Shown here: positions 1-64,000 of the stretch, in pieces
How the letters are laid out: each line of letters opens with the position of its first letter
How positions within the stretch are numbered: position 1 is the stretch's first letter
NCBI RefSeq assembly: GCF_008728195.1
Contig: NZ_CP031599.1
Span: 124,001-188,000 of the forward strand
Direction: 5' to 3'
From: Roseovarius indicus
Lineage (GTDB): Bacteria > Pseudomonadota > Alphaproteobacteria > Rhodobacterales > Rhodobacteraceae
DNA: 64,000 nt
Position numbers and translations under genes: made by a program
Notes under the pieces: model-generated
Told to the model about the DNA's origin: nothing
The model's input: the letters and a program-made list of their open reading frames with translations, nothing else
Database searches by the model: none

Positions 1-1377
1 TTCTGGCAATGCTGCGGCGCCTCCATCGGCATCGCGCAGGGCGGGGGCGTCGGCAAATACCTGGCGCAATGGATGGTCTATGGCGACAGCGAGATCAACA
101 TGGCCTGCTGCGATCCGCGCCGCTTTGGCGGCTTCGCCGATCAAAACTACACCCGTGCCAAGTCTTTCGAGGATTATCACGAGATGTTCGTGACCCCCTT
201 GCCAGGGCGTGAATCCGCCGCCGGGCGCGAGGTGCTCACTACCCCGCTCCATGAGCCATTGAAAGCAAAGGGCGCGGCCTATACCCAGGTCTTCGGCTGG
301 GAACGACCCATGTATTTCGCCCCCGAAGGTTTCGTCGAAGACCTGCAATTCCGCCGCAACAACACCTTCGACATCGTGGCCGAAGAATGCCGCGCGGTGC
401 GCGAGAGGGTGGGCATCTGCGACCTGTCGAGCTTTGCCAAATTCGACGTCACCGGGCCGGATGCCGGGGCGCTCCTGGACCGGCTGACCGCCAACCGGCT
501 ACCCAAGAACAAGGGCGGCATCTGCCTAACCCATGTTCTGTCCGAAAATGGCAGGATCATCGGTGAATGGACCATCACAAGGTTGGCCGACGACCGGTTC
601 TACGTGTTGACCGGGGCAGGGGCAGAGCTTCAGGCGCTGGATTGCCTCAGCGAGGCAGGCGATGGTGTAACGGTGACCAACGTCACCTACGATTACGGCA
701 TGCTTGTTGTGGCCGGCCCCAAGGCGCGCGACGTCCTGCAACCCCTTACCGATGCCGATCTTAGCACCCCGTCCTTTCGCTGGCTGTCCGGGCAGGAGAT
801 CACCATTGCCGGAGTTCCGCTGCGGGCGCTGCGCGTGAATTACGTCGGCGAGTTGGGATGGGAGTTGCATGCGCCGATGGCGGAATTGGCCAAGCTATAT
901 GATGCGATCTGGGCCGAAGGCACCGCCCACGGCATCGCAGATTTCGGCGTGCATGCGGTGAACAGCCTGCGGATGGAAAAGGCCTATCACGGCATGAATG
1001 CGGAACTGACCAACGAGATCACGCTGATCGAGGCCAATAGCGCACGCTTCTATGCCCCCGACAAGGGCGACTTCCGGGGCCGTGCCGGGACCGAGAATGT
1101 GCGCCAGCAAGGCATCGCCACTAAACTTGTCTATGGCGAGGTCGCCGCCACTGATTGTGACATCCATGGGGGCGAGGCGGTCATGCAGGGCGACAAGGTC
1201 GTTGGCGTCTGCACTTCGGGCGGCTACGGCCATGCGACAGGAAAGAGCCTGGGGTTTGCCTATGTTGACCCGGAAGTGAGCGACGGGCTGGAGGTTGTCA
1301 TCCTGGGGGAACGCCGGGCGTTGAAGTTGCTTGGTTCTCCGGTCTGGGATCCCTCCAACGCGCGGCAAAAGGCTTAG
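1..1377 (+). CDS. Dimethylglycine/sarcosine dehydrogenase-type FAD oxidoreductase, 3' part (GcvT-like domain)
   Basis: The frame is open from base 1, so the gene begins left of the window; 458 codons are visible. The first part (FWQCCGASIG, then KYLAQWMVYG) matches the end of the FAD domain of DMGDH/SARDH-like enzymes. The rest is an aminomethyltransferase (GcvT) folate-binding domain, with SSFAKFDVTGPDA, the NYVGELGWELH segment and the GRAG and GYGHATGKSLGFAYV stretches typical of that fold. Such enzymes oxidatively demethylate N-methyl amino acids and pass the one-carbon unit to tetrahydrofolate. The substrate cannot be told from the C-terminal part. It is probably core DNA left of the accessory island. 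Confidence 0.85.
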   Translation, partial: FWQCCGASIGIAQGGGVGKYLAQWMVYGDSEINMACCDPRRFGGFADQNYTRAKSFEDYHEMFVTPLPGRESAAGREVLTTPLHEPLKAKGAAYTQVFGWERPMYFAPEGFVEDLQFRRNNTFDIVAEECRAVRERVGICDLSSFAKFDVTGPDAGALLDRLTANRLPKNKGGICLTHVLSENGRIIGEWTITRLADDRFYVLTGAGAELQALDCLSEAGDGVTVTNVTYDYGMLVVAGPKARDVLQPLTDADLSTPSFRWLSGQEITIAGVPLRALRVNYVGELGWELHAPMAELAKLYDAIWAEGTAHGIADFGVHAVNSLRMEKAYHGMNAELTNEITLIEANSARFYAPDKGDFRGRAGTENVRQQGIATKLVYGEVAATDCDIHGGEAVMQGDKVVGVCTSGGYGHATGKSLGFAYVDPEVSDGLEVVILGERRALKLLGSPVWDPSNARQKA

Positions 1378-1532
1378 CAGATTGCCAGGCTTGTCCCGTT
1401 CGTTTCATCCGCGGCAACCAGCACAATGGGCTCCTACCAGACCTTCTCTTCGGGCGCACCTTTCGGTGATATGCTCTATTGCCAACGTCGGGTTGGCGTT
1501 GAGGCAGGGAGTGGCGGATCGGAGTAACCGCC

Positions 1533-2165
1533 ATGACAATTGCGAACTTACCTGCCATTCGAGCCTGCCGGCCCGCTTGGAACAAAGGCCGTGTTATCGG
1601 CCAGAAGCGACCATTGATGCCCAAGCACGTCTGGGCCATTCGCGTTCGTCTTGAGATTGCCGAGAACCACCGGGACCTGGCTCTCTTCAACCTCGCCATC
1701 GACAGTAAACTGCGAGGGTGTGATCTGGTAAAGCTCAAGGTGGCCGACGTCTACGCCTCCGGCCAAGTCAAGGAGCGAGCTTCGGTCATCCAAAGCAAGA
1801 CACAGGGGCCAGTGCGTTTCGAGATTACGGAGGGCACAAGCAAGTCGCTTGCGCGATGGATGGATGAACCGCTGATGGTTGGCTCAGAATTTCTTTGGCC
1901 CGGCCGGTTTCATGAGCGCCTGCACATATCGACGCGGCAGTACGCCCGGCTCGTGCGGGAATGGGTGAGTTTCATTGGGTTGGATGCCACGTCCTACGGC
2001 ACGCACTCGATGCGCCGGACCAAGGTTGCACAAATCTACAAGAAGACCGGGAACCTGCGTGCCGTGCAGCTCCTGCTCGGTCACACCAAGATGGACAGCA
2101 CCGTCCGATATCTCGGGGTTGAGCTCGAGGACGCTCTGGCAATCTCTGAAAGCGTAGAAATCTAA
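1533..2165 (+). CDS. Small tyrosine recombinase/integrase
   Basis: A 210-residue protein made almost wholly of the catalytic domain of phage-integrase family recombinases. The active-site residues are visible: Arg in KLRGCDL, the HxxR pair in THSMRR, His in LLGHTKM and the nucleophile Tyr in TVRYLGV. The N-terminal SAM-like DNA-binding domain is very short, as in a group of approximately 200-residue integrases found in alphaproteobacterial islands. A GGAG-type ribosome site lies about 12 bases before the chosen ATG. The gene stands at the left edge of a region rich in broken genes, so it may mark an integration border. No tRNA or direct-repeat attachment site was recognised next to it. Confidence 0.85.
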   Translation: MTIANLPAIRACRPAWNKGRVIGQKRPLMPKHVWAIRVRLEIAENHRDLALFNLAIDSKLRGCDLVKLKVADVYASGQVKERASVIQSKTQGPVRFEITEGTSKSLARWMDEPLMVGSEFLWPGRFHERLHISTRQYARLVREWVSFIGLDATSYGTHSMRRTKVAQIYKKTGNLRAVQLLLGHTKMDSTVRYLGVELEDALAISESVEI

Positions 2166-2171
2166 GACCCG

Positions 2172-2195
2172 GGGCCGCCTTCAATGGCGGCCCTT
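2172..2195 (+). terminator. Hairpin after the integrase gene
   Basis: A perfect 8-bp stem, GGGCCGCC (2172-2179) with GGCGGCCC (2186-2193), and a 6-base loop, starting 7 bases after the recombinase stop codon and followed by TT. It fits a Rho-independent terminator with a weak T tract. Confidence 0.6.
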
Positions 2196-2375
2196 GGCAG
2201 TCATTCAAACGAGGCGTCTCGAATGACCGCTCCTCTGCTCGATGCGGCCATACCCATATCGAAGCGCGCGCGAGCCCTGACCTGCGGGATGACTGTATCC
2301 CTCCTCCGAGGGCGTAATGTCGGATGTTGCTGAGCAAACCAATGTTCTCAGCCAGGGAAATCTCAACTTCTGGCC
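2196..2375. other. Intergenic stretch, nothing recognised
   Basis: About 180 bases between the integrase terminator and the end of the SulP-linked HTH gene. No convincing gene, repeat or RNA was seen. Short open frames here lack a start with a ribosome site and resemble no family known to me. Confidence 0.4.
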
Positions 2376-2627
2376 TCATCGGCGTGCATCCGTCGTCGAC
2401 GTGACCGTGCGCTCCCAGATGCGTGTCCAAGCGACCCGCTCGGCGGGCTGCACAAGTCCGTCGCGCTCCATCCGCCGCAGAAGATGGAGGATCCCGCTGT
2501 TGCTCATCCCGAGCGCATCGCGCAATTCCGCCTGGGTTCGCGGGCGCTCCAGAGCCTCCAGAACATAGCGTCGCCGGGCCTCCGCCCGACCGTTCCGGCG
2601 CCGCGCTGCCCTGCTGGTTCCGGGCAT
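2376..2627 (-). CDS. Small winged-helix transcriptional regulator
   Basis: An 83-residue basic protein with a winged helix-turn-helix: the segment RTQAELRDALGMSNSGILHLL is followed by RRMERDGLV, the recognition helix and start of the wing seen in MarR/ArsR-like regulators. Its ATG overlaps the TGA of the SulP reading frame by one base (TGATG), so it is translationally coupled to the transporter gene and likely acts on it. An in-frame start 12 codons upstream is possible but would lie inside SulP. There is no effector domain. Target and ligand are unknown. Confidence 0.6.
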   Translation of the reverse strand: MPGTSRAARRRNGRAEARRRYVLEALERPRTQAELRDALGMSNSGILHLLRRMERDGLVQPAERVAWTRIWERTVTSTTDARR

Positions 2628-4348
2628 CAAGTGGCCTCCCGCTCGTTTGTGGCGGCATCGCACATCTCCGCAATGGCCTCGTCGACTGTAGTGGCGTAGT
2701 GGACCACCGGGGACTTCAAGCCGTGCGTGGCGAAGACGCGCTGGATCTCCCGGCTTGCCCCCGTGAGCCAGATGGCAACACCCCGCTTCCGCGCCTTGTG
2801 GGCCAGCCCCTCGATCATGTTGGCGCCGGTCGAATCGAGGAAAGGCACGGACGAGAAATCGACGATCAGCGCCTTGTGGGTGTCCTGGATGCGATCGAGC
2901 ACGGAGCCGATGGAGGCGGTCGCGCCGAAGAACAGCGCACCGACGATCCGGTAGATGACGACGTCGGGGTTCTGGGCCTCATTTTCGTCATACGCGCCGC
3001 GCGGGTGGGCGGTGTCGGCCTCGTCGCGACCGACGAAAGCGCTGTCTGCCTTAACATCTGTTGTCCGGCTCATGCGATGGATGACGAGAACCGAACCCAG
3101 TGCGAAGCCGACCACGATGGCCTCGGTCAAATCGCGGAAGATGGTCAGCAGGAATGTGACGCCCAGCACCGTCGCCTCCCCCCAGCCCGAGCGGACGAGG
3201 ATCGCGATGGCCGATTACTCGACCATGTTCCAGGCAACGACAACCAGCACGCCGGCGAGCGCGGCAAGTGGAATGAACGAGGCGAGCGGGGCAGCGACCA
3301 ACATGAACAAGAGCAAAAACGCGGCGTGCAGCATACCGGCTACCGGACCATGCGCACTGGCCCGGACATTTGTCGCGGTTCGCGCGATCGTGCCGGTCAC
3401 GCAGAACCCGCCAAAGAGGGACGATCCGATGTTAGCCGCACCCTGCGCCACGAGTTCGCAATTCGACCGGTGGCGGCGGCCGGTCATGCCGTCCGCGACG
3501 ACGGCAGACAGCAACGACTCGATGGCACCCAGCAAGGTGAAGGAGATTGCGGCCGGCAGGACCGCGAGGATGGTCTCCATCGAGAGCGAAGGCAGGCTGG
3601 GCGCAGGAAGCGTCGACGGGATGCCGCCGAATCTTGTGCCGATGGTCTGCACCGGCAACGAGAGCATGGCGGTCGCAGTAGCGGCAAACCCGACGGCGAT
3701 CAGCATTCCCGGCCAGTGCGGGCGCCAGCGTCGCAAACCGAGGATCACGGCGATCGTTGCAGCGGAAACGCCGAGCGCGGCTGGCGTCAGGCTCGACCGT
3801 GCGGCCCAGAGAGCCGGGACCTTTTCCAGGAGTTCGCCTGGTTCATTCTCCAGCGCCAGGCCGAACAACTCCCTGACCTGACTGGCGAAGATGATCACCG
3901 CGATTCCAGCGGTGAACCCGACCGTGACCGGATAGGGGATGAACTTGATGAAGGCACCAAGCCTCAGGAATCCCGCGGCGGCCATCATCAGCCCCGAGAG
4001 GAAGGTGGCGAGGATCAGCCCCTCCATCCCATGCTGGGCCACGGTCGCGGCAACCAGCACGATGAAGGCTCCGGCCGGGCCGCCGATCTGGAACCGCGAT
4101 CCACCCAGAAGCGAGACGAGGAAGCCGCCGACGATGGCCGTGTAGAGCCCCTGTGCCGGCGTCGCGCCTGAGGCTATGGCGATGGCCATCGAGAGCGGCA
4201 GCGCAACGATGGCCACGGTCAGTCCGGCAATCGCATCGGCCTGCAACTGCACCGGGCCATAGCCTTCGCGCAGGACGGTGACGAGCTTGGGGGTGAACAG
4301 TTCGGAGAACCTGGGGGCGTCGCTCTGCCCGGTTGTCGTGTTTTTCAT
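2627..4348 (-). pseudogene. SulP-family anion transporter, interrupted by an in-frame TAA
   Basis: The first 377 codons encode the membrane core of a SulP (SLC26-like) sulfate/bicarbonate transporter, with GLTVAIVALPLSMAIAIASG and QIGGPAGAFIVLVA. An in-frame TAA at 3217-3215 follows AWNMVE. The same frame then continues uninterrupted with the last membrane helix and a full STAS domain (VDFSSVPFLDSTGANMIEGL) to a stop at 2627. Read through, the protein is 573 residues, the normal family length. Since there is no frameshift, this is one nonsense change in an otherwise well-kept gene. A start 4 codons upstream (4360) is also possible. Product and export of the separate pieces are doubtful. Confidence 0.85.
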
Positions 4349-4424
4349 GTGTGGCCGCACCTTTGGGAAGGAAGCGGCGGGATCGTCGGCTTGGTGTCGG
4401 CGGTCGCCGTCGCGCGGGGAGGGA

Positions 4425-4685
4425 TCAGTGTTCTGGTGGAGGGGCTTTCAAACGCACACCGCGCCCGCTTGCCGTGCTGACGGAGCCTTCTCCGATCAGC
4501 TCGATGCCGGCGCGCTCGAGTGCCGCGACGACCTTGGTCAGGCTGTCCACGACGCCGCGCACATTGCCGCTGCCGGCTTCCATGCGCTGGATCGTCGGGA
4601 CGGAGAGTCCCGCCAGTTGGGCCAGCGTCTTCTGGTCAATGCTAAGAAGGGCGCGCGCCGCACGCATCTGTGGGCCTGTGATCAT
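4425..4685 (-). CDS. XRE-type helix-turn-helix regulator next to SulP
   Basis: An 86-residue protein whose first 60 residues form a Cro/CI helix-turn-helix: MRAARALLSIDQKTLAQLAG, then LSVPTIQRMEAG, a pattern in which the recognition helix is SVPTIQRM. The C-terminal tail (GVRLKAPPP) is that of the short XRE regulators often found beside SulP genes. It lies 76 bases upstream of the SulP gene on the same strand and probably heads the same transcript. The start at 4685 (MITGPQ) is preferred over 4715 because the HTH begins right after it. An A/T-rich stretch at 4715-4745 probably holds its promoter. Confidence 0.75.
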   Translation of the reverse strand: MITGPQMRAARALLSIDQKTLAQLAGLSVPTIQRMEAGSGNVRGVVDSLTKVVAALERAGIELIGEGSVSTASGRGVRLKAPPPEH

Positions 4686-4911
4686 TGTGCCTACCTGAAA
4701 TGTGATAAGCGACACTTAAACGATTATCTTTGATATTTCAAACATCTTCTTTCTGCAAAGACCGACGTTTGAAAGGTTCGAAAGTCTCAAAAGCCAGTGC
4801 AAGCCATTGACCTGGCCCCGTTTCGTTTCATCGAGTTGGGACGCGCGTCACCAAGCCCCTACAGCCTCATGATACTTCGGCGCACTTCTCCATCGAGGCC
4901 AGATGGGGCTC

Positions 4912-5934
4912 CTACGCCTGCAAGCCCGTCACGGCTCTCAGGTCGAGGTCCAGCGTCGCTGTCATGCCGTTCGGGCTGAAGTCCCTGGAGAATTTCCCTG
5001 CGAGCGAAGAGCCAACCGTGCTCTGGCACATGTGTGTCCCAAAACCCACGTAACCGGGTTCGCCAGACGCGGGCTTGGTGGCGCAGTCTTCCGTCCACTG
5101 AACGATCAGCCGATCGTCATGCTCATGCGCCTGGATCGCGATGCCATCTCCTGCTTCGGAGAGACCGCCGTATTTGACGGCATTGGTCGCCAGCTCAAAA
5201 ATGACCAGCGACAGGGGCGTGATGGCGGCCGGGCAGACGTTGAGCGGGGGCACATCCAGTGTCACGGACGCGCCCCCGCTGAAGGGTTCCAGGATCGAGT
5301 TGATGAGTTGGTCCAGAGCAGTGCCCTCCGGCCTTGCTCCGGCGGGATCGTCAACGGCGCGCGCATGGACCGAGGCCAACGCGAGGAGGCGTTGGCGCAT
5401 TACAGTGACAAGCTCCTGCACGCTCTCCGCCTGCCGCGCGGCGATGGATAGGAGACCGCCTGCCACCGCGAAGGAATTTCCGACCCGATGGCGCATTTCG
5501 GAGAGAAGGAGCTGCTGCCGCTCTGCAGCCTGGCGTTGCAGCGTGATATCCCGTGCGATCTTCGACGCGCCGATGATTTTCCCGTTTACATTGCGCACCG
5601 GTGAAACGGTGAGCGAGATCGGCACAAGACTTCCGTCCTTGCGCTTCCGGGTCGTCTCCAGGTTGGAGATCCGCTCTCCGCGGCTCAACCGCGCGATGAA
5701 ATCGGCTTCTTCGTCCATACGATCATCAGGGAAGATCAGTGTGATCGACCGTCCGATGGCCTCCTCGGCCGAGTAGCCGAACAGTCGTTCCGCACCCGGG
5801 TTCCAGCTCCGAATGATACTGTCGAGCCCCTTCGTGATGATGGCGTCATCCGACCCCTCGACGATCGCCGCGAGGTATTGCTGAAGGCTTTCTGGAGCGT
5901 CGAGTTCTGAGGATTCACTCTTTATCATGTTCAT
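4912..5934 (-). CDS. PAS-domain HWE/HisKA_2 sensor histidine kinase
   Basis: A soluble sensor kinase of about 340 residues with no membrane segment. Residues about 20-140 form a PAS domain with PAC motif (IIRSWNPGAERLFGYSAEEA, later ISLTVSPVRNVNGKIIGASK). The phosphoacceptor region is SEMRHRVGNSFAVAGG, the variant H-box of the HWE/HisKA_2 group, and the ATP-binding N-box is FELATNAVKYG. These kinases are common in alphaproteobacteria, often in blue-light or general stress signalling, but no LOV Cys motif (NCRFLQ) is visible here, so the cue is unknown. No response regulator is adjacent. The start at 5934 (MNMIKSES) was chosen; 5955 is also in frame. Confidence 0.8.
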   Translation of the reverse strand: MNMIKSESSELDAPESLQQYLAAIVEGSDDAIITKGLDSIIRSWNPGAERLFGYSAEEAIGRSITLIFPDDRMDEEADFIARLSRGERISNLETTRKRKDGSLVPISLTVSPVRNVNGKIIGASKIARDITLQRQAAERQQLLLSEMRHRVGNSFAVAGGLLSIAARQAESVQELVTVMRQRLLALASVHARAVDDPAGARPEGTALDQLINSILEPFSGGASVTLDVPPLNVCPAAITPLSLVIFELATNAVKYGGLSEAGDGIAIQAHEHDDRLIVQWTEDCATKPASGEPGYVGFGTHMCQSTVGSSLAGKFSRDFSPNGMTATLDLDLRAVTGLQA

Positions 5935-5955
5935 TACAGCATATCCGATCCGCAA

Positions 5956-6300
5956 AGATTAGGGCAATTCCCTTTGGTTGGCACAAACCACAAGCGACGA
6001 AGCGAGAAAGCGAGGATCTGTGCGTGTCGCCCCGCACATTCTGACACCCTCACCTCGTCTTCCGTTAATAGCTCGGTGGGACCTGAACTGCGGAGGTCCA
6101 CGAGGTCCGAATTGTTAGCAAGTCCCTCTGACCTGCCGTTCCCCCGATCTCTTCAATTTCTGGTTGGAAGCCGATCCCAGCATGAAGCTGGTCGCTGCCT
6201 GGGGTGTGAAAGTCTGCAGGCGACTTCCTCCAGGCAAAAGTCCTGACATCCTCCGCCCGCGACATGGCAGCCAGAGGGGGCCGCGATGTCGGGAAAACAG
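5956..6300. other. Intergenic stretch without a recognised gene
   Basis: About 345 bases between the kinase start and the end of the L,D-transpeptidase gene. Short open frames on both strands show no known domain and no good ribosome site. It presumably holds the kinase promoter near 5940-6000. Confidence 0.4.
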
Positions 6301-6915
6301 TCAGCTCTGGCGGGAGAGTGACTCGCTGGGGCGCTTTGGATAGAGCACCACGCGAGCGTTCATCGGCACTTTCTCATAGAGGTCGATCATATGATTGTTC
6401 ACGAGGCCCGCGCAGCCGTTAGACACCGCGCGCCCTATGGTTCCGGGGTCGTCTGTGCCGTGAATGCGAAGGAAGGTGTCGCCACGTTCTTCGGTAAAAA
6501 GATAGAGCGCCCGTGCTCCGAGAGGATTGCCGGGACCTCCGGGCATGCCCTCATCGGCGTATTGCGCATATTTCTCTGGCTCGCGTTCAATCATGCCTGG
6601 CGTGGGCGTCCAGGAAGGCCAGACCTTCTTTGCACCGATGTAGAATTCGCCGGCTTCATAGAGATCGCCGCGCCCGATTCGGACCGGATACATCCAAGCC
6701 AGCCCGTCGGGCAGAGTCCAGAAGAGACGGAAAAGACCGGGAGAGACATGCACCTCGCCGGGCGGGAGCGACTTGTTCAACCCGACAATACGCGGTGTCA
6801 TCAGATCGGCGACTTGCGTTTTCTCCTGCGCGCGTAGAAGAGCGGGAGTCGCAAGGCTTGCGGCGGCGGTGATGCCGAGCCTTAGAACGCCGCGACGCGT
6901 CGTGGTTATACTCAT
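6301..6915 (-). CDS. Tat-exported L,D-transpeptidase (YkuD family)
   Basis: A 204-residue periplasmic cell-wall enzyme forming 3-3 peptidoglycan cross-links or anchoring proteins. The N terminus has a twin-arginine signal (TTTRRGVLRLGITAAAS, with cleavage near LLRAQ). The catalytic signature is complete: HGTDDP followed by SNGCAGLVN, with the nucleophile Cys and the preceding His. The segment NPLGARALYLF is typical of the ErfK/YbiS/YcfS/YnhG-like group. The start at 6915 gives a proper Tat signal; 6948 would add an unlikely extension. A TTAAG direct repeat with 11-bp period (6978-6993) lies upstream and matches the one in front of dsbD, suggesting control by the neighbouring QseB-like regulator. 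Confidence 0.9.
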   Translation of the reverse strand: MSITTTRRGVLRLGITAAASLATPALLRAQEKTQVADLMTPRIVGLNKSLPPGEVHVSPGLFRLFWTLPDGLAWMYPVRIGRGDLYEAGEFYIGAKKVWPSWTPTPGMIEREPEKYAQYADEGMPGGPGNPLGARALYLFTEERGDTFLRIHGTDDPGTIGRAVSNGCAGLVNNHMIDLYEKVPMNARVVLYPKRPSESLSRQS

Positions 6916-6977
6916 TGATCCCTTTCCTCTGTCAGCGCCGCGCGGCATGGGCGGCGCCTTCCGAGTGTCATGCCTGC

Positions 6978-6993
6978 CTTAACACAGGCTTAA
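6978..6993 (-). promoter_or_regulatory. Candidate OmpR/QseB-type direct-repeat box upstream of the L,D-transpeptidase
   Basis: CTTAA occurs at 6978-6982 and again at 6989-6993, an 11-bp period, one helical turn, as expected for a winged-helix response-regulator dimer. Read on the minus strand, toward the L,D-transpeptidase gene, it is TTAAG-N6-TTAAG, nearly the same as the TTAAGG-N5-TTAAGG box at 11046-11062. It overlaps the stop codon of the EF-hand gene. Confidence 0.5.
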
Positions 6994-7379
6994 CCTCCAC
7001 GAGCAGCACTTCGCGCCGCTTCGAATTCCTCGAATGTCAGGGAGCCGCTGACATCCTCGTCGAATTTCTCGAACATGCCGTGATGCCCTTCGAGGAACTC
7101 GGACAGCTGCAATTCCTGATCCTCATCGGCATCGAAGACCGAAAGCGGCCGAGCAGGACCCTTGAATTCGTCTATGGTGAGGACGCCGTCCTGGTTCGCA
7201 TCCATCTTGGTGAACTGATCGACACGGACTTGGTAGGCTTCCGGCCATTGGATGACGTCGTCACCGTTCAGATCCAGCCGGTCGAAGGCTGCCTGAGCCC
7301 CCGAGGCGGCGACCGCGGGAAGTGCGGCGGCGGACATGCCGAGACCAATCACTACTGCGAAGAATTCTGCACTACGCAT
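6990..7379 (-). CDS. Exported EF-hand calcium-binding protein
   Basis: A 129-residue protein with a Sec signal peptide (MRSAEFFAVVIGLGMSAAA, cleavage after AVAAS). The mature part is a string of EF-hand loops: DLNGDDVIQWPE, DANQDGVLTIDE, DADEDQELQLSE and DEDVSGSLTFEE. All four have acidic residues at loop positions 1, 3 and 12, so Ca2+ binding is likely. It lies between the L,D-transpeptidase and the MBL/rhodanese gene on the same strand; 75 bases separate its stop from the transpeptidase start. The start at 7379 follows a ribosome site and gives the signal peptide; the longer open frame to 7502 is rejected. The exact role is unknown. Confidence 0.85.
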   Translation of the reverse strand: MRSAEFFAVVIGLGMSAAALPAVAASGAQAAFDRLDLNGDDVIQWPEAYQVRVDQFTKMDANQDGVLTIDEFKGPARPLSVFDADEDQELQLSEFLEGHHGMFEKFDEDVSGSLTFEEFEAARSAARGG

Positions 7380-7435
7380 TGTTGCTGTCCTTTCATAGTT
7401 TCGAGTGAAGTTCCGGCGCGCCTTGCGCCATGCTG

Positions 7436-8824
7436 CTACGCGTGCGCTGCAACCTTCAGCCCGGCGCCCGTCCATGCCTTCCAGCTGCCGGGCACATTCC
7501 AAACCTTTTCAAAGCCATTGGCGGCAAGGATGCTTGAGGCGATGCTGGCGCGGAAGCCACTCGCACAATAAGTCGCGATCTCTGCACTACGATCCAACTC
7601 TCCGAGAGATTCCGGAAGCTCGCCCAGGAAAATATGTTTGGCTTCCGGAACGTGCCCTGCTTGCCACTCCTCGTCCTTACGGACATCAAGCGGCAAGACG
7701 TCCGCCTCGGCCAACTCGTGAACCGTCATCTGCGGAATGCGGCGCAGCTCGAGCCCAGTCTCGCGCCACGCGCCGATGCCGCGGGCCAGGTATCCGCCGA
7801 AATCGGTAAAGCCGACACGCCAGAGCAATGTCAGGACTTCGTCCAGCCGGGAATCGTCTTCGAGGACCAGGTAGAGGGGCTTCTCGGGGTCGAGCAGCCA
7901 ACCCGCCCACACCGACAGTTCCGGCTGGGCACCAATATTGATGGAGCCGGGAATATGCCCGCCGCCGAAGGCTTGCATGTCGCGGACATCGAGCACTTGG
8001 GCATTATTTCCGGTCGCCTCCGCGAAGAGCCCAGGGGTAAGCGGCGGAACACGGGGAAGGTTCGCCATAACCGGCGGGCCGCCGGCATTGACCTTCTTGA
8101 GCCGGGGGTAGTGCGTCGGAACCGGCGGCGCGTCCTCGGTCATTGCCGCCTTGAAGGCGTCGAGTTCGGTTATCTGCACATACTTGTTGTGCCGACGTTC
8201 ATAACCGATAGTGCTGGACATGCGGTCTCCAATGTCGGGGCCGCATTCAGAACCGGCTCCGTGGCAAGGGTAGATGATCACCCCGTCGGGAAGGCCCATG
8301 TAGAAATCCTGCGTTGTGCGGAAAAGCTTTTCGGTCAGCTCCTCAGTCTGGTCGTCGCCGAGAAGGTCGGGGCGCCCCACTGAATCCACGAAGAAACTGT
8401 CGCCGGTCAGAACCCCCCAAGGGTCTTCCGTGTCGCCCTCGTGGAGAAGGAACGCGACGTGTTCGGGGGTATGCCCGGGCGTATGCCGAACGACCATCCG
8501 AGCGTCGCCGAAGGTGAAACTGTCGCCGCCGCGGATCGCCTCATATTCGAAATCGTATTGCGCCCCGTCCTCTACGCTTACACAGAGGCGGGCTTGGTCG
8601 CCCAGCCGCGCGACCAGCTCGCGTGCGCCGCTCATGAAGTCGGCGTGGATGTGAGTCTCAAACACATGCGTGATTGCAAGGCCGTAGTGCCGGGCGAGGT
8701 CGAGATAGACGTCGACGTCCGGCCTCGGGTCGATGACAGCGGCCACGCCCGCGTCGTCGTCACCGACCAAGTAGGAACATTGCGCAACGCCATCGGCGAG
8801 AATCTGTTCGAAACGGAGTGTCAT
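7436..8824 (-). CDS. Persulfide dioxygenase-like MBL-fold hydrolase with two rhodanese domains
   Basis: A 462-residue cytoplasmic protein. Residues 1-240 are a metallo-beta-lactamase fold of the ETHE1/persulfide-dioxygenase type, with the iron-binding motif THIHADF, then HTPGHTPEHV and GDSFFVDSVGRPDL. Two rhodanese modules follow. The first (VLDVRDMQAFGGGHIPGSIN) lacks an active-site Cys, having VLEDDS in its place. The second keeps it in TYCASGFRAS. This CstB/BlhA-like arrangement oxidises glutathione or low-molecular-weight persulfides to sulfite or thiosulfate, a sulfide-detoxification role. A perfect palindrome at 8871-8888 lies at its promoter. It is the first gene of a minus-strand run with the EF-hand gene. 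Confidence 0.88.
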   Translation of the reverse strand: MTLRFEQILADGVAQCSYLVGDDDAGVAAVIDPRPDVDVYLDLARHYGLAITHVFETHIHADFMSGARELVARLGDQARLCVSVEDGAQYDFEYEAIRGGDSFTFGDARMVVRHTPGHTPEHVAFLLHEGDTEDPWGVLTGDSFFVDSVGRPDLLGDDQTEELTEKLFRTTQDFYMGLPDGVIIYPCHGAGSECGPDIGDRMSSTIGYERRHNKYVQITELDAFKAAMTEDAPPVPTHYPRLKKVNAGGPPVMANLPRVPPLTPGLFAEATGNNAQVLDVRDMQAFGGGHIPGSINIGAQPELSVWAGWLLDPEKPLYLVLEDDSRLDEVLTLLWRVGFTDFGGYLARGIGAWRETGLELRRIPQMTVHELAEADVLPLDVRKDEEWQAGHVPEAKHIFLGELPESLGELDRSAEIATYCASGFRASIASSILAANGFEKVWNVPGSWKAWTGAGLKVAAHA

Positions 8825-8870
8825 CGGCAGGTCTCCTTGTCGTCTTGCTTGACGAAGAACGCACCAAACA

Positions 8871-8888
8871 AATTCAGGTTCCTGAATT
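8871..8888. promoter_or_regulatory. Palindromic operator before the persulfide dioxygenase gene
   Basis: AATTCAGG (8871-8878), TT, CCTGAATT (8881-8888): a perfect 8-bp inverted repeat 47 bases upstream of the persulfide-dioxygenase ATG. Its symmetry and place suit a dimeric repressor, such as a persulfide-sensing ArsR or CsoR-type protein; no gene for one is adjacent. Confidence 0.55.
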
Positions 8889-8989
8889 CAAAAATCCCTG
8901 CTGGTTTTGCCCGCACGCGCGAGTTCCAAGATCCCGCCGTCACGTTTAGTTGGTCCTCATCGGATGAGTGCGTTTGACTGCGTCAGTTT

Positions 8990-10342
8990 TCAGATGACTT
9001 TCTTTTTGAACGTCAGTGTCACTTGCTCGCCGCGTGTGTCTCTCCGCCGAAACTCTATCGTGCCGCCGATTTGTTGCATGGCGGCCATCGTGATCGATAA
9101 CCCCAACCCGCTGCCTCCCTCTGGGGCATTGTTGCCCCGGAAAAATCGTTCGGTGATGCGGGAGCGATCGGCCTCGACGATCCCGGGCCCTTCATCGAGG
9201 ATCTGGACCTGGAGGGCGTCCGCCACCTCCTCGACGCGAATGTCGACTACATCGCCCGCCGAGCTTGCCCCGATGGCATTTTCAACCACGTTGCGAACCG
9301 CAACTGTCGCCATCACGGCATCGCCTTGGACCATGGGCGCCCCCTTGGGGAAACGGCAGCGCAACTCGACGCCGTTCGCCTCGGCCGACCTTTCAAGTGA
9401 CGACGCAACACTGGCCAGGACTTTCCCGAGGTCAGTGACCCCGCCGCCTGCACTCGCCGCGCCGTCCACCGAGGCCAGCTCCAAAAGCTGACGCACCATG
9501 CGATCGGTGCGGGCAACGCCTCGCTCGATCTGTGCGAGGGCGTGACGCCGGGAGTCTTCGTCCTGTGCCATTGCGGCAACCTGTGCCTGCGTCTTGATGC
9601 CGGACAGGGGCGTCTTCAGCTCATGCGCGGCATTGGCCGAGAAGTTACGCTCGCGATCGCGCGCGGCGGCGACCCTCGCAAAAAGCGCGTCGAGAGCGGC
9701 CCCCATCGGGCGCAGCTCGGCGGGGAGCGGGCCGGCCCGGATCGGTTCAAGGTTGTCGGCCGAACGCGCAGCGAGAGCATTCGCCATTCTGTAGAGGGGG
9801 GCAAGGCCCTGACCCACGCTGAGCCAGATCAACCCAGCAAGAACCGGCAGGATCGCGAGCGCGGGGATCAGCAGGCCGCGCGTCACGTCTGTCACCAGGC
9901 GCTCGCGCACGGTAAGCCGGTCGCCAACCATCACGCGAACGCCCAGATCCTCGTTCACCTCGGTATACACACGCCACCGTTCCCCATCGACGACATTTTC
10001 CGAATAGCCGGTCTCCGCCTCCGTCAGGCGCCCTTCCGGGGCGCTTCCCGAGGCCCCGACCATGGCGCCGTCGAGCGATCAGATCTGGCAGGACAATTGC
10101 CGCGAATACTCGGGACCGGGACGACCAGTCACGGCGGCCAGCGCCTCGGCCGCGCCTGCGACTTCGACCCTGCCACCTGACAGTAGCGACGACACCATCT
10201 GGGCCGCTTCCGCCAGCCGGGCATCCAGGACGTCCTCGACCTCCGTTCGGGTCGAATGCTGGATCCACCAGACGGCAGAGAGCCAGATCGTCCCGGTTGC
10301 GATAAGCAGGATGAAAAAGAGCCGGGCGCGAATGGAACTCAT
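8990..10342 (-). pseudogene. QseC-like sensor histidine kinase, interrupted by an in-frame TGA
   Basis: Codons 1-87 encode the first transmembrane helix (RLFFILLIATGTIWLSAVWW) and the start of the periplasmic sensor. A TGA at 10081-10079 follows SCQI. The same frame continues with SLDGAMVGASG, the second membrane helix (GLLIPALAILPVLAGLIWL), a HAMP segment, the H-box SANAAHELKTPLSG and an intact ATPase domain to 8990. Related QseC kinases have Trp here (QVWDxDG), so the change is almost certainly TGG to TGA, a single transition. Read through, the protein is 450 residues. Its ATG overlaps the regulator stop (ATGA). The C-terminal part alone could start at a Met near 10063 but would lose its first helix. 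Confidence 0.88.
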
Positions 10343-11004
10343 GTTCCGTCCTCCGAAAGCCGGTAGCCGACGCCGCGCACCGTTTCGATGAAGTCGGCCC
10401 CGAGCTTGGCTCGCAGCTTGTGAACATGGACCTCGACAGTGTTGCTCTCCACACCGTCCTGCCAGCCATAGAGCCGCTCCTCCAGGCGGTCCTTGGTGAC
10501 GATGGCGCCGGGCCGTTCCAGGAGGGCCTGCATGAGTGCGAACTCCCGGCGGGAAAAGTGCACGTCTTCATCCCGGATGCGTCCGGCCATGCGGGCTGGA
10601 TCGAACTCGAGCCCGTTCCAGGTGATCGTGGCACTGGCCTGGCCCTGCGCGCGCCGGGTGATGGCCCGCAGCCGTGCCCCGAGTTCCCAGAGGTCGAATG
10701 GTTTCGCAAGATAGTCGTCGGCGCCTGCGTCCAGGCCGGCGATCCGGTCGCCAACCTGATCCAGTGCCGTCAGCAACAGGACCGGGAGGCGATCATCCTT
10801 GGCGCGCATGTCGGCCAGGAGGTCCGCGCCGGACCCATCGGGCAACATTACGTCGAGCACCGCCGCGGAAAAGCCGCCCTGCATCCAGGCCTCGACCGCA
10901 TCCGCACATGTGCCCACCAGTTCGGGTGTGAAACCGTGGAGGCGCAGGCCGTTGCAAAGCCCGTCGGCCAGCGACGCATCGTCTTCTACCACCAGTATCC
11001 GCAT
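10339..11004 (-). CDS. OmpR/QseB-family response regulator
   Basis: A 221-residue two-domain regulator. The receiver domain has the acidic pair EDD near residue 8, the phosphoacceptor Asp in LDVMLPDGSG, Thr in LLLTALD and Lys in YLAKPFD. The C-terminal winged helix of the OmpR/PhoB class is intact (SRREFALMQALLERPG, then VEVHVHKLRAKLG). It pairs with the broken QseC-like kinase gene, overlapping it by four bases. The start at 11004 (MRILVVEDD) is standard. The divergent region between this gene and dsbD holds a TTAAGG-N5-TTAAGG direct repeat typical of OmpR-family targets, so it probably controls both itself and dsbD. Confidence 0.88.
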   Translation of the reverse strand: MRILVVEDDASLADGLCNGLRLHGFTPELVGTCADAVEAWMQGGFSAAVLDVMLPDGSGADLLADMRAKDDRLPVLLLTALDQVGDRIAGLDAGADDYLAKPFDLWELGARLRAITRRAQGQASATITWNGLEFDPARMAGRIRDEDVHFSRREFALMQALLERPGAIVTKDRLEERLYGWQDGVESNTVEVHVHKLRAKLGADFIETVRGVGYRLSEDGT

Positions 11005-11045
11005 AGAAAGCTCCTTCCATCCGCACGCTCGATCGGCCGCGAACA

Positions 11046-11062
11046 TTAAGGCAGTGTTAAGG
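11046..11062. promoter_or_regulatory. QseB/PmrA-like direct-repeat box between the regulator and dsbD
   Basis: TTAAGG at 11046-11051 and 11057-11062, an exact direct repeat with 11-bp period, centred in the 79-bp region between the divergent starts of the response regulator (11004) and dsbD (11084). A near copy stands before the L,D-transpeptidase gene. Confidence 0.6.
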
Positions 11063-11083
11063 TTTGCGGCCGACTCACGCCGC

Positions 11084-12907
11084 ATGACAGGCACCATACT
11101 CACATCCCTCCGCCCGATCCGGTCCTTGCTTGCCATGTTGCAGGGCATTGCGCTGATAGCCGGTTTGGCCGCCCCGGCCGCGGCCCAAGACAGCCCACCC
11201 GGATCTGGCCAGCCCCTTGCGCCGCGAGACGCCTTTGCCCTTTCCGTCGACGACTTGCCAGACGGCGGTCGGGTGCTTCGCTGGGAGATCGCAGAGGGGT
11301 ATTACCTATACCGGGACTACCTTGCCGTCGAGACGTCCCGAGGCGAGCCGATCGCGCTCGACAGCGCGCCCGGCGTGCAGAAGCAGGATCCGACCTTCGG
11401 GGCGGTCGAGGTCTATTACGACCGGGCGGAGGTTCGGCTCCCGCCCGTGTCCGGTGAGCTGAATGTCACCTATCAGGGCTGTCAGGAAGACGGGATCTGC
11501 TATCCTCCCGTCACCGACACTCTGCCCGCCGTCCCGGTCGCGACTGCGCCGGATGAGAAGGCACTCGGGAGCGCGGCGCCTGTCACGTCCTCCCCGGCCT
11601 CCGGCCTGGCGCTCGCCAAGGACCAGGGACTGGTTGCCGACCTGATGAACCGAGGCGGAACGGCACTGGTGCTTCTGGGCTTCTTCGGTTTCGGACTGTT
11701 GCTGGCCTTCACCCCATGTGTCCTACCGATGATCCCCATTTTGGGCGGATTGATGGCCGGTCAGGGCACGGCATTGACGGTGCGGCGGGGGCTGATGCTC
11801 AGCGCCATCTACGTGCTTGCCATGTCCTCGGCATTCGCCCTGCTGGGGGTCGCCGCCGCTTGGTCGGGGCAGAACCTCCAGATCGTGCTGCAATCGCCCT
11901 GGGCGGTCGGCGGCGTGGCCGTCGTCTTCGCGGGGCTGGCGCTCGCAATGTTCGGCCTTTTCGAGCTGCGCCTCCCGCGAGCCTGGAACGACCGGATATC
12001 GGCGGCGGGTGCCGGGCGGCGCGGCACATTCGGTGGCGCTGCCGCTCTTGGTTTCACCTCCGCGCTGATCATGGGGCCCTGCGTCACGGCGCCGCTGGCC
12101 GGCGCGCTGCTGTATATCGCGCAGACCGGCGACACCGCACTGGGCGCCGCGGCCCTCTTTTCACTCGGCCTCGGCGAAGGCGTGCCGCTGCTGCTGCTCG
12201 GGGCCTTCGGAACACGTGCCCTGCCGCGAACGGGGCACTGGATGCAGGCGGTGAACCGGGTCTTCGGTTTCGTCTTTCTCGGCATGGCAGCCTAGCTCGC
12301 CGGGCGGGTCGTTCCACCCGCGGCGGGGCTGGCACTCTGGGCAGGCGTTGCCGTCGTGGCCGGCGTCTTTCTGGGCGGTCTCGACCGGCTTGCCGCCGCC
12401 GCCACACCGACCGCGCGTCTGCGCAAGGCGACCGGCGTGATGGCACTCCTTGCCGCCGCTCTCCTCGGGCTTGGTGCGGCCAGTGGCGGGGATGATCCGT
12501 TGCGCCCGCTGGCGGGGCTGCGCGGGCCGGCGGACACCCCGACATCCGCCAAGGCCATCACCTTTACCACAGTTCGTTCGGTTCCCGAACTGGAAACGTC
12601 CCTCGCCGAGACGCGGCAGCCGGCGATGATCTATTTCACCGCCGAATGGTGTGTCAGCTGCCGCACCATCGAGCGCCGCGTCTGGCCGGACGCCGGGGTT
12701 CAGGCGGCCCTGTCCGACATGCAGGTCATTGCCGCCGACCTCACGGAATTCGACGCCGAAAGCCAGGCGCTGCTCGAGCAGCTGCGCTCCGTCGGGCCGC
12801 CGACGATGATCTTTTTCGACGCCAACGGCCGCGAGACGCCGGACACGCGGCTGGTCGGTGAGCCGGTTCCCGAGGATGTTGTGGCCTCGGCGCGGGCGGT
12901 GCAATGA
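11084..12907 (+). pseudogene. dsbD: Thiol:disulfide interchange protein DsbD, interrupted by an in-frame TAG
   Basis: The gene encodes all DsbD parts in order. There is a signal peptide, then the periplasmic alpha domain with GCQEDGICYPP (C-x5-C). The membrane domain has its two catalytic Cys in FTPCVLPM and MGPCVTAPL. Then comes TAG at 12293-12295 after VFLGMAA, the last membrane helices (GLALWAGVAVVAGVFLGGL) and the gamma thioredoxin domain with AEWCVSCRTIE. The frame is unbroken across the TAG. Homologues read VALW or ALWLL at this point, so TGG to TAG is the likely event. Read through, it is 607 residues, the family length. DsbD normally carries electrons from cytoplasmic thioredoxin to the periplasm; the truncated product would lack the gamma domain. 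Confidence 0.88.
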
Positions 12908-13722
12908 ACGCGGTTTCCCTCGGACCTCTCGTATTCTCGCACGAGCGCCTGCACGTGGTGATCGCTATTGCGGCCTTTTTCTTGGCGATCGAGTTGGCGA
13001 CTTGGATCTGGCCGACACGCGCAGGCGTAGTCCACCGTTGGTCCCTGGTCGTCGCTGCCAGCTGGATCGTGGCGGCGCGGGCGGGTTTCATGCTTGCCAA
13101 TCTTGACTCCTTTGCCGCCGATCCCGTCAGCGCGCTGGCGGTCTGGCAGGGCGGTTTCGCACCCTTCGCCGGCGCGGCGGGGCTGGCTCTTGCCGCCCTA
13201 GCCGCCATGTTGCGCGGACCCGAGGTGCTGCGTCCCCTGGCACTCGCCGTGATCGCCAGCGGGCTCGCATATACCGCCGCAGGCCTGGCCCTGCCGGTTG
13301 AGGCGCGCGGGCAGTTGCCACGGATCGCCCTTCCGGCGCTCGATAGCGCGCCGGTGCCGCTCTCCGACGCCGAGGGACGCCCGGCGATTATCAACCTCTG
13401 GGTCAGCTGGTGCCCGCCGTGCCGGCGCGAGATGCCGATGATGATGGATCTGGCACGCGCCCGCGACGACGTGGTGGTGCGCTTTGCCAACCAGGGCGAG
13501 CCGCGCGAGACCGTGCTGCGCTACCTCGACAGTCAGAACCTGAGCGGCGAGCGGGTGGTTCTCGACGCTGAACAGCGCCTGATGGAGGCCTTCGGTCTCC
13601 TTGGGCTGCCCAGCACCCTGTTCTTCGCCGCCGACGGCAGCCTCGTCGCGGTGCACATCGGGGAAATCTCCCGCGCCGCACTGGCCAACCGCATGAATGA
13701 GCTGTCCCGGGAGACCCCATGA
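12904..13722 (+). CDS. Membrane-anchored TlpA-like thiol-disulfide oxidoreductase
   Basis: A 272-residue protein with four predicted membrane helices in residues 10-130 and a C-terminal thioredoxin fold of the TlpA/ResA type. The active site is VSWCPPCRREMP (Cys at about 170 and 173), with the cis-Pro loop LGLPSTLFF. The N-terminal helices resemble the membrane part of Lgt-like fusions seen in other alphaproteobacteria. Its ATG overlaps the dsbD stop (ATGA), and the next gene overlaps its own stop in the same way. DsbD would be its natural electron donor, so the dsbD nonsense codon should leave it without reductant unless another donor serves. Confidence 0.85.
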   Translation: MNAVSLGPLVFSHERLHVVIAIAAFFLAIELATWIWPTRAGVVHRWSLVVAASWIVAARAGFMLANLDSFAADPVSALAVWQGGFAPFAGAAGLALAALAAMLRGPEVLRPLALAVIASGLAYTAAGLALPVEARGQLPRIALPALDSAPVPLSDAEGRPAIINLWVSWCPPCRREMPMMMDLARARDDVVVRFANQGEPRETVLRYLDSQNLSGERVVLDAEQRLMEAFGLLGLPSTLFFAADGSLVAVHIGEISRAALANRMNELSRETP

Positions 13723-14405
13723 AATCCAGCCTGCCCAACCTTGCCGCCTCCGCCGGCCTTGTCCTGCTCACGTCCTGTGCCGCCACCACGCCCGACCCTG
13801 AACCCGTCCCCGCGCCTCCAGACCCGGTCTATGGCCCGGTCGAGGATGCCGGCCGGACCATTCCGGCCGTCCCCGAGGCCGCGCTGAGCGCGCGCAACCG
13901 GCGCCAGGAAGTGGACTACTGGACCGACGAGGCGCCAGGCACCATCGTCGTCGATCCCTATGCACGGTTCCTGTACCTCGTGCTCGAGGACCACCGGGCG
14001 TTGCGCTACGGCGTCGCCGTTGGCGAGCAGGGCCGGGGCTTCTCAGGGGAGGCGGTGATCCCGTTCAAGCGCGAATGGCCCCGCTGGACCCCTACGCCGA
14101 ACATGCTGCGCCGCGATCCCGAGCTCTACGAACCCGTGCGAAACGGCATGGAGGGCGGGCTCGACAACCCGCTCGGCGCGCGGGCGCTCTACCTCTTCAA
14201 GGGCGGGCGCGACACGCTCTACCGGATCCACGGCACGACCAATCCCTTTTCGATCGGCAAGGCCGTCTCCCTGCGTGAAATATACTCAGTTAGCTTCCGC
14301 AAATCAAAGTATCGTAAGGCTTCGTTGGGAGAGCATTCAAACGCCGTGCTCCACGCTACCTTCGAATGGCCCTCATTGCCCCCTCAAACATGGACTCCGT
14401 CGTGA
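13719..14405 (+). pseudogene. Lipoprotein L,D-transpeptidase truncated before its catalytic cysteine
   Basis: The protein opens with a lipoprotein signal (LVLLTSC, lipobox Cys near residue 20). A YkuD domain follows, very like the enzyme at 6301-6915, including WTPTPNM, NPLGARALYLF and the catalytic HGTTNPFSIGKAVS. The expected SSGCIRL, with the nucleophile, should come next. Instead the frame leaves the family at about 14271 and runs through 44 unrelated residues to a stop at 14405. Base composition is less GC-rich after the break. The 3' end was therefore replaced, probably when the toxin-antitoxin segment arrived. Without the Cys it cannot act as a transpeptidase. It is translationally coupled to the TlpA gene. 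Confidence 0.85.
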
Positions 14406-14461
14406 CGGCACGAAAAATGTCCGATCCTCGCGCCCTTGCCGAATGTCCGGATTTGGACTAT

Positions 14462-14473
14462 ATATCCGGATAT
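14462..14473. promoter_or_regulatory. Palindromic operator of the RES-Xre operon
   Basis: ATATCCGGATAT, a perfect 12-bp palindrome, ends 15 bases before the antitoxin ATG; a second TCCGGAT lies at 14446-14452. Antitoxins of this family autorepress by binding such repeats. TTGCCG at 14437-14442 and the A/T run at 14460-14465 could be the -35 and -10 elements, placing the palindrome over the promoter. Confidence 0.55.
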
Positions 14474-14488
14474 GAACGGAGGTCCGAC

Positions 14489-14998
14489 ATGACCATTCTT
14501 CGGCTCCCCGAGCAAGCCGGGGCGGAGCCCGTCCCTCAGTCGATCGACGCCGTGGCGCGCCGCCGCGTGAGCGGTCCGGGCCTGCGGACCTTCCTCGCTA
14601 TCGCCGATCGCTACGGCATCCCGACACGTGCCCGGGTGGCGCTCCTGGGCGAGCCCTCGAACTCCACCTACCACGAGTGGGTGAGAAAAGCGCGCGCAGA
14701 GGCGCCCCTGGCGCTGCCGCTCGACACGCTGACCCGGATCTCCGGTATTCTCGGCATTCACAAAGCCCTGGGCATCCTGTTCCCGATCGAAGCCGAGGCG
14801 ATGACCTGGCTCAAAGGGCCGCATCGCGGCGAGGTTTTCGGTGGGCAGGCCCCGATCGACGTGATGATCGAAGGCGGGCTCGACGGCATTCTCACCGTGC
14901 GGCGCTATCTCGACGGCTGGCGCGGCGGGCTGCGCGGCGGCCCCGGCGCGGGCGCCGATATCGAGCCCTTGCGCGAAACGGACATCGTCTTCACGTGA
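14489..14998 (+). CDS. Xre/MbcA/ParS-type antitoxin
   Basis: A 169-residue antitoxin of the RES-Xre type II family. The N-terminal half is the Xre-like helix-turn-helix (TFLAIADRYGIPTRARVALLG, then STYHEWVRKA). The C-terminal half is the MbcA/ParS/DUF2384 domain that covers the toxin (ILGIHKALGILFP, AMTWLKGPHRGEVFGGQAP, IEGGLDGILTVRRYLDGWRGG). The start at 14489 has a clean GGAGGT ribosome site; an in-frame ATG at 14366 lacks one. Its TGA overlaps the toxin GTG (GTGA). It neutralises the RES toxin and, from the palindrome just upstream, likely represses the operon. Confidence 0.9.
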   Translation: MTILRLPEQAGAEPVPQSIDAVARRRVSGPGLRTFLAIADRYGIPTRARVALLGEPSNSTYHEWVRKARAEAPLALPLDTLTRISGILGIHKALGILFPIEAEAMTWLKGPHRGEVFGGQAPIDVMIEGGLDGILTVRRYLDGWRGGLRGGPGAGADIEPLRETDIVFT

Positions 14999-15663
14999 CG
15001 CGCCTTTCCCGCGCGCCGGAGCGCACACACCGCCTGATCCCCTCGCGCTTCCCGCCGATCGACGCGTTCGAAACGGTGACGAGCCCGCGCGATCTCGAGT
15101 CCGTTCTCGAGCTCGAGGGCTGGACCAACGACCGGCTGGTGGCATCGCGCCTCAGGCGGCTGCCGGAAGACGAGTGGGCCTACGGTCGCGCCAATGCCAG
15201 CGTCGTCATGGCCGCATTCCTGCACGGCGCGCCGCAGGGTACGCGCTTTGCCGGGCCTGACCTCGGTGCGTGGTATGCCGCAAGCGCGCTGGAGACCTCC
15301 GTCTTGGAGGTGACGAGCGGCATCCGCCGCGAGATCGCGCTCAGCGCGCTGGAGCAGAAGACCGAGGAGTTGCGCGAATACACTGCGCGCCTCGATGGTG
15401 ACTTCGTCGATATCCGCGGCACACGCTCCGACCTGCACGATCCGGACCCAGCGAGCTATCCGGCGACCCAGGTCTTCGGCCGCTCCGTCAGGACGGGCCC
15501 GCATGACGGAATCGCCTTTGACAGCGTGCGCCATGCGGGTGGCGTGAACTGGGTGTCCTACCGGCCCAGCCGGGTTCAGGACGTAATCCAGGCCCGGCAT
15601 TTCCGGGTCGTGGTGCCGCGTTCGGGGAAGGTCGTCGTGGAAGCGATCCGCGCCGGCGCCTGA
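14995..15663 (+). CDS. RES-domain NAD+-degrading toxin
   Basis: A 222-residue RES (Arg-Glu-Ser) toxin. Characterised members (MbcT, ParT, Res) cleave or phosphorolyse NAD+, or transfer ADP-ribose, and arrest growth. Conserved features in order: RLIPSRFPP, FAGPDLGAWYAASALETSVLEV (the Arg/Tyr/Glu active-site strip), IRGTRSDLHDP and the late Ser region GVNWVSYRPSR. The GTG start at 14995 overlaps the antitoxin stop by four bases; the longer open frame to 14677 lies inside the antitoxin gene in another frame and is rejected. The reading frame is complete, so the pair looks functional and could stabilise the island. Confidence 0.88.
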   Translation: MTRLSRAPERTHRLIPSRFPPIDAFETVTSPRDLESVLELEGWTNDRLVASRLRRLPEDEWAYGRANASVVMAAFLHGAPQGTRFAGPDLGAWYAASALETSVLEVTSGIRREIALSALEQKTEELREYTARLDGDFVDIRGTRSDLHDPDPASYPATQVFGRSVRTGPHDGIAFDSVRHAGGVNWVSYRPSRVQDVIQARHFRVVVPRSGKVVVEAIRAGA

Positions 15664-15696
15664 ACGGTGTCCGGCCTGCGCCCGGTGGGCGCTGCC

Positions 15697-15840
15697 TCAG
15701 TGCTGCGCGGCCTGCGCCTTTTCGGCCCGTTGGGCGTCGTGGGCACGGCCGTGCTCGATCTCGCGCCAGATCCGCTTGAGCTGGTCGTCGCCCGGTGTGC
15801 AGCACGGGCTCTTGAGCCACGCCGCCACGGACTCGTGGCA
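15697..15840 (-). other. Unrecognised coding remnant
   Basis: The minus frame ending at 15697 reads about 46 residues with island-like codon use (AAWLKSPCCTPGDDQLKRIW, then REIEHGRAHDAQRAEKA), then merges upstream with the IS1595-like fragment in a different frame. It looks like the C-terminal end of a lost gene. No family was recognised and no start is visible. Confidence 0.3.
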
Positions 15841-15854
15841 GCCGGTTCTGATAG

Positions 15855-16073
15855 AACGACGCGCTTGTCGGTCATCATCGCGCGGATGCAGTCGCAAAGA
15901 TGCCTGGCGACCTCGTATGTGATACACAGCATCTCATAGAGCGTTCGGGCTGACATACCTTTCCACACGGCAACGATCAGCCAGATGGCACGAAGCCATT
16001 GGCCAAGAACCAGGCGAGTGCGGTTCATCGCTGTGCCAGAGAAGAGCGTGAACTGCCGGCGGACAGGCAACTT
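15855..16073 (-). pseudogene. IS1595-family transposase fragment
   Basis: About 70 residues on the minus strand match the start of the DDE part of IS1595/ISXO2 transposases: RRQFTLFSGTAMNRTRL, then QWLRAIWLIVAVWKGMSART and LYEMLCITYEVARHL. The N-terminal zinc ribbon is missing on one side and the whole catalytic core on the other. No terminal inverted repeats were found. This is a relic of an earlier insertion between the toxin gene and the helicase gene. Confidence 0.7.
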
Positions 16074-16186
16074 TGGTGTCATGCCGGTATTAGAACTCAA
16101 TTACCCGCGTGACACTTTTGTCCGCGGGAGTTTTCCATCCGATTTGATCGACCGATTTCCTCGAGACACCACTTCGAGGACCCATC

Positions 16187-18481
16187 ATGTCGACCACCAC
16201 TCCACCTCGCGATCTTGCCGGCCGCTTCGGCGGGCAGGGGGCGTACGAGGCCGAAGCGCCTGCGCCCGCAACAATGTTCACCAGGCTGCCGGACGCGGAA
16301 CCGAACCTCCGGTCGGCCCTGTCCACGGCCATCACCCAACTGTCGGAGCTGGGACCCGCCGCCAAGGGCGCGCCCGTGCCGGCGGCCGTGGTCGCGGCCA
16401 GCCCCGGCGCGGGCAAGAGCCGGATCGCGCGAGAGCTGCTCGAAAACTTCGCCGGGGATAAGCCGGTGGTGTTTCACGCGCCGACCCTCGCGCTCTGCAA
16501 AGAGGCCGCAGATCATGCGCGTGAGATCGGCGGGACCGCGCATGTAATCCGTGGGCGTTTCGCGCCGGACCCGGCAGAGCCGGACAGGCAGATGTGCCGC
16601 AAATCGGCGTTGGTCGCCCGGGGGATCCGGCTGGGGCTCAATATTCGGGAGAGCTTTTGTTTCAACGGCGACGCGCGGTGCGACCAGGCAGAGAGCTGCG
16701 CCTGGCTGCGCCAGTTCGAGGCGGAGGAGGTGACCGGCCATCGTTACATGGCGACGAGCTATCTCGGTTATCCCGATCCGGATGAGTACGATGGCAGACT
16801 TCGCGTCGTTGACGAGGCATTCTGGGCGCAGCAGCTGTCCTTCGTGACGATCAGCATCGATGACTTCCGCCTGCCGCGCACTTTCCTGAGGCATCTCACC
16901 CGGCGCGGCCGGAAGGCACACAGCCGCATCAATGCCCATGCGGATTTGATCGGAGCAGCGCATGCGCTTGTCGATGCGCTCATTGCTGGAGGATCACCCT
17001 TGGACCTGCCGTACAGCGCCGACGAGTACCGAGCCTTCGCCCGCCTCGAATATTCCGCCAAGGCAGATATCCCGGCTCCGACGCCGGACGAGTCCGAGGA
17101 CCAGCAATCGCAGCTGCTCCAGCGTGCGGAGGATGCGCTGCGGTACGTCTCCCGGTACGCATCGGTCTGGACCTGCCTCGCCGACGCGAAGGAGGCGGGG
17201 CGACGGACACTCGAGCGACTGCGCCTCGTGAACGCGCATGGCCGGACCGCCATTCGCCTCTGCCGCAAGCACCTTTCGGAACATCGGCAACCGATGCTCC
17301 TGCTCGACGCCGATGCCGATCCGGAAATCCTCGGCGCGCTCGATATCGACCTTCAGCGGACTGCGCACATGACCCTGCGGCCCAATGCCGAGGTCGTGCA
17401 GGTCCACGACCGCCGCATGACGCATGGTAGCCTGCTGAAGGGCGCGAGACTGCGGGAAGACTGGCGCAGCGTGATCCGTCGTGAAGTGCTGAGTGACCGG
17501 GTAGGGCAGGGCGGGGGCGTGCTCGTTGGCGCCAGTCGCAAGGTGGTGATGCGGTTCTTTGCGGATGCCGGATACGATTTCGAGGGGCTCGCGGACGACG
17601 AGGCATCCCGACGCATGCTGGAGACACCTTTGCACGGCGCGCATTGGCTGTGGTTCGGCGGCCGGGCGCTCGGGACAAACCGATATCGCGATTTCTCGAC
17701 GGTGATCATCATCGGTCGCGAAGAGCTGCCGGTCGACGCGCTCGAGGATTACGGGCGGGCGCTGTGGGGGGACCGTGCCGAGGCCGATCTGGAGTTAGTC
17801 GACCCTGACGAAGCTGGCGCGTTGCGTCTGCCGGAGCAGGAGGTTCTCTACGAAATGTCGGATGGGAGCGCGATTGCCGTCAGCGTGCCCTGCCACCCGG
17901 ATCCGATGATCCGCCGGGTGCAGCTCCAGACGCGTGAGCTGGCGACCCGGCAGCTTGTCGAGCGCTTGCGGCTTGCACGGTCGGAGACTTGCAAACGCGT
18001 CATTCTCGGCTGCAACATGCCCGTCCCTGGGCTGCCCGTCGATGACCTTGTATCCTGGGCGGCGTTCTGTCCGAGCCGACCCGCCGCAGCATTGATTGAT
18101 GCCGTACTCGAGAAAGGCGGGGTCCGTTTGTCCGACGCGGGGCTTGCCGAGGACGCGCCCGGGGTCTTCCGGACACCCGACTCTGTCAAATCTTACCGGA
18201 AGCGGGCGGGGATCGACGCCTGCGCCATGCTCGGAACGCTGAGCCCCGCCCTGCGCCGTCAGATGCACATTATGTATCTCCAGGAGGACCGCCCCTACGC
18301 ACGCCTCTGCGAGGCGCTGGTCCTCGCCGGATCCGGCGAGGATGCCCGCCGCCGATCCGGGATGATCTGGGGTCCGCTCAAGCAGTGCTTCGGGGCGGGG
18401 GAGGAAGACACGAAAGGCGTGCGCTCCGATGCCGTAAATGCGGGCCACCGCATCGGCACGTCGACGGTGACGTTTTCGTAG
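16187..18481 (+). CDS. XPD/DinG-like putative iron-sulfur helicase of unknown role
   Basis: A 764-residue protein that I cannot assign to a named family. It has a P-loop (ASPGAGKSR, residues 71-79), then HAPTLALCKEAADHA like helicase motif Ia. Four cysteines follow at about 137, 158, 165 and 171 (QMCRKS, FCFNGDARC, ESCAW), then RYMATSYLGY and a DExx box RVVDEAF (209-212). The order P-loop, four Cys, NYHYL-like strand, DExH is that of the XPD/DinG Fe-S helicases. Later come LLLDADADPEILGAL, in the place of the helicase SAT motif, and a long C-terminal half without recognised domains. Codon use matches the island. It stands alone, with a degraded short gene downstream. Plasmid or phage replication, or defence, are possible roles. 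Confidence 0.6.
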   Translation: MSTTTPPRDLAGRFGGQGAYEAEAPAPATMFTRLPDAEPNLRSALSTAITQLSELGPAAKGAPVPAAVVAASPGAGKSRIARELLENFAGDKPVVFHAPTLALCKEAADHAREIGGTAHVIRGRFAPDPAEPDRQMCRKSALVARGIRLGLNIRESFCFNGDARCDQAESCAWLRQFEAEEVTGHRYMATSYLGYPDPDEYDGRLRVVDEAFWAQQLSFVTISIDDFRLPRTFLRHLTRRGRKAHSRINAHADLIGAAHALVDALIAGGSPLDLPYSADEYRAFARLEYSAKADIPAPTPDESEDQQSQLLQRAEDALRYVSRYASVWTCLADAKEAGRRTLERLRLVNAHGRTAIRLCRKHLSEHRQPMLLLDADADPEILGALDIDLQRTAHMTLRPNAEVVQVHDRRMTHGSLLKGARLREDWRSVIRREVLSDRVGQGGGVLVGASRKVVMRFFADAGYDFEGLADDEASRRMLETPLHGAHWLWFGGRALGTNRYRDFSTVIIIGREELPVDALEDYGRALWGDRAEADLELVDPDEAGALRLPEQEVLYEMSDGSAIAVSVPCHPDPMIRRVQLQTRELATRQLVERLRLARSETCKRVILGCNMPVPGLPVDDLVSWAAFCPSRPAAALIDAVLEKGGVRLSDAGLAEDAPGVFRTPDSVKSYRKRAGIDACAMLGTLSPALRRQMHIMYLQEDRPYARLCEALVLAGSGEDARRRSGMIWGPLKQCFGAGEEDTKGVRSDAVNAGHRIGTSTVTFS

Positions 18482-18489
18482 GAGGTTTT

Positions 18490-18900
18490 ATGTCTCATGC
18501 TGCGACCGATCCCGTTCGCCGTGGTGATATTGTCGCGTTCCGGGTCCCCCCTGTTTGAAAGGGATGGTGTACTACAAGTGCGCCTTTGTCGTTCTTGACG
18601 CTCCGGTATACGAGCGTCTACTCGATTGCGCCCCCTCGCCCCCGGCCCGTGCGAATACCGGTTTGAAAATCGACTCATTGCTGAGTTTTCCGCGTGTGAG
18701 ATCAATAGCGAAATTCGGCCGTTCTCGCGCGTCGGATCCGCGTCGTGCGACCCGACACCCGGTTTGAGGTCAGCGGGGCGGAAATCGTGGTGCTTCAACA
18801 TTTGGAGGAGGCGGAGCGGTTTGGTCTGCATCCGCGTGAAGGTGATTGGAGCCGCAGGGCAGAGGCCGTACCAGATCTTAGTCTACCCGCTCGTCAAGAG
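18490..18900 (+). pseudogene. Frameshifted remnant, possibly a PemK-like protein
   Basis: An ATG at 18490 with a good GGAGG site opens a frame (VRRGDIVAFRVPP) that stops at 18558 in a C-run. Neighbouring frames continue with plausible protein, CAFVVLDAPVYERL near 18580 and RFEVSGAEIVVLQHLEEAE near 18755-18810. RGDIVxxxxP followed by a VVLD strand is the opening pattern of PemK/MazF-type toxins, but this identification is weak. At least two frameshifts are needed to join the parts, so no intact protein is made. It directly follows the helicase gene, 8 bases after its stop. Confidence 0.4.
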
Positions 18901-19598
18901 GGCCGTCCGCCCCCCGGGCTTATGATCCGGCTTGTCACCCGTGCGTCGCACATGGCGCCCGAGGATCCTCAACCCGTGCGACTTTCAGGCGGCGCGGAAC
19001 CTCGCGGCGCTGGTCGGGAACAGCCGCCACGAACGGCTGCGCCAAGCAAGAACCTCATTGCAAACCATGCGTCGGCTCTTGTGCTTTCAGCGGCTAAGAT
19101 CACCCCGCAACACATGGGCGCTTCCTGAAGGGATCGGGCCCAGAACTCGAATTGCGAGCCGGCGCGGCGACGATGGCTCTGGGGCAGGCCCGTCATGTAC
19201 AGGACCACCAGAACCTATCGCGGAGAAAGGATGGAATTGTTGTGGGCGTCGGTTTCGAAAACCAGTGGCAGGGGGAGAACAGAAAGCAACCGAAAGCTAT
19301 CGCGCTCACTTTTGCTGGGTTAGTCGAGACTCGAGACCAGGCAAAATTTCCGCCCCGTTTCCATATGTGATCTCCCAAGGGTTGCCTCCGATCAAACAAG
19401 AGCGCCTGCCGGCGATCCGACGCCTTACTTTGAGATACCTGTGTGATTCGTGAATGGTCTGGGTTTCTCGACCTGTCTCACTCCGGCCCGCTCGACAGCG
19501 GTGCGACGGCCCCAACGGCGGGGACCAAGTTCAATCTTTCGTCTCAACCAGCGTGGCCAGCAAGAAAGCGGTAATTCCGACGTGACGAAACTTTCCCG
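18901..19598. other. Decayed stretch without an intact gene
   Basis: About 700 bases with only short, mutually overlapping open frames on both strands and no recognisable domain. It has the look of eroded coding DNA between the helicase region and the zinc-ribbon gene. No repeats or RNA signals stood out. Confidence 0.45.
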
Positions 19599-19910
19599 TC
19601 AAGGCCCGGAGCCTGTCGTTTTGGCTTGCCCAGACTCCAGGTCTCGCGGAGCCGCATCGCGCGCCGCCATGCTGAGGCGCAGTTGCTCACTAAAGACCTC
19701 ATCGTCGTAGAGGTCCAATTCGCTCAGGGGCAAGCCATCGTTCGTGCGCATGACTGTTTCGACTTCTGAATTGCACGCCCGACAGACCGCGACGTGGTCG
19801 TCGGCGACATATTCCAGCATCATGTCCTGGCTCTCCCAGTCCCAGATCGCTGTGGCGTAGAAATGAACGTCTTCGCTCCGGCACTGCTTGCAATGAAAGG
19901 TATTTTTCAT
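19599..19910 (-). CDS. Small zinc-ribbon protein, function unknown
   Basis: A 103-residue acidic protein. The first half is a two-knuckle zinc ribbon: FHCKQCRSED (Cys 7 and 10) and AVCRACNSEV (Cys 43 and 46), separated by an aromatic strand region (YATAIWDWESQDMM). The second half is charged and probably flexible. An AAGGATCACCCG ribosome site precedes the ATG at 19910. It could be a small DNA- or protein-binding adaptor. Its neighbours, decayed DNA and an IS3 remnant, give no functional clue. Confidence 0.65.
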   Translation of the reverse strand: MKNTFHCKQCRSEDVHFYATAIWDWESQDMMLEYVADDHVAVCRACNSEVETVMRTNDGLPLSELDLYDDEVFSEQLRLSMAARDAAPRDLESGQAKTTGSGP

Positions 19911-20034
19911 CGGGTGATCCTTCTTCTGAAAGTTGTTCCTTCCGAAGAGATGGTACGTTTCCTGAGGGTCAAAAACGCGTTTGGATATTTTCTCGGTGCC
20001 GATATTTCAGCCGCTTGAAAACACTGAATTTTTT

Positions 20035-20181
20035 GAGACGGTGGAGTGCCCCCACTGACGTGGTTCACCAACTGGGATAGAATTAGCCCGCAAATTGGAG
20101 GACCAGAGAATGGCTGGGAAGCGAGAGAAGCCAGAAGATATCGTATCGAAACTTCGGCAGATCGAAGTGCTGCAAGGGCAG
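20035..20181 (+). mobile_element. IS3-family remnant (left end and OrfA N terminus)
   Basis: An ATG at 20110 with GGAGG upstream opens MAGKREKPEDIVSKLRQ followed by IEVLQGQ, the standard start of IS3-family OrfA transposases (KPEDIVxKLRQxEVL). Family likeness ends at about 20181, where the thi operon flank begins. The preceding 75 bases (from about 20035) probably include the left terminal repeat. All of OrfB and the right end are gone. It marks the right border of the accessory island. Confidence 0.75.
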
Positions 20182-20260
20182 GTGAGGGCACAAGGTCGTA
20201 ATGCGCGGAAAGGGTGTCTTGAATGGTCATGGGGTTCTTTTCTTTAATGGCGGTTCTCCA

Positions 20261-21019
20261 TCACATGCAACGAGAGCACGACGCAACTCTTTCCGCATGG
20301 GACGGCTCGGCCGGGCCACGTTTCAGCCAGGTCTGCAAAAAATCCCGCGCCGCGGCGCAGGCGTCGGGCAGGGTCGCGCCTTTGGCCAGATGGCAGCCGA
20401 TGGCGGTGGCCAGGGTGCAGCCGGTGCCACGTCTGCGCATGTTTAACCGTTCGGCGCTGAACGCGCGGTGGCTGGCGCCGCTGAACAGATGGTCCGTGCA
20501 CGTTGCTCCTCGGCCATGCCCGCCCTTGATCAGGACAGCTTTTGCGCCACGGTCCTGCAGCCGGGCCGCCTGGGCCGGGACCGGCCCTGCGGGCAGGCCG
20601 CTGAGCGCCGCTGCCTCGCCAAAATTTGGAGTTAGCAGCGTCGCCAGCGTCAACACCCGCGCGATGCTCCTCTCCGGCGAAAGTGCTCCACCCGAACTCG
20701 ACGCGAGCACCGGATCGAGCACGATCGGGACGGCGCATTGGGCCAGTGCCTCGGCGACAGCGGCGGCGGTTTCCTCGGTCGCCAGCATGCCGATCTTGAC
20801 GACATCGGGGGGCGGGCCGGCAAACGCGGCTGCGATCTGTGCGGAAATCACATTGGCGGGCACGGCATGTATTGCGACAACCGCGTCATCCGTCTGCGCC
20901 GTCACGGCCGTGACCACGGGCAAGACCTGAACTCCCAGGTCGGCCGCGACGGACGCATCACGCGTGAGTCCGGCACCACCGCTGCTGTCGGTGCCCGCGA
21001 TGATCAGAAGGCGCTTCAT
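20261..21019 (-). CDS. thiD: Hydroxymethylpyrimidine/phosphomethylpyrimidine kinase
   Basis: A 252-residue ribokinase-fold kinase that phosphorylates HMP and HMP-P to HMP-PP for thiamine synthesis. Family motifs: IIAGTDSSGGAGLTRD at the N terminus, DVVKIGMLAT, IVLDPVLASSSGGAL, LLTPNFGEAAAL and the anion-hole RGTGCTLATAIGCHLAKG near the C terminus. The start at 21019 overlaps the thiF stop by four bases (ATGA). It is the last gene of the minus-strand thi operon and ends about 80 bases from the IS3 remnant. The length is normal for the family; no C-terminal ThiE or ThiN fusion is present. Confidence 0.95.
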   Translation of the reverse strand: MKRLLIIAGTDSSGGAGLTRDASVAADLGVQVLPVVTAVTAQTDDAVVAIHAVPANVISAQIAAAFAGPPPDVVKIGMLATEETAAAVAEALAQCAVPIVLDPVLASSSGGALSPERSIARVLTLATLLTPNFGEAAALSGLPAGPVPAQAARLQDRGAKAVLIKGGHGRGATCTDHLFSGASHRAFSAERLNMRRRGTGCTLATAIGCHLAKGATLPDACAAARDFLQTWLKRGPAEPSHAERVASCSRCM

Positions 21020-21987
21020 CCGAAGGCCTCTGCGACGAAGAGGGCCAGGTTGGTATGCCCCTGCCCGCTGAGTTTTGTCGCGGCGCGCCAAGCGCGTAGG
21101 CCGGTAGCGCAGCACAGCACGACGCGGCGGCCGAGCGCAGGCGGGACGCGATCCAGCGTCTCGACCACCAGCCGCCGGGCGCTGGCATGGGGCAGCGTGG
21201 GGGTTTCGGCCTCGTCCCGCAACTCTATGATCCGGTCCCGGGCGCTCAGCGACTGCCGCGCCACGAAGGGGAAGCTGAGTGCGGGCTCCGATGCCCCGAC
21301 AAAGGAAAACCCGCCGAGGCGCGTTGTCGTCATGTCAAGCGAGACGATCCGCCCCAGGGGCGAGGGCGAAGAATGGCCCAGCAGGATCTTGAGCACCATC
21401 TGTGCCTGCACCGCGCCGAGCGCGCCCACCACCGGTCCCATCACCCCGGCGGTGGCGCAGGTCGCACCGCTCCCCGGCGGATCGGGGAACACGGCGCGAA
21501 GCGAGGGCGCGTCGCCGCAAAACCCACCGGCATAGCCGCTCTGGCCCAGCACGCTGGCCGATACAAGCGGTACGGCGTGGGTCAGGCAGGTGTCCGAGAG
21601 CGCATAGGACACGGCAAAACTGTCCGCCGCGTCCACCACCACGTCCGCGCTTTTGACCAGCGCCGGCGCATTGGCCGGGTCGAGGTGCCGGATTGTCGGA
21701 TCGATCCGCAGATCGGGATGGGCGGCGCGGAGATGGTCGCGGGCGGCCAGGGCCTTGGGGCGGCCCAGATCGGCCATGCGGTAGAGCGGCTGGCGGTGCA
21801 GGTTGCTTTCCTCGACTGTATCGGGATCGACTAGGGTGATCCGCCCCACGCCCGCCCCGGCCAGATACTGCAGCACCGGACAGCCAAGCCCCCCGGCGCC
21901 CACGACGACGACATGCGCCCGGGCCAACCGTGCCTGTCCTTCCGCTCCGACTTCGGGCAGGACCATCTGGCGGGCGTAGCGGCTCAT
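21016..21987 (-). CDS. thiF: ThiF/MoeB-type adenylyltransferase with a rhodanese-like tail
   Basis: A 323-residue E1-like enzyme that adenylates the C terminus of ThiS before sulfur transfer. It has the nucleotide loop GAGGLGCPVLQYLAGAGVG, VDPDTVEESNLHRQ and VVDAADSF. The usual zinc-binding pairs are reduced: there is GATCATAGVMGP but no clear second CxxC. The last 60 residues resemble a rhodanese C-terminal half, with a CCATGLRAWRAA loop like CxxGxRA. This tail could supply the sulfur; the N-terminal half of the rhodanese module is absent. The start at 21987 overlaps the thiE stop by four bases. MoeB is an alternative name, but the operon position argues for thiamine. Confidence 0.88.
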   Translation of the reverse strand: MSRYARQMVLPEVGAEGQARLARAHVVVVGAGGLGCPVLQYLAGAGVGRITLVDPDTVEESNLHRQPLYRMADLGRPKALAARDHLRAAHPDLRIDPTIRHLDPANAPALVKSADVVVDAADSFAVSYALSDTCLTHAVPLVSASVLGQSGYAGGFCGDAPSLRAVFPDPPGSGATCATAGVMGPVVGALGAVQAQMVLKILLGHSSPSPLGRIVSLDMTTTRLGGFSFVGASEPALSFPFVARQSLSARDRIIELRDEAETPTLPHASARRLVVETLDRVPPALGRRVVLCCATGLRAWRAATKLSGQGHTNLALFVAEAFG

Positions 21988-22577
21988 CGGGTCGCCTCCA
22001 GCCACGCGAGCGTCCGCGCCTCGGGATCGGTGGATTGCCGAATATCGGTGACGACCGCCGCGCTGTCGGCACCGGCCGTGAAGACATCGGAGAGGCGCTC
22101 CGGCGTCAGTCCGCCGATGGCCACAAGCGGCGTCTCTCCGGCAGCCTCTTTCCATTGCCAGACCCGCTCGAGACCCTGCGGTTCCCATTTCATCTTCTTC
22201 AGACGTGTCGGATAGACCGGCCCGAGCGCCACATAGGCCGGATCATGCGACAGGGCTCGCTCCAGCTCGGTTTCGTCATGGGTCGACAGTCCATAGCGAC
22301 ATCCGGCCCGGTTCAGCGCCGCGAAATCCGCGCAATCCATATCCTCCTGCCCCAGGTGAACGAAGTCGCAGCCTTCATCGAGCGCGATGCGCCAATGGTC
22401 GTTGATCACAAGCTGCGCGCCATGGGCGGCACAGGTTCTCCGCGCGTGCCGGATCTGTGACCGGATATCGTCCGCAGGCCGGTCCTTGATGCGCAGCTGC
22501 ACAAGCCTGACACCAAGCGGCACCAGCCAGTCCAGCCAAGTGGTATCTTCCACGATGAGGTAAAAGCGGTCGATCAT
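21984..22577 (-). CDS. thiE: Thiamine-phosphate synthase
   Basis: A 197-residue TIM-barrel enzyme that joins HMP-PP and thiazole phosphate. Motifs seen: VQLRIKDRP at the pyrophosphate site, [47 protein letters not shown] and [11 protein letters not shown]. The ATG at 22577 overlaps the thiG stop by four bases. The protein is slightly short, as is usual for the ThiE of Rhodobacterales thi operons. The substrate-binding GPxxxT motif is present, so it should be active. Confidence 0.93.
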
Positions 22578-23341
22578 GCCAGCTCCGCCAGTCCGAGGAT
22601 CGGTGTCGAGGGCACCGCCATGGCGCGCCGGTCCATCGGGTCGGCGCGGAACCCGGCCCGTCCGGCCTCGACCGCCAGCGCCATGGCGCGGGCCATGCCC
22701 ACGGGGTCGCCGGCCTTGGCGACGGCGGTATTGAGCAGGATCGCGTCCATGCCCCGCTCCATCGCTTGTGTCGCATCCGATGGCCGCCCGATGCCTGCAT
22801 CGACGACCAGCGGCACCTCGGGAAAATGTGCCCGCATCGACCGCAGTGCGTCGGGATTGCGCAGGCCTTGGCCCGAGCCGATCGGCGCGCCCCAGGGCAT
22901 CAGAACCTCGCATCCCGCGTCCAACAGCTTTTCGCCGACGACGAGGTCATCGGTCGTGTAGGGAAACACCTTGAAGCCGTCCTCCAACAGGACGCGCGCC
23001 GCCTCGACGAGCGCGAAGACATCAGGCTGGAGCGTGTCGGAATGGCCGATCACCTCCAGCTTGATCCAGTCGGTATCGAACAGGTCCCGGGCCATCCGGG
23101 CGGTGGTCACCGCCTCCTGCGCCGAATGGCACCCGGCGGTGTTGGGTAGCAGGCGACAGCCGGTCTGGCGCAACACGTCAAAGAAGCCCGCGCCAGAACC
23201 ATCGGCGGTTTCACGGCGCAGCGAGACGGTCACGACCTCGGTGCCGCTGGCCTCGATCGCGGCCTGCAGAATGGCGGGAGACGGATATTGCGCCGTTCCC
23301 AGCAGCAGGGGCGAGGCGATTTCGGTGCCATAAAAACGCAT
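22574..23341 (-). CDS. thiG: Thiazole synthase
   Basis: A 255-residue TIM-barrel enzyme that makes the thiazole phosphate carboxylate from deoxyxylulose phosphate, dehydroglycine and ThiS thiocarboxylate. Motifs: [71 protein letters not shown] and [15 protein letters not shown]. The conserved Schiff-base Lys is in IKLEVIG. It lies 3 bases from thiS and overlaps thiE by four. Family length is normal. Confidence 0.96.
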
Positions 23342-23510
23342 CGCTCACCCCCCCTGCATCGGTGCCAGCACTTCCAGCCGGTCGCCGTCTTTGAGTGTCG
23401 TCGCCTCGCGCGCCTCACGCGGCACGAAACGACCATTGAGGGCCGTCGCAATGGCGGCGCTGGTGAATCCGAGCTCGGTCAGCGCCGACGAAAGGGTCGC
23501 TCCGGCGATG

Positions 23511-27572
<4,062 letters not shown>

Positions 27573-27575
27573 TAG

Positions 27576-27674
27576 CTTCCTACGCCAGTATCAACTGGGT
27601 CAGGTTCTAAGGGTCGCATCACCGGGGTTCCCCCTGTCAGCCTCTCAGTCCCCTGGGCGGGACTCCCCTGCGTG
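27576..27674 (-). ncRNA. TPP riboswitch aptamer (THI element), separated from thiC
   Basis: On the minus strand the sequence holds the universal TPP aptamer marks in order: GGGGAGTCCC, CTGAGA (27648-27643) in the pyrimidine-sensing helix, a variable stem, ACCC-TTAGAACCTGA (around 27600-27615) and CTGGCGTAGGAA (27588-27577). The aptamer points toward thiC, but the IS630 element begins one or two bases past its 3' conserved core. The closing P1 helix is not obvious and is probably damaged. TTGACG at 27709-27704 may be the -35 of the original thi promoter. The aptamer identification is firm; its present function is doubtful. Confidence 0.88.
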
Positions 27675-27861
27675 AGTGCACAGGAACATGATCCGTGACC
27701 TGACGTCAAGAGGCGCCAGTCAGATGAAGAATTGGAGGTCTTGTCGCATTGCTAAACAAGACCCCAGCGAACCGCGTTGGGCTCTTCCCCCGCTGTTGCT
27801 CCTGCACGTTTCGGGGAGGCCCGGGTCTTGGGCATTGACCGGCCACTGTATGTTGAGCCGG
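27675..27861. other. Original thi promoter region, no gene
   Basis: About 190 bases between the TPP aptamer and the IS5-family remnant. On the minus strand TTGACG (27709-27704) is the best -35 candidate ahead of the aptamer. No open frame of interest was seen. Confidence 0.4.
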
Positions 27862-28556
27862 TCAGCCATAGAGGGTTCGGAACCGTACGCCTTTCCAGAG
27901 GTTCCAGCCCACGGCGGCAAGCACCGTCAGGGTTGCGCGTCTTCGCGAGCCCCAGAAAGCGTGTCCGGCCCAGACCTCAGTGGCGTTTCCAGTATCCGAA
28001 AAATGCCTCGACCCGGGTGCCCGTGACGTCGATCCCGAAAGTGCGCGCGATATCCTGCGGGCCGAGCCGCTTGTTGACCGAGTCGCTGCACCAGGTCGGA
28101 CATGCCCGTCTGCGCGACTGAGCGGGCTGAATAGGCCGCGTCGTCGCCCACCACCAGTCCCAGACCGCCCGCCGGCGGCCTCTGATCGTCAACTTCGCCG
28201 CCGACTCCGCCTTGGGGTCGCGGTCGTACCCGCTTTGCGCCGCCTCAACCACGTTCGCGATCCGACCCTCCGCGAGCACCACGCGGGCCTCCTCCAGCAT
28301 TGCCACGACCTCGGCCAGGACCGGCTCCAGCCGATCGCCCAGGCAGGCCCGGAATAGACCCAGTGTCGATGCCTCGGGCCCGCCTTAGTCCAGCTCCAGC
28401 CGGCAGAACTTGAGGAACAGAAGATCCCGCGCCAGCTGCGCGCTCAGCTTCAAGTCGCTCAGATTGCACCACAGTCCCGGGAGCCGCGCCGCAATTCGGG
28501 ACCAGCCGATCAGGTCCTCGGTATCGTCCAGCGCCCCCAACACGGGGCGCTCAAAC
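27862..28556 (-). pseudogene. IS5-family transposase remnant, multiply disrupted
   Basis: Minus-strand frames together read as an IS5/IS1182-type DDE transposase: GALDDTEDLIGWSRIAARLPG, LSDLKLSAQLARDLLFLKFC, RLELD, then an in-frame TAA (28387-28385), PEASTLGLFRACLGDRLEPV and EEARVVLAEGRI. AAYSARSV and DLVQRLGQ follow after a frameshift, then TRVEAFFGYWKRH and, after another shift, a C terminus GWNLWKGVRFRTLYG ending at 27862. Internal deletions shorten it. The N terminus is cut off exactly at the left end of the IS6 element. It is clearly dead. Confidence 0.75.
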
Positions 28557-29371
28557 GGCTTTGTCAGGTTGCAGGCCGCCGGATCGCCGGATAGCGAAGG
28601 GTCATGCTGAATCTGTCCGACCTGTCCCGCATCAAGGGCTTCCGATTTCCGCGTTCCGTGATCGGCTACGCTGTCTGGGCATATCATCGCTTCGCTCTCA
28701 GCCTCCGGGACGCCGAGGAACTGCTTGCCTCACGCGGGATCCGCGTTTCCTACGAGACCGTGCGGGACTGGGTCGCGCGCTTTGGCGGGCAGTTCGCCGC
28801 CCGGATCCGTCGCGAGCGCCCCAGCCCGGCGGACAAATGGCATCTCGATGAAGTCGTGATCTCGATCAAGGGCAAGAAGCACTGGCTCTGGCGGGCGGTC
28901 GACGCCAATGGCAATGGCGATGTGCTGGATATCCTGGTCCAGCCGCGTCGGAACACGAGCGCAGCCAAACGCTTCTTTCGAAAGCTGTTCCGGCGATGGG
29001 GCCAGCCGCGCGTGCTGGTCACGGACAAGCTCGGTTCCTACGCCGCGGCCAAAGCCGAGATCGCCCCCGGGATCGAACATCGTCAGCACAAGGGGTTGAA
29101 CAATCGGGCCGAAGCCTCGCACCGGCACACCCGGCGACGAGAGAAGATCATGGGGCGCTTCAAGTCCCCGGGTCAGGCGCAACGGTTCCTCTCAGCCCAC
29201 GATCAGATCGCCACCTTGTTCCGCCCGAAACGCCATCGCCTCTCCGCCCGGTCATACCGTCATGCGAGGTCTGACGCGTTCAGTCTTTGGGCCCGCCATG
29301 CCGCAGATCTGGCCGCCTGAAAACCGTGTTGGCGGATCGTAGCACTCAGGGCCAGGCAACCTGACAAAGCC
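28557..29371 (+). mobile_element. Complete IS6-family insertion sequence
   Basis: An 815-bp element bounded by perfect 16-bp inverted repeats, GGCTTTGTCAGGTTGC at 28557-28572 and its complement at 29356-29371, with one transposase gene between them. The 8 bases on the two sides differ, so no target duplication remains; this is usual when an IS6 copy has recombined or resolved a cointegrate. It interrupts IS5-family DNA on the left and IS30-family DNA on the right, which suggests a deletion joined two unrelated places through this element. Confidence 0.93.
28604..29320 (+). CDS. IS6-family transposase
   Basis: A 238-residue intact DDE transposase of the IS6/IS26 group. Family marks: GFRFPRSVIGYAVWAYHRF, LSLRDAEELLASRGI with the HTH VSYETVRDWV, then the catalytic residues in WHLDEVVI, VLVTDKLGSYAAA and LNNRAEASHRHTRRRE. 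The C terminus FLSAHDQIATLFRPKRH is standard. Length and motifs are complete, so it should be active and can form cointegrates with other copies. Confidence 0.95.
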   Translation: MLNLSDLSRIKGFRFPRSVIGYAVWAYHRFALSLRDAEELLASRGIRVSYETVRDWVARFGGQFAARIRRERPSPADKWHLDEVVISIKGKKHWLWRAVDANGNGDVLDILVQPRRNTSAAKRFFRKLFRRWGQPRVLVTDKLGSYAAAKAEIAPGIEHRQHKGLNNRAEASHRHTRRREKIMGRFKSPGQAQRFLSAHDQIATLFRPKRHRLSARSYRHARSDAFSLWARHAADLAA

Positions 29372-29496
29372 GGTGCGCGACCCAGACGATCCGCAATCTC
29401 CGGAACCGGCATCTTGGCTTCCCGCCACTTGGCAATCTTCCGGCGTTCTTCCAGACTCAGGTGAGGGTAGCAGCATCCCATTTTGTCATCCTCCAT
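29372..29496 (-). pseudogene. IS30-family transposase N-terminal stub
   Basis: From the ATG at 29496 (or 29481) the minus frame reads CCYPHLSLEERRKIAKWREA, then KMPVPEIADRLGR, the N-terminal helix-turn-helix of IS30 transposases, and is then cut by the right end of the IS6 element at 29371. Only about 40 residues remain. The upstream 70 bases may include the IS30 terminal repeat. Confidence 0.75.
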
Positions 29497-29574
29497 GCAA
29501 ATCTCTGCTTCATAAAGATTTTGCACTTCGAATGTGAATCCACCCGTGTACACCCATTTGGCGCATAATCCTTC

Positions 29575-30393
29575 TTATGTTAATTTCCAGACCTCGCCAT
29601 CTTGTACCACCCGCGACTCAGACAACAGCTTCTCCAGATGCGCCGCAACGTTTCGTCCTGCGGCCATTGCGATATGTGGGTCGGTTTTCTGGTAGACGGA
29701 AGCGGCGATATTCTGGACCGAATCCGGGGTGTTTGAGAGGTGGGCGAGGATCTCCGCCTCGCGACGCATGCGGTTGGAAAGCAACCGTTTGACGTAAGGT
29801 TGCGGATCCCGGAGTATAGGTCCGTGCCCCGGAAAGTAGATCCTATCGTCGCGCTCAATCAGCCGCTGTAGCTGCGCGCAGTAGTCGTGCATGTTTCCGT
29901 CAGGGGGGCTGACGATCGAACTGTTCCAACTCATAACGTGGTCGCCCGTGAAGAGCACTCCGTCAGGTCTCGCGAAACAAAGGTGGTCGCTCGCGTGACC
30001 AGGTGTGTGCAGGACGGTAAGACCGGCAATGACCTGTCCGTCCTCCAGAAACCGGTCAGGTCGAAATGCATCGTCAGGGAATGCCCGTGAGGCATAAACA
30101 GGTGCGTCTGTCCGTGCTCGCAGGGCTGGGACGACTCCAAAATGATCAGAATGGTGGTGTGTGAGCAGAATCCCGGATGGTTTGGCCCCCAAATTTTCGA
30201 TGATTGCCTCGAAATGTGCACTGTCTTCTGCTGGGCCGGGGTCGATTATGAACCGACCATCAGGCGTATCAATGATGTAGCTATTTGTCCCGTGGTAGGT
30301 CATCTTTCCGGGATTATTCGCGACGATCCTCAAAATTCCAGGGGCCAATTCGACTTCCTTCGCGCGGCAAGGCTCCGGCTCTGAGAAAAACAT
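29575..30393 (-). CDS. MBL-fold metallo-hydrolase (LACTB2/glyoxalase II-like)
   Basis: A 272-residue metallo-beta-lactamase-fold hydrolase. Zinc ligands are in LLTHHHSDHFGV (HxHxDH), HTPGHASDHLCF, FTGDHVMSWN and FPGHGPI. The C-terminal winged-helix-like part (RREAEILAHLSNTPDSVQNIAA) is that of the LACTB2-like group, whose bacterial members often occur in CoA-ester catabolic clusters and may hydrolyse thioesters. The start at 30393 (MFFSEPEP) has GGAAGC a few bases upstream; 30408 and 30462 are alternatives. It lies downstream of bioY on the same strand, beyond a strong hairpin. Confidence 0.85.
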   Translation of the reverse strand: MFFSEPEPCRAKEVELAPGILRIVANNPGKMTYHGTNSYIIDTPDGRFIIDPGPAEDSAHFEAIIENLGAKPSGILLTHHHSDHFGVVPALRARTDAPVYASRAFPDDAFRPDRFLEDGQVIAGLTVLHTPGHASDHLCFARPDGVLFTGDHVMSWNSSIVSPPDGNMHDYCAQLQRLIERDDRIYFPGHGPILRDPQPYVKRLLSNRMRREAEILAHLSNTPDSVQNIAASVYQKTDPHIAMAAGRNVAAHLEKLLSESRVVQDGEVWKLT

Positions 30394-30546
30394 GCTGCTT
30401 CCTTTCATTGTGTGCGACCAGGTATTGATTGTGAACAATCCTGTTCGTACAGTTTTGCGCATTGCTCTTGCATGGTGCCGGAAACCTCAATCTGGCGACC
30501 GGTGCCTGTCAAATCTGGCATCCGGACCATTTCAACTTATATTGAA

Positions 30547-30587
30547 CCAAGACCGTATGAGACTGAAACAGTCTGATACAGTCTTGG
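30547..30587 (-). terminator. Long near-perfect hairpin between bioY and the MBL gene
   Basis: A 41-base inverted repeat: 19-base arms (30547-30565 and 30569-30587) match at 17 positions around an AAA loop; the inner 6 pairs are AGACTG/CAGTCT. It starts 8 bases after the bioY stop on the minus strand. On that strand it is followed by TTCAATATAAGTT, an A/T-rich but not T-only tract. It fits a terminator or an mRNA-stabilising structure ending the carboxylase-bioY transcript. Confidence 0.65.
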
Positions 30588-30595
30588 GCTGGCAG

Positions 30596-31162
30596 TCACA
30601 CAGGTCGGCGATTGTGGAAACCTGTATACAGAGCCACTGCGATCGCCGCTTTTATCAGATCCCCAGGAAGGAACGGGTATAGCCCGGCGATCAGTAGTTT
30701 CTCGCCATAGCCGACAAAGCCACCCAACCAGAGCAGCCCTGCGCAATACATGACTATCGAACCAAAAAAGACCGCGACAGATGCTCTGAACGCAGGCCGA
30801 AGTCCTTGCAGTGCTTGAACAATCCACCCGGCAGCGGCCGCTGCAAGTGCGAAGCCTACCAAGTATCCGCCTGTGGGACCCGCAATATACGCCAGTCCGG
30901 CCGGAGCCGGAGGCGTGCCTGCGAAAACCGGCAGGCCAAGCAGACCTTCAAAAAGGTATGTCACAACAACAAGACTACTGCGCACCGGCCCCAGGAAAAG
31001 GCCCAGACCCAAGACAACCAGGGTCTGTGTAGACATAGGTACGGGGTAGAACGGCACCACGATTTTGGCGGATAGTGTCAGAAGAATTGTGCCGACGAGT
31101 ATTATCGAGATCTCTTGGGTAAGTTTTGCGAGTGTTTGGCTTTGAGTGGTTTCCAGATTCAT
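30596..31162 (-). CDS. bioY: Biotin transporter BioY (ECF S component)
   Basis: A 188-residue integral membrane protein with about six helices. BioY marks: VPFYPVPMSTQTLVVLGLG in helix 2, YLFEGLLGLPVFAGTPP, and the biotin-site segment LAYIAGPTGGYLVGFALA. The ending LPGDLIKAAIAVALY is also typical. BioY captures biotin, alone or with an EcfAT energising module; no bioM/bioN genes are adjacent. It follows the acyl-CoA dehydrogenase by 48 bases on the same strand, so it is likely the last gene of the operon encoding a biotin-dependent carboxylase. That is a direct link between cofactor supply and demand. Confidence 0.93.
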   Translation of the reverse strand: MNLETTQSQTLAKLTQEISIILVGTILLTLSAKIVVPFYPVPMSTQTLVVLGLGLFLGPVRSSLVVVTYLFEGLLGLPVFAGTPPAPAGLAYIAGPTGGYLVGFALAAAAAGWIVQALQGLRPAFRASVAVFFGSIVMYCAGLLWLGGFVGYGEKLLIAGLYPFLPGDLIKAAIAVALYTGFHNRRPV

Positions 31163-31210
31163 CTTTTTCGTCCTTGTTTCTGTAGACCGTTGATTTTTTG
31201 AATAGTAAGC

Positions 31211-32377
31211 TCACATGCGCTTGGCGACTTCTTCCAACATGACTTCGCTCGCCCCGCCGCCGATGGCCTGCACACGGGCATCGCGTGACATGCGTTCCAC
31301 CGGTGTTTCGCGCATATAACCCATGCCGCCGTGAAACTGGACGCAGTCATAAAGCACGCTGTTCACCAGTTCGCCGCAATAGGCTTTGACCATCGAGACC
31401 TCTTTCACGCAGTCACCGCCCGCGGCATCCAGACCGGCGGCGTGATAGACCAGCTGACGTCCTGCCGCGATCCGCGTCTGACAGTCGGCCAGCCGTTGGC
31501 GCACGGCCTGCTTGTCCCACAGAACACCGCCAAAGGCCTTGCGCTGCTTGACGTAATCCACGGTCATGTCCAGCGCGGTTTGCGCTTCGGCACAGGCCAT
31601 CGCACCCAGCACAATGCGTTCGTTCTGGAAGTTCTTCATTACCGAATAGAAACCGCGGTTGACCTCGCCCAAGACGTTTTCGGCCGGGATGCGGACATCT
31701 TCGAAGATCAGTTCGGCGGTGTCCGAGCACAGCCAGCCGGTCTTGTTCAACGCCCGTCCGACCGAAAAGCCCGGCGTGCCTTTTTCGACCGCAAATATGG
31801 TGATCCCGCGCGACCCCTTGGCATCGGGATCGGTCTTGGCACCGACAAAGTAGAGATCGCCATGCACGCCGTTGGTGATGAACATCTTGGTGCCGTTCAG
31901 CACCCAATCCGACCCGTCCCGCACCGCGCGGGAGCGCATGCCCGCCACGTCCGATCCCGCGCCCGGTTCGGTCACAGCAACGGCGGTGATCATTTCGCCC
32001 GAGACGATCGACGGCATCCAGCGCGCCTTCTGTTCGGGCGTGCCGGCGTTTTCCAGATGCGGCGAGGCCATGTCGGTGTGGACCAGAACCGTGGCCGAGA
32101 ACCCGCCGAAAGTGGATCGCCCGACCTCTTCGGCCAAAACCACGCTGGACATCACGTCCAGCCCCGCGCCGCCATACTGTTCGTCATAGCGCATCCCCAG
32201 CACGCCGAGATCACCCATCCGGCGCAGCACGTCGCGGGGTACCTTGCCCTCCTCCTCCCAAGGCTCGGCCTTGGCGGTCACCTCGGCTTCAATGAACCGG
32301 CGCAACTGGTTGCGGATCATCTCGAGGTCTTCGTTGAACGGGCCGGTGACCTGAGTAATGCTGTCTTGTCTGGTCAT
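31211..32377 (-). CDS. Acyl-CoA dehydrogenase (AtuD/LCAD-like)
   Basis: A 388-residue FAD enzyme introducing an alpha,beta double bond in an acyl-CoA. Signatures: AVTEPGAGSDVAGM, WVLNGTKMFITNG, and DYVKQRKAFG. The C-terminal FHGGMGYMRETPVERMSRDAR is complete. The usual C-terminal Glu is replaced (IGGGASEVM). Instead NFQNERIVLGAM carries a Glu where long-chain and isovaleryl-type enzymes have their base. That pattern, and the adjoining carboxylase, fit isovaleryl-CoA or citronellyl-CoA as substrate. The start at 32377 overlaps the carboxylase alpha stop by four bases. It is the fifth gene of the tetR-led operon. Confidence 0.85.
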   Translation of the reverse strand: MTRQDSITQVTGPFNEDLEMIRNQLRRFIEAEVTAKAEPWEEEGKVPRDVLRRMGDLGVLGMRYDEQYGGAGLDVMSSVVLAEEVGRSTFGGFSATVLVHTDMASPHLENAGTPEQKARWMPSIVSGEMITAVAVTEPGAGSDVAGMRSRAVRDGSDWVLNGTKMFITNGVHGDLYFVGAKTDPDAKGSRGITIFAVEKGTPGFSVGRALNKTGWLCSDTAELIFEDVRIPAENVLGEVNRGFYSVMKNFQNERIVLGAMACAEAQTALDMTVDYVKQRKAFGGVLWDKQAVRQRLADCQTRIAAGRQLVYHAAGLDAAGGDCVKEVSMVKAYCGELVNSVLYDCVQFHGGMGYMRETPVERMSRDARVQAIGGGASEVMLEEVAKRM

Positions 32378-34383
32378 GTGTTTTCCTCTGGATCGAGTTT
32401 GATAAGTGGGACGTGCCCGGCAACCGTGTCGCCCGGAGCACAATAGATTTCCGTCACCACGCCCGCGACCGGCGCGGGCAGGCTTTGCAACAGCTTCATG
32501 GCTTCCAGCACCACCAGCGTGTCACCGGCTTCGACGCGGTCGCCGGGCGCGACGCGCACCTCGGCAACAGCACCCGGCATGGGCGCCGACAGCAGGTCAG
32601 CGCCGTCAGATCCACCCGTGGCGCGTTGCAGATGCTGATCCTCCAGCGTGCGCAGGTCTGCCGCTGTCATTCCGGCAGAGGTTTGCAGGTGCACCCGCCA
32701 ATGATCGCGGGCACGTTCGACATGGGCGATGCGCGCAAATGGAACACCGTCGATGCGTCCGCTCAGACGGTCCCCGGTCAGGGCGGCGGTTTCGACCGTG
32801 ACGGTCTGGCCGCCTGGCGGCACGGCGGCGAATATTGTTCCGGAGCCGGTCACGCGGATCGGGTCGTCATTCGTTGTATCCCAATAGGATGCCGCACCGG
32901 GCCGCCCCGCAGGGGCCGTGAGCCGCCATGACCCCAAGCTTTCCCAGGGCGACGCGCCCGCCGCCGCTGGCGCGAGATGCAGATGCAGCGCAATCGCGGC
33001 AAGGGCCATGTCCCGGGGATCGGGGGTCGGGTGCGTCCAGCCATCGGGGAACATCTCGGGCAAACCCGATGTGTGGTGCCGGAACGTCTGAAAATCCGGA
33101 TGCAGCAGCAGGGCACGTTGATAGGCCAGATTCAGACCGACGCCACCGACGGCAAAGGCATCCATTGCGGCAACCGCCTGACGGATCGCCCCGGCCCGGT
33201 CCGGCGCATGGACGATCAGCTTGGCAATCATCGAATCGTAATGGTGGCTGACGACCGAGCCTGCTTCGACCCCTGTATCCAGCCGCACGCCGGCGGGCGG
33301 AGCCCAAAGGGTGATCTGGCCCGTCTCGGGGCGGAAGTCTTCGGCCGGGCTCTCGGCGGCGATGCGGATTTCGATGGCGTGCCCGTCGAATTGCACATCC
33401 GATTGCGCCAGTGTCAGCGGCTCGCCCCGCGCGATGCGCAACTGCCATTCAACCAGGTCGATGCCGGTGATTGCCTCGGTTACGGGGTGTTCCACCTGCA
33501 AGCGGGTGTTCATTTCCAGAAAGTAATATTCGCCACGGGCCGGATCATAGAGGTATTCGACCGTCCCCGCGGAGCGATAACCGATCGCCTGGGCCAGCCG
33601 CACAGCCGCCGCGCGCATGTCGTCGCGCACAGTCTCGGGCAGATCGGCGGCGGGGGCCTCTTCGATCAGCTTTTGGTGGTTGCGCTGAAGCGAACAGTCG
33701 CGGTCGCCCAGATGCAGCACGGTGCCGTGGGTATCGCCCAGAACCTGCACTTCGACGTGGCGGGCACGGGGCGCGTAGCGTTCAAGGAACACCGCCGGAT
33801 CGCCAAACGCCCCCTGGGCCTCCGCCCGGGCGGAGGCGATCGCCTCGGGCGCCTCGCCCAGATCGGTGACAAGACGCATGCCGCGCCCGCCGCCGCCTGC
33901 GCTGGCCTTGACCAGAAAGGGGGTGCCAAGCGCGCGTGCCTCTTCCAGCAATCGCGCGGCGGACTGATCTTCGCCGCGATAACCGGGCAGCACGGGCACG
34001 CCCGCCGCTTCGGCGGCGGCCTTGGCTTCGATCTTGGAACCCATCCGTGCGATGGCGTCGGGTTCCGGCCCGATGAACACAAGGCCCGCCGCCTCGACCG
34101 CCGCCGCGAAACCGGCATTCTCAGACAGAAAACCATAGCCCGGGTGCACCGCACCCGCGCCCGTCGCCCGCGCGGCCTCAAGGATGGCCTCGACGTTCAA
34201 ATAACTGTCTGACGGGGCGGCCCCACCGATGCAGACGGCATGATCGGCCTCGGCCACGAAGGGCGCGTCGCGGTCCGCGTCCGAAAACACCGCGACGCTT
34301 TCCAGCCCCAGTTTGCGGCATCCGCGGTGAATGCGCTGGGCAATCTCGCCACGGTTGGCGATCAGGACTCGGGTGAAGCTCAT
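32374..34383 (-). CDS. Acyl-CoA carboxylase alpha subunit (biotin carboxylase-BCCP), methylcrotonyl-type
   Basis: A 669-residue biotin-containing subunit. Residues 1-450 are biotin carboxylase: VLIANRGEIAQRIHRGC, the ATP loop KASAGGGGRGMRLV, then EMNTRLQVEHPVTEAITG. A BT-type linker domain follows. The C-terminal 75 residues are a BCCP lipoyl-like domain with the biotinyl Lys in VLEAMKLLQS (about residue 630). It carboxylates its own biotin with bicarbonate and ATP; the beta subunit is encoded two genes upstream. The start at 34383 overlaps the hydratase stop (ATGA). The gene order beta, hydratase, alpha matches liuB-liuC-liuD, so methylcrotonyl-CoA is the first guess. Confidence 0.9.
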   Translation of the reverse strand: MSFTRVLIANRGEIAQRIHRGCRKLGLESVAVFSDADRDAPFVAEADHAVCIGGAAPSDSYLNVEAILEAARATGAGAVHPGYGFLSENAGFAAAVEAAGLVFIGPEPDAIARMGSKIEAKAAAEAAGVPVLPGYRGEDQSAARLLEEARALGTPFLVKASAGGGGRGMRLVTDLGEAPEAIASARAEAQGAFGDPAVFLERYAPRARHVEVQVLGDTHGTVLHLGDRDCSLQRNHQKLIEEAPAADLPETVRDDMRAAAVRLAQAIGYRSAGTVEYLYDPARGEYYFLEMNTRLQVEHPVTEAITGIDLVEWQLRIARGEPLTLAQSDVQFDGHAIEIRIAAESPAEDFRPETGQITLWAPPAGVRLDTGVEAGSVVSHHYDSMIAKLIVHAPDRAGAIRQAVAAMDAFAVGGVGLNLAYQRALLLHPDFQTFRHHTSGLPEMFPDGWTHPTPDPRDMALAAIALHLHLAPAAAGASPWESLGSWRLTAPAGRPGAASYWDTTNDDPIRVTGSGTIFAAVPPGGQTVTVETAALTGDRLSGRIDGVPFARIAHVERARDHWRVHLQTSAGMTAADLRTLEDQHLQRATGGSDGADLLSAPMPGAVAEVRVAPGDRVEAGDTLVVLEAMKLLQSLPAPVAGVVTEIYCAPGDTVAGHVPLIKLDPEENT

Positions 34384-35174
34384 TTCACCCGCCATGACGG
34401 AACGCTCTTGTTGATAAAGCTGTTGATGCCTTCGATGCCTTCTTCGGTTTCCCAGGCATCGGCCAGACGGTCGGCGGTATAGATCATGTTGGTTTCAAAA
34501 TCGTGGGACGCGACATAGGCGATCAGCGCCTTGGTGTCGGCCACCGCGCCCGGCGCGGCCTGCAGGTGATTTTGGACGACGCTCTCGGTGGCCGCGTCCA
34601 GAACATCGGCGGCCACGACCTCGGTCAACAGACCGATCCGTTCGGCGCGCATACTGTCGAACAACGCGCCCGACAACATGGTTTCGCGCGAATGCACCTT
34701 GCCGATGCGGGCCACGACGTAGGGCGAGATATTCGCGGGCAGCAGACCCAGCTTTACTTCGGTCAGGCCAAAGCGGGATCCTTCGGTGCCAATAGTATAG
34801 TCGCAAACCGAAATCATGCCGACACCGCCACCATAGGCCGACCCGTTGATGCGCCCGATCAAGGGCTTGGGCAGCGTGTCAAGACGGCGCAACAGCCGCG
34901 CCAGCGTGGCGCTTTGTTCGACCCGCTCGGCGCGGGATTTTTCGACATTCGAGGCGAACCAGTTGAAATCACCACCCGCGCAGAAGCTCTTGCCCGCGCC
35001 GGTCAGGATCACGATGCGCACGCTGTCATCGGCGGCCAGCTTTTCGGCGGCATCGTACAGCTCAGCGATCAGCCCGCCGTTCAATGCGTTGTGCTTGTCA
35101 GGACGATTGAGCGTTACCGTGGCAACCCCGCGCGCGTCGGTTTCGACAAGGATGGTTTCATAGGTGGTCGTCAT
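34380..35174 (-). CDS. Enoyl-CoA hydratase, LiuC/methylglutaconyl-CoA hydratase-like
   Basis: A 264-residue crotonase. The oxyanion-hole segments are SFCAGGDFNWF and GSAYGGGVGMISVCDY, and the catalytic region is FGLTEVKLGLLPANISPYV. The last segment, with PANISPYVVARIG, resembles LiuC proteins that hydrate 3-methylglutaconyl-CoA. It sits between the two carboxylase subunit genes, exactly as in leucine/isovalerate (liu) operons, 10 bases after the beta subunit stop and overlapping the alpha start. No HMG-CoA lyase (LiuE) gene is in the window, so the next step must be encoded elsewhere or differ. Confidence 0.87.
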   Translation of the reverse strand: MTTTYETILVETDARGVATVTLNRPDKHNALNGGLIAELYDAAEKLAADDSVRIVILTGAGKSFCAGGDFNWFASNVEKSRAERVEQSATLARLLRRLDTLPKPLIGRINGSAYGGGVGMISVCDYTIGTEGSRFGLTEVKLGLLPANISPYVVARIGKVHSRETMLSGALFDSMRAERIGLLTEVVAADVLDAATESVVQNHLQAAPGAVADTKALIAYVASHDFETNMIYTADRLADAWETEEGIEGINSFINKSVPSWRVK

Positions 35175-35184
35175 GGCATTGGTC

Positions 35185-36783
35185 TCACATTCTGAATACG
35201 GGCGTGTGGCGCCCGGCCTCGGGCACCGAAGAGATAATGGCCAGGCACAGGCCCAGGATATCGCGGGTCTGTCCGGGTTCGATCAGCCCGTCATCCCAAA
35301 GCCGCGAGGTGGCATAATAAGGATCGGACTGTTCGCCATACTGGGCGCGCACCTGCGCCTCGATCCGGGCCATGTCGGCCTGCATCTTGTCCGGATCGCC
35401 CCCCTTCTGGCGGCGCAGTTCCAGCATCACATTGGTGGCGATGTCGGCGGACATGGTGGCCAGTTCCGCGGTCGGCCAGGCAAAGAGGAAATTCGGCGCG
35501 AAACCGCGTCCGCACATGCCGTAGTTGCCCGCCCCGTAAGAGCCACCCAGCAGCACCGACAGGCGCGGCACCTTGGCCACCGACATGGCATAAACCAGCT
35601 TGGCGCTGTCCTTGGCGATGCCGCCGCGTTCGGCGTCGGTGCCAACCATGAAGCCCGAGATGTTGTGCAGGAACAAAAGCGGGATGTTGCGTTGATCGCA
35701 CATCGACACGAATTGCGCGCCCTTCAGAGAACTTTCGGACAAAAGCGCGCCGTTGTTGGCCAGGATGCCAACGCGGTATCCATGGATGCACGCCGTGCCG
35801 CAGACCAGCGTTTCGCCCCAACCGGGTTTGAATTCGCGGAATTCTCCGGCGTCGATCATGCGCAGCAGAACCTCGCGCATGTCATAGGGTTCCTTGCGGT
35901 CAGCACTGATGACGCCAAGCAGCTCCTGGGGATCATGCGCGGGTGGCTGTGGCAGCTTGTCGGGCTGCATCGGGCGCGACTGGCCCAGCTCGGCCACGAT
36001 GTCGCGCATCAGCGCCAGCGCGTGGTGCTCGTCATCAGCCAGATGGTCGGACACCCCCGAAACACGCGAATGCATCTCGGCCCCGCCCAGCGTTTCGCCA
36101 TCGACCACTTCGTTGATCGCCACCTTGACGATCGACGGCCCGCCCAAATGGATGCGCGCGTTGCCGCGCACCATGATGACCTCGTCCGACAGGGCGGGAA
36201 TATAGGCCCCGCCCGCCGTGCAGCCGCCGAACACGGCCGAGATCTGCGGCAGACCGCTGGCCGACATGTTGGTCTGGCGGTAAAAAGAATTGCCGAAATG
36301 CCGAGCATCGGGGAAGACCCTGTCCTGCTCTGGCAGATAGGCACCGCCGCAATCCACCAGATAGAGGCAGGGCAGCCGGTTCTCGGCTGCGATTTCCTGG
36401 GCGCGGATGTGTTTCTGCACGGTTTCGTGATAGAAAGACCCACCCTTCACTGTCGCATCGTTGGCGATCACAACGCAGGGCAGCCCGTGGACGATCCCGA
36501 TACCGGTCACGATCCCCGCACCGGGCACCTCGCCCCCGTATTGACCGTAGGCGGCAAGCGACGACAGCTCAAGAAACGCAGTGCCCGGATCCACCAGCAG
36601 GTCGATCCGTTCGCGGACCAACAGCTTGCTGCGCTTGCGATGCCGCGCGACCATGTCGGGGCGGCCGCCAGCCGTTGCTTCGGCGATCCGCGCGCGCAGC
36701 GTTTCGACGCGCTCGCTTTGTGCGGCGTGGTTGCGGGTGTAGGTCTCTGATGCGGTCAGCACCGCTGTTTCAAGACGTGCCAT
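35185..36783 (-). CDS. Acyl-CoA carboxylase beta subunit (carboxyltransferase), methylcrotonyl-type
   Basis: A 532-residue carboxyltransferase with both crotonase-like halves. Key stretches: RHRKRSKLLVRERIDLLVDPG, the acyl-CoA pocket YGQYGGEVPGAGIVTGIG, CVVIANDATVKGGSFYHETV, GGAYLPEQDRVFPD and FGGCTAGGAYIPALSDE. The C-terminal oxyanion hole is GNYGMCGRGFAPNFLFAWP. The sequence GGAYLPEQ...FGRIFYNQ-type pattern (here FGNSFYRQTNMS) is that of methylcrotonyl/geranyl-CoA carboxylases, not propionyl-CoA ones. The start at 36783, four bases after the tetR stop, was chosen over 36852, which lies inside tetR. Confidence 0.9.
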   Translation of the reverse strand: MARLETAVLTASETYTRNHAAQSERVETLRARIAEATAGGRPDMVARHRKRSKLLVRERIDLLVDPGTAFLELSSLAAYGQYGGEVPGAGIVTGIGIVHGLPCVVIANDATVKGGSFYHETVQKHIRAQEIAAENRLPCLYLVDCGGAYLPEQDRVFPDARHFGNSFYRQTNMSASGLPQISAVFGGCTAGGAYIPALSDEVIMVRGNARIHLGGPSIVKVAINEVVDGETLGGAEMHSRVSGVSDHLADDEHHALALMRDIVAELGQSRPMQPDKLPQPPAHDPQELLGVISADRKEPYDMREVLLRMIDAGEFREFKPGWGETLVCGTACIHGYRVGILANNGALLSESSLKGAQFVSMCDQRNIPLLFLHNISGFMVGTDAERGGIAKDSAKLVYAMSVAKVPRLSVLLGGSYGAGNYGMCGRGFAPNFLFAWPTAELATMSADIATNVMLELRRQKGGDPDKMQADMARIEAQVRAQYGEQSDPYYATSRLWDDGLIEPGQTRDILGLCLAIISSVPEAGRHTPVFRM

Positions 36784-36787
36784 GAAG

Positions 36788-37417
36788 TCAGGTATCCTGT
36801 CTTTGGAGTATCCCGTTGAGGAACACATCGGCATAGGTGCGTGACAACGCATCGGCGCTACCGCGGTCCGGGTCGAACCAATCGAGCGTGGCGTTCAATG
36901 TACCGATCAGCATCAGGCGCAGGCGACGGATATCGACGTCTTGCTTCAGCGTGCCGTCTTTCTTAAGCTGGGACAGAAGACTGTCCCACTCTGCCTCATA
37001 GGCCCTTCGCGTAGGCAAGTTGGCATCCCGGACGGATTGCGGCACCTGCCCGAAAATACGCACATTCGCCGATGTATAATCGCTCACATCAAGAAGCGCG
37101 CGCAGATGCGCCCGGATCGCGGCGCGCAGTACCGTTTCGCCGTCGGTATCGGCCCGCAGGTCGGTGATGGCGTCTCTCATGCTCGCGTGAACGACTCGAA
37201 TCCCTGCATCAAGAACGGCCGCGACGATCTCGTCCTTGGAACCGAAATGATAGTATATGCTACCCGCCTTGATCCCGGCGGCCTCGGCAATTTTTCGGAG
37301 CGAAACGGACCCGTAGCCTTGTTCGCGGAAAAGCCGCGCGGCAATGTCCAGCACCCCGTCCCGTCCAACCGCGCTGCGCGATGTCTCGTTGACTTTGATT
37401 GCCGTGTTTTGTGCCAT
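36788..37417 (-). CDS. TetR-family repressor heading the carboxylase operon
   Basis: A 209-residue repressor. The N-terminal HTH is VLDIAARLFREQGYGSVSLRKIAEAAGIKAGSIYYHFGSK (helices about 20-65, quoted in part). The C-terminal ligand domain has the TSANVRIFGQVP segment shared with both halves of the tandem TetR protein at 51916-53280, so the three domains are paralogous. It is the first gene of tetR-beta-hydratase-alpha-dehydrogenase-bioY. The CTAAC-N4-GTTAG operator at 37445-37458 lies 28 bases upstream, so autoregulation is likely. The inducer is probably an acyl-CoA of the pathway. Confidence 0.88.
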   Translation of the reverse strand: MAQNTAIKVNETSRSAVGRDGVLDIAARLFREQGYGSVSLRKIAEAAGIKAGSIYYHFGSKDEIVAAVLDAGIRVVHASMRDAITDLRADTDGETVLRAAIRAHLRALLDVSDYTSANVRIFGQVPQSVRDANLPTRRAYEAEWDSLLSQLKKDGTLKQDVDIRRLRLMLIGTLNATLDWFDPDRGSADALSRTYADVFLNGILQRQDT

Positions 37418-37444
37418 AGACTTTCGTATCGCCCCAACGCCTAA

Positions 37445-37458
37445 CTAACGCCTGTTAG
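37445..37458. promoter_or_regulatory. CTAAC-N4-GTTAG operator, copy 1 (carboxylase operon)
   Basis: CTAACGCCTGTTAG, both half-sites perfect. It is placed 28 bases upstream of the tetR start that heads the carboxylase-bioY operon. It shares arms and 4-base spacing with five other sites in the catabolic island. Confidence 0.75.
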
Positions 37459-37561
37459 GTTAATAACGCAAGTGAGTCAATCGTCGTGATCGTGCCAGAC
37501 TAGAGTTTGCGGAAAATTCCGCATTGGCGACCGCCAAGAGGCCGCCCAGACATTAATGTGC

Positions 37562-37592
37562 TTGCCCGGACCCCGTCATCGGGTCCGGGCAA
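37562..37592 (-). terminator. Terminator hairpin after the SDR gene
   Basis: A perfect 12-bp stem, TTGCCCGGACCC (37562-37573) with GGGTCCGGGCAA (37581-37592), and a 7-base loop, beginning 6 bases past the stop of the SDR gene on the minus strand. There is only a weak T-rich tail. It separates the thiolase-SDR operon from the tetR operator region. Confidence 0.75.
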
Positions 37593-37597
37593 ATGCC

Positions 37598-38428
37598 TTA
37601 GATCACGAAACCGCCACCGCAGATGACGTGCTGGCCTGAAATGAAGTTAGCTTCGGGTGAGCAGAACAGATAGACGGCACCGGCAGCTTCTTCCGGAGTG
37701 CCGACCCGGCCCAACGGGATCATGCGCTCCATCTGGGACAGGAGATCGGGATTCACGCCGACCTTGATCTCTTTTTCTTCGACCTTGATCGTGCTGTCGC
37801 CATCCGCGCTGCCTTCGGTCAGGCGGGTTCGAATCGGGCCGAAGGCGACGGCGTTGACGTTGACCTTATAGCGGCCCCATTCCTTGGCCATCGTCCGGGT
37901 GACCCCTAGGATGCCGGCCTTAGCGGCGGAATAGTTGATCTGGCCAGCATTGCCGCCGGTCCCTGCGATGGACGAGATGTTGACTACCTTGCGGAACACC
38001 TCTTGCCCGGCGGCGGCCTCTTCCTTGGCCTTGGCGCTGATCACCGGCTGGGCAGCGCGCAGGATCTTGAAAGGTGCCGTCAGGTGGACGTCGATGATCG
38101 CCTGCCACTGTTCGTCGGACATCTTCTGAACGACGCTATCCCAAGTGTAGCCGGCGTTGTTCACGATGATGTCTAACCCGCCAAAGCTGTCCACGCCGGT
38201 CTTGATGAACCGTTCGGCAAAACCATCTTCGGTAACGCTGCCGGCACAGACCACGGCCTCAGCTCCCATTGCGCGCACCGCCTCGGCGGTTTCATTGGCC
38301 GGACCTGCGTCCAGATCGTTAATCACCAGCCGAGCCTCTTCCGAGGCCAGTTTGAGAGCGATTTCGCGGCCAATGCCCCGGCCCGAGCCCGAGACCAGCG
38401 CCACGCGACCGTTGAGTTTTCCAGTCAT
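37598..38428 (-). CDS. SDR-family 3-hydroxyacyl-CoA dehydrogenase-like oxidoreductase
   Basis: A 276-residue classical short-chain dehydrogenase. Cofactor loop SGSGRGIGREIA, then NNAGYTWDSV, the catalytic Ser in NISSIAG and the Tyr/Lys pair in NYSAAKAGILG. An insertion of about 10 residues before the Ser (KAKEEAAAGQEVFRK) is like the FabG/HSD10-related enzymes that act with the SCP2-type thiolase. It is cotranscribed with the thiolase gene, 24 bases downstream of it, and ends at a strong hairpin. It would oxidise a 3-hydroxyacyl-CoA for thiolysis. Confidence 0.85.
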   Translation of the reverse strand: MTGKLNGRVALVSGSGRGIGREIALKLASEEARLVINDLDAGPANETAEAVRAMGAEAVVCAGSVTEDGFAERFIKTGVDSFGGLDIIVNNAGYTWDSVVQKMSDEQWQAIIDVHLTAPFKILRAAQPVISAKAKEEAAAGQEVFRKVVNISSIAGTGGNAGQINYSAAKAGILGVTRTMAKEWGRYKVNVNAVAFGPIRTRLTEGSADGDSTIKVEEKEIKVGVNPDLLSQMERMIPLGRVGTPEEAAGAVYLFCSPEANFISGQHVICGGGFVI

Positions 38429-38452
38429 ATTGATTCCTCCCGAAAGGCGCTG

Positions 38453-39637
38453 TCAGGCTTTTTCATAAAGCGTGGTGACGCAGGCCCCGCCGAGGCCCAG
38501 ATTGTGCTGAAGCGCCAGACGTGCGCCATCAACCTGGCGCGCATCTGCCTGGCCGCGAAGCTGCTGAACGAGCTCGGTACATTGCGCTAGGCCGGTCGCC
38601 CCAAGCGGATGGCCTTTGGACAAAAGACCGCCCGACGGGTTGGTCACGTATTTTCCGCCATAGGTGTTGTCGCCATCATCGACAAACTTCGCCGCCTCGC
38701 CACGCCCGCAAAGACCAAGCGCCTCGTAAGTGATAAGTTCGTTGTGGGCGAAACAGTCGTGCAGTTCGACCACATCCACGTCTTCGGGCCCGATGCCCGC
38801 GGTCTCATAGACCTGGTCGGCGGCATTCTTTGCCATCGAAAAGCCGACCACTTCGCGCATGTCATGGGCTTCGAAGGTTTCCGGTCCGTCCGTCGTCATG
38901 GCCTGCGCCGCGATCCGAACCGAACTGTCCAGTCCGTGTTTGTCGGCGAATTCCTTCGAACAAATGATCGCGGCGGCCGCGCCACAGGTTGGCGGACAGG
39001 CCATGAGCTTGGTCATCACGCCGGGCCAGACGACCTGGGCGGCCATGACATCTTCCGCCGTCACCTCCTGCCGGAACAGGGCAACCGGATTCTTCGCAGC
39101 ATGTCGGCTGGCCTTGGCGCGGATTTTGGCGAAGGTTTCCAGGGGTGTGCCGAACTCATCCATATGCGCCTTGCCCGCACCGCCGAAGTAACGCAGCGCC
39201 AGCGGGATCTCGGCGCTGCCAACCAGTTCGTCGGTTTCCTTGTCGAAAGCCGCGAACGGGCTGATCCGGTCATGGAACATCGCGCCGATCGCCCCGGGCT
39301 GCATCTGTTCGAACCCAAGCGCCAGAGCGCAGTCCACCGCATGGCTTTCCACGGCCTGACGGGCCAGGAACAGGGCGGACGATCCGGTCGAGCAGTTGTT
39401 GTTCACATTCACAACCGGGATGCCTGTCATTCCAACATGGTACAGGGCGCGCTGACCGCAGGTGCTGTCGCCATAGACATAGCCCACATAGGCCTGTTGG
39501 ACTTTATCATAATCCAACCCCGCGTCCGCCAAAGCAGAACGGGTGGCCGCAGTCGCCATCACATCATAGCTTTCGGATTTTCCCGGCTTCTGGAACGGGA
39601 CCATCCCGACGCCGGCAACATAGGCTTTGTCTGTCAT
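38453..39637 (-). CDS. SCP2/lipid-transfer-type thiolase
   Basis: A 394-residue thiolase of the SCP-x group. The acyl-accepting Cys is in NNNCSTGSSALF (about residue 82). The His motif is ELHDCFAHNELITYEALGLC, and the C-terminal block is GGLLSKGHPLGATGLAQ. The second Cys of classical thiolases is replaced, as usual in this class. These enzymes cleave 3-oxoacyl-CoAs, including methyl-branched ones, which classical thiolases handle poorly; this fits a branched-acid pathway. The start at 39637 follows a GAGAGAAG site. An operator copy lies 56 bases upstream. Confidence 0.88.
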   Translation of the reverse strand: MTDKAYVAGVGMVPFQKPGKSESYDVMATAATRSALADAGLDYDKVQQAYVGYVYGDSTCGQRALYHVGMTGIPVVNVNNNCSTGSSALFLARQAVESHAVDCALALGFEQMQPGAIGAMFHDRISPFAAFDKETDELVGSAEIPLALRYFGGAGKAHMDEFGTPLETFAKIRAKASRHAAKNPVALFRQEVTAEDVMAAQVVWPGVMTKLMACPPTCGAAAAIICSKEFADKHGLDSSVRIAAQAMTTDGPETFEAHDMREVVGFSMAKNAADQVYETAGIGPEDVDVVELHDCFAHNELITYEALGLCGRGEAAKFVDDGDNTYGGKYVTNPSGGLLSKGHPLGATGLAQCTELVQQLRGQADARQVDGARLALQHNLGLGGACVTTLYEKA

Positions 39638-39692
39638 TCTTCTCTCTCCCAAGTTCGGTCAGGCCACCCTGATCGGTCCGCAAGCCTATTTT

Positions 39693-39706
39693 CTACCATT
39701 TGTTAG
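39693..39706. promoter_or_regulatory. CTAAC-N4-GTTAG operator, copy 2 (thiolase operon)
   Basis: CTACCATTTGTTAG, one mismatch in the left arm. It sits 56 bases upstream of the thiolase start in the divergent region shared with the PaaY-like gene, where a further copy lies 82 bases away. Confidence 0.65.
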
Positions 39707-39774
39707 ATTTTAAATCCTATCCTTCGGCAGTGTCAATATCGCCGAGTTGTGACGTAGGGTGCTTGCGCTATTTT

Positions 39775-39788
39775 CTAACTTGTGTTTG
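39775..39788. promoter_or_regulatory. CTAAC-N4-GTTAG operator, copy 3 (PaaY-like gene)
   Basis: CTAACTTGTGTTTG, with one mismatch in the right arm, preceded by TTTT as in copies 2 and 4. It lies about 100 bases upstream of the PaaY-like gene start. Confidence 0.6.
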
Positions 39789-39890
39789 TTTTCGGGCCAC
39801 ACGCCCTGATCGGCGGCACAATTGAGGGATTCTGGTCCCGGCGCAACCGCTGACAAGCGTTTAGCACTCAGCTTACGAAAGGTGATCGGA

Positions 39891-40502
39891 ATGGCATACT
39901 GTTATGAGTTCAAGGGTTTTATACCCGTCGTGCCCGAGGATACATATGTCCAACCCCAGGCCGTTCTGATCGGAAATGTCATCTTGGGTCATGGATGCTA
40001 CATCGGCCCCGGAGCAAGCTTGCGGGGCGATTTCGGCAGGATCGTGATCGGCGATGGAGCCAATGTTCAGGACAATTGCATCATCCATTCCTTTCCCGGC
40101 CGCGACGCCGTGGTGGAAAGCGACGGCCACATCGGCCATGGCGCGATCCTGCACGGTTGCACAGTGGGCCGGAACGCTCTGGTCGGAATGAATTCCGTCA
40201 TTATGGATGGTGTAGAGCTTGGGGCGGAATCGATTGTCGGCGCGCAGGCGTTTGTGCGTGGCGAAACCGTGATTCCGCCGCGTTCGATGGTGGTGGGATC
40301 GCCGGCAAAGGTGATCCGCGAGGTCAGCGAGAAAGAAATCGCGTGGAAAACGCGCGGCACCGCGGAATACCAGCAACTTGCGCGCGACTGTCTGGCCGGA
40401 TTGACGCCGGTCGAGCCGCTGAAGGCGGTCGAGGCAGACCGGCCCGGCATGGCGGCCTCTGACGTCGTCTCCATTCAGGAGGCGCGGCGGACATCGTCCT
40501 GA
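39891..40502 (+). CDS. PaaY-like gamma-carbonic-anhydrase-fold thioesterase
   Basis: A 203-residue left-handed beta-helix protein made of hexapeptide repeats ([18 protein letters not shown], then [20 protein letters not shown]). Metal-ligand histidines are visible in [20 protein letters not shown]. The sequence is closest to PaaY of phenylacetate pathways, which hydrolyses dead-end CoA thioesters to free CoA. It is the only plus-strand gene in this part and has its own operator copy. A rescue role for blocked CoA esters fits the cluster. The start at 39891 (MAYCYEFKG) follows GAAAGG. Confidence 0.85.
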
Positions 40503-40528
40503 CCTGTCTGGGCACCGGACCGGACAGG
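40503..40528 (+). terminator. Possible terminator after the PaaY-like gene
   Basis: CCTGTC (40503-40508) pairs with GACAGG (40523-40528), extended by one G-U and two G-C pairs to a 9-bp stem with an 8-base loop, right at the stop codon. No T tract follows. Confidence 0.4.
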
Positions 40529-40613
40529 ACTGCTTCAGATTCCGAAAGCGCCAGATGAAAGCGCCTTGACGCGGAACGGCGCTCCCCGACCCGGTGAGCC
40601 GTCCCTCAAGCCT

Positions 40614-42221
40614 TTACAGACGGAAGATCCCGTAGTGCGGATCGTCGATCGGTGCGTTGAGCGAGGCAGAAATCGACATGCCGAGCGCGTTGCGTGTGTC
40701 CGCCGGGTCGAGTATACCATCGTCCCACAATTCCGAGGTCGAGGTATAGGCTTCGACATCGCGCTTGTATTTTTCCAGCACCGGCTCTCGGATCGCGGCG
40801 ATTTCTTCTTCGGTCAACTCTTTGCCTTCGCGCTGAAGCTGCCGAATCTTGACGTCCGCCATGGTGTTGGCGGCCTGATCCGCGCCCATCACGCCGATTT
40901 CGGCCTGGGGCCACATGAACAGCGTGCGCGCATCCCAGGCCCGCCCACACATGCCGTAATTGCCGGCCCCGTAAGACGCATTGGCGATCACGGTGAACTT
41001 CGGCACGACCGAGCCGCCCTGCGCCATCAGCATCTTGGCGCCGTCCTTGGCGATGCCGCGTTCTTCGTATTCGCGGCCGACCATGTAGCCGGTGATGTTC
41101 TGGAAGAAGACCAGAGGCGTCCGGTTCTGGTTGCAAAGCTGCATGAAATGCGCGGCCTTGAGCGAGCTGTCGTTGAACAGCACCCCGTTGTTGGCAAGAA
41201 TGCCGACCTTGTAACCCCAGATATGGGCAAAGCCGCACACCATCGTGGTGCCATAGTCGGGCTGATACTCGTGAAAGCGTGAACCGTCCACGATCCGGGC
41301 CAGAACCTCGCGCATGTCGAACTGGGTTTTCCGGTCTTTTGGAACGATCCCGTAGAGTTCTTTGGGGTCATAGTAAGGCTCTTCATAGGCCGCGGTTTCG
41401 ATGATCGTTTTCGGCGTGCGCTTCCACTGGCCGACAATCTCGCGGGCCAATGAAAAGGCGTGTTGTTCGGTCGCGGCGCGATAGTCGCCGGTGCCCGATA
41501 CCGAGGTGTGCATGACCGCGCCGCCAAGCTCCTGAACGCCGACCTCTTCGCCGGTAGCCGCCTTGACCAGCGGGGGACCGCCAAGGAAAATCGCCCCTGT
41601 GCCTTCGATGATGATGTTGTAGTCGCTCAGCGTCGGCACATAGGCGCCGCCAGCCGTGCAGTGACCGCCGACCACGGCAATCTGCGGGATATTGGCCTGG
41701 CTCAGCTTGACCTGGTTGCGGAACACCCGCCCGCCCAGATACCGGTCGGGAAACACCCCGTGCTGCAGCGGCAGGAAACCGCCCGCGCTGTCGCAGATAT
41801 GGATGACCGGCAGACGGTTTTCCAGCGCGACATCCAGTAGGCGCACGATCTTTTTCACGGTATGCGGATACCAGGCACCGCCCTTGACGCTGGCATCGTT
41901 AGCGTGGATGGCGACCTCGCGGCCTTGCACGATGCCGATCCCCGTAACCACGCCTGCGCCGGGCACCACCCCGTCGTATTCACGACAGGCCGCCAAGGTT
42001 GAAAATTCCAAAAACGGAGTGCCGGGGTCCAGCAGCAGTTCCAGCCGCTCGCGCACGCCCAGCTTGTTCTGGCGGGCAAGGCGGTCGATATCGCGTTGCG
42101 GACGTTCGAAACGCGCCGTGTGCTGGCGAGCGTGGAATTCCTTCAGCCGTTCAGACATGGCGGCGAAATTTGCCTTGTAGTCGGCGGCATTGGTGTCGAT
42201 CTGACTTTCAATTCTGCGCAT
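40614..42221 (-). CDS. Acyl-CoA carboxylase beta subunit, AtuC/geranyl-CoA-type
   Basis: A 535-residue carboxyltransferase, paralogous to the one at 35185-36783. Marks: RLARQNKLGVRERLELLLDPG, ACREYDGVVPGAGVVTGIG, VAIHANDASVKGGAWYPHTV, DSAGGFLPLQHGVFPDRYLGG and GGHCTAGGAYVPTLSDY. GNYGMCGRAWDARTLFMWP is the C-domain oxyanion hole. The GGAWYPHTVKK and LQHGVFPD variants are like AtuC proteins. It is the last gene of the minus-strand operon hydratase-atuA-BC-BCCP-beta. The start at 42221 follows GGAGGAG, two bases after the carrier-protein stop; an in-frame GTG at 42227 is the alternative. Confidence 0.88.
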   Translation of the reverse strand: MRRIESQIDTNAADYKANFAAMSERLKEFHARQHTARFERPQRDIDRLARQNKLGVRERLELLLDPGTPFLEFSTLAACREYDGVVPGAGVVTGIGIVQGREVAIHANDASVKGGAWYPHTVKKIVRLLDVALENRLPVIHICDSAGGFLPLQHGVFPDRYLGGRVFRNQVKLSQANIPQIAVVGGHCTAGGAYVPTLSDYNIIIEGTGAIFLGGPPLVKAATGEEVGVQELGGAVMHTSVSGTGDYRAATEQHAFSLAREIVGQWKRTPKTIIETAAYEEPYYDPKELYGIVPKDRKTQFDMREVLARIVDGSRFHEYQPDYGTTMVCGFAHIWGYKVGILANNGVLFNDSSLKAAHFMQLCNQNRTPLVFFQNITGYMVGREYEERGIAKDGAKMLMAQGGSVVPKFTVIANASYGAGNYGMCGRAWDARTLFMWPQAEIGVMGADQAANTMADVKIRQLQREGKELTEEEIAAIREPVLEKYKRDVEAYTSTSELWDDGILDPADTRNALGMSISASLNAPIDDPHYGIFRL

Positions 42222-42223
42222 GG

Positions 42224-42727
42224 TCACTCCTCCTCCGGAGCCAATTGGGCCAGGATGTCTTTCAGACCAAAACTGTCGCCTTCGGCGAATGGCATTTCGG
42301 CAACGACCCCGTCGCGCGGCGCCGTCAGTGTGGTTTCCAACTTCATGCTTTCGATCACCAGAAGCGGCTGGCCTTCTTCAACCGCATCGCCGGGTTTAAC
42401 CGCAACTGACACCACGACACCCGGCATGGGCGCCACCAATCGGTCGTCGCTCGCGCCACCGTCGCTTCCGGCCAGGCGTTCGGCGGGATCAACCCGCCCG
42501 ACTTCGTAGGTTCGCCCGTCCATGTGCAAAAAAGTTGCTTCCGGCCCCACGGCCAGTCGCAATTCGCGCACAACACCCTTGGCCCGCAGCTTGTAACCGC
42601 CCGGCAGACCCGTCGGGTCCAATTGGCAGGCAACAGCGCCAGTGGGGGTATTGAGCACGAACCGGCTGCCATCATGACCCAGCCAGCAATCAGTCTCTTC
42701 TCCGTCGATCTGAAAAATCCGTTGCAT
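42224..42727 (-). CDS. Stand-alone biotin carboxyl carrier protein
   Basis: A 167-residue protein. Residues 1-85 are the small BT-like linker (QIDGEETDCWLGHDGSRFVL, then KLRAKGVVRELRLAVG). Residues 95-167 are a biotinyl domain, VAPMPGVVVSVAVKPGDAVEEG, with the acceptor Lys at about 129 in VIESMKLETT. In most methylcrotonyl- and geranyl-CoA carboxylases this part is fused to the biotin carboxylase, as in the other operon here; in this operon it is separate. Its ATG overlaps the biotin carboxylase stop by one base (TGATG), so the split is a gene fission and not a sequencing frameshift. It should swing between the adjacent BC and beta subunits. Confidence 0.9.
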   Translation of the reverse strand: MQRIFQIDGEETDCWLGHDGSRFVLNTPTGAVACQLDPTGLPGGYKLRAKGVVRELRLAVGPEATFLHMDGRTYEVGRVDPAERLAGSDGGASDDRLVAPMPGVVVSVAVKPGDAVEEGQPLLVIESMKLETTLTAPRDGVVAEMPFAEGDSFGLKDILAQLAPEEE

Positions 42728-44196
42728 CAGTTTCTCCACCCGCCCATCTTGCGGTACATTTCCGGTATCTGCATTACGTCACTCACCAGGCGCTCGTCCG
42801 ATAGGGCCGCCGCCGCTATCAGCAAGTCAGAGACATCTTCGCCCGGCGCGGTCAGCGTTTCGGATTGTTCAGCCAGGAAGCCAGTTGATACGTCACCAGA
42901 GGCGAAATCCGGATGTGCAAGTATTGCATCCAGGTAACCGGTGTTGGTCGTCACCCCGAGAATTACATAGTCTTGCACCGCTTGCCGCGCGAGGGCGATG
43001 GCCTGCGCGCGATCCGGGCCATGCACGATCAGCTTGGACAACATCGGGTCGAAGTCGGTTGTCACCTTGCCGCCGTCCAGAATGCCGCTGTCCACGCGGA
43101 TCCCCTCGCCCATGGGTTCGTCCAGCAGCAGGATATCCCCGATCGCGGGGCGGAAATCGGCGGTCGCATCCTCGGCGCAGATGCGCAGTTCGATCGAGTG
43201 TCCGGTTTGGGGAATATCCACCTGCGCGGCGCTCAAGCCCTTGCCTGCCGCGATGCGCAGCTGCTCGGCAACCAGATCGAAGCCGGTCACCATCTCGGTC
43301 ACCGGATGTTCGACCTGAAGGCGGGTGTTCATTTCCAGGAAATAAAAGGCCCCGTCCTGCGCATAGATGAATTCAACGGTCCCTGCCCCGCGATAGTTGA
43401 CGGCGCGGGCAATTCCGGCAGCGGTTTCGCAGATCTCACCCCGTTGCTCGGGGGTCAGCGCCGGAGAGGGCGTTTCCTCGATAATCTTCTGGAACCGGCG
43501 CTGGATCGAACATTCGCGTTCCCAGAAATGGACCACGTTGCCTTGCCCGTCGCCCATCACCTGCACCTCGATATGGCGCGGGCGTTCGATATAGCGTTCG
43601 ACAAACAGGCGGCCGTCACCGAAATACCGTTCGCCTTCGCGGCGCGCGGTTTCGATTTCGGTCTCCAGCGTGCTGTCTTCGCGTACGACGCGCATGCCCT
43701 TGCCGCCACCCCCGGCCGAGGGCTTGATGAGCAGCGGATAGCCAACGGCGCGGGCGCGTTCGACAAAGCTCGCCGGATCATCATCCTCGATCGCCGAGGG
43801 GGCGACGGGAAACCCGCGTTCCTCGACAAAGGCACGGGCGCGGACCTTGTCCCCCATCAGGTCGATGACCTCGGACGTCGGGCCGACAAAGGTCACTCCG
43901 GCTTTTTCCAGCGCCGCGACAAAACCGGCATTCTCTGACAGAAAGCCATAGCCGGGATGAACCGCGTCCGCGCCGATCCCTTTGGCGGCTTCGACGATCT
44001 GAGGAATATCGAGATAGGCGGCCACGGGCGTCGGGCCGTCGATCATCACGACCTCATCTGCGATCAGATGCGCCGGCCCCTCTTGCTCGGCGACATGACG
44101 CAACACGGCCGTCGCAAGCCCGCGGGCCTTGGCGGTGCGCAACACGCGCGCCGCGATCTCACCCCGATTGGCGACCAGGAGTTTCGAAATGGTCAT
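42727..44196 (-). CDS. Biotin carboxylase subunit without carrier domain
   Basis: A 489-residue ATP-grasp biotin carboxylase: KLLVANRGEIAARVLRTAKA at the start, AVHPGYGFLSENAGFVAAL, the glycine-rich KPSAGGGGKGMRVV, then HIEVQVMGDGQGNVVHFWERECSIQRR (quoted in part) and FLEMNTRLQVEHPVTEM. It ends soon after the B-CT-C region with PEMYRKMGGWRN and has no BCCP part. The next gene supplies that. With it and the beta subunit it forms a second carboxylase, probably for geranyl-CoA or a related 3-methyl-2-enoyl-CoA, given the AtuA neighbour. Confidence 0.9.
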   Translation of the reverse strand: MTISKLLVANRGEIAARVLRTAKARGLATAVLRHVAEQEGPAHLIADEVVMIDGPTPVAAYLDIPQIVEAAKGIGADAVHPGYGFLSENAGFVAALEKAGVTFVGPTSEVIDLMGDKVRARAFVEERGFPVAPSAIEDDDPASFVERARAVGYPLLIKPSAGGGGKGMRVVREDSTLETEIETARREGERYFGDGRLFVERYIERPRHIEVQVMGDGQGNVVHFWERECSIQRRFQKIIEETPSPALTPEQRGEICETAAGIARAVNYRGAGTVEFIYAQDGAFYFLEMNTRLQVEHPVTEMVTGFDLVAEQLRIAAGKGLSAAQVDIPQTGHSIELRICAEDATADFRPAIGDILLLDEPMGEGIRVDSGILDGGKVTTDFDPMLSKLIVHGPDRAQAIALARQAVQDYVILGVTTNTGYLDAILAHPDFASGDVSTGFLAEQSETLTAPGEDVSDLLIAAAALSDERLVSDVMQIPEMYRKMGGWRN

Positions 44197-44208
44197 GGTG
44201 TCGTCCTC

Positions 44209-46008
44209 TTAGTTCGGGTTCGCGGCATTCAGTCCGTCACGTGCGGCCAGATCGGCTGGCACGGGAATTTCGATATCAAGCAGCATCTGCGCGAACCCTT
44301 TGCCCTGCGGGTCTATGCGGACCGAGGCGATGCCGCCACCGCCAAGCGATTCATGCAACAGGAAATTCAGCGAATGGCTTCCAGGCAAGTCGAACCGTTC
44401 TACCCTGCCGTCGCAGACATGGGCGAAATAGTCCTTCACCACCTCTTCGCTGAGAGCCGAGCGGATGTATGGCAGGTAGTCCGGCTTGCGCGCGAGGATG
44501 CCGATATTGGCGATGTCCCCCTTGTCGCCCGAGCGGCCCCAGGCCAGATCGACGAGGCGGACCTTGACAACGTCCGGACCGGGCTCGCGGCTATCTGCGG
44601 GCGGTGCGGCAGGCGGATCAAGGTGGACTGGCGTGGCGGCCACGCGCACGGGCACATCCTTGCCGTCGACTTCGACCGCGACGGGGGTCTCGGCCTTGCT
44701 CTGAAGGAAGGAAAATAGACGGACCACCGGCTGCACCTTTGGCCGTCCGGCGAAGAACCCGGTCAGACCCTGCGCGGTCGAAATCGCCATCGGTGCGATT
44801 TCGCCGGCAAAGATGTTCAGCGCGGCGCGATCGTCATGGACCGCGCCGATCTTGAGCACCACCTCGCGGGTCCGGGCGCGCGCATTTGCGCCATAGGCCG
44901 CCTCGGCCCCCAGCACCTCGACGCTGACCTGCCGGAAATCTCCAATGTTGCGGTCGCGGAAAATCCGGCGACAGCGGGTCAGGATCGCCTCGGCCACACG
45001 TTCGGCCTTGGCGGGTGCGTCAATCGCGGCCAGTGTCAGGGTAGAGACCGCGCGCCAGCCATCGGCATGGGTCGCCGACACCTTGTAGCTGTCGGTGCGC
45101 CCAAGCCCCCTGCCGCCCTTGACCAGCACCCGGTCGGGTCCGACCTGTTCTAGGGTGACCCCGGACCAGTCGCAGATCACGTCGGGCAACAGGTAGGCGC
45201 GCGGGTCCCCGATTTCATAGAGCATCTGCTCTCCGACTGACCCGGGCACGACCAGCCCGCCGGTGTCAGGCGTCTTGGTTATGATGAAACTGCCGTCTTC
45301 GGACACCTCGACGATGGGCATGCCCATATTGTCCCAACCCGGCACGTCCTGCCAGTCGGTGAAGTTGCCGCCCGTTCCCTGGGGGCCGCATTCGATCAGG
45401 TGGCCGGCCAGCGATCCCTGGCTGAGCTTGTCCCAGTCATCGTCGCCCCAGCCGTATTCATGCATCAGGGGACCAAGCGCGACCGCGCTGTCCGCGCAGC
45501 GTCCGGTGATCACGATGTCGGCCCCGGCATCCAGCGCGGCAGCGATGGGGCGGGCACCCAGATAGGCATTCATGCTCCAAATGTCGTCTGGAAATTCGTT
45601 ACCCGAGAACATTTCCGTCTGACCATTTTTGCGAATTTCATCGGCCCTAGGCAACAGGTCATCGCCCAGCACGACTCCGATGGACAGATCGATCCCGGCC
45701 TGGGCGGCGGCTTTGGCAAGCGCATCGCTGCAGCCACGCGGGTTCACGCCCCCGGCATTGGCAACGACCTTGATCCCTTTTGACTTGATATCCGGCAACC
45801 AGGGTGCCAGCGCCTTGACGAAGTCCGGCGCATAGCCCGACTCGGGCGCTTTGGCGCGGGCCCGCGCCATCAGCGACATTGTCACCTCTGCCAGATAGTC
45901 AAACACCAGATAGTCGATCTCGCCCTTTGAGACCAGTTGACCGATCGCTTCCGGCGTATCGCCCCAGAAGCCCGACGCGCATCCGATGCGCAGCTTTCGT
46001 TCCGACAT
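44209..46008 (-). CDS. atuA: Acyclic terpene utilisation AtuA-family protein
   Basis: A 599-residue protein of the AtuA (DUF1446) family. The N-terminal 450 residues carry IGCASGFWGDTPEAIGQLV, LVFDYLAEVTMSLMARA, VVANAGGVNPRGCSDALA, VITGRCADSAVALGPLMHEYGW and LIECGPQGTGGNFTDW. The last 110 residues are the AtuA-like ferredoxin-fold domain (LVDLAWGRSGDKGDIANIGI, LPGSHSLNFLLHESLGGGGI), which in some species is a separate gene. AtuA is needed for growth on citronellol/geraniol in Pseudomonas; its reaction has been proposed to be the acyl-CoA cleavage step after hydration, not proven. It is the strongest marker that this operon handles an isoprenoid-like acid. Confidence 0.9.
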   Translation of the reverse strand: MSERKLRIGCASGFWGDTPEAIGQLVSKGEIDYLVFDYLAEVTMSLMARARAKAPESGYAPDFVKALAPWLPDIKSKGIKVVANAGGVNPRGCSDALAKAAAQAGIDLSIGVVLGDDLLPRADEIRKNGQTEMFSGNEFPDDIWSMNAYLGARPIAAALDAGADIVITGRCADSAVALGPLMHEYGWGDDDWDKLSQGSLAGHLIECGPQGTGGNFTDWQDVPGWDNMGMPIVEVSEDGSFIITKTPDTGGLVVPGSVGEQMLYEIGDPRAYLLPDVICDWSGVTLEQVGPDRVLVKGGRGLGRTDSYKVSATHADGWRAVSTLTLAAIDAPAKAERVAEAILTRCRRIFRDRNIGDFRQVSVEVLGAEAAYGANARARTREVVLKIGAVHDDRAALNIFAGEIAPMAISTAQGLTGFFAGRPKVQPVVRLFSFLQSKAETPVAVEVDGKDVPVRVAATPVHLDPPAAPPADSREPGPDVVKVRLVDLAWGRSGDKGDIANIGILARKPDYLPYIRSALSEEVVKDYFAHVCDGRVERFDLPGSHSLNFLLHESLGGGGIASVRIDPQGKGFAQMLLDIEIPVPADLAARDGLNAANPN

Positions 46009-46029
46009 ATTCCTCTCCTCCCCGCTTGA

Positions 46030-46815
46030 TCAGCGGCCCGTCCATTCGGGTTTGCGCTTCTCAATAAAGGCATCGAAGCCTTCGCGCGCGTCTTCGGTCT
46101 GCGCCACACGCGGTAACAGTGTTTCTGCAAACCGCATCTGCTGCGGATAGGTCATATCCTCCATCGCGTGACAGGCGTATTTTCCCAGCCGGATCGCGCT
46201 CGGCGACTGCGCAGCAATCTGGACAACCAGTTCTGCAACCTTGTCGTCCAACCCCGCGGCATCGGTCACATAGTTAACCAGATTGAACTGCAGGGCTTCC
46301 TCGGCCGTCAGAGGAACGCCGGTGATGAACATCTCCATCAGCCTCCGCCGGGGCAGCACGCGCATCATGGGTGGCACGATCGTCATGGGAAACAGACCCA
46401 CCTTCACTTCCGGCGTTCCGATGCGGGCATGATCCGCCATCACAGCCAGATCGCAGGCACAGATGATGCCCGCTCCCGCCCCCATCGCGACGCCATTGAT
46501 GCGCGCGATCGTTGGCTTTCGGCACGCCTGTATCGTCTCGAACAACCTTCCGGCAAAATGATCCGGGTCCGCCGGATCCTGAACAAACGGGCCGCCATCC
46601 GCCCCCGCCTTGATGTCGCCCCCGGCACAGAAGGCGCGCTCGCCCTCGCCGGTCAGAACGATCACGCGGCAATCGCTGTCCCTCTCGGCAGCACATATGG
46701 CGGCCATGATCCCGTCTGCGACCTCACGGTTGAGGGCATTTCGATTGTCAGGACGTCGAATCGTGATACGCACTTCTTTGCCGCGCGCCTGCGATTGAAC
46801 AACGTTCTCAGTCAT
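46030..46815 (-). CDS. Enoyl-CoA hydratase, AtuE-like
   Basis: A 261-residue crotonase with oxyanion-hole segments RAFCAGGDIKAG and GVAMGAGAGIICACDLAV. The catalytic strip is IGTPEVKVGLFPMTIVPPMM. The C-terminal FDAFIEKRKPEWTGR is typical. It is first in the operon with atuA and the second carboxylase, where AtuE (isohexenylglutaconyl-CoA hydratase) would be expected. The start at 46815 (MTENVVQ) follows GGGGGAGC. Operator copy 4 lies between this gene and the divergent dehydrogenase gene, so one site can govern both directions. Confidence 0.85.
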   Translation of the reverse strand: MTENVVQSQARGKEVRITIRRPDNRNALNREVADGIMAAICAAERDSDCRVIVLTGEGERAFCAGGDIKAGADGGPFVQDPADPDHFAGRLFETIQACRKPTIARINGVAMGAGAGIICACDLAVMADHARIGTPEVKVGLFPMTIVPPMMRVLPRRRLMEMFITGVPLTAEEALQFNLVNYVTDAAGLDDKVAELVVQIAAQSPSAIRLGKYACHAMEDMTYPQQMRFAETLLPRVAQTEDAREGFDAFIEKRKPEWTGR

Positions 46816-46892
46816 TTCCGAAGCTCCCCCCTGTATTCTGACCACCGCGCTTTCTTACGTCAGGTCGTCAAAAGCTTGGCTTGATCTATTTT

Positions 46893-46906
46893 CTAACATG
46901 TGTTTG
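46893..46906. promoter_or_regulatory. CTAAC-N4-GTTAG operator, copy 4 (atuA operon and dehydrogenase operon)
   Basis: CTAACATGTGTTTG, preceded by ATTTT; one mismatch in the right arm. It is in the 133-base divergent region between the AtuE-like hydratase (46815) and the acyl-CoA dehydrogenase (46949). Confidence 0.7.
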
Positions 46907-46948
46907 ATTTTGGTCAACACTGCGGACGACATTTTTCGGGAGGATGAT

Positions 46949-48163
46949 ATGACCACTCAAAGTGAGGCCATCGCGGCTGATCTGGAAGCCATCAGGGCGA
47001 ACTATTCTTTGACCGATGAGCAGCGCCAGATCGTCGATCACGTGGATCGGGTATCTCGCGAGGTGCTGCACCCGCTGCAGTCGCGTATGGATGACGAGGA
47101 ATGGTGGCCCGATGATCTGTTCAAGCAGATGGGCGAGCTGGGCCTGCTGGGGATTACCGCGCCGGAGGAGCTGGGCGGATCGGGACAGACCGAGTTCACC
47201 CAGGCGCTGGTGTCCGAGGTGATTTCGAAGTGGAATCCGGCTGTGGGCCTCTCGCACGGGGCGCATGACAACCTGTGCCTGAATAACCTGCTGCGCAACG
47301 GCTCCGAAGAGCAGGTGAAGAAATATGTGCCGGGTCTTTGCTCGGGCGACCTAGTTGGTGCTTTGGGCCTGACCGAACCGGGTGCGGGATCCGATGCGCT
47401 CGGATCCATGGCCACCACTGCCCGCCGCGACGGTGATGATTATGTCATCAACGGTTCGAAGATTTACATCACCAACGGCCCCATTGCCGATGTGATCCTG
47501 CTTTATGCCAAAACCGACAAGTCGAAGGGCGCCAAGGGCATTTCTGCTTTCATCATCGAGACGGACAATCCCGGTTTCAAGGTGGCGCAAAAGCTTGACA
47601 AAATGGGCTTCCGCGGCTCGCCAACCGGAGAACTGGTGTTTGAGGATTGCCGCGTACCCGCATCCGCCATGGTTGGACCGGAAAACACCGGCGTTTCGGT
47701 GGTAATGAGCGGACTGGATCTGGAGCGTGCTATGGTTGCCTCAGTCTGCGTTGGCATGGCCGAACGCGCCCTGGAGCTGGGACTGGAATACGCCAAGATT
47801 CGCGAACAATTCGGCAAACCGATTGCAAGTTTCCAGATGATGCAGTCGAAACTGGCCGAGATCTACACCGAGGTCGAAACCGCGCGTGCCTTCAGTTATC
47901 GTGCGCTGGCCGCCTGTACCGGCCTGCCAAAAGGGGCCGGGGGCCGCGGCGAAATCCACAAACTGACCGCAGCGGCCTGTCTTTATGCCGGCGAGGCATT
48001 CAACAAGGCGGTGACCGAAGCCTGCCATATCCATGGCGGCTCTGGCTACATGCAGGACACCGAAATCAACCGGCTGTTCCGCGCCAACAAGCTGCTGGAA
48101 ATCGGCGCGGGTACAAGCGAAGTCCGCAAGATCATCATTGCCGAAGAACTTTTGCGCGCCTGA
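46949..48163 (+). CDS. Acyl-CoA dehydrogenase, isovaleryl-CoA-dehydrogenase type
   Basis: A 404-residue flavoenzyme. GLTEPGAGSDALGSM and YVINGSKIYITNGPIADV form the substrate/FAD loops. LDLERAMVAS carries the catalytic Glu at the position used by isovaleryl-CoA dehydrogenase and not in the C-terminal loop. IHGGSGYMQDTEINRLFRANK is the C-terminal block. The LDLER base suits alpha-H abstraction from 3-methyl-branched substrates. GGGAGGATGAT precedes the ATG at 46949. It starts the plus-strand operon running to the second thioesterase at 51934. Confidence 0.9.
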   Translation: MTTQSEAIAADLEAIRANYSLTDEQRQIVDHVDRVSREVLHPLQSRMDDEEWWPDDLFKQMGELGLLGITAPEELGGSGQTEFTQALVSEVISKWNPAVGLSHGAHDNLCLNNLLRNGSEEQVKKYVPGLCSGDLVGALGLTEPGAGSDALGSMATTARRDGDDYVINGSKIYITNGPIADVILLYAKTDKSKGAKGISAFIIETDNPGFKVAQKLDKMGFRGSPTGELVFEDCRVPASAMVGPENTGVSVVMSGLDLERAMVASVCVGMAERALELGLEYAKIREQFGKPIASFQMMQSKLAEIYTEVETARAFSYRALAACTGLPKGAGGRGEIHKLTAAACLYAGEAFNKAVTEACHIHGGSGYMQDTEINRLFRANKLLEIGAGTSEVRKIIIAEELLRA

Positions 48164-48176
48164 GGGAGACGAGACA

Positions 48177-49376
48177 ATGAACAAGCAACTGCGCAACGAC
48201 ACCGCTCTGCCAACACATTTCATGACGGACGAACAGCAGGCCCTGGCCGATCAGGCCGGCAAGTTCTTTATGTCCGAGTTCCACCATCTGAACGCGGAAA
48301 TGGACGACACCGACGATCTGCCCCCTTCGGTTTTCCCCAAGCTGGGCGAAATGGGATATCTCGGCCTGAACGTGCCGCCGGAATTCGGCGGTGCCGGGCT
48401 CGATTTTACCTCGGCCTGTATCATCACCGAGGAAATGTCTCGGGCCTCGGCGGCCATCGGACTGACCCATGTGGCCCATGACAATTTGTGCGTCAACAAC
48501 ATCTATCGCAACGCCAATGACGAGTTGCGCCGAAAATACCTGCCGGGCCTGTGCAACGGCACGCTGATCGGCGCCCTGGGCCTGACCGAACCCGGCGCGG
48601 GGTCTGATGCGCTTGGCTCGATGCGGACCACGGCCAAACAGGATGGCGACGACTACATACTGAACGGCGCCAAGATCTACATCACCAACGGACCGATTGC
48701 CGATCTGGTCCTAGTCTATGCCAAGACCTCGCCGGAAAAGGGCGCCAAGGGTATTTCCGCCTTTATCGTGGAAACCGACACGCCGGGTTTTAAGGTGGCG
48801 CAGAAGCTCAACAAGATGGGATTCCGCGGCTCGCCGACGGGCGAACTGGTATTCGAAGATTGCCGCGTTCCGGCCAGAAACATGGTCGGCAAGCTGGATG
48901 GCGGGGTTGCCGTTACCATGTCCGGACTTGATCTGGAACGTGCCATCGTCTGTTTCAACGCTCTGGGCATTGCGCAGCGGGCGCTGGATATTTCCATCGA
49001 TTACGCCAAGACACGCCAGCAATTCGGCAAACCGATCGCCAGTTTTCAGATGGTGCAGGCGATGCTGGCCGACATGTATACCCAGATCGAGGCGGCGCGC
49101 AGCCTGTCCTTACGCACCGCGGCCATGTGTGAGGGCCTCGAAGAGGGCGCAGGCGGGCGCGGCGAAATCCACAAGCTCACCGCTGCGGCAATCTACAAGG
49201 CTGCCGAGGCGACATCCTTCGTTCTGGACAAGGCCGTCCAGATTCACGGCGGCTCGGGCTACATGCGTGACACCGAGGTGAACCGGCTTTATCGGACAGG
49301 TCGCGTGCTTGAGGTCGGCGCGGGCACCCAGGAGGTGCGCAAGCTTATCATCTCTGGCGAATTGCTGAAGAACTGA
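48177..49376 (+). CDS. Acyl-CoA dehydrogenase, isovaleryl-CoA-dehydrogenase type (paralogue)
   Basis: A 399-residue enzyme about as long as the preceding one and sharing long identical stretches with it (TNGPIAD, KMGFRGSPTGELVFEDCRVP). It also has LDLERAIVCF with the same catalytic Glu, so the pair arose by tandem duplication. They probably act on related branched acyl-CoAs of different length, or form a hetero-oligomer. GAGGGAGACGAG is the ribosome site before the ATG at 48177, 13 bases after the preceding stop. Confidence 0.9.
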   Translation: MNKQLRNDTALPTHFMTDEQQALADQAGKFFMSEFHHLNAEMDDTDDLPPSVFPKLGEMGYLGLNVPPEFGGAGLDFTSACIITEEMSRASAAIGLTHVAHDNLCVNNIYRNANDELRRKYLPGLCNGTLIGALGLTEPGAGSDALGSMRTTAKQDGDDYILNGAKIYITNGPIADLVLVYAKTSPEKGAKGISAFIVETDTPGFKVAQKLNKMGFRGSPTGELVFEDCRVPARNMVGKLDGGVAVTMSGLDLERAIVCFNALGIAQRALDISIDYAKTRQQFGKPIASFQMVQAMLADMYTQIEAARSLSLRTAAMCEGLEEGAGGRGEIHKLTAAAIYKAAEATSFVLDKAVQIHGGSGYMRDTEVNRLYRTGRVLEVGAGTQEVRKLIISGELLKN

Positions 49377-49387
49377 GGGGTAGCATC

Positions 49388-50242
49388 ATGAGCGAACTGA
49401 AATCACGGCGCTATGCGCCGGATCTCATGGCGGGCCAGGTTGCCCTGGTCACAGGCTCCGGCTCTGGAATGGGCCGGGCGACGGCGATCGAAATGGCCTC
49501 TTGCGGGGCTAGGCTTGCGCTGTTCGCGCGCCGCGAAGAGCCGCTGGAAGAGACCGCCGAAATGATCCGCGCAGCGGGTGGCGAGGCCCTCGTGGTGTCC
49601 GGCGACATCCGCGACGAGAACAGCATCGAAGTGGCCATGCAGCGCATCAAGGACCATTACGGGCAGCTTGACGTGCTGGTGAACAATGCCGGCGGCCAGT
49701 ATATCGCGGCCGCCCGCGATATCACCAACAAGGGCTTCGAAGCCGTGATCCGCAACAACCTGATCGGGTCTTGGCAGATGACCCGGGCAGCGGCGGATCA
49801 CTTCATGTACGAAAATGGTGGATCGGTTGTGTTCGTCACCGCCATCTCGGCGCGCACCGCGCTTACCGGCTTTACACACACCGTCGCCGCCCGCGCCGGT
49901 GTGACGGGCATGATGAAAACGCTGGCCGCCGAATGGGGCGAGTACGGCATCCGGCTGAACTGTGTCGCGCCCGGCACGATCAAGACCGATGCGCTTGGCC
50001 GCTATCCGATTCCGCCGGAACAGTGGAAACAGCTGAACCGCTCGGTGCTAAACCGGATGGGGGCGGCCGAGGACATCGCAGGCACGATCATTTTCCTGGC
50101 CTCGAAACTTGGCGGTTTCATCACCGGAGAAGACATTTATGTAGACGGCGGTGAGACCTTGCATATGGGTCATGACGCGCGGGACATGATCAACCCCGCG
50201 ATGTTCGAGAAACGCGAACGGGGAGATGGCAAGAATGAGTAA
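49388..50242 (+). CDS. SDR oxidoreductase lacking YxxxK, PECR/trans-2-enoyl-CoA-reductase-like
   Basis: A 284-residue short-chain dehydrogenase with the cofactor loop TGSGSGMGRATAIE and LVNNAGGQYI. The catalytic Tyr/Lys pair is missing. In the place of YSASKAGV it has HTVAARAGVTGMMKTLAAEWG, the pattern of peroxisomal trans-2-enoyl-CoA reductase (AARAGV). The C terminus GGFITGEDIYVDGGETLHMG completes the fold. An enoyl-CoA reductase or dienoyl-CoA reductase role is more likely than an alcohol dehydrogenase role; AtuG of terpene clusters is a comparable protein. It lies 11 bases after the preceding dehydrogenase. Confidence 0.8.
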   Translation: MSELKSRRYAPDLMAGQVALVTGSGSGMGRATAIEMASCGARLALFARREEPLEETAEMIRAAGGEALVVSGDIRDENSIEVAMQRIKDHYGQLDVLVNNAGGQYIAAARDITNKGFEAVIRNNLIGSWQMTRAAADHFMYENGGSVVFVTAISARTALTGFTHTVAARAGVTGMMKTLAAEWGEYGIRLNCVAPGTIKTDALGRYPIPPEQWKQLNRSVLNRMGAAEDIAGTIIFLASKLGGFITGEDIYVDGGETLHMGHDARDMINPAMFEKRERGDGKNE

Positions 50243-51038
50243 ACACCCAGTCCTTCTGGAGATTTCCGACAGGATCGCCACGGTTACGCTGAACGACCCC
50301 GAGCGGCGAAACCCGGTCACCGGAAACGACATGATCGCTGCCCTTCTGGAGACCTTCGCCAAGGTGCAGGCCGATCCTCAGGTCAGCGTTATGATCATGA
50401 CCGGTGCCGACCCGGCCTTTTGTGCCGGCGGCGACATCAAGGAGATGAACGATCCCGACAGTGTGTTCCGCAAGGAACCGCTTGCGGCGGCGCAGAGCTA
50501 TGTCGATGGGGTGCAGCGGCTGCCGCTTGCGCTCTACAACATGGATATTCCGACGATCGCCGCAGTCAACGGCCCGGCGGTGGGCGCGGGTTGCGACCTG
50601 ACCATGATGTGCGACATGCGCATCGCGTCGGAGAGGGCGAAGTTCGGCGAGGTGTTTCTGAATCTCGGGATCATTCCAGGCGATGCAGGCAGCTGGTTTC
50701 TGTTGCGTCGTCTGGGTCACCAGAAGGCCGCCGATCTGACCTTCTCGGGACGTATGGTCGAGGCCGAAGAGGCGCTGGAGCTTGGCATGGTGCTTGAACT
50801 TGTGCCCCATGAAGAATTGATGGCACGGGCCCGCGAACGGGCCGCCGTCATCGCAGCGAAACCACCGCGGGCGGTGCGCGTCGCCAAGCGTCTGATGCGC
50901 AACGCCGAACGGATGGATCTACCGGACTTCCTGAATTCTGCGGCGGCTTATCAGGCGCTCATGCATCAGACCGAAGACCACCACGAGGCGGTTGCTGCGT
51001 TCGTCGAAAAACGAAAACCCAACTTCACGGGGCGTTAA
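50235..51038 (+). CDS. Enoyl-CoA hydratase/isomerase family protein
   Basis: A 267-residue crotonase. Oxyanion-hole segments are PAFCAGGDIKEMN and GPAVGAGCDLTMMCDMRIAS. The catalytic strip FGEVFLNLGIIPGDAGSWFL has Glu in the first position and Asp where hydratases often have the second Glu, suggesting isomerase, hydratase or ring hydrolase chemistry. The ending VAAFVEKRKPNFTGR is standard. It overlaps the preceding SDR gene by eight bases. An ATG at 50226 is also in frame; 50235 is better spaced from GGGGAGA. Confidence 0.85.
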   Translation: MSKHPVLLEISDRIATVTLNDPERRNPVTGNDMIAALLETFAKVQADPQVSVMIMTGADPAFCAGGDIKEMNDPDSVFRKEPLAAAQSYVDGVQRLPLALYNMDIPTIAAVNGPAVGAGCDLTMMCDMRIASERAKFGEVFLNLGIIPGDAGSWFLLRRLGHQKAADLTFSGRMVEAEEALELGMVLELVPHEELMARARERAAVIAAKPPRAVRVAKRLMRNAERMDLPDFLNSAAAYQALMHQTEDHHEAVAAFVEKRKPNFTGR

Positions 51039-51050
51039 AGGAAAGATCGC

Positions 51051-51533
51051 ATGTCAGACATCACCCAAAAGAAGATGGAGCGGATCGCGCAGATGTGGAA
51101 TGCGAGCGGCAAGGGTCTTATTACGCATATGGCGCTTGAGATCGAAGAGGTTTCGACCGAAGGCGTTCGGGTTCGGATGCCGTTCAATCCGGACTTTTGC
51201 GTCGATGCGGAACAGACACTGCTCCATGGTGGTATCCTGACGGCTCTTCTGGACAGTGTCTTTGGATTGGCTAACTTTGTCGCCATCGAAGGCGTCAGCA
51301 CCATGGCCACTCTTGATCTGAGAGTTGATTACCTGCGCCCTGCTCGTTCGCGCGCGGATGTCATCGTTCAGGCGCATTGTTTTCGCCAGACCCGCCACAT
51401 CGCCTTCAATTCCGGCAGCGTCTGGTTCGAGGGCCATGATAATGCTGAAATCGCCCGTGGAACCGCCTCGTTTGCATTGACGCGCGGCGAAACCAGCCTG
51501 TTTGACGCAATGACAAAAGGAAAAACCTCGTGA
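51051..51533 (+). CDS. PaaI-type hotdog thioesterase
   Basis: A 160-residue hotdog-fold acyl-CoA thioesterase. The catalytic helix region is LLHGGILTALLDSVFGLANF; MATLDLRVDYLRPARSR follows as in PaaI/YdiI proteins. It probably releases free acids or CoA from non-productive intermediates. It follows the crotonase by 12 bases and overlaps the next thioesterase gene, so two different hotdog enzymes are made together. Confidence 0.85.
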   Translation: MSDITQKKMERIAQMWNASGKGLITHMALEIEEVSTEGVRVRMPFNPDFCVDAEQTLLHGGILTALLDSVFGLANFVAIEGVSTMATLDLRVDYLRPARSRADVIVQAHCFRQTRHIAFNSGSVWFEGHDNAEIARGTASFALTRGETSLFDAMTKGKTS

Positions 51534-51934
51534 TGGACGTGCAAACTGTCAATGCCAATGTATCCCGGGTGCCGTTCTTCCGATTTCTCAACTTTGAGGT
51601 CAGAAGTCTAGACAGTCTCCATGCTGAGGCGGAAATGACCTTTGATGACCGCCATATCGGTAACCCGATCATGGAGTACTACCATGGCGGCATAATTGCG
51701 AGTTTTATGGAGGCCACTGCCGCCATCGCGGTACAGCCCGATTTCGCCGACGTTCCGGCCAAGCCGATCAACCTAACCGTCGATTACCTCAGACCCGGTG
51801 TGAAGGGATCGCTTTTTGCCCGCGCCAATGTCACGCGCAAGGGCAATAGGATGGCGAGCGTCAGCGTGCTCAGCTGGCAGACGGATCGGGAAAAGGCGGT
51901 TGCCGAAGGGCTGTATCACTTCCTTCTGGTCTGA
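51533..51934 (+). CDS. Second hotdog-fold thioesterase
   Basis: A 133-residue hotdog protein with YYHGGIIASFMEATAAIAVQ as the helix and catalytic region and PINLTVDYLRPGVKGSLFAR as the following strands. It is only distantly like its neighbour. The ATG at 51533 overlaps the preceding stop by one base (TGATG); a GTG three bases earlier is an alternative. Its 3' end overlaps the convergent tandem tetR gene by 19 bases. Confidence 0.82.
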   Translation: MDVQTVNANVSRVPFFRFLNFEVRSLDSLHAEAEMTFDDRHIGNPIMEYYHGGIIASFMEATAAIAVQPDFADVPAKPINLTVDYLRPGVKGSLFARANVTRKGNRMASVSVLSWQTDREKAVAEGLYHFLLV

Positions 51935-53280
51935 CCGGGGCAACCGCTTTCAGGGCTACCTTGTCCTGTGGACGGGGCCGCTTCCCGGTTACAAATGCCT
52001 TCCAGTAACAGATTGATGAGCATGCTGGAGAATTCAGGCAGTGATAGATATCCTTGCACTCCTGCCTTGTTCGGGTCGAACCATTCCACCGTCCAGTTTA
52101 AGGCACCCAACATCACCTGGCGCAAGGGGACGATCTTGATATCCGACCGTATGGCACCGTCGTCCTGAGCTTCACGGAGTATCCGATCCCAGAGTTTTCC
52201 ATACTCATGGCGAATACCCCTGTGCCTCTCCCTGAAATGATTGGGGAGCATTCCATAGCTTCTGATATTCGCCGAGGTGAATTCGCTTGCCTTGAAGAGG
52301 AAATCCAGGTGCGCCCAGATTGCAGTCGCTATCCTGGTGTGATGATCGTACGGGGCATCGAATTTCCGAACGGCGGCTTCGACACCTGATAGCAAGTCCC
52401 TCAGTCCGGCGTTTAGAATTTCGTCAATGATCGCGTCCTTGGAGTTGAAATGGTAATAGACGCTGCCCGCTTTCATGTCCGCTTCTTCCGCGATCTTTCT
52501 CAGCGTGGTCGCCTTGTAGCCATTGTCCCTCAGAACGCGCGCTGCGGCCTTTAGGATTTCTGCACGGGTCTTGGCCGCCTTGCCGTCGGGATACGGGATT
52601 TTCGCAGGAGTGGCGGGGCACAGCATCAAGCCTTCGGTATCCGCCTTGCGATGCAGACACATTCCATCAAGTATCAGCTTACTCAATCGTTCCGCGAGGA
52701 TGCGCACCGGATACTTTGCGATATTATACCATTCCACAGTCCAGTTCATGGCACTCAGGATGAATTGGCGAATGACTGTTGTGGATATGTCATTTCGGAG
52801 GTGACCGTTGCGTTTGGCGTCATTCAGGAATTTGCCCCAGGCACCCGCATATGATGCACGCAATTCGCGATGCGGGGTGCGTGTTTCGTCCGACAACATC
52901 GGATAGTTCCGAATATTGGCTGACGTAAAGTCGCTGTCGGTCAACAGGTAGGTAAGGTGTGTTTCAATCAGCAGTCCGAAAGTCTTGCGAAAATCCTCCG
53001 AACTTGTCGGTGCCGACCGAACGATTTCACTGACCGCCTGATAAAGTTGGCGGACGCCAAGATCGAGAACTTCGCTCAGAATCTGGTCCTTGGATTGAAA
53101 ATGATAATAAATGCTGCCGGCCTCAATGCCAGCTTCCTGCGCGATGTCGCGCATGGTCGTTGCGTGATAGCCTTCATACCGAAAAAGTCGCGCAGCCGCC
53201 GAAAGGATACCCTCACGTGTCCTCCCAGACTTGTTCAAGTCTTCGCTCAGTGTCCTGGATGGGTCAGTCTTGTGTACCAT
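51916..53280 (-). CDS. Tandem double TetR-family repressor in one polypeptide
   Basis: A protein of 454 residues made of two full TetR repressors in a row. Module 1 (about residues 15-210) starts with TREGILSAAARLFRYEGYHA and ends its HTH with AGSIYYHFQSKDQI. Module 2 (about 235-430) repeats it with TRAEILKAAARVLRDNGYKA and AGSVYYHFNSKDAI. Both have the ligand-domain segments TSANIRNYPML or TSANIRSYGML and NWTVEWYN or NWTVEWFD. The reading frame between them is open and has normal codon use. One chain could fold into the equivalent of a TetR dimer. The start is either 53280 or 53316; operator copy 5 lies directly upstream, so it is probably autoregulated. Confidence 0.9.
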   Translation of the reverse strand: MVHKTDPSRTLSEDLNKSGRTREGILSAAARLFRYEGYHATTMRDIAQEAGIEAGSIYYHFQSKDQILSEVLDLGVRQLYQAVSEIVRSAPTSSEDFRKTFGLLIETHLTYLLTDSDFTSANIRNYPMLSDETRTPHRELRASYAGAWGKFLNDAKRNGHLRNDISTTVIRQFILSAMNWTVEWYNIAKYPVRILAERLSKLILDGMCLHRKADTEGLMLCPATPAKIPYPDGKAAKTRAEILKAAARVLRDNGYKATTLRKIAEEADMKAGSVYYHFNSKDAIIDEILNAGLRDLLSGVEAAVRKFDAPYDHHTRIATAIWAHLDFLFKASEFTSANIRSYGMLPNHFRERHRGIRHEYGKLWDRILREAQDDGAIRSDIKIVPLRQVMLGALNWTVEWFDPNKAGVQGYLSLPEFSSMLINLLLEGICNREAAPSTGQGSPESGCPGQTRRK

Positions 53281-53324
53281 TCCATTTCGATACTTGCGGG
53301 ACACGAGACTGTCCATTGCATTAA

Positions 53325-53342
53325 TTCTAACAAATGTTAGAA
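53325..53342. promoter_or_regulatory. CTAAC-N4-GTTAG operator, copy 5 (tandem tetR and SDR-ligase operon)
   Basis: TTCTAAC-AAAT-GTTAGAA, the longest perfect version (7-bp arms, core 53327-53340). It lies in the divergent promoter region of the tandem tetR gene (53280 or 53316) and the BadH-like SDR gene (53408). Confidence 0.8.
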
Positions 53343-53407
53343 TAGTGCAAGGAACGTTCCGAATCAAGTTCTTTGCCAAGATGATAACGGAAGAGGAGGA
53401 CCTCCAT

Positions 53408-54169
53408 ATGCGAGGGTTGAGTGGAAAACGCGTGATCGTGACCGGCGGCGGCAGCGGCATCGGGCGCGCGGTGTGCGAACGGTTCGGCGAAGAAGGTGCC
53501 GAGATTGCGATCTTTGACATGAGCGAAGACGGGGCGAAGGAAACGGTTCGCCTGATCACCGAGGCCGGCGGCAAGGCGCAGGCCTTCAAGGTGGACATCA
53601 CCGACCGTGCCCAGGTCGACATGGCTGTAGCCGAGTTCGAGGCCGGGGGTCCGGTCGATGTGCTGGTGAACAATGCCGGCTGGGACGTGATCAAACCGTT
53701 CCTCGACACCGATCCCGACCTTTGGAAGAAGGTCATCGACATCAATCTTTACGGTCCGCTGAATATGCATCACGCGGTGCTTCCGGGCATGGTCAAGAAC
53801 GGGGGCGGCCGTGTGGTCAACATCGCGTCCGACGCCGGACGCGTCGGATCATCTGGCGAAGCCGTGTATTCGGCCTGCAAGGGTGGCATCATCTCGTTTA
53901 CCAAGACCGTAGCGCGCGAACTTGCACGCAAAGGTATTCAACTGAACGCGGTCGCCCCCGGACCGACCGACACGCCATTGTTCGCTCAGGTTGCTGAGGG
54001 CGAGGCAGGTCAGAAGATCGCCGAGGGTCTCAAGCGGGCGATTCCGATGAAGCGCCTGGCGCAGCCGACAGATTACCCAGGCATTATCTGTTTTCTGTCG
54101 TCCGACGACGCGGGATTCATCACCGGTCAGGTGATTTCGGTTTCGGGCGGCTTGTCCATGCACGGCTGA
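53408..54169 (+). CDS. SDR-family hydroxyacyl-CoA dehydrogenase, BadH-like
   Basis: A 253-residue classical SDR: MRGLSGKRVIVTGGGSGIGR at the start, NNAGWDVIKPF, the catalytic Ser in NIASDAGRVGSSGE and the Tyr/Lys pair in YSACKGGIISF. The opening and the GWDVIKPFLDTDP segment are those of 2-hydroxycyclohexanecarboxyl-CoA dehydrogenase (BadH) of alicyclic-acid pathways, although many annotated relatives are untested. GGAGGA lies before the ATG at 53408. It is driven from operator copy 5. Confidence 0.85.
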   Translation: MRGLSGKRVIVTGGGSGIGRAVCERFGEEGAEIAIFDMSEDGAKETVRLITEAGGKAQAFKVDITDRAQVDMAVAEFEAGGPVDVLVNNAGWDVIKPFLDTDPDLWKKVIDINLYGPLNMHHAVLPGMVKNGGGRVVNIASDAGRVGSSGEAVYSACKGGIISFTKTVARELARKGIQLNAVAPGPTDTPLFAQVAEGEAGQKIAEGLKRAIPMKRLAQPTDYPGIICFLSSDDAGFITGQVISVSGGLSMHG

Positions 54170-54282
54170 AGCCATGACAGCAGCGCCGGACACAAGGCGT
54201 TGCTGCCAAACCGTGCCAAGAGTTACCTCCCCGACTGGCCGCGCCTTTTGTGCGGCCCTTTCTCATTCTAGAAAGGTTGCGA

Positions 54283-56220
54283 ATGTTTCAGCCAGGCTCT
54301 GAAATCCAGCGGACAAGCACGCTGACCGCATTTCTGAAAGACTGTGGAATTCACAGTTACGAGAAGCTCGTCCGCCGTTCGAATGAAGACCCAGACTGGT
54401 TCTGGGGCCGGATCATCGACCATGCCGGGATACGGTTCGCGCGGCCCTACAGCCGGTTGCGAGATATCTCCACAGGGCCTGAATCGATCAGATGGGCCGT
54501 GGAAGGTACGTTGAATCTGACGGAAACCTGTCTTGACGCCCGAATTGCCGATGGCCTGGGTAACAAGGTCGCTATCGACTGGGTCGGCGAAGACGGAAGC
54601 CGCCGCCGCTGGAGCTATTGCAACCTTGCCGCCGAAGCCTCCCGCGTCGCCTCGGCCCTTGCCACGCGCGGTGTAAGGCCCGGTCAGGCGGTGGGCATCT
54701 ATATGCCGATGATCCCCGAAATCGAGGCCGCGCTTCTGGGTATTGCCCGGCTGGGCGCGGTTGCGGTGCCGCTGTTTTCCGGTTTTGCGCCCCATGCCAT
54801 CGTATCGCGCCTGAACGACGCGGATGCCGTGGCGGTGTTGACGGCGGATGCCACACCCCGGCGAGGCAAGCCGGTCTGGATGGAGGCGAGCCTCGCCCAG
54901 GCTTTGACCGACCTGCCATCGGTTCATACCGTGATCAGCCTGCGACGGTTCGGCGGTGCGGTGGCCGATCCGGCCCGCGATCTGGACTGGACCGAAACAG
55001 TGGGCCGCGCCAGTCCGGAGTTTGCCGCCGTTCCCGTCAGTGCCGATGACACCTTTCTGATCGCCTATACGTCAGGCACCACCGGACGGCCCAAGGGCGT
55101 CGTGCATACCCATCTGGGCGTGCAGGCCAAGGCCACGGCCGATTTCCTGCTTTGCCTCGACATGAAACGGGACGACCGGCACCTCTGGATGACTGACATG
55201 GGGTGGGTCATGGGGCCGCTCACCCTTTTGTCGGTGCTCTTGTCCGGTTCGACTCTGGTGCTGGCCGAAGGCGCACCATCAATGCCCGGCGATCCCTTCA
55301 GGCTGCTGCGTCTTGCGTCCGATATGGAGGTCACGCATCTTGGTGTGGCTCCGACCCTGGTACGGCAGTTCATGACGCAGGATACTGAACCTTTGTTGGG
55401 CTACGACCTGTCGCCCCTGCGCATTGTCGCCTCGACCGGTGAACCCTGGACCGACGATGCCTGGCTTTGGCAACTGGATCATATCTGTAGCCGCCGCGCG
55501 GTGCCGCTGAACATCTCGGGTGGGACCGAGCTTTTTGGCGCGATCCTTACCTCGACCGTGCTGCATGAAATCAAGCCCGGCGGATTTTCGGCCCAGGCCC
55601 TGGGTGTCGGCGCCAAGGTGCTGCGTGAAGACGGCAGCGAAGCCGCACCGGGCGAGGTCGGCGAACTGGTCGTGACCCAGCCGCCTCTGGGTCTGACCCC
55701 GGCCATCTGGGGGGACCGCGATCGCTACCTTGAAACCTACTGGTCCACCTTCCCCGGCCTCTGGCGGCACGGCGACTGGGTGCGCTGCGATCCGGACGGG
55801 ACATGGTATATCCTGGGCCGGTCGGACGACACGCTGAACATCGCCGGCAAACGCATCGGCCCGCCCGAGATCGAGGCGGCCCTGACCGAAACCGGAGAGG
55901 TGGTGGACGCCGCTGCCATCGCGGCACCTGATGACATCAAGGGCGTGGCCGTCGTCTGCGTCTGCGTGGCGGCACCAAATGTGTCGCCGGACGCGGAGCT
56001 CGTGAACCGGCTCAAGGATCGTGTCGGAGAGATCGTCTCGAAACCCTTCCGCCCGCGCGAGATCCACTTTGTCGAAGCGCTGCCCAAGACCCGCAGCATG
56101 AAAACCATGCGCCGTGTCGTGCGCGCCGCCTTTCTCGGTGAAGATCCGGGCGATCTGTCGTCGATCAGCAACCCGGAAACCATTCAGCCCATCGCAGACC
56201 TGCAAAAGGAAAAGTCATGA
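54283..56220 (+). CDS. Acetyl/acetoacetyl-CoA-synthetase-like AMP-forming acyl-CoA ligase
   Basis: A 645-residue adenylate-forming enzyme. Core motifs: AYTSGTTGRPKGVVHTH (A3), NISGGTELFGAIL (A5), WRHGDWVRCDPDGTWYILGRSDD (A7/A8, quoted in part) and the adenylation Lys in PKTRSMKTMRR, where the usual Gly before the Lys is Met. The overall plan follows acetyl- and acetoacetyl-CoA synthetases, not FadD. It would activate a free acid at the entry to the pathway, comparable to AtuH in position and role. The ATG at 54283 is preceded by GAAAGG. It overlaps the next gene by four bases. Confidence 0.87.
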   Translation: MFQPGSEIQRTSTLTAFLKDCGIHSYEKLVRRSNEDPDWFWGRIIDHAGIRFARPYSRLRDISTGPESIRWAVEGTLNLTETCLDARIADGLGNKVAIDWVGEDGSRRRWSYCNLAAEASRVASALATRGVRPGQAVGIYMPMIPEIEAALLGIARLGAVAVPLFSGFAPHAIVSRLNDADAVAVLTADATPRRGKPVWMEASLAQALTDLPSVHTVISLRRFGGAVADPARDLDWTETVGRASPEFAAVPVSADDTFLIAYTSGTTGRPKGVVHTHLGVQAKATADFLLCLDMKRDDRHLWMTDMGWVMGPLTLLSVLLSGSTLVLAEGAPSMPGDPFRLLRLASDMEVTHLGVAPTLVRQFMTQDTEPLLGYDLSPLRIVASTGEPWTDDAWLWQLDHICSRRAVPLNISGGTELFGAILTSTVLHEIKPGGFSAQALGVGAKVLREDGSEAAPGEVGELVVTQPPLGLTPAIWGDRDRYLETYWSTFPGLWRHGDWVRCDPDGTWYILGRSDDTLNIAGKRIGPPEIEAALTETGEVVDAAAIAAPDDIKGVAVVCVCVAAPNVSPDAELVNRLKDRVGEIVSKPFRPREIHFVEALPKTRSMKTMRRVVRAAFLGEDPGDLSSISNPETIQPIADLQKEKS

Positions 56221-57071
56221 TCACTGTTTTCGGAGCCACGGGCACGACTGGCGCGCCCCTCGTCGATACGCTTATGGCAAAAGGCGCGACCGTGCGCGCT
56301 GTCACCAGCGACCCCTTCAAGTTAGACGCGCTAAAAGCCAAAGGATGCGAGGCGGTCGCAGCGGATTTCACGGACCCTGCCGCGCTGGCGCGGGCCTGTG
56401 ACGGGGCGGAAAAGATATACCTGGTCACGCCTGCCCATCTGGACATGCGTCAGTGGAAGGCGAACGTGATCGAGGCGGCCAAGGCCGCGGGCGTGCGCCA
56501 TATCGTTGTGGCCACGGGGCTTGGCGCGTCGCCCAAGGCGGGGCTGACCTTTGGAAAGTGGCATTCCGAAACCCAGGAACTGCTGAAGCAAAGCAGCCTT
56601 GACTGGACTTTTGTCCAGCCGACCTATTTCATGCAGAACCTGCTGTGGCAGGCCGGCAACATTGCAAAGGACGCCGTGTACTATGACGACGTGGGCGGAC
56701 CCGTGGCCTGGATCGACGCTCGCGACATCGCGGATGTCGCCGCCGAGGCGCTGACCGCTCCGGGGTACGAAGGCAAGGCTCTTGGTCTGACCGGGCCCGA
56801 AGCTCTTGCAGGGGATGACATCGCGGCCCTTCTGTCCGGAGTGACGGGACGAACAGTGTCGTGCGTGTCCCTTTCGGCCGAGGATGCCAGGGCGGGCATG
56901 GTGGCCGGCGGAATGCAGGACGAGGTCGCCGGGGCCATGGTCGAACTGGCCTCTATCGCGCCCAGGGGCTACCTAGCCGGCATCGAGACCACGGTCAGCG
57001 AGGTGCTGGAGCGCCCGGCGCGCCGATTTGCCGATTTCGTCACCGAGAACCGGGATGCTTTCGTCAAGTAA
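56217..57071 (+). CDS. NmrA-like NAD(P)-binding protein
   Basis: A 284-residue atypical SDR with the N-terminal loop ITVFGATGTTGAPLVDTLM and the NmrA/QOR2-type segments VVATGLGASPKAGLTFGKWH, WTFVQPTYFMQNLL and DARDIADVAAEAL. It may be a quinone reductase or a redox-sensing protein; the substrate is unknown. Its start overlaps the ligase stop (ATGA) and it is five bases from the AraC-type gene, so the three are cotranscribed. Confidence 0.82.
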   Translation: MITVFGATGTTGAPLVDTLMAKGATVRAVTSDPFKLDALKAKGCEAVAADFTDPAALARACDGAEKIYLVTPAHLDMRQWKANVIEAAKAAGVRHIVVATGLGASPKAGLTFGKWHSETQELLKQSSLDWTFVQPTYFMQNLLWQAGNIAKDAVYYDDVGGPVAWIDARDIADVAAEALTAPGYEGKALGLTGPEALAGDDIAALLSGVTGRTVSCVSLSAEDARAGMVAGGMQDEVAGAMVELASIAPRGYLAGIETTVSEVLERPARRFADFVTENRDAFVK

Positions 57072-57075
57072 CCTG

Positions 57076-57780
57076 ATGGCGGCGCCGCTTTATCTCGAAC
57101 TGGCGCCGCCTGAGGAAGCGGCCACTGAGATCGATCATCTGTTCGTGTTTCGCGATACCGGTGTGCTGAGCGGTGGTGGACGCGGGCGGTTCGCAACCGA
57201 CCTCTTTACCCTTTCGGTAACGCGCGACCACAGCGGCGGGGCGCGTGTATCGCTGGCGCCACCGCGCTCGGGTTTCACTCTCCGCCCAAGGCCATTCCAT
57301 GGTGTCGTGGCCGGGCTGAGGTTGTCGTCACGACCGAAGCACTTACCCGACTCCAAAGGGCTGGACATGCTGGCCGCAGAACTGGCCCGGGTTCAGATCG
57401 GGGACGGTGACCTGCCCGCGCTCATCGCAGTGCTTGACGGCCTCGCGAGAGACCTGCGCTTTGCCGCACCAACCGGAGCTTACAGCGACCGGACCAAACG
57501 TCGAAAGGTGCGGGCGGAAACCGGCGTGTCGCGGCGGCGGCTTGCGACCTTGCGACGCTTTCGCCGGGCTCTCGGGCAGCTTGCGTCAAAGACCCTGCCG
57601 CTGAGCGATCTGGCGCTGGACGCCGGATATTACGATCAATCTCACTTGTCCGCCGCTTGCCGGATCTTCGCCGACAAACCGCCCGGCGCGTTGCGCGCTC
57701 TGTCTATTCCGCGTCGTTTTGACCTTTCGCTACAAGATACGCGCCTCAAAGACCGCCTAAGATTGGTCATTGACGAATGA
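57076..57780 (+). CDS. AraC-family regulator
   Basis: A 234-residue protein whose last 90 residues contain two helix-turn-helix units of the AraC type (TGVSRRRLATLRRFRRAL and LALDAGYYDQSHLSAACRIFADKPPGA). The N-terminal 130 residues are DUF6597/AraC-associated-like, with no cupin motif recognised. It lies within the operon after the NmrA-like gene and might fine-tune it. The start at 57076 was chosen because the in-frame start at 57028 lies inside nmrA; the ribosome site is weak, so coupling is likely. Confidence 0.75.
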   Translation: MAAPLYLELAPPEEAATEIDHLFVFRDTGVLSGGGRGRFATDLFTLSVTRDHSGGARVSLAPPRSGFTLRPRPFHGVVAGLRLSSRPKHLPDSKGLDMLAAELARVQIGDGDLPALIAVLDGLARDLRFAAPTGAYSDRTKRRKVRAETGVSRRRLATLRRFRRALGQLASKTLPLSDLALDAGYYDQSHLSAACRIFADKPPGALRALSIPRRFDLSLQDTRLKDRLRLVIDE

Positions 57781-57801
57781 AATCGAAGAGGAAGACCCGC
57801 C

Positions 57802-58257
57802 ATGACGCAATTCAAACCGAAAAACCCCGACTATGACGCACGCGTGCGCGACAGTTTCGATCGCCAGAAGGTGATGAACACGTTGGGGATCAGCATTGCC
57901 GAGCTATCGCCCGGCCGCATTGTTCTGGAGATGGCACATGAGGATGCCCTGACCCAGCAACATGGGTTTTTGCATGCCGGAATCGTGTCGACAGCGCTGG
58001 ACAGCGCCTGCGGATACGCGGCCTTTTCGCTGATGCCCGCAGAAGCGGCCGTTTTGACAGCCGAATTCAAGATCAACCTGCTCAACCCGGCGGACGGCGA
58101 ACGGTTTCGCTTCGTCGCTGACGTGGTGAAACCAGGCAGGACGCTGACCATATGCGAGGCGCGTGCCTATGCCGTGAAGGGCCAGGATGAAAAGCTCGTC
58201 GCAACGATGACCGGAACGCTCATGGCGCTGGTCGGGCGGGCCGGGGTCGCGGGCTGA
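57802..58257 (+). CDS. PaaI-type hotdog thioesterase
   Basis: A 151-residue hotdog thioesterase. The active region is LTQQHGFLHAGIVSTALDSACGYAAF, with ELSPGRIVLEM before and AEFKINLLNPADGERFRF after it. It is the third such enzyme of the island and the last gene of the plus-strand operon. GAAGAGGAAGAC precedes the ATG. A symmetric hairpin follows the stop. Confidence 0.88.
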   Translation: MTQFKPKNPDYDARVRDSFDRQKVMNTLGISIAELSPGRIVLEMAHEDALTQQHGFLHAGIVSTALDSACGYAAFSLMPAEAAVLTAEFKINLLNPADGERFRFVADVVKPGRTLTICEARAYAVKGQDEKLVATMTGTLMALVGRAGVAG

Positions 58258-58262
58258 GCGTA

Positions 58263-58293
58263 ACCCGACCGCGGCGCATCCGGGCGGTCGGGT
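58263..58293. terminator. Bidirectional terminator between convergent genes
   Basis: A perfect 10-bp stem, ACCCGACCGC (58263-58272) with GCGGTCGGGT (58284-58293), and an 11-base loop, in the 64-base gap between the convergent thioesterase and flavodoxin genes. Confidence 0.7.
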
Positions 58294-58321
58294 CGATTAT
58301 TCGGCCAGCTGGATCAGCTGT

Positions 58322-58888
58322 TCAGCGGCTCGCGACCTCGGCCAACCGTTTCCCGTAGGCGCGCGCGGTATCCAGATCGCCGCCAGTCGGGTATTCCTCG
58401 GGGGCGCTGTCAGAGGGGGCAATCGCCAGAAGGCCGGAATACCCGCCCGTCCAGTTCAGCTTTTCCGGACCGTCGGCCTTGGTGTTGGATGGCATCAGGC
58501 CCACGCCGCACCAAAGCTGGCCGTGCTGTTGCGACAGGGTGATGAAATACTGGATGGTCGAGAATTTATCGCCATTGACCGTGGCCGAGGTGGTAAACCC
58601 ACCAGCAATCTTGTCCTTCCAGTTCTGCGTGAACCAGGGCTTCGAGCTGGCGTCGGCGAATCTCTTGAACTGCCATGCAGGGCCGCCCATGTAGGTCGGG
58701 CTGCCGTAGACGATGGCATCGGCCGCATCGAGCGCGGCCCAGGCCGCATCGTCAAGCTCTCCGTCGTCTGGTAATTTCAACAGATTGACCTCCGTGCCAT
58801 CGACGCCCTTGGCACCTTCGGCAACGGCTTTGGCCTGAACGTCCGTATGGCCATATCCACTGTAGTAGACAATCGCGACTTTCGTCAT
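58322..58888 (-). CDS. WrbA-like flavodoxin / NAD(P)H:quinone oxidoreductase
   Basis: A 188-residue flavodoxin-fold protein. FMN contacts are visible in YYSGYGHTDVQAKAV, the phosphate-binding-like SPTYMGGPAWQFKRFAD and GGFTTSATVNGDKFST. C-terminal GGYSGLLAIAPSDSAPEE is typical of the NADPH-dependent FMN reductase/WrbA branch. It would reduce quinones by two electrons. Its own promoter must lie in the 230 bases up to 59118. Whether it belongs to the catabolic regulon is unclear, as no CTAAC-N4-GTTAG copy lies in front of it. Confidence 0.87.
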   Translation of the reverse strand: MTKVAIVYYSGYGHTDVQAKAVAEGAKGVDGTEVNLLKLPDDGELDDAAWAALDAADAIVYGSPTYMGGPAWQFKRFADASSKPWFTQNWKDKIAGGFTTSATVNGDKFSTIQYFITLSQQHGQLWCGVGLMPSNTKADGPEKLNWTGGYSGLLAIAPSDSAPEEYPTGGDLDTARAYGKRLAEVASR

Positions 58889-59118
58889 GGTTCGGTACAC
58901 CTTCTGATTGGAATCGGAATAACACCGACTTAGGATGAGCAGTTACAAAAAGAAAGCTGATCGTTTTTTTGGAACCCTCATTTCGGTCTGGGGCGAAACC
59001 TGCTACGGAGCGTGTACTTTACGCGTAAATATCTGAATAATATTGATAATCCAGTGATTTTGGGCGACGGGACGCAGCTGTTGTGATCGCAGTCGCACAG
59101 GCTTTTTGCGCGCGATTG
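58889..59118. other. Intergenic region before the flavodoxin gene
   Basis: About 230 bases, A/T-rich around 58930-59060, with no open frame of interest. It presumably holds the flavodoxin promoter (minus strand) and the end of the ligase transcript. No operator copy was found in it. Confidence 0.4.
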
Positions 59119-60657
59119 CTATTGGCTGCGCGCCTTTTCATCAGCGATCCTGATCTCGAGCATATGGTGCTGGATCTTGCCGCTGGTCGATCTGGGAAAG
59201 TCCTCTAACGCGATGAAGCGAATTTCGCGCGGTCGCTTATAGCCAGCCAGGCTTTCGCGGCACAAGTTCAGCAGCGCCTCGGCATCCGGCCCGTCATCGT
59301 CAAAGGCAACAAAGGCCACCGGGCTTTCCCCCCATTTCGCGTCGAAGGCCCTGACCACGGCGGCATCGATCACATCGGGATGCGAAAGAAGCACACGTTC
59401 GATTTCCGCCGGATAGACGTTTTCACCTCCGGTCTTGATCAGGTATTTCGCCCGATCCACAAAGTCGAGGCTGCCGTCCGCATTGCGCCGGAACAGATCG
59501 CCCATGTGGAAAAAGCCGTTGCGAAAATCGCGGGCGTTGGTGTCGTCGGCGTTCCAGTACCCGGAAAACAAAGTCGGGCCCCGCACAGCCATTTCGCCCG
59601 GCGTTCCATCCGCCACGTCGCGGTCGTCGGGATCGACCAGCCGAACCTCGCAAAACGCGCTTATGCGCTTGGAAAGCCGGTCCGGGGTCACACCCGGCGC
59701 AATCAGATCGGCGGTTCCCGGCGGCAGGCCGGTTTCAGTTGCGCCGAAGGAATTCAGATAGGGCGTGTCCAGAAGGGCCGTCAGTTCGGCGATCTGATGC
59801 GGCGGCACCAGATCGGCCATTGCGCCACAAACCTTGATCCCCTTCAGCGGCAAAGGGTTGGCGCGTCGTTCTGCGATAAAGGCGTCCAGCGCACCGGGCA
59901 TCATCACGAACCAGCCGATCCGGTGGCGCGACAACGCCTCGTTGATGACCGCAGGCAGCAAACCGTCTACCATCACCACGGTTCCGCCCCGAAGGACCGT
60001 CGCCAGCGCATGATCAGTGGACGCCATGTGGAACATAGGTGCCCAGGCGATGAACCCGTCACAGGGATCCAGTGCCAGCTGCGCGGCAAAAGCCATGGAG
60101 CGGGCGATATGCGCGCGGTGGCTGATGAGCGCCCCTTTGGGCAGACCCGTAGTCCCCGAGGTATACAAGATCGTCAGACCAGCCTCTGGATCGTCGACCA
60201 TGGTCCCGATGCGCGGGTCTTGCTCGGCCCCGGCAATGGCCGTTTCCAGGTCTGGCCCGATGGTCAGACAGGGTGTCGACGCGACGGCGTGATACATTTC
60301 TGAAAAGTCCGGTTCGACGATCGCGAGCACCGGCTCGACCAGATCGATGCAGTGCCACAGTTCATCGGGGGCAAGCCGCCAGTTCAGGCAAGCGACAATC
60401 GCGCCAATTCCTGCCGCTGCCAGTTCGACCTCCAGGTACTCCGAGCGGTTATGCGACAGAATCGCGATCCGGTCGCCGGGCGCCACGCCCCTGGCCAGAA
60501 ACACGGCAGCCAGACGATCGACCCTCCCCAGCAATTCGGCATAGCTCAGTCTCTTGCTGCCGTCCTCGATGGCCAGATCCCCCGCGCAATCCTGTGCGCG
60601 GGTTCGAAAGATCGAATAAAGGTCGGCGCGTCCTGCACGCGAAACTTCGGTCAGCAT
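59119..60657 (-). CDS. FadD-like AMP-forming acyl-CoA ligase
   Basis: A 512-residue adenylate-forming ligase. Motifs: LYTSGTTGLPKGALISHRA (A3), NSFGATETGLPPG (A5), FHMGDLFRRNADGSLDFVDR (A7), YLIKTGGENVYPAEIE (A8) and the Lys in RSTSGKIQHHM (A10). It resembles ligases for alicyclic or medium-chain acids (AliA- or FadK-like). It is cotranscribed with the OYE-like reductase gene, 27 bases downstream of it, under operator copy 6. It gives the island a second entry point beside the ligase at 54283. Confidence 0.88.
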   Translation of the reverse strand: MLTEVSRAGRADLYSIFRTRAQDCAGDLAIEDGSKRLSYAELLGRVDRLAAVFLARGVAPGDRIAILSHNRSEYLEVELAAAGIGAIVACLNWRLAPDELWHCIDLVEPVLAIVEPDFSEMYHAVASTPCLTIGPDLETAIAGAEQDPRIGTMVDDPEAGLTILYTSGTTGLPKGALISHRAHIARSMAFAAQLALDPCDGFIAWAPMFHMASTDHALATVLRGGTVVMVDGLLPAVINEALSRHRIGWFVMMPGALDAFIAERRANPLPLKGIKVCGAMADLVPPHQIAELTALLDTPYLNSFGATETGLPPGTADLIAPGVTPDRLSKRISAFCEVRLVDPDDRDVADGTPGEMAVRGPTLFSGYWNADDTNARDFRNGFFHMGDLFRRNADGSLDFVDRAKYLIKTGGENVYPAEIERVLLSHPDVIDAAVVRAFDAKWGESPVAFVAFDDDGPDAEALLNLCRESLAGYKRPREIRFIALEDFPRSTSGKIQHHMLEIRIADEKARSQ

Positions 60658-60684
60658 GGTCTCCCCCCTTGCGCGGGCTTCGGT

Positions 60685-62727
60685 TCAGAGACCCTGCGCC
60701 AGGCGCACGCCCTCATCAATGGCGCGCAGCGCATCCAGTTCGGCGGCCTCCTTTGCCCCGCCGATCATCGTAACCGGGACGCTGCGTGCGGTAAGCTCTT
60801 GGGCCAGGGCCCGTTCCGGTTCCTGACCGGTGCACAGCACAATTGTATCGGCTGCGATGACCTTTGGCATTCCGTCCGCGACGATGTGCAGCCCCGCGTC
60901 GTCGATATGTTCATAGGTCACCCCGCCCATGGCCTCGACCCCATGTTTGCGCAGCGCGTTGCGCAGGATCCACCCTGTCGAAACACCAAGCCCTGCACCG
61001 GGTTTAGCGGTCTTGCGCTGCAGCATGACGACCTTGCGGCGCGATGGCTTCGGTGCCAGAGGGTCGCCCGCCAGGGCACCCGAGGAGACAAATTCGGGGT
61101 CCACACTCCAGGTTTCGCAAAAGACGTCGGAATTGGCGGTCTCGGCGGGTTTGGTCACTAGGAACTCGGCCACATCATGACCGATGCCCCCCGCCCCCAT
61201 CACCACGACACGGTCGCCCGCCTCGCGGTCACCGGACAGAATTTCGGCGTAGGTCGCGACGCTGGGATGGTCGATACCCGGCAGGTCGGGAATGCGCGGC
61301 GTGACCCCGGTGGCGATGACCACATGGTCAAATCCCTCAAGATCGCTCGCCTCTGCCCGCTGTCCCAGACGCTGCGTGACCCCGTGTTTCTGCATCTGAC
61401 CGGCATAATACCGCAGGGTTTCGTCGAATTCGTCCTTGCCTGGTGCGGCGCGGGCCAGATTCAGCTGACCGCCCAATTTGTCCTGCGCTTCGAACAGGGT
61501 GACATCGTGGCCCAGCCGCGCCGCCTCGGCGGCTGTGGCCATGCCCGCGGCACCACCGCCAACGACGGCCACTTTCTTTGGGGTGTCGGTTGGCGTATCC
61601 CGGAATTCCGTTTCACGCCCGGCCCTTGGATTGACCAGACATCCGACCGGACGATCCGAAAAGATGAAATCCAGACAGGCCTGGTTGCAGGCGATGCAAG
61701 TGTTGATCTCGTCCGAGCGGCCCTCGCGCGTCTTTTTCACGAAATGCGGATCAGCAAGAAACGGTCGCGCCATCGAGATCATGTCCGCATCGCCAGAGGC
61801 AAGTATGTCTTCTGCAAGCTGGGGTGTGTTGATCCGGTTTGAGGCGACCACCGGGATCGACACGGCCGCTTTCACGTTGGCTGCCGCCTTGCGCCAGGCA
61901 CCGCGGGGCACTGGGTAGGCGATCGTCGGCACGCGGGCCTCATGCCAGCCGATGCCGGTGTTCAGGATATCCGCACCCGCAGCCTCGATCTTGCGGGCCA
62001 GTGCGGCAATTTCATCGGCGGGCGCGCCGCCCTCGACCAGATCGGCCGCCGAAATCCGGTAGATGACCAGAAAGTCGGGGCCGCAACGTTCGCGCACCGC
62101 GCGCACGATCTCGACCGGGAACCGGTGGCGGTTCGCGGCGCTGCCGCCCCAGTCGTCTTGGCGCTTGTTGGTGTGGGTTACGGTGAACTCGTTGATGAGG
62201 TAGCCCTCGGACCCCATGATCTCGATGCCATCGAAGCCTGCAGCCTGCGCATTGGCGGCCGCCACGGCAAAATCCTCGATGGTACGGAGAATGTCGGCTT
62301 CGGTCATTTCACGCGGGATGAACCGGTTGATCGGGGCGCGGATCGGCGACGGGGCCACACACCCTTCGATCTTTGCATATCGCCCGGCGTGGAGGAGTTG
62401 CGCGCAGATCAGGCTGCCTTCGGCCTGCACCGCCTCGCAGATCGGGCGCAGGCCAAGCGCTTCTTCCGGATCATCGATTCGCGGACCTTCTGGATCGAAT
62501 ATACCCTCGGCATTGGGCGAAAACCCGCCAGTGACCAGAAGCGCCGCCTCCCCCCGCGCCCGCTCGGCGTAAAACGCGATCTGTTTGGCTATGCCGTCAG
62601 GCTCGGTTTCCAACCGCGTGTGCATCGACCCCATGATGACCCGATTTCGCAATGTATGCTGGCCTGCGCGGATGGGCGAGAGCATGGTCCCAAAGCTCTC
62701 CGTTGGCTTATTTTCCACTGTGGGCAT
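60685..62727 (-). CDS. OYE-type 2,4-dienoyl-CoA reductase-like flavoprotein
   Basis: A 680-residue multi-cofactor flavoenzyme built like FadH. Residues 1-340 are an FMN barrel of the old-yellow-enzyme type (RNRVIMGSMHTRLET, GEAALLVTGGF, GFDGIEIMGSEGYLINEF). A 4Fe-4S cluster site is CIACNQACLDFIF with the later GCLVNPRAGRE. The C-terminal half binds FAD and NAD(P)H (VAVVGGGAAGMATAAEAARLG, VVVMGAGGIGHDVAEFLV). It would reduce conjugated double bonds in an enoyl- or dienoyl-CoA. The start at 62727 was chosen; operator copy 6 lies about 30 bases upstream. Confidence 0.9.
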   Translation of the reverse strand: MPTVENKPTESFGTMLSPIRAGQHTLRNRVIMGSMHTRLETEPDGIAKQIAFYAERARGEAALLVTGGFSPNAEGIFDPEGPRIDDPEEALGLRPICEAVQAEGSLICAQLLHAGRYAKIEGCVAPSPIRAPINRFIPREMTEADILRTIEDFAVAAANAQAAGFDGIEIMGSEGYLINEFTVTHTNKRQDDWGGSAANRHRFPVEIVRAVRERCGPDFLVIYRISAADLVEGGAPADEIAALARKIEAAGADILNTGIGWHEARVPTIAYPVPRGAWRKAAANVKAAVSIPVVASNRINTPQLAEDILASGDADMISMARPFLADPHFVKKTREGRSDEINTCIACNQACLDFIFSDRPVGCLVNPRAGRETEFRDTPTDTPKKVAVVGGGAAGMATAAEAARLGHDVTLFEAQDKLGGQLNLARAAPGKDEFDETLRYYAGQMQKHGVTQRLGQRAEASDLEGFDHVVIATGVTPRIPDLPGIDHPSVATYAEILSGDREAGDRVVVMGAGGIGHDVAEFLVTKPAETANSDVFCETWSVDPEFVSSGALAGDPLAPKPSRRKVVMLQRKTAKPGAGLGVSTGWILRNALRKHGVEAMGGVTYEHIDDAGLHIVADGMPKVIAADTIVLCTGQEPERALAQELTARSVPVTMIGGAKEAAELDALRAIDEGVRLAQGL

Positions 62728-62756
62728 CCTCCTCAAAACTACGCTTGATTTGCATT

Positions 62757-62770
62757 CTAACATTTGTTAG
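62757..62770. promoter_or_regulatory. CTAAC-N4-GTTAG operator, copy 6 (reductase-ligase operon and dehydrogenase)
   Basis: CTAACATTTGTTAG, both arms perfect, extended to TCTAAC...GTTAGA. It is in the 84-base divergent region between the OYE-like reductase (62727) and the acyl-CoA dehydrogenase (62812). Confidence 0.8.
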
Positions 62771-62811
62771 ATTTTTGGAAAGATAATTTTCGCTTATGGG
62801 GAGGAGCACCG

Positions 62812-63993
62812 ATGCAATTCCAGCCAACAGACGACCAGAAGGCGTTTCGCGACACCGCAAAGCGCTTCGCAACTGAAAAGCTTGCGCCCACATACCAAGA
62901 ACGCGCCAACGGCCATACATTCGACCGTGCGCTGATCAAGGAGATGGGCGCACTGGGGCTGATCGGGGCCGATCTGCCCGAGGAATTCGGGGGACTCGGC
63001 GAAAGCTCTGTCACGTCAGGGCTGATCGTCGAAGAGATCGCCTATGCTGATTTCAACGCAAGTTACGTGCAGCTTCTGGGCTCTCTCATGGGAGGCATGG
63101 TTGCCAAACATGCCTCCAAGGACATCGCCTCGGAATGGGTACCCAAGGTTGTTTCCGGTGATGCTGTCATTGGTCTGGGCCTGACAGAGCCGCGCGGCGG
63201 GTCGGATGCGGCGAACCTAATTCTGAAGGCCGAGAAATCCGGCAACGGCTGGCGGCTGAACGGTGAAAAGACCTCCATGAGTTTTGCCAGCCAGGCGGAT
63301 GCGGCGGTCGTCTTTGCCCGTACTGGCGATCCTGACGGCGGCTCACGCGGGGTCAGCGCCTTTTTCGTCGATCTGAACCAGGAAGGCATCAAGCGCACCC
63401 ATTTTGACGACATCGGCACCAAGCCTGTCGGGCGCGGGTCGGTGTTCTTTGACGATGTTTTCGTGCCAGCCGAAAACATGATGGCGGAACAGGACCGTGC
63501 CTTTGGCACGATCATGGCGGGGTTCGACTATTCCCGCGCCCTGATCGGACTGGAGTGTCTGGGGGCCGCGCAGGCGTCGGTGGATGAAACCTGGGCCTAC
63601 GTTCAGGAACGCGAGGCATTCGGGGCCCCGATCGTGCAGTATCAGGGTGTCAGCTTTCCCTTGGCCGAGGCCGAGACCCAACTGACCATGATGCGCCAGC
63701 TTTGCTATTACACGCTGGACCTGCGCGACCGTGGCCTGCCCCACACCTCTCAGGCCGCCATGTGCAAATGGTACCTGCCCAAAACCGCCTGCGAAATCCT
63801 TCACCAGTGCCTGATCCTGCACGGACATTACGGCTACACCACCGACCTGCCCCACCACCAGCGCTACAACGATGTGCTCGGCCTGCAGATCGGTGACGGC
63901 ACCGCGCAGATCCAGAAGCTGGTGATCGCCCGCGAAAAGGTCGGTCGCATGGCGCTGCAGTATGACAAGAAGGCGAAGGGAGCCGCGAAATGA
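62812..63993 (+). CDS. Acyl-CoA dehydrogenase, cyclohexanecarboxyl-CoA-dehydrogenase-like
   Basis: A 393-residue flavoenzyme with GLGLTEPRGGSDAANL, GWRLNGEKTSMSFASQADA and the C-terminal block LHGHYGYTTDLPHHQRYNDV followed by IGDGTAQIQKLVIARE. QYQGVSFPLAEAETQL and LCYYTLDLRDRGLPHT are the stretches that distinguish the cyclohexanecarboxyl-CoA dehydrogenase branch, as far as I recall it. The LDLER base of the other two dehydrogenases is absent. GGGGAGGAG stands before the ATG at 62812. Its TGA overlaps a new ATG (63990), so the operon continues to the right. Confidence 0.85.
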   Translation: MQFQPTDDQKAFRDTAKRFATEKLAPTYQERANGHTFDRALIKEMGALGLIGADLPEEFGGLGESSVTSGLIVEEIAYADFNASYVQLLGSLMGGMVAKHASKDIASEWVPKVVSGDAVIGLGLTEPRGGSDAANLILKAEKSGNGWRLNGEKTSMSFASQADAAVVFARTGDPDGGSRGVSAFFVDLNQEGIKRTHFDDIGTKPVGRGSVFFDDVFVPAENMMAEQDRAFGTIMAGFDYSRALIGLECLGAAQASVDETWAYVQEREAFGAPIVQYQGVSFPLAEAETQLTMMRQLCYYTLDLRDRGLPHTSQAAMCKWYLPKTACEILHQCLILHGHYGYTTDLPHHQRYNDVLGLQIGDGTAQIQKLVIAREKVGRMALQYDKKAKGAAK

Positions 63994-64000
63994 GCGACCC
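63990..64000 (+). CDS. Start of the next gene, truncated by the window edge
   Basis: ATGAGCGACCC begins at 63990, overlapping the dehydrogenase stop by four bases (ATGA), the coupling seen throughout the island. Only three codons (Met-Ser-Asp) are visible, so the product cannot be named. Confidence 0.6.

Follow-up and report, generated by a model that had tools for sequence, protein, structure and literature searches.

The region that we have studied belongs to the genome of Roseovarius indicus (6.17 Mb, 5 contigs), and the window analyzed here is a stretch of 64,000 nucleotides of one contig (C2:124001-188000) containing a catabolic island of genes for acyl-CoA metabolism. On the minus strand, a TetR regulator gene, TetR1 (36788..37417), is followed by genes for an acyl-CoA carboxylase carboxyltransferase, CT1 (35185..36777, best model below cut-off), an enoyl-CoA hydratase (34380..35174, over the cut-off of PRK07468 and below that of a gamma-carboxygeranoyl-CoA hydratase model), a biotin carboxylase with a biotin carrier domain (32374..34395) and an acyl-CoA dehydrogenase (31211..32386), the last two with all models below their cut-offs. 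The gene at 30596..31162, also on the minus strand, was called bioY in a previous annotation made without database searches (the sequence-only reading); it matched no NCBIfam family, and it is from gene order only that it would be placed within the regulon described below. A DDE_Tnp_IS240-type transposase gene is found at 28604-29320. On the other side of TetR1 there are genes for an SDR family dehydrogenase (37598..38428, minus strand, by family search), a thiolase of the lipid-transfer-protein type (38453..39637, minus strand, over the cut-off of PRK08256) and a PaaY-like hexapeptide-repeat protein (39891..40502, plus strand, 288.1 bits for a cut-off of 319.6). They are followed by likely operons at 40614..46815 on the minus strand (CT2 carboxyltransferase, biotin carrier, biotin carboxylase, AtuA (PF07287) and the enoyl-CoA hydratase ECH2), at 46952..51533 on the plus strand (two acyl-CoA dehydrogenases, an SDR, an enoyl-CoA hydratase and a thioesterase) and at 53405..58257 on the plus strand (a BadH-like dehydrogenase, with 370.8 bits for a TIGR03206 cut-off of 431.2, an acyl-CoA ligase, an NmrA-like protein, an AraC-like protein recognized by eye and a thioesterase). 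The frame 57073-57780 gave no NCBIfam match. Further on, an acyl-CoA ligase and an OYE/FadH-like flavoenzyme (59119..62763, minus strand, by family search) precede a BadJ-like acyl-CoA dehydrogenase (62812..63993, plus strand; TIGR03207, 523.7 bits for a cut-off of 575.4). Judging by gene content, the island does not end with the window: another carboxylase and more dehydrogenases carry it on to ca. 11.7 kb into L051. The presence of AtuA, several carboxylases, and BadH- and BadJ-like enzymes (these two by models below their cut-offs) points to branched, terpenoid or alicyclic acids as possible substrates.

A candidate operator, CTAAC-N4-GTTAG, is repeated along the island, with no strand assigned to any copy. 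Perfect copies are located at 37445..37458 (CTAACGCCTGTTAG), upstream of TetR1 and its operon, at 53327..53340, in the intergenic region between the divergent genes of the second regulator (51916..53280, minus strand) and the BadH-like dehydrogenase, and at 62757..62770, in the divergent OYE-like/BadJ-like region. Copies with one mismatch are found upstream of the thiolase gene (39693..39706), upstream of the PaaY-like gene (39775..39788, the weakest of the six with 13.1 bits) and in the divergent ECH2/ACAD2 intergenic region (46893..46906). The sequence-only reading had described these six positions, the same division into perfect and imperfect copies and the location of all six in promoter or divergent regions, and all of this proved correct. 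No further match with 0 or 1 mismatch was found in the window. At exactly two mismatches there were 7 further places, for 6.1 expected at up to two mismatches in all, so this level is near chance and those sites were set aside. When the half-site letters were placed in all of their 30 distinct orders, CTAAC gave the most matches in the window (6, 3 of them perfect; the runner-up gave 3). A symmetric matrix made with 21 distinct 14-mers from the promoters of second-regulator genes in other records placed the six sites at ranks 1 to 6 (24.8 to 13.1 bits, with the seventh place at 10.7); the 14-mers had been selected with the same pattern, so that the matrix ranks the sites and is no fresh test of the motif. 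At the threshold of the 39775 site, simulated (Markov) windows contained 0.3 sites, with a maximum of 2 in 200. The first ATG available to the gene called at 60685-62763 overlaps with the copy at 62757-62770, and the true start of this gene is therefore probably further downstream. By eye, the conserved columns seemed to place the 53327 operator between the -35 and -10 elements of the BadH promoter, an arrangement that we discarded because a sigma-70 promoter scan at this site found none; at 62757 there was one weak promoter-like match, on the minus strand and overlapping the site (0.2 expected).

The genome-wide scan that the sequence-only reading had called for was run as a search for the pattern with at most one mismatch. 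It found 23 places, 8 of them perfect. Six of the 23 fall within the 34.4-kb island, i.e., 0.6% of the genome (binomial P about 3e-9, and about 9e-6 for the 3 of 8 perfect sites, with an island interval that was chosen post hoc). In all, 15 of the places belong to three catabolic clusters, C1:1223617-1238331 (6), the island (6) and C2:265988-285886 (3), and since all 8 perfect sites lie within these clusters, on two contigs, the regulon exceeds the island. The earlier proposal of a regulon tied together by the operator is maintained, but not its confinement to the island, as two more clusters carry the site. The cluster at C1:1.2236-1.2383 Mb contains an AMP-ligase, a CoA-transferase III, ETF, an acyl-CoA dehydrogenase, an OYE-type enzyme, a LysR regulator and a third TetR, and that at C2:266-286 kb three CoA-transferases III, a thiolase-type protein with a ChsH2-like partner, MaoC, acyl-CoA dehydrogenases and a branched-chain-type ABC transporter. 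Genes were called as the longest frame, and as a result a few cluster sites fall inside the first bases of called frames (e.g., 8189 and 10633 of L046). The 8 places outside the three clusters are C2:225745, flanked by divergent genes, 4 on C4 and 3 on C1; two of these outlying places lie within called frames, one close to the start (C1:1481204) and one at or near the end (C1:1503078). On C4, three of the four places, which read CTGACGCA.GTTAG on one strand, resemble another motif and were excluded from the regulon.

The operator is also conserved among relatives. In the present genome (G000) and nine more Roseovarius genomes (G125 was left out) we sought 50 orthologous promoter regions, 10 of which were absent, and the site was present with at most one mismatch in 40 of the 40 examined; the 29 scrambled half-sites were found in 0 or 1 of the 40. 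The same comparison recovered the 37445 site, at 0-1 mismatch, in all eight TetR1-bearing genomes. Scanning species genomes for the second regulator, a double TetR, we confirmed 158 stretches and retained 80 loci, 9 of which come from genomes that are also counted in the genus and family samples below. A site that was palindromic within one mismatch was located upstream of the gene in 78 of the 80; one of the two exceptions ends at a contig edge and the other is Acidocella. Over the 48 distinct sequences, the half-site columns hold 1.42 to 2.00 bits, the middle spacer column 0.10 and the far flank 0.31 to 0.81, while the flank on the side of the TetR gene reaches 1.85, indicating that conservation extends past the half-sites. 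The first spacer position prefers a purine and the last a pyrimidine, so that the consensus becomes CTAAC-R-NN-Y-GTTAG. That these are sites of another regulator family, or functionless sequences inherited with the island, would fit the conserved gene-side flank and the comparative nature of all the evidence. We regard it as highly improbable, as the half-sites are constant while the central spacer and the far flank vary, the sites recur in separate clusters and scrambled patterns were practically absent from the same promoters.

There are 33 TetR_N matches in G000, 30 of which were taken as loci, and among them the site was found only at TetR1, the double TetR and the third paralogue (C1:1227651-1228268, with the nearest site ca. 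0.3 kb from the gene). The helix pattern GS.YYHF.SK is likewise present in only 4 of the 30 loci, which correspond to these three genes since the double TetR counts as two. The sequence-only reading had counted two TetR genes with a site next to their own start, and had proposed a single TetR regulon. The proximity of the sites and the shared operator stand, but there are three TetR genes with a nearby site, and the product of 51916-53280 is a single polypeptide in which two TetR domains are fused. While TetR1 has a single domain (TetR_N + TetR_C_24), the double TetR (454 aa) has two TetR_N and two TetR_C_24 in one chain. An in-frame ATG 12 codons upstream of its start, conserved in many loci, was rejected as the real start because several loci have a stop in frame. 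When the query was aligned with 57 of the 120 homologues listed (58 sequences), the residues of both recognition helices proved invariant or nearly so. In a midpoint-rooted tree of 52 TetR domains, for which the program warns of long outgroup branches, the N halves form a clade (99/96), as do the C halves (91/97, below the tool's star), and the two are sisters (97/96), with 42% mutual identity between the halves of the protein. The group is present in many Roseobacter-clade genera and in Rhizobiales, and the tree suggests that a single internal duplication and fusion preceded the split between the copies of these two groups. In a genome of another genus (G078) a single-domain TetR lies beside a BadH-like gene, and one-mismatch sites are found either at the called starts of the TetR/BadH and OYE/BadJ pairs or just inside them; the operator may therefore be older than the fusion.

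The island appears to move among bacteria. A 20-kb core matched 49 plasmid records, 13 of them at 80% coverage or more and with up to 95.8% identity, from hosts that include Marinovum, Sulfitobacter, Paracoccus, Roseibium, Sagittula and Phaeobacter. When 5 of 27 loci of ca. 20 kb were each compared to the other 26, identity over the aligned parts was 89.8-98.6%, and such values across many genera indicate horizontal transfer. A literature search combining acyclic terpene utilisation, roseobacter and plasmid found nothing, and neither the CTAAC-N4-GTTAG operator nor the island was named in the titles or abstract openings of the matches listed.

To see which regulator accompanies the sites we counted perfect copies in a genus sample (79 genomes) and a family sample (149 genomes), both including G000; for G120-G126 (seven genomes), the presence of the double TetR was decided from the search with TetR1, by which its halves are also found. 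The 11 double-TetR genomes of the genus hold 5-8 perfect sites each and the other 68 hold 0-2, and in the family the figures are 6-8 for four double-TetR genomes (G000 included) and 0-2 for the remaining 145. Over both samples, five or more perfect sites were present in 14 of 14 double-TetR genomes and in 0 of 213 others. Sites and double TetR are transferred together, on the same mobile DNA; this co-occurrence therefore partly reflects shared descent and transfer, the counts are less independent than they look, and Fisher tests made on them overstate that independence. Two perfect sites separated by 2.8-3.7 kb, a pair that in G000 marks the CaiB-type cluster, are present in at least 11 of the 14 (the genes beneath the pair were viewed in G000, G046 and G070). 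An ordinary TetR1 homodimer could be thought to control all six sites of the island, with the double TetR acting elsewhere, given that TetR1 has a site at its own start and that, in genomes with no double TetR, single-domain relatives have one too (perfect in G111, with one mismatch in G072 and G020). However, G015 and G070, which have the double TetR and lack TetR1, hold 6 and 5 perfect sites and keep them at those of the other promoters that are present, and genomes with only a single-domain relative have 0-2 perfect sites (G131, G157, G164, G212, G236, G263, G020, G004 and G060, the first six identified by comparison with the double TetR's C half and not with TetR1 itself). We thus find control of all the sites by TetR1 quite unlikely. 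G068, which has only the cluster of the third paralogue, carries 2 perfect sites, and in G097 there is one 2.7 kb away from its TetR. Since genomes with only single-domain regulators keep sites, these are not attributable to the double TetR alone. Judging from the sequence data, the double TetR is probably the main regulator, with TetR1 and the third paralogue looking local, and a regulon tied by the operator is well supported by the promoter footprinting, the genome-wide clustering and the co-occurrence of regulator and sites.

From the computed sites, their conservation, the fused architecture and the co-occurrence, together with a predicted fold, we infer binding, repression, a ligand and a division of labor, and consider the following scheme likely. 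CTAAC-R-NN-Y-GTTAG would be the operator of a set of related TetR repressors and the double TetR its main reader. The structure predicted for the double TetR (pTM 0.83), which matches PDB 9b7y over the whole chain, suggests that a single chain folds as a built-in pseudo-dimer, whose two helix-turn-helix units would be placed on the two half-sites. It would repress its own gene, the ECH2/ACAD2, thiolase and PaaY, BadH and OYE/BadJ promoters of the island, and the separate C2:266-286 kb cluster, and an acyl-CoA intermediate of the pathway would bind it and release it from the DNA. That the regulator responds to acyl-CoA, as the sequence-only reading had proposed, is a reasonable guess by analogy with AibR, FadR and KstR2, relatives with solved structures to which the TetR proteins are similar in fold. 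TetR1 would act likewise through these half-sites, but only at the carboxylase operon to which it belongs, and the third paralogue at the C1:1.22-1.24 Mb cluster. The half-site, spacing and recognition-helix pattern are common to all three paralogues, and identical 14-mers are found at 53327, C1:1226188, C1:1232410 and C2:265988, as would be expected if the three bound all sites interchangeably, in a cross-talking network with no main regulator. Nevertheless, the TetR1 promoter sites differ by eye just beyond the 14-mer within the genus (not so in G111, outside it), which suggests some sorting of targets, and we consider such a network unlikely. With the double TetR as main reader, it is conceivable, and we propose it tentatively, that a single internal duplication gave a one-chain pseudo-dimer acting, contrary to Mce3R, on a symmetric palindrome, and that the fusion insulates it from mixed dimers with the two paralogues. 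If so, one operator code would be common to three repressors with no cross-dimerization.

As to known systems, TetR regulators with palindromic operators at scattered catabolic promoters recall the KstR, BkaR, PsrA, LiuQ and FadP regulons. The KstR operator core is given as TnnAACnnGTTnnA, with AAC-N2-GTT where our sites have AAC-N4-GTT, and these are not instances of that core. Nor do they match the BkaR operator, GTTA(N)T(N4)A(N)TAAC, as the order of the half-sites is reversed. The protein models agree, with the KstR NCBIfam cut-off (280) well above the scores of the double TetR (48.1 bits) and TetR1 (22.3), and that of the PsrA equivalog (300, the NCBIfam Vibrio PsrA model) above 78.4 and 54.0 bits, respectively. 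AtuR is a TetR regulator near the AtuA-type acyclic terpene utilisation cluster of Pseudomonas, which has a carboxylase and dehydrogenases. Compared by description, our island resembles that system in having TetR genes near an AtuA-type cluster, with AtuA identified here by Pfam. According to PMC5343134, LiuQ and FadP are unique to betaproteobacteria and LiuR is a MerR regulator.

The closest precedent in architecture is Mce3R (PDB 9b7y), described in PMC11667970 as a double TetR-family repressor with 25-bp non-palindromic sites and halves homologous to distinct TetR subgroups; there, double TetR repressors are said to be infrequent and the structure to be the first of its type. Mce3R was also the only natural fused TetR protein among the literature matches listed. 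Two complete TetR domains in one polypeptide are what the 51916-53280 protein has as well. In contrast to the asymmetric operator of Mce3R, the candidate operator here is a near-perfect palindrome, and the halves are sister clades instead of coming from different subgroups. The group of double TetRs described here has a clear candidate operator, and its target promoters can be listed; it makes it possible to ask why a repressor should become fused to a copy of itself, and provides a regulon map for mobile catabolic islands of marine bacteria. Sequence comparison gave the double TetR 56.6 bits with Mce3R and 78.7 bits with single-domain TetRs, so that it is no closer to the former, and the best PDB sequence match of TetR1 is the second half of Mce3R (78.8 bits).

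The source genome contains a second regulon cluster, located on contig C1 (C1:1223617-1238331, i.e., positions 5618-14424 of the fetched locus L046 plus 319-332 of L047), which has its own TetR and LysR genes and in which two perfect CTAAC-type sites and four with one mismatch were found. In genome G068 (L089) an orthologue of this cluster is present without the island. A related palindrome, CTGACGCA.GTTAG, occurs three times on contig C4 (C4:110123-114341; L053 7124, 10300 and 11329), on either strand and adjoining small called frames, and this is probably the motif of a different regulator.

Two genes coding for a double TetR (a protein with two fused TetR domains, 454 aa long in the source genome) coexist in genome G025 (L066 376-1746 and L067 15509-16804). 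They are 77% and 55% identical to the double TetR of the window, and both have a candidate operator site upstream with one mismatch. Adjoining the operator upstream of the double-TetR gene, a GCAATGGACA-type stretch is kept in many of the loci L151-L230. The in-frame ATG that it contains runs into a stop in several species, so this stretch may act as a promoter element or encode a short leader.

Within the island, two genes for acyl-CoA dehydrogenases lie side by side (window 46952-49376); their family profiles are similar, and they may be a tandem duplication. Immediately ahead of the island is a transposase gene, DDE_Tnp_IS240 (IS6-like; window 28604-29320), and comparison with plasmid records of marine Rhodobacterales revealed the island core at up to 95.8% identity.
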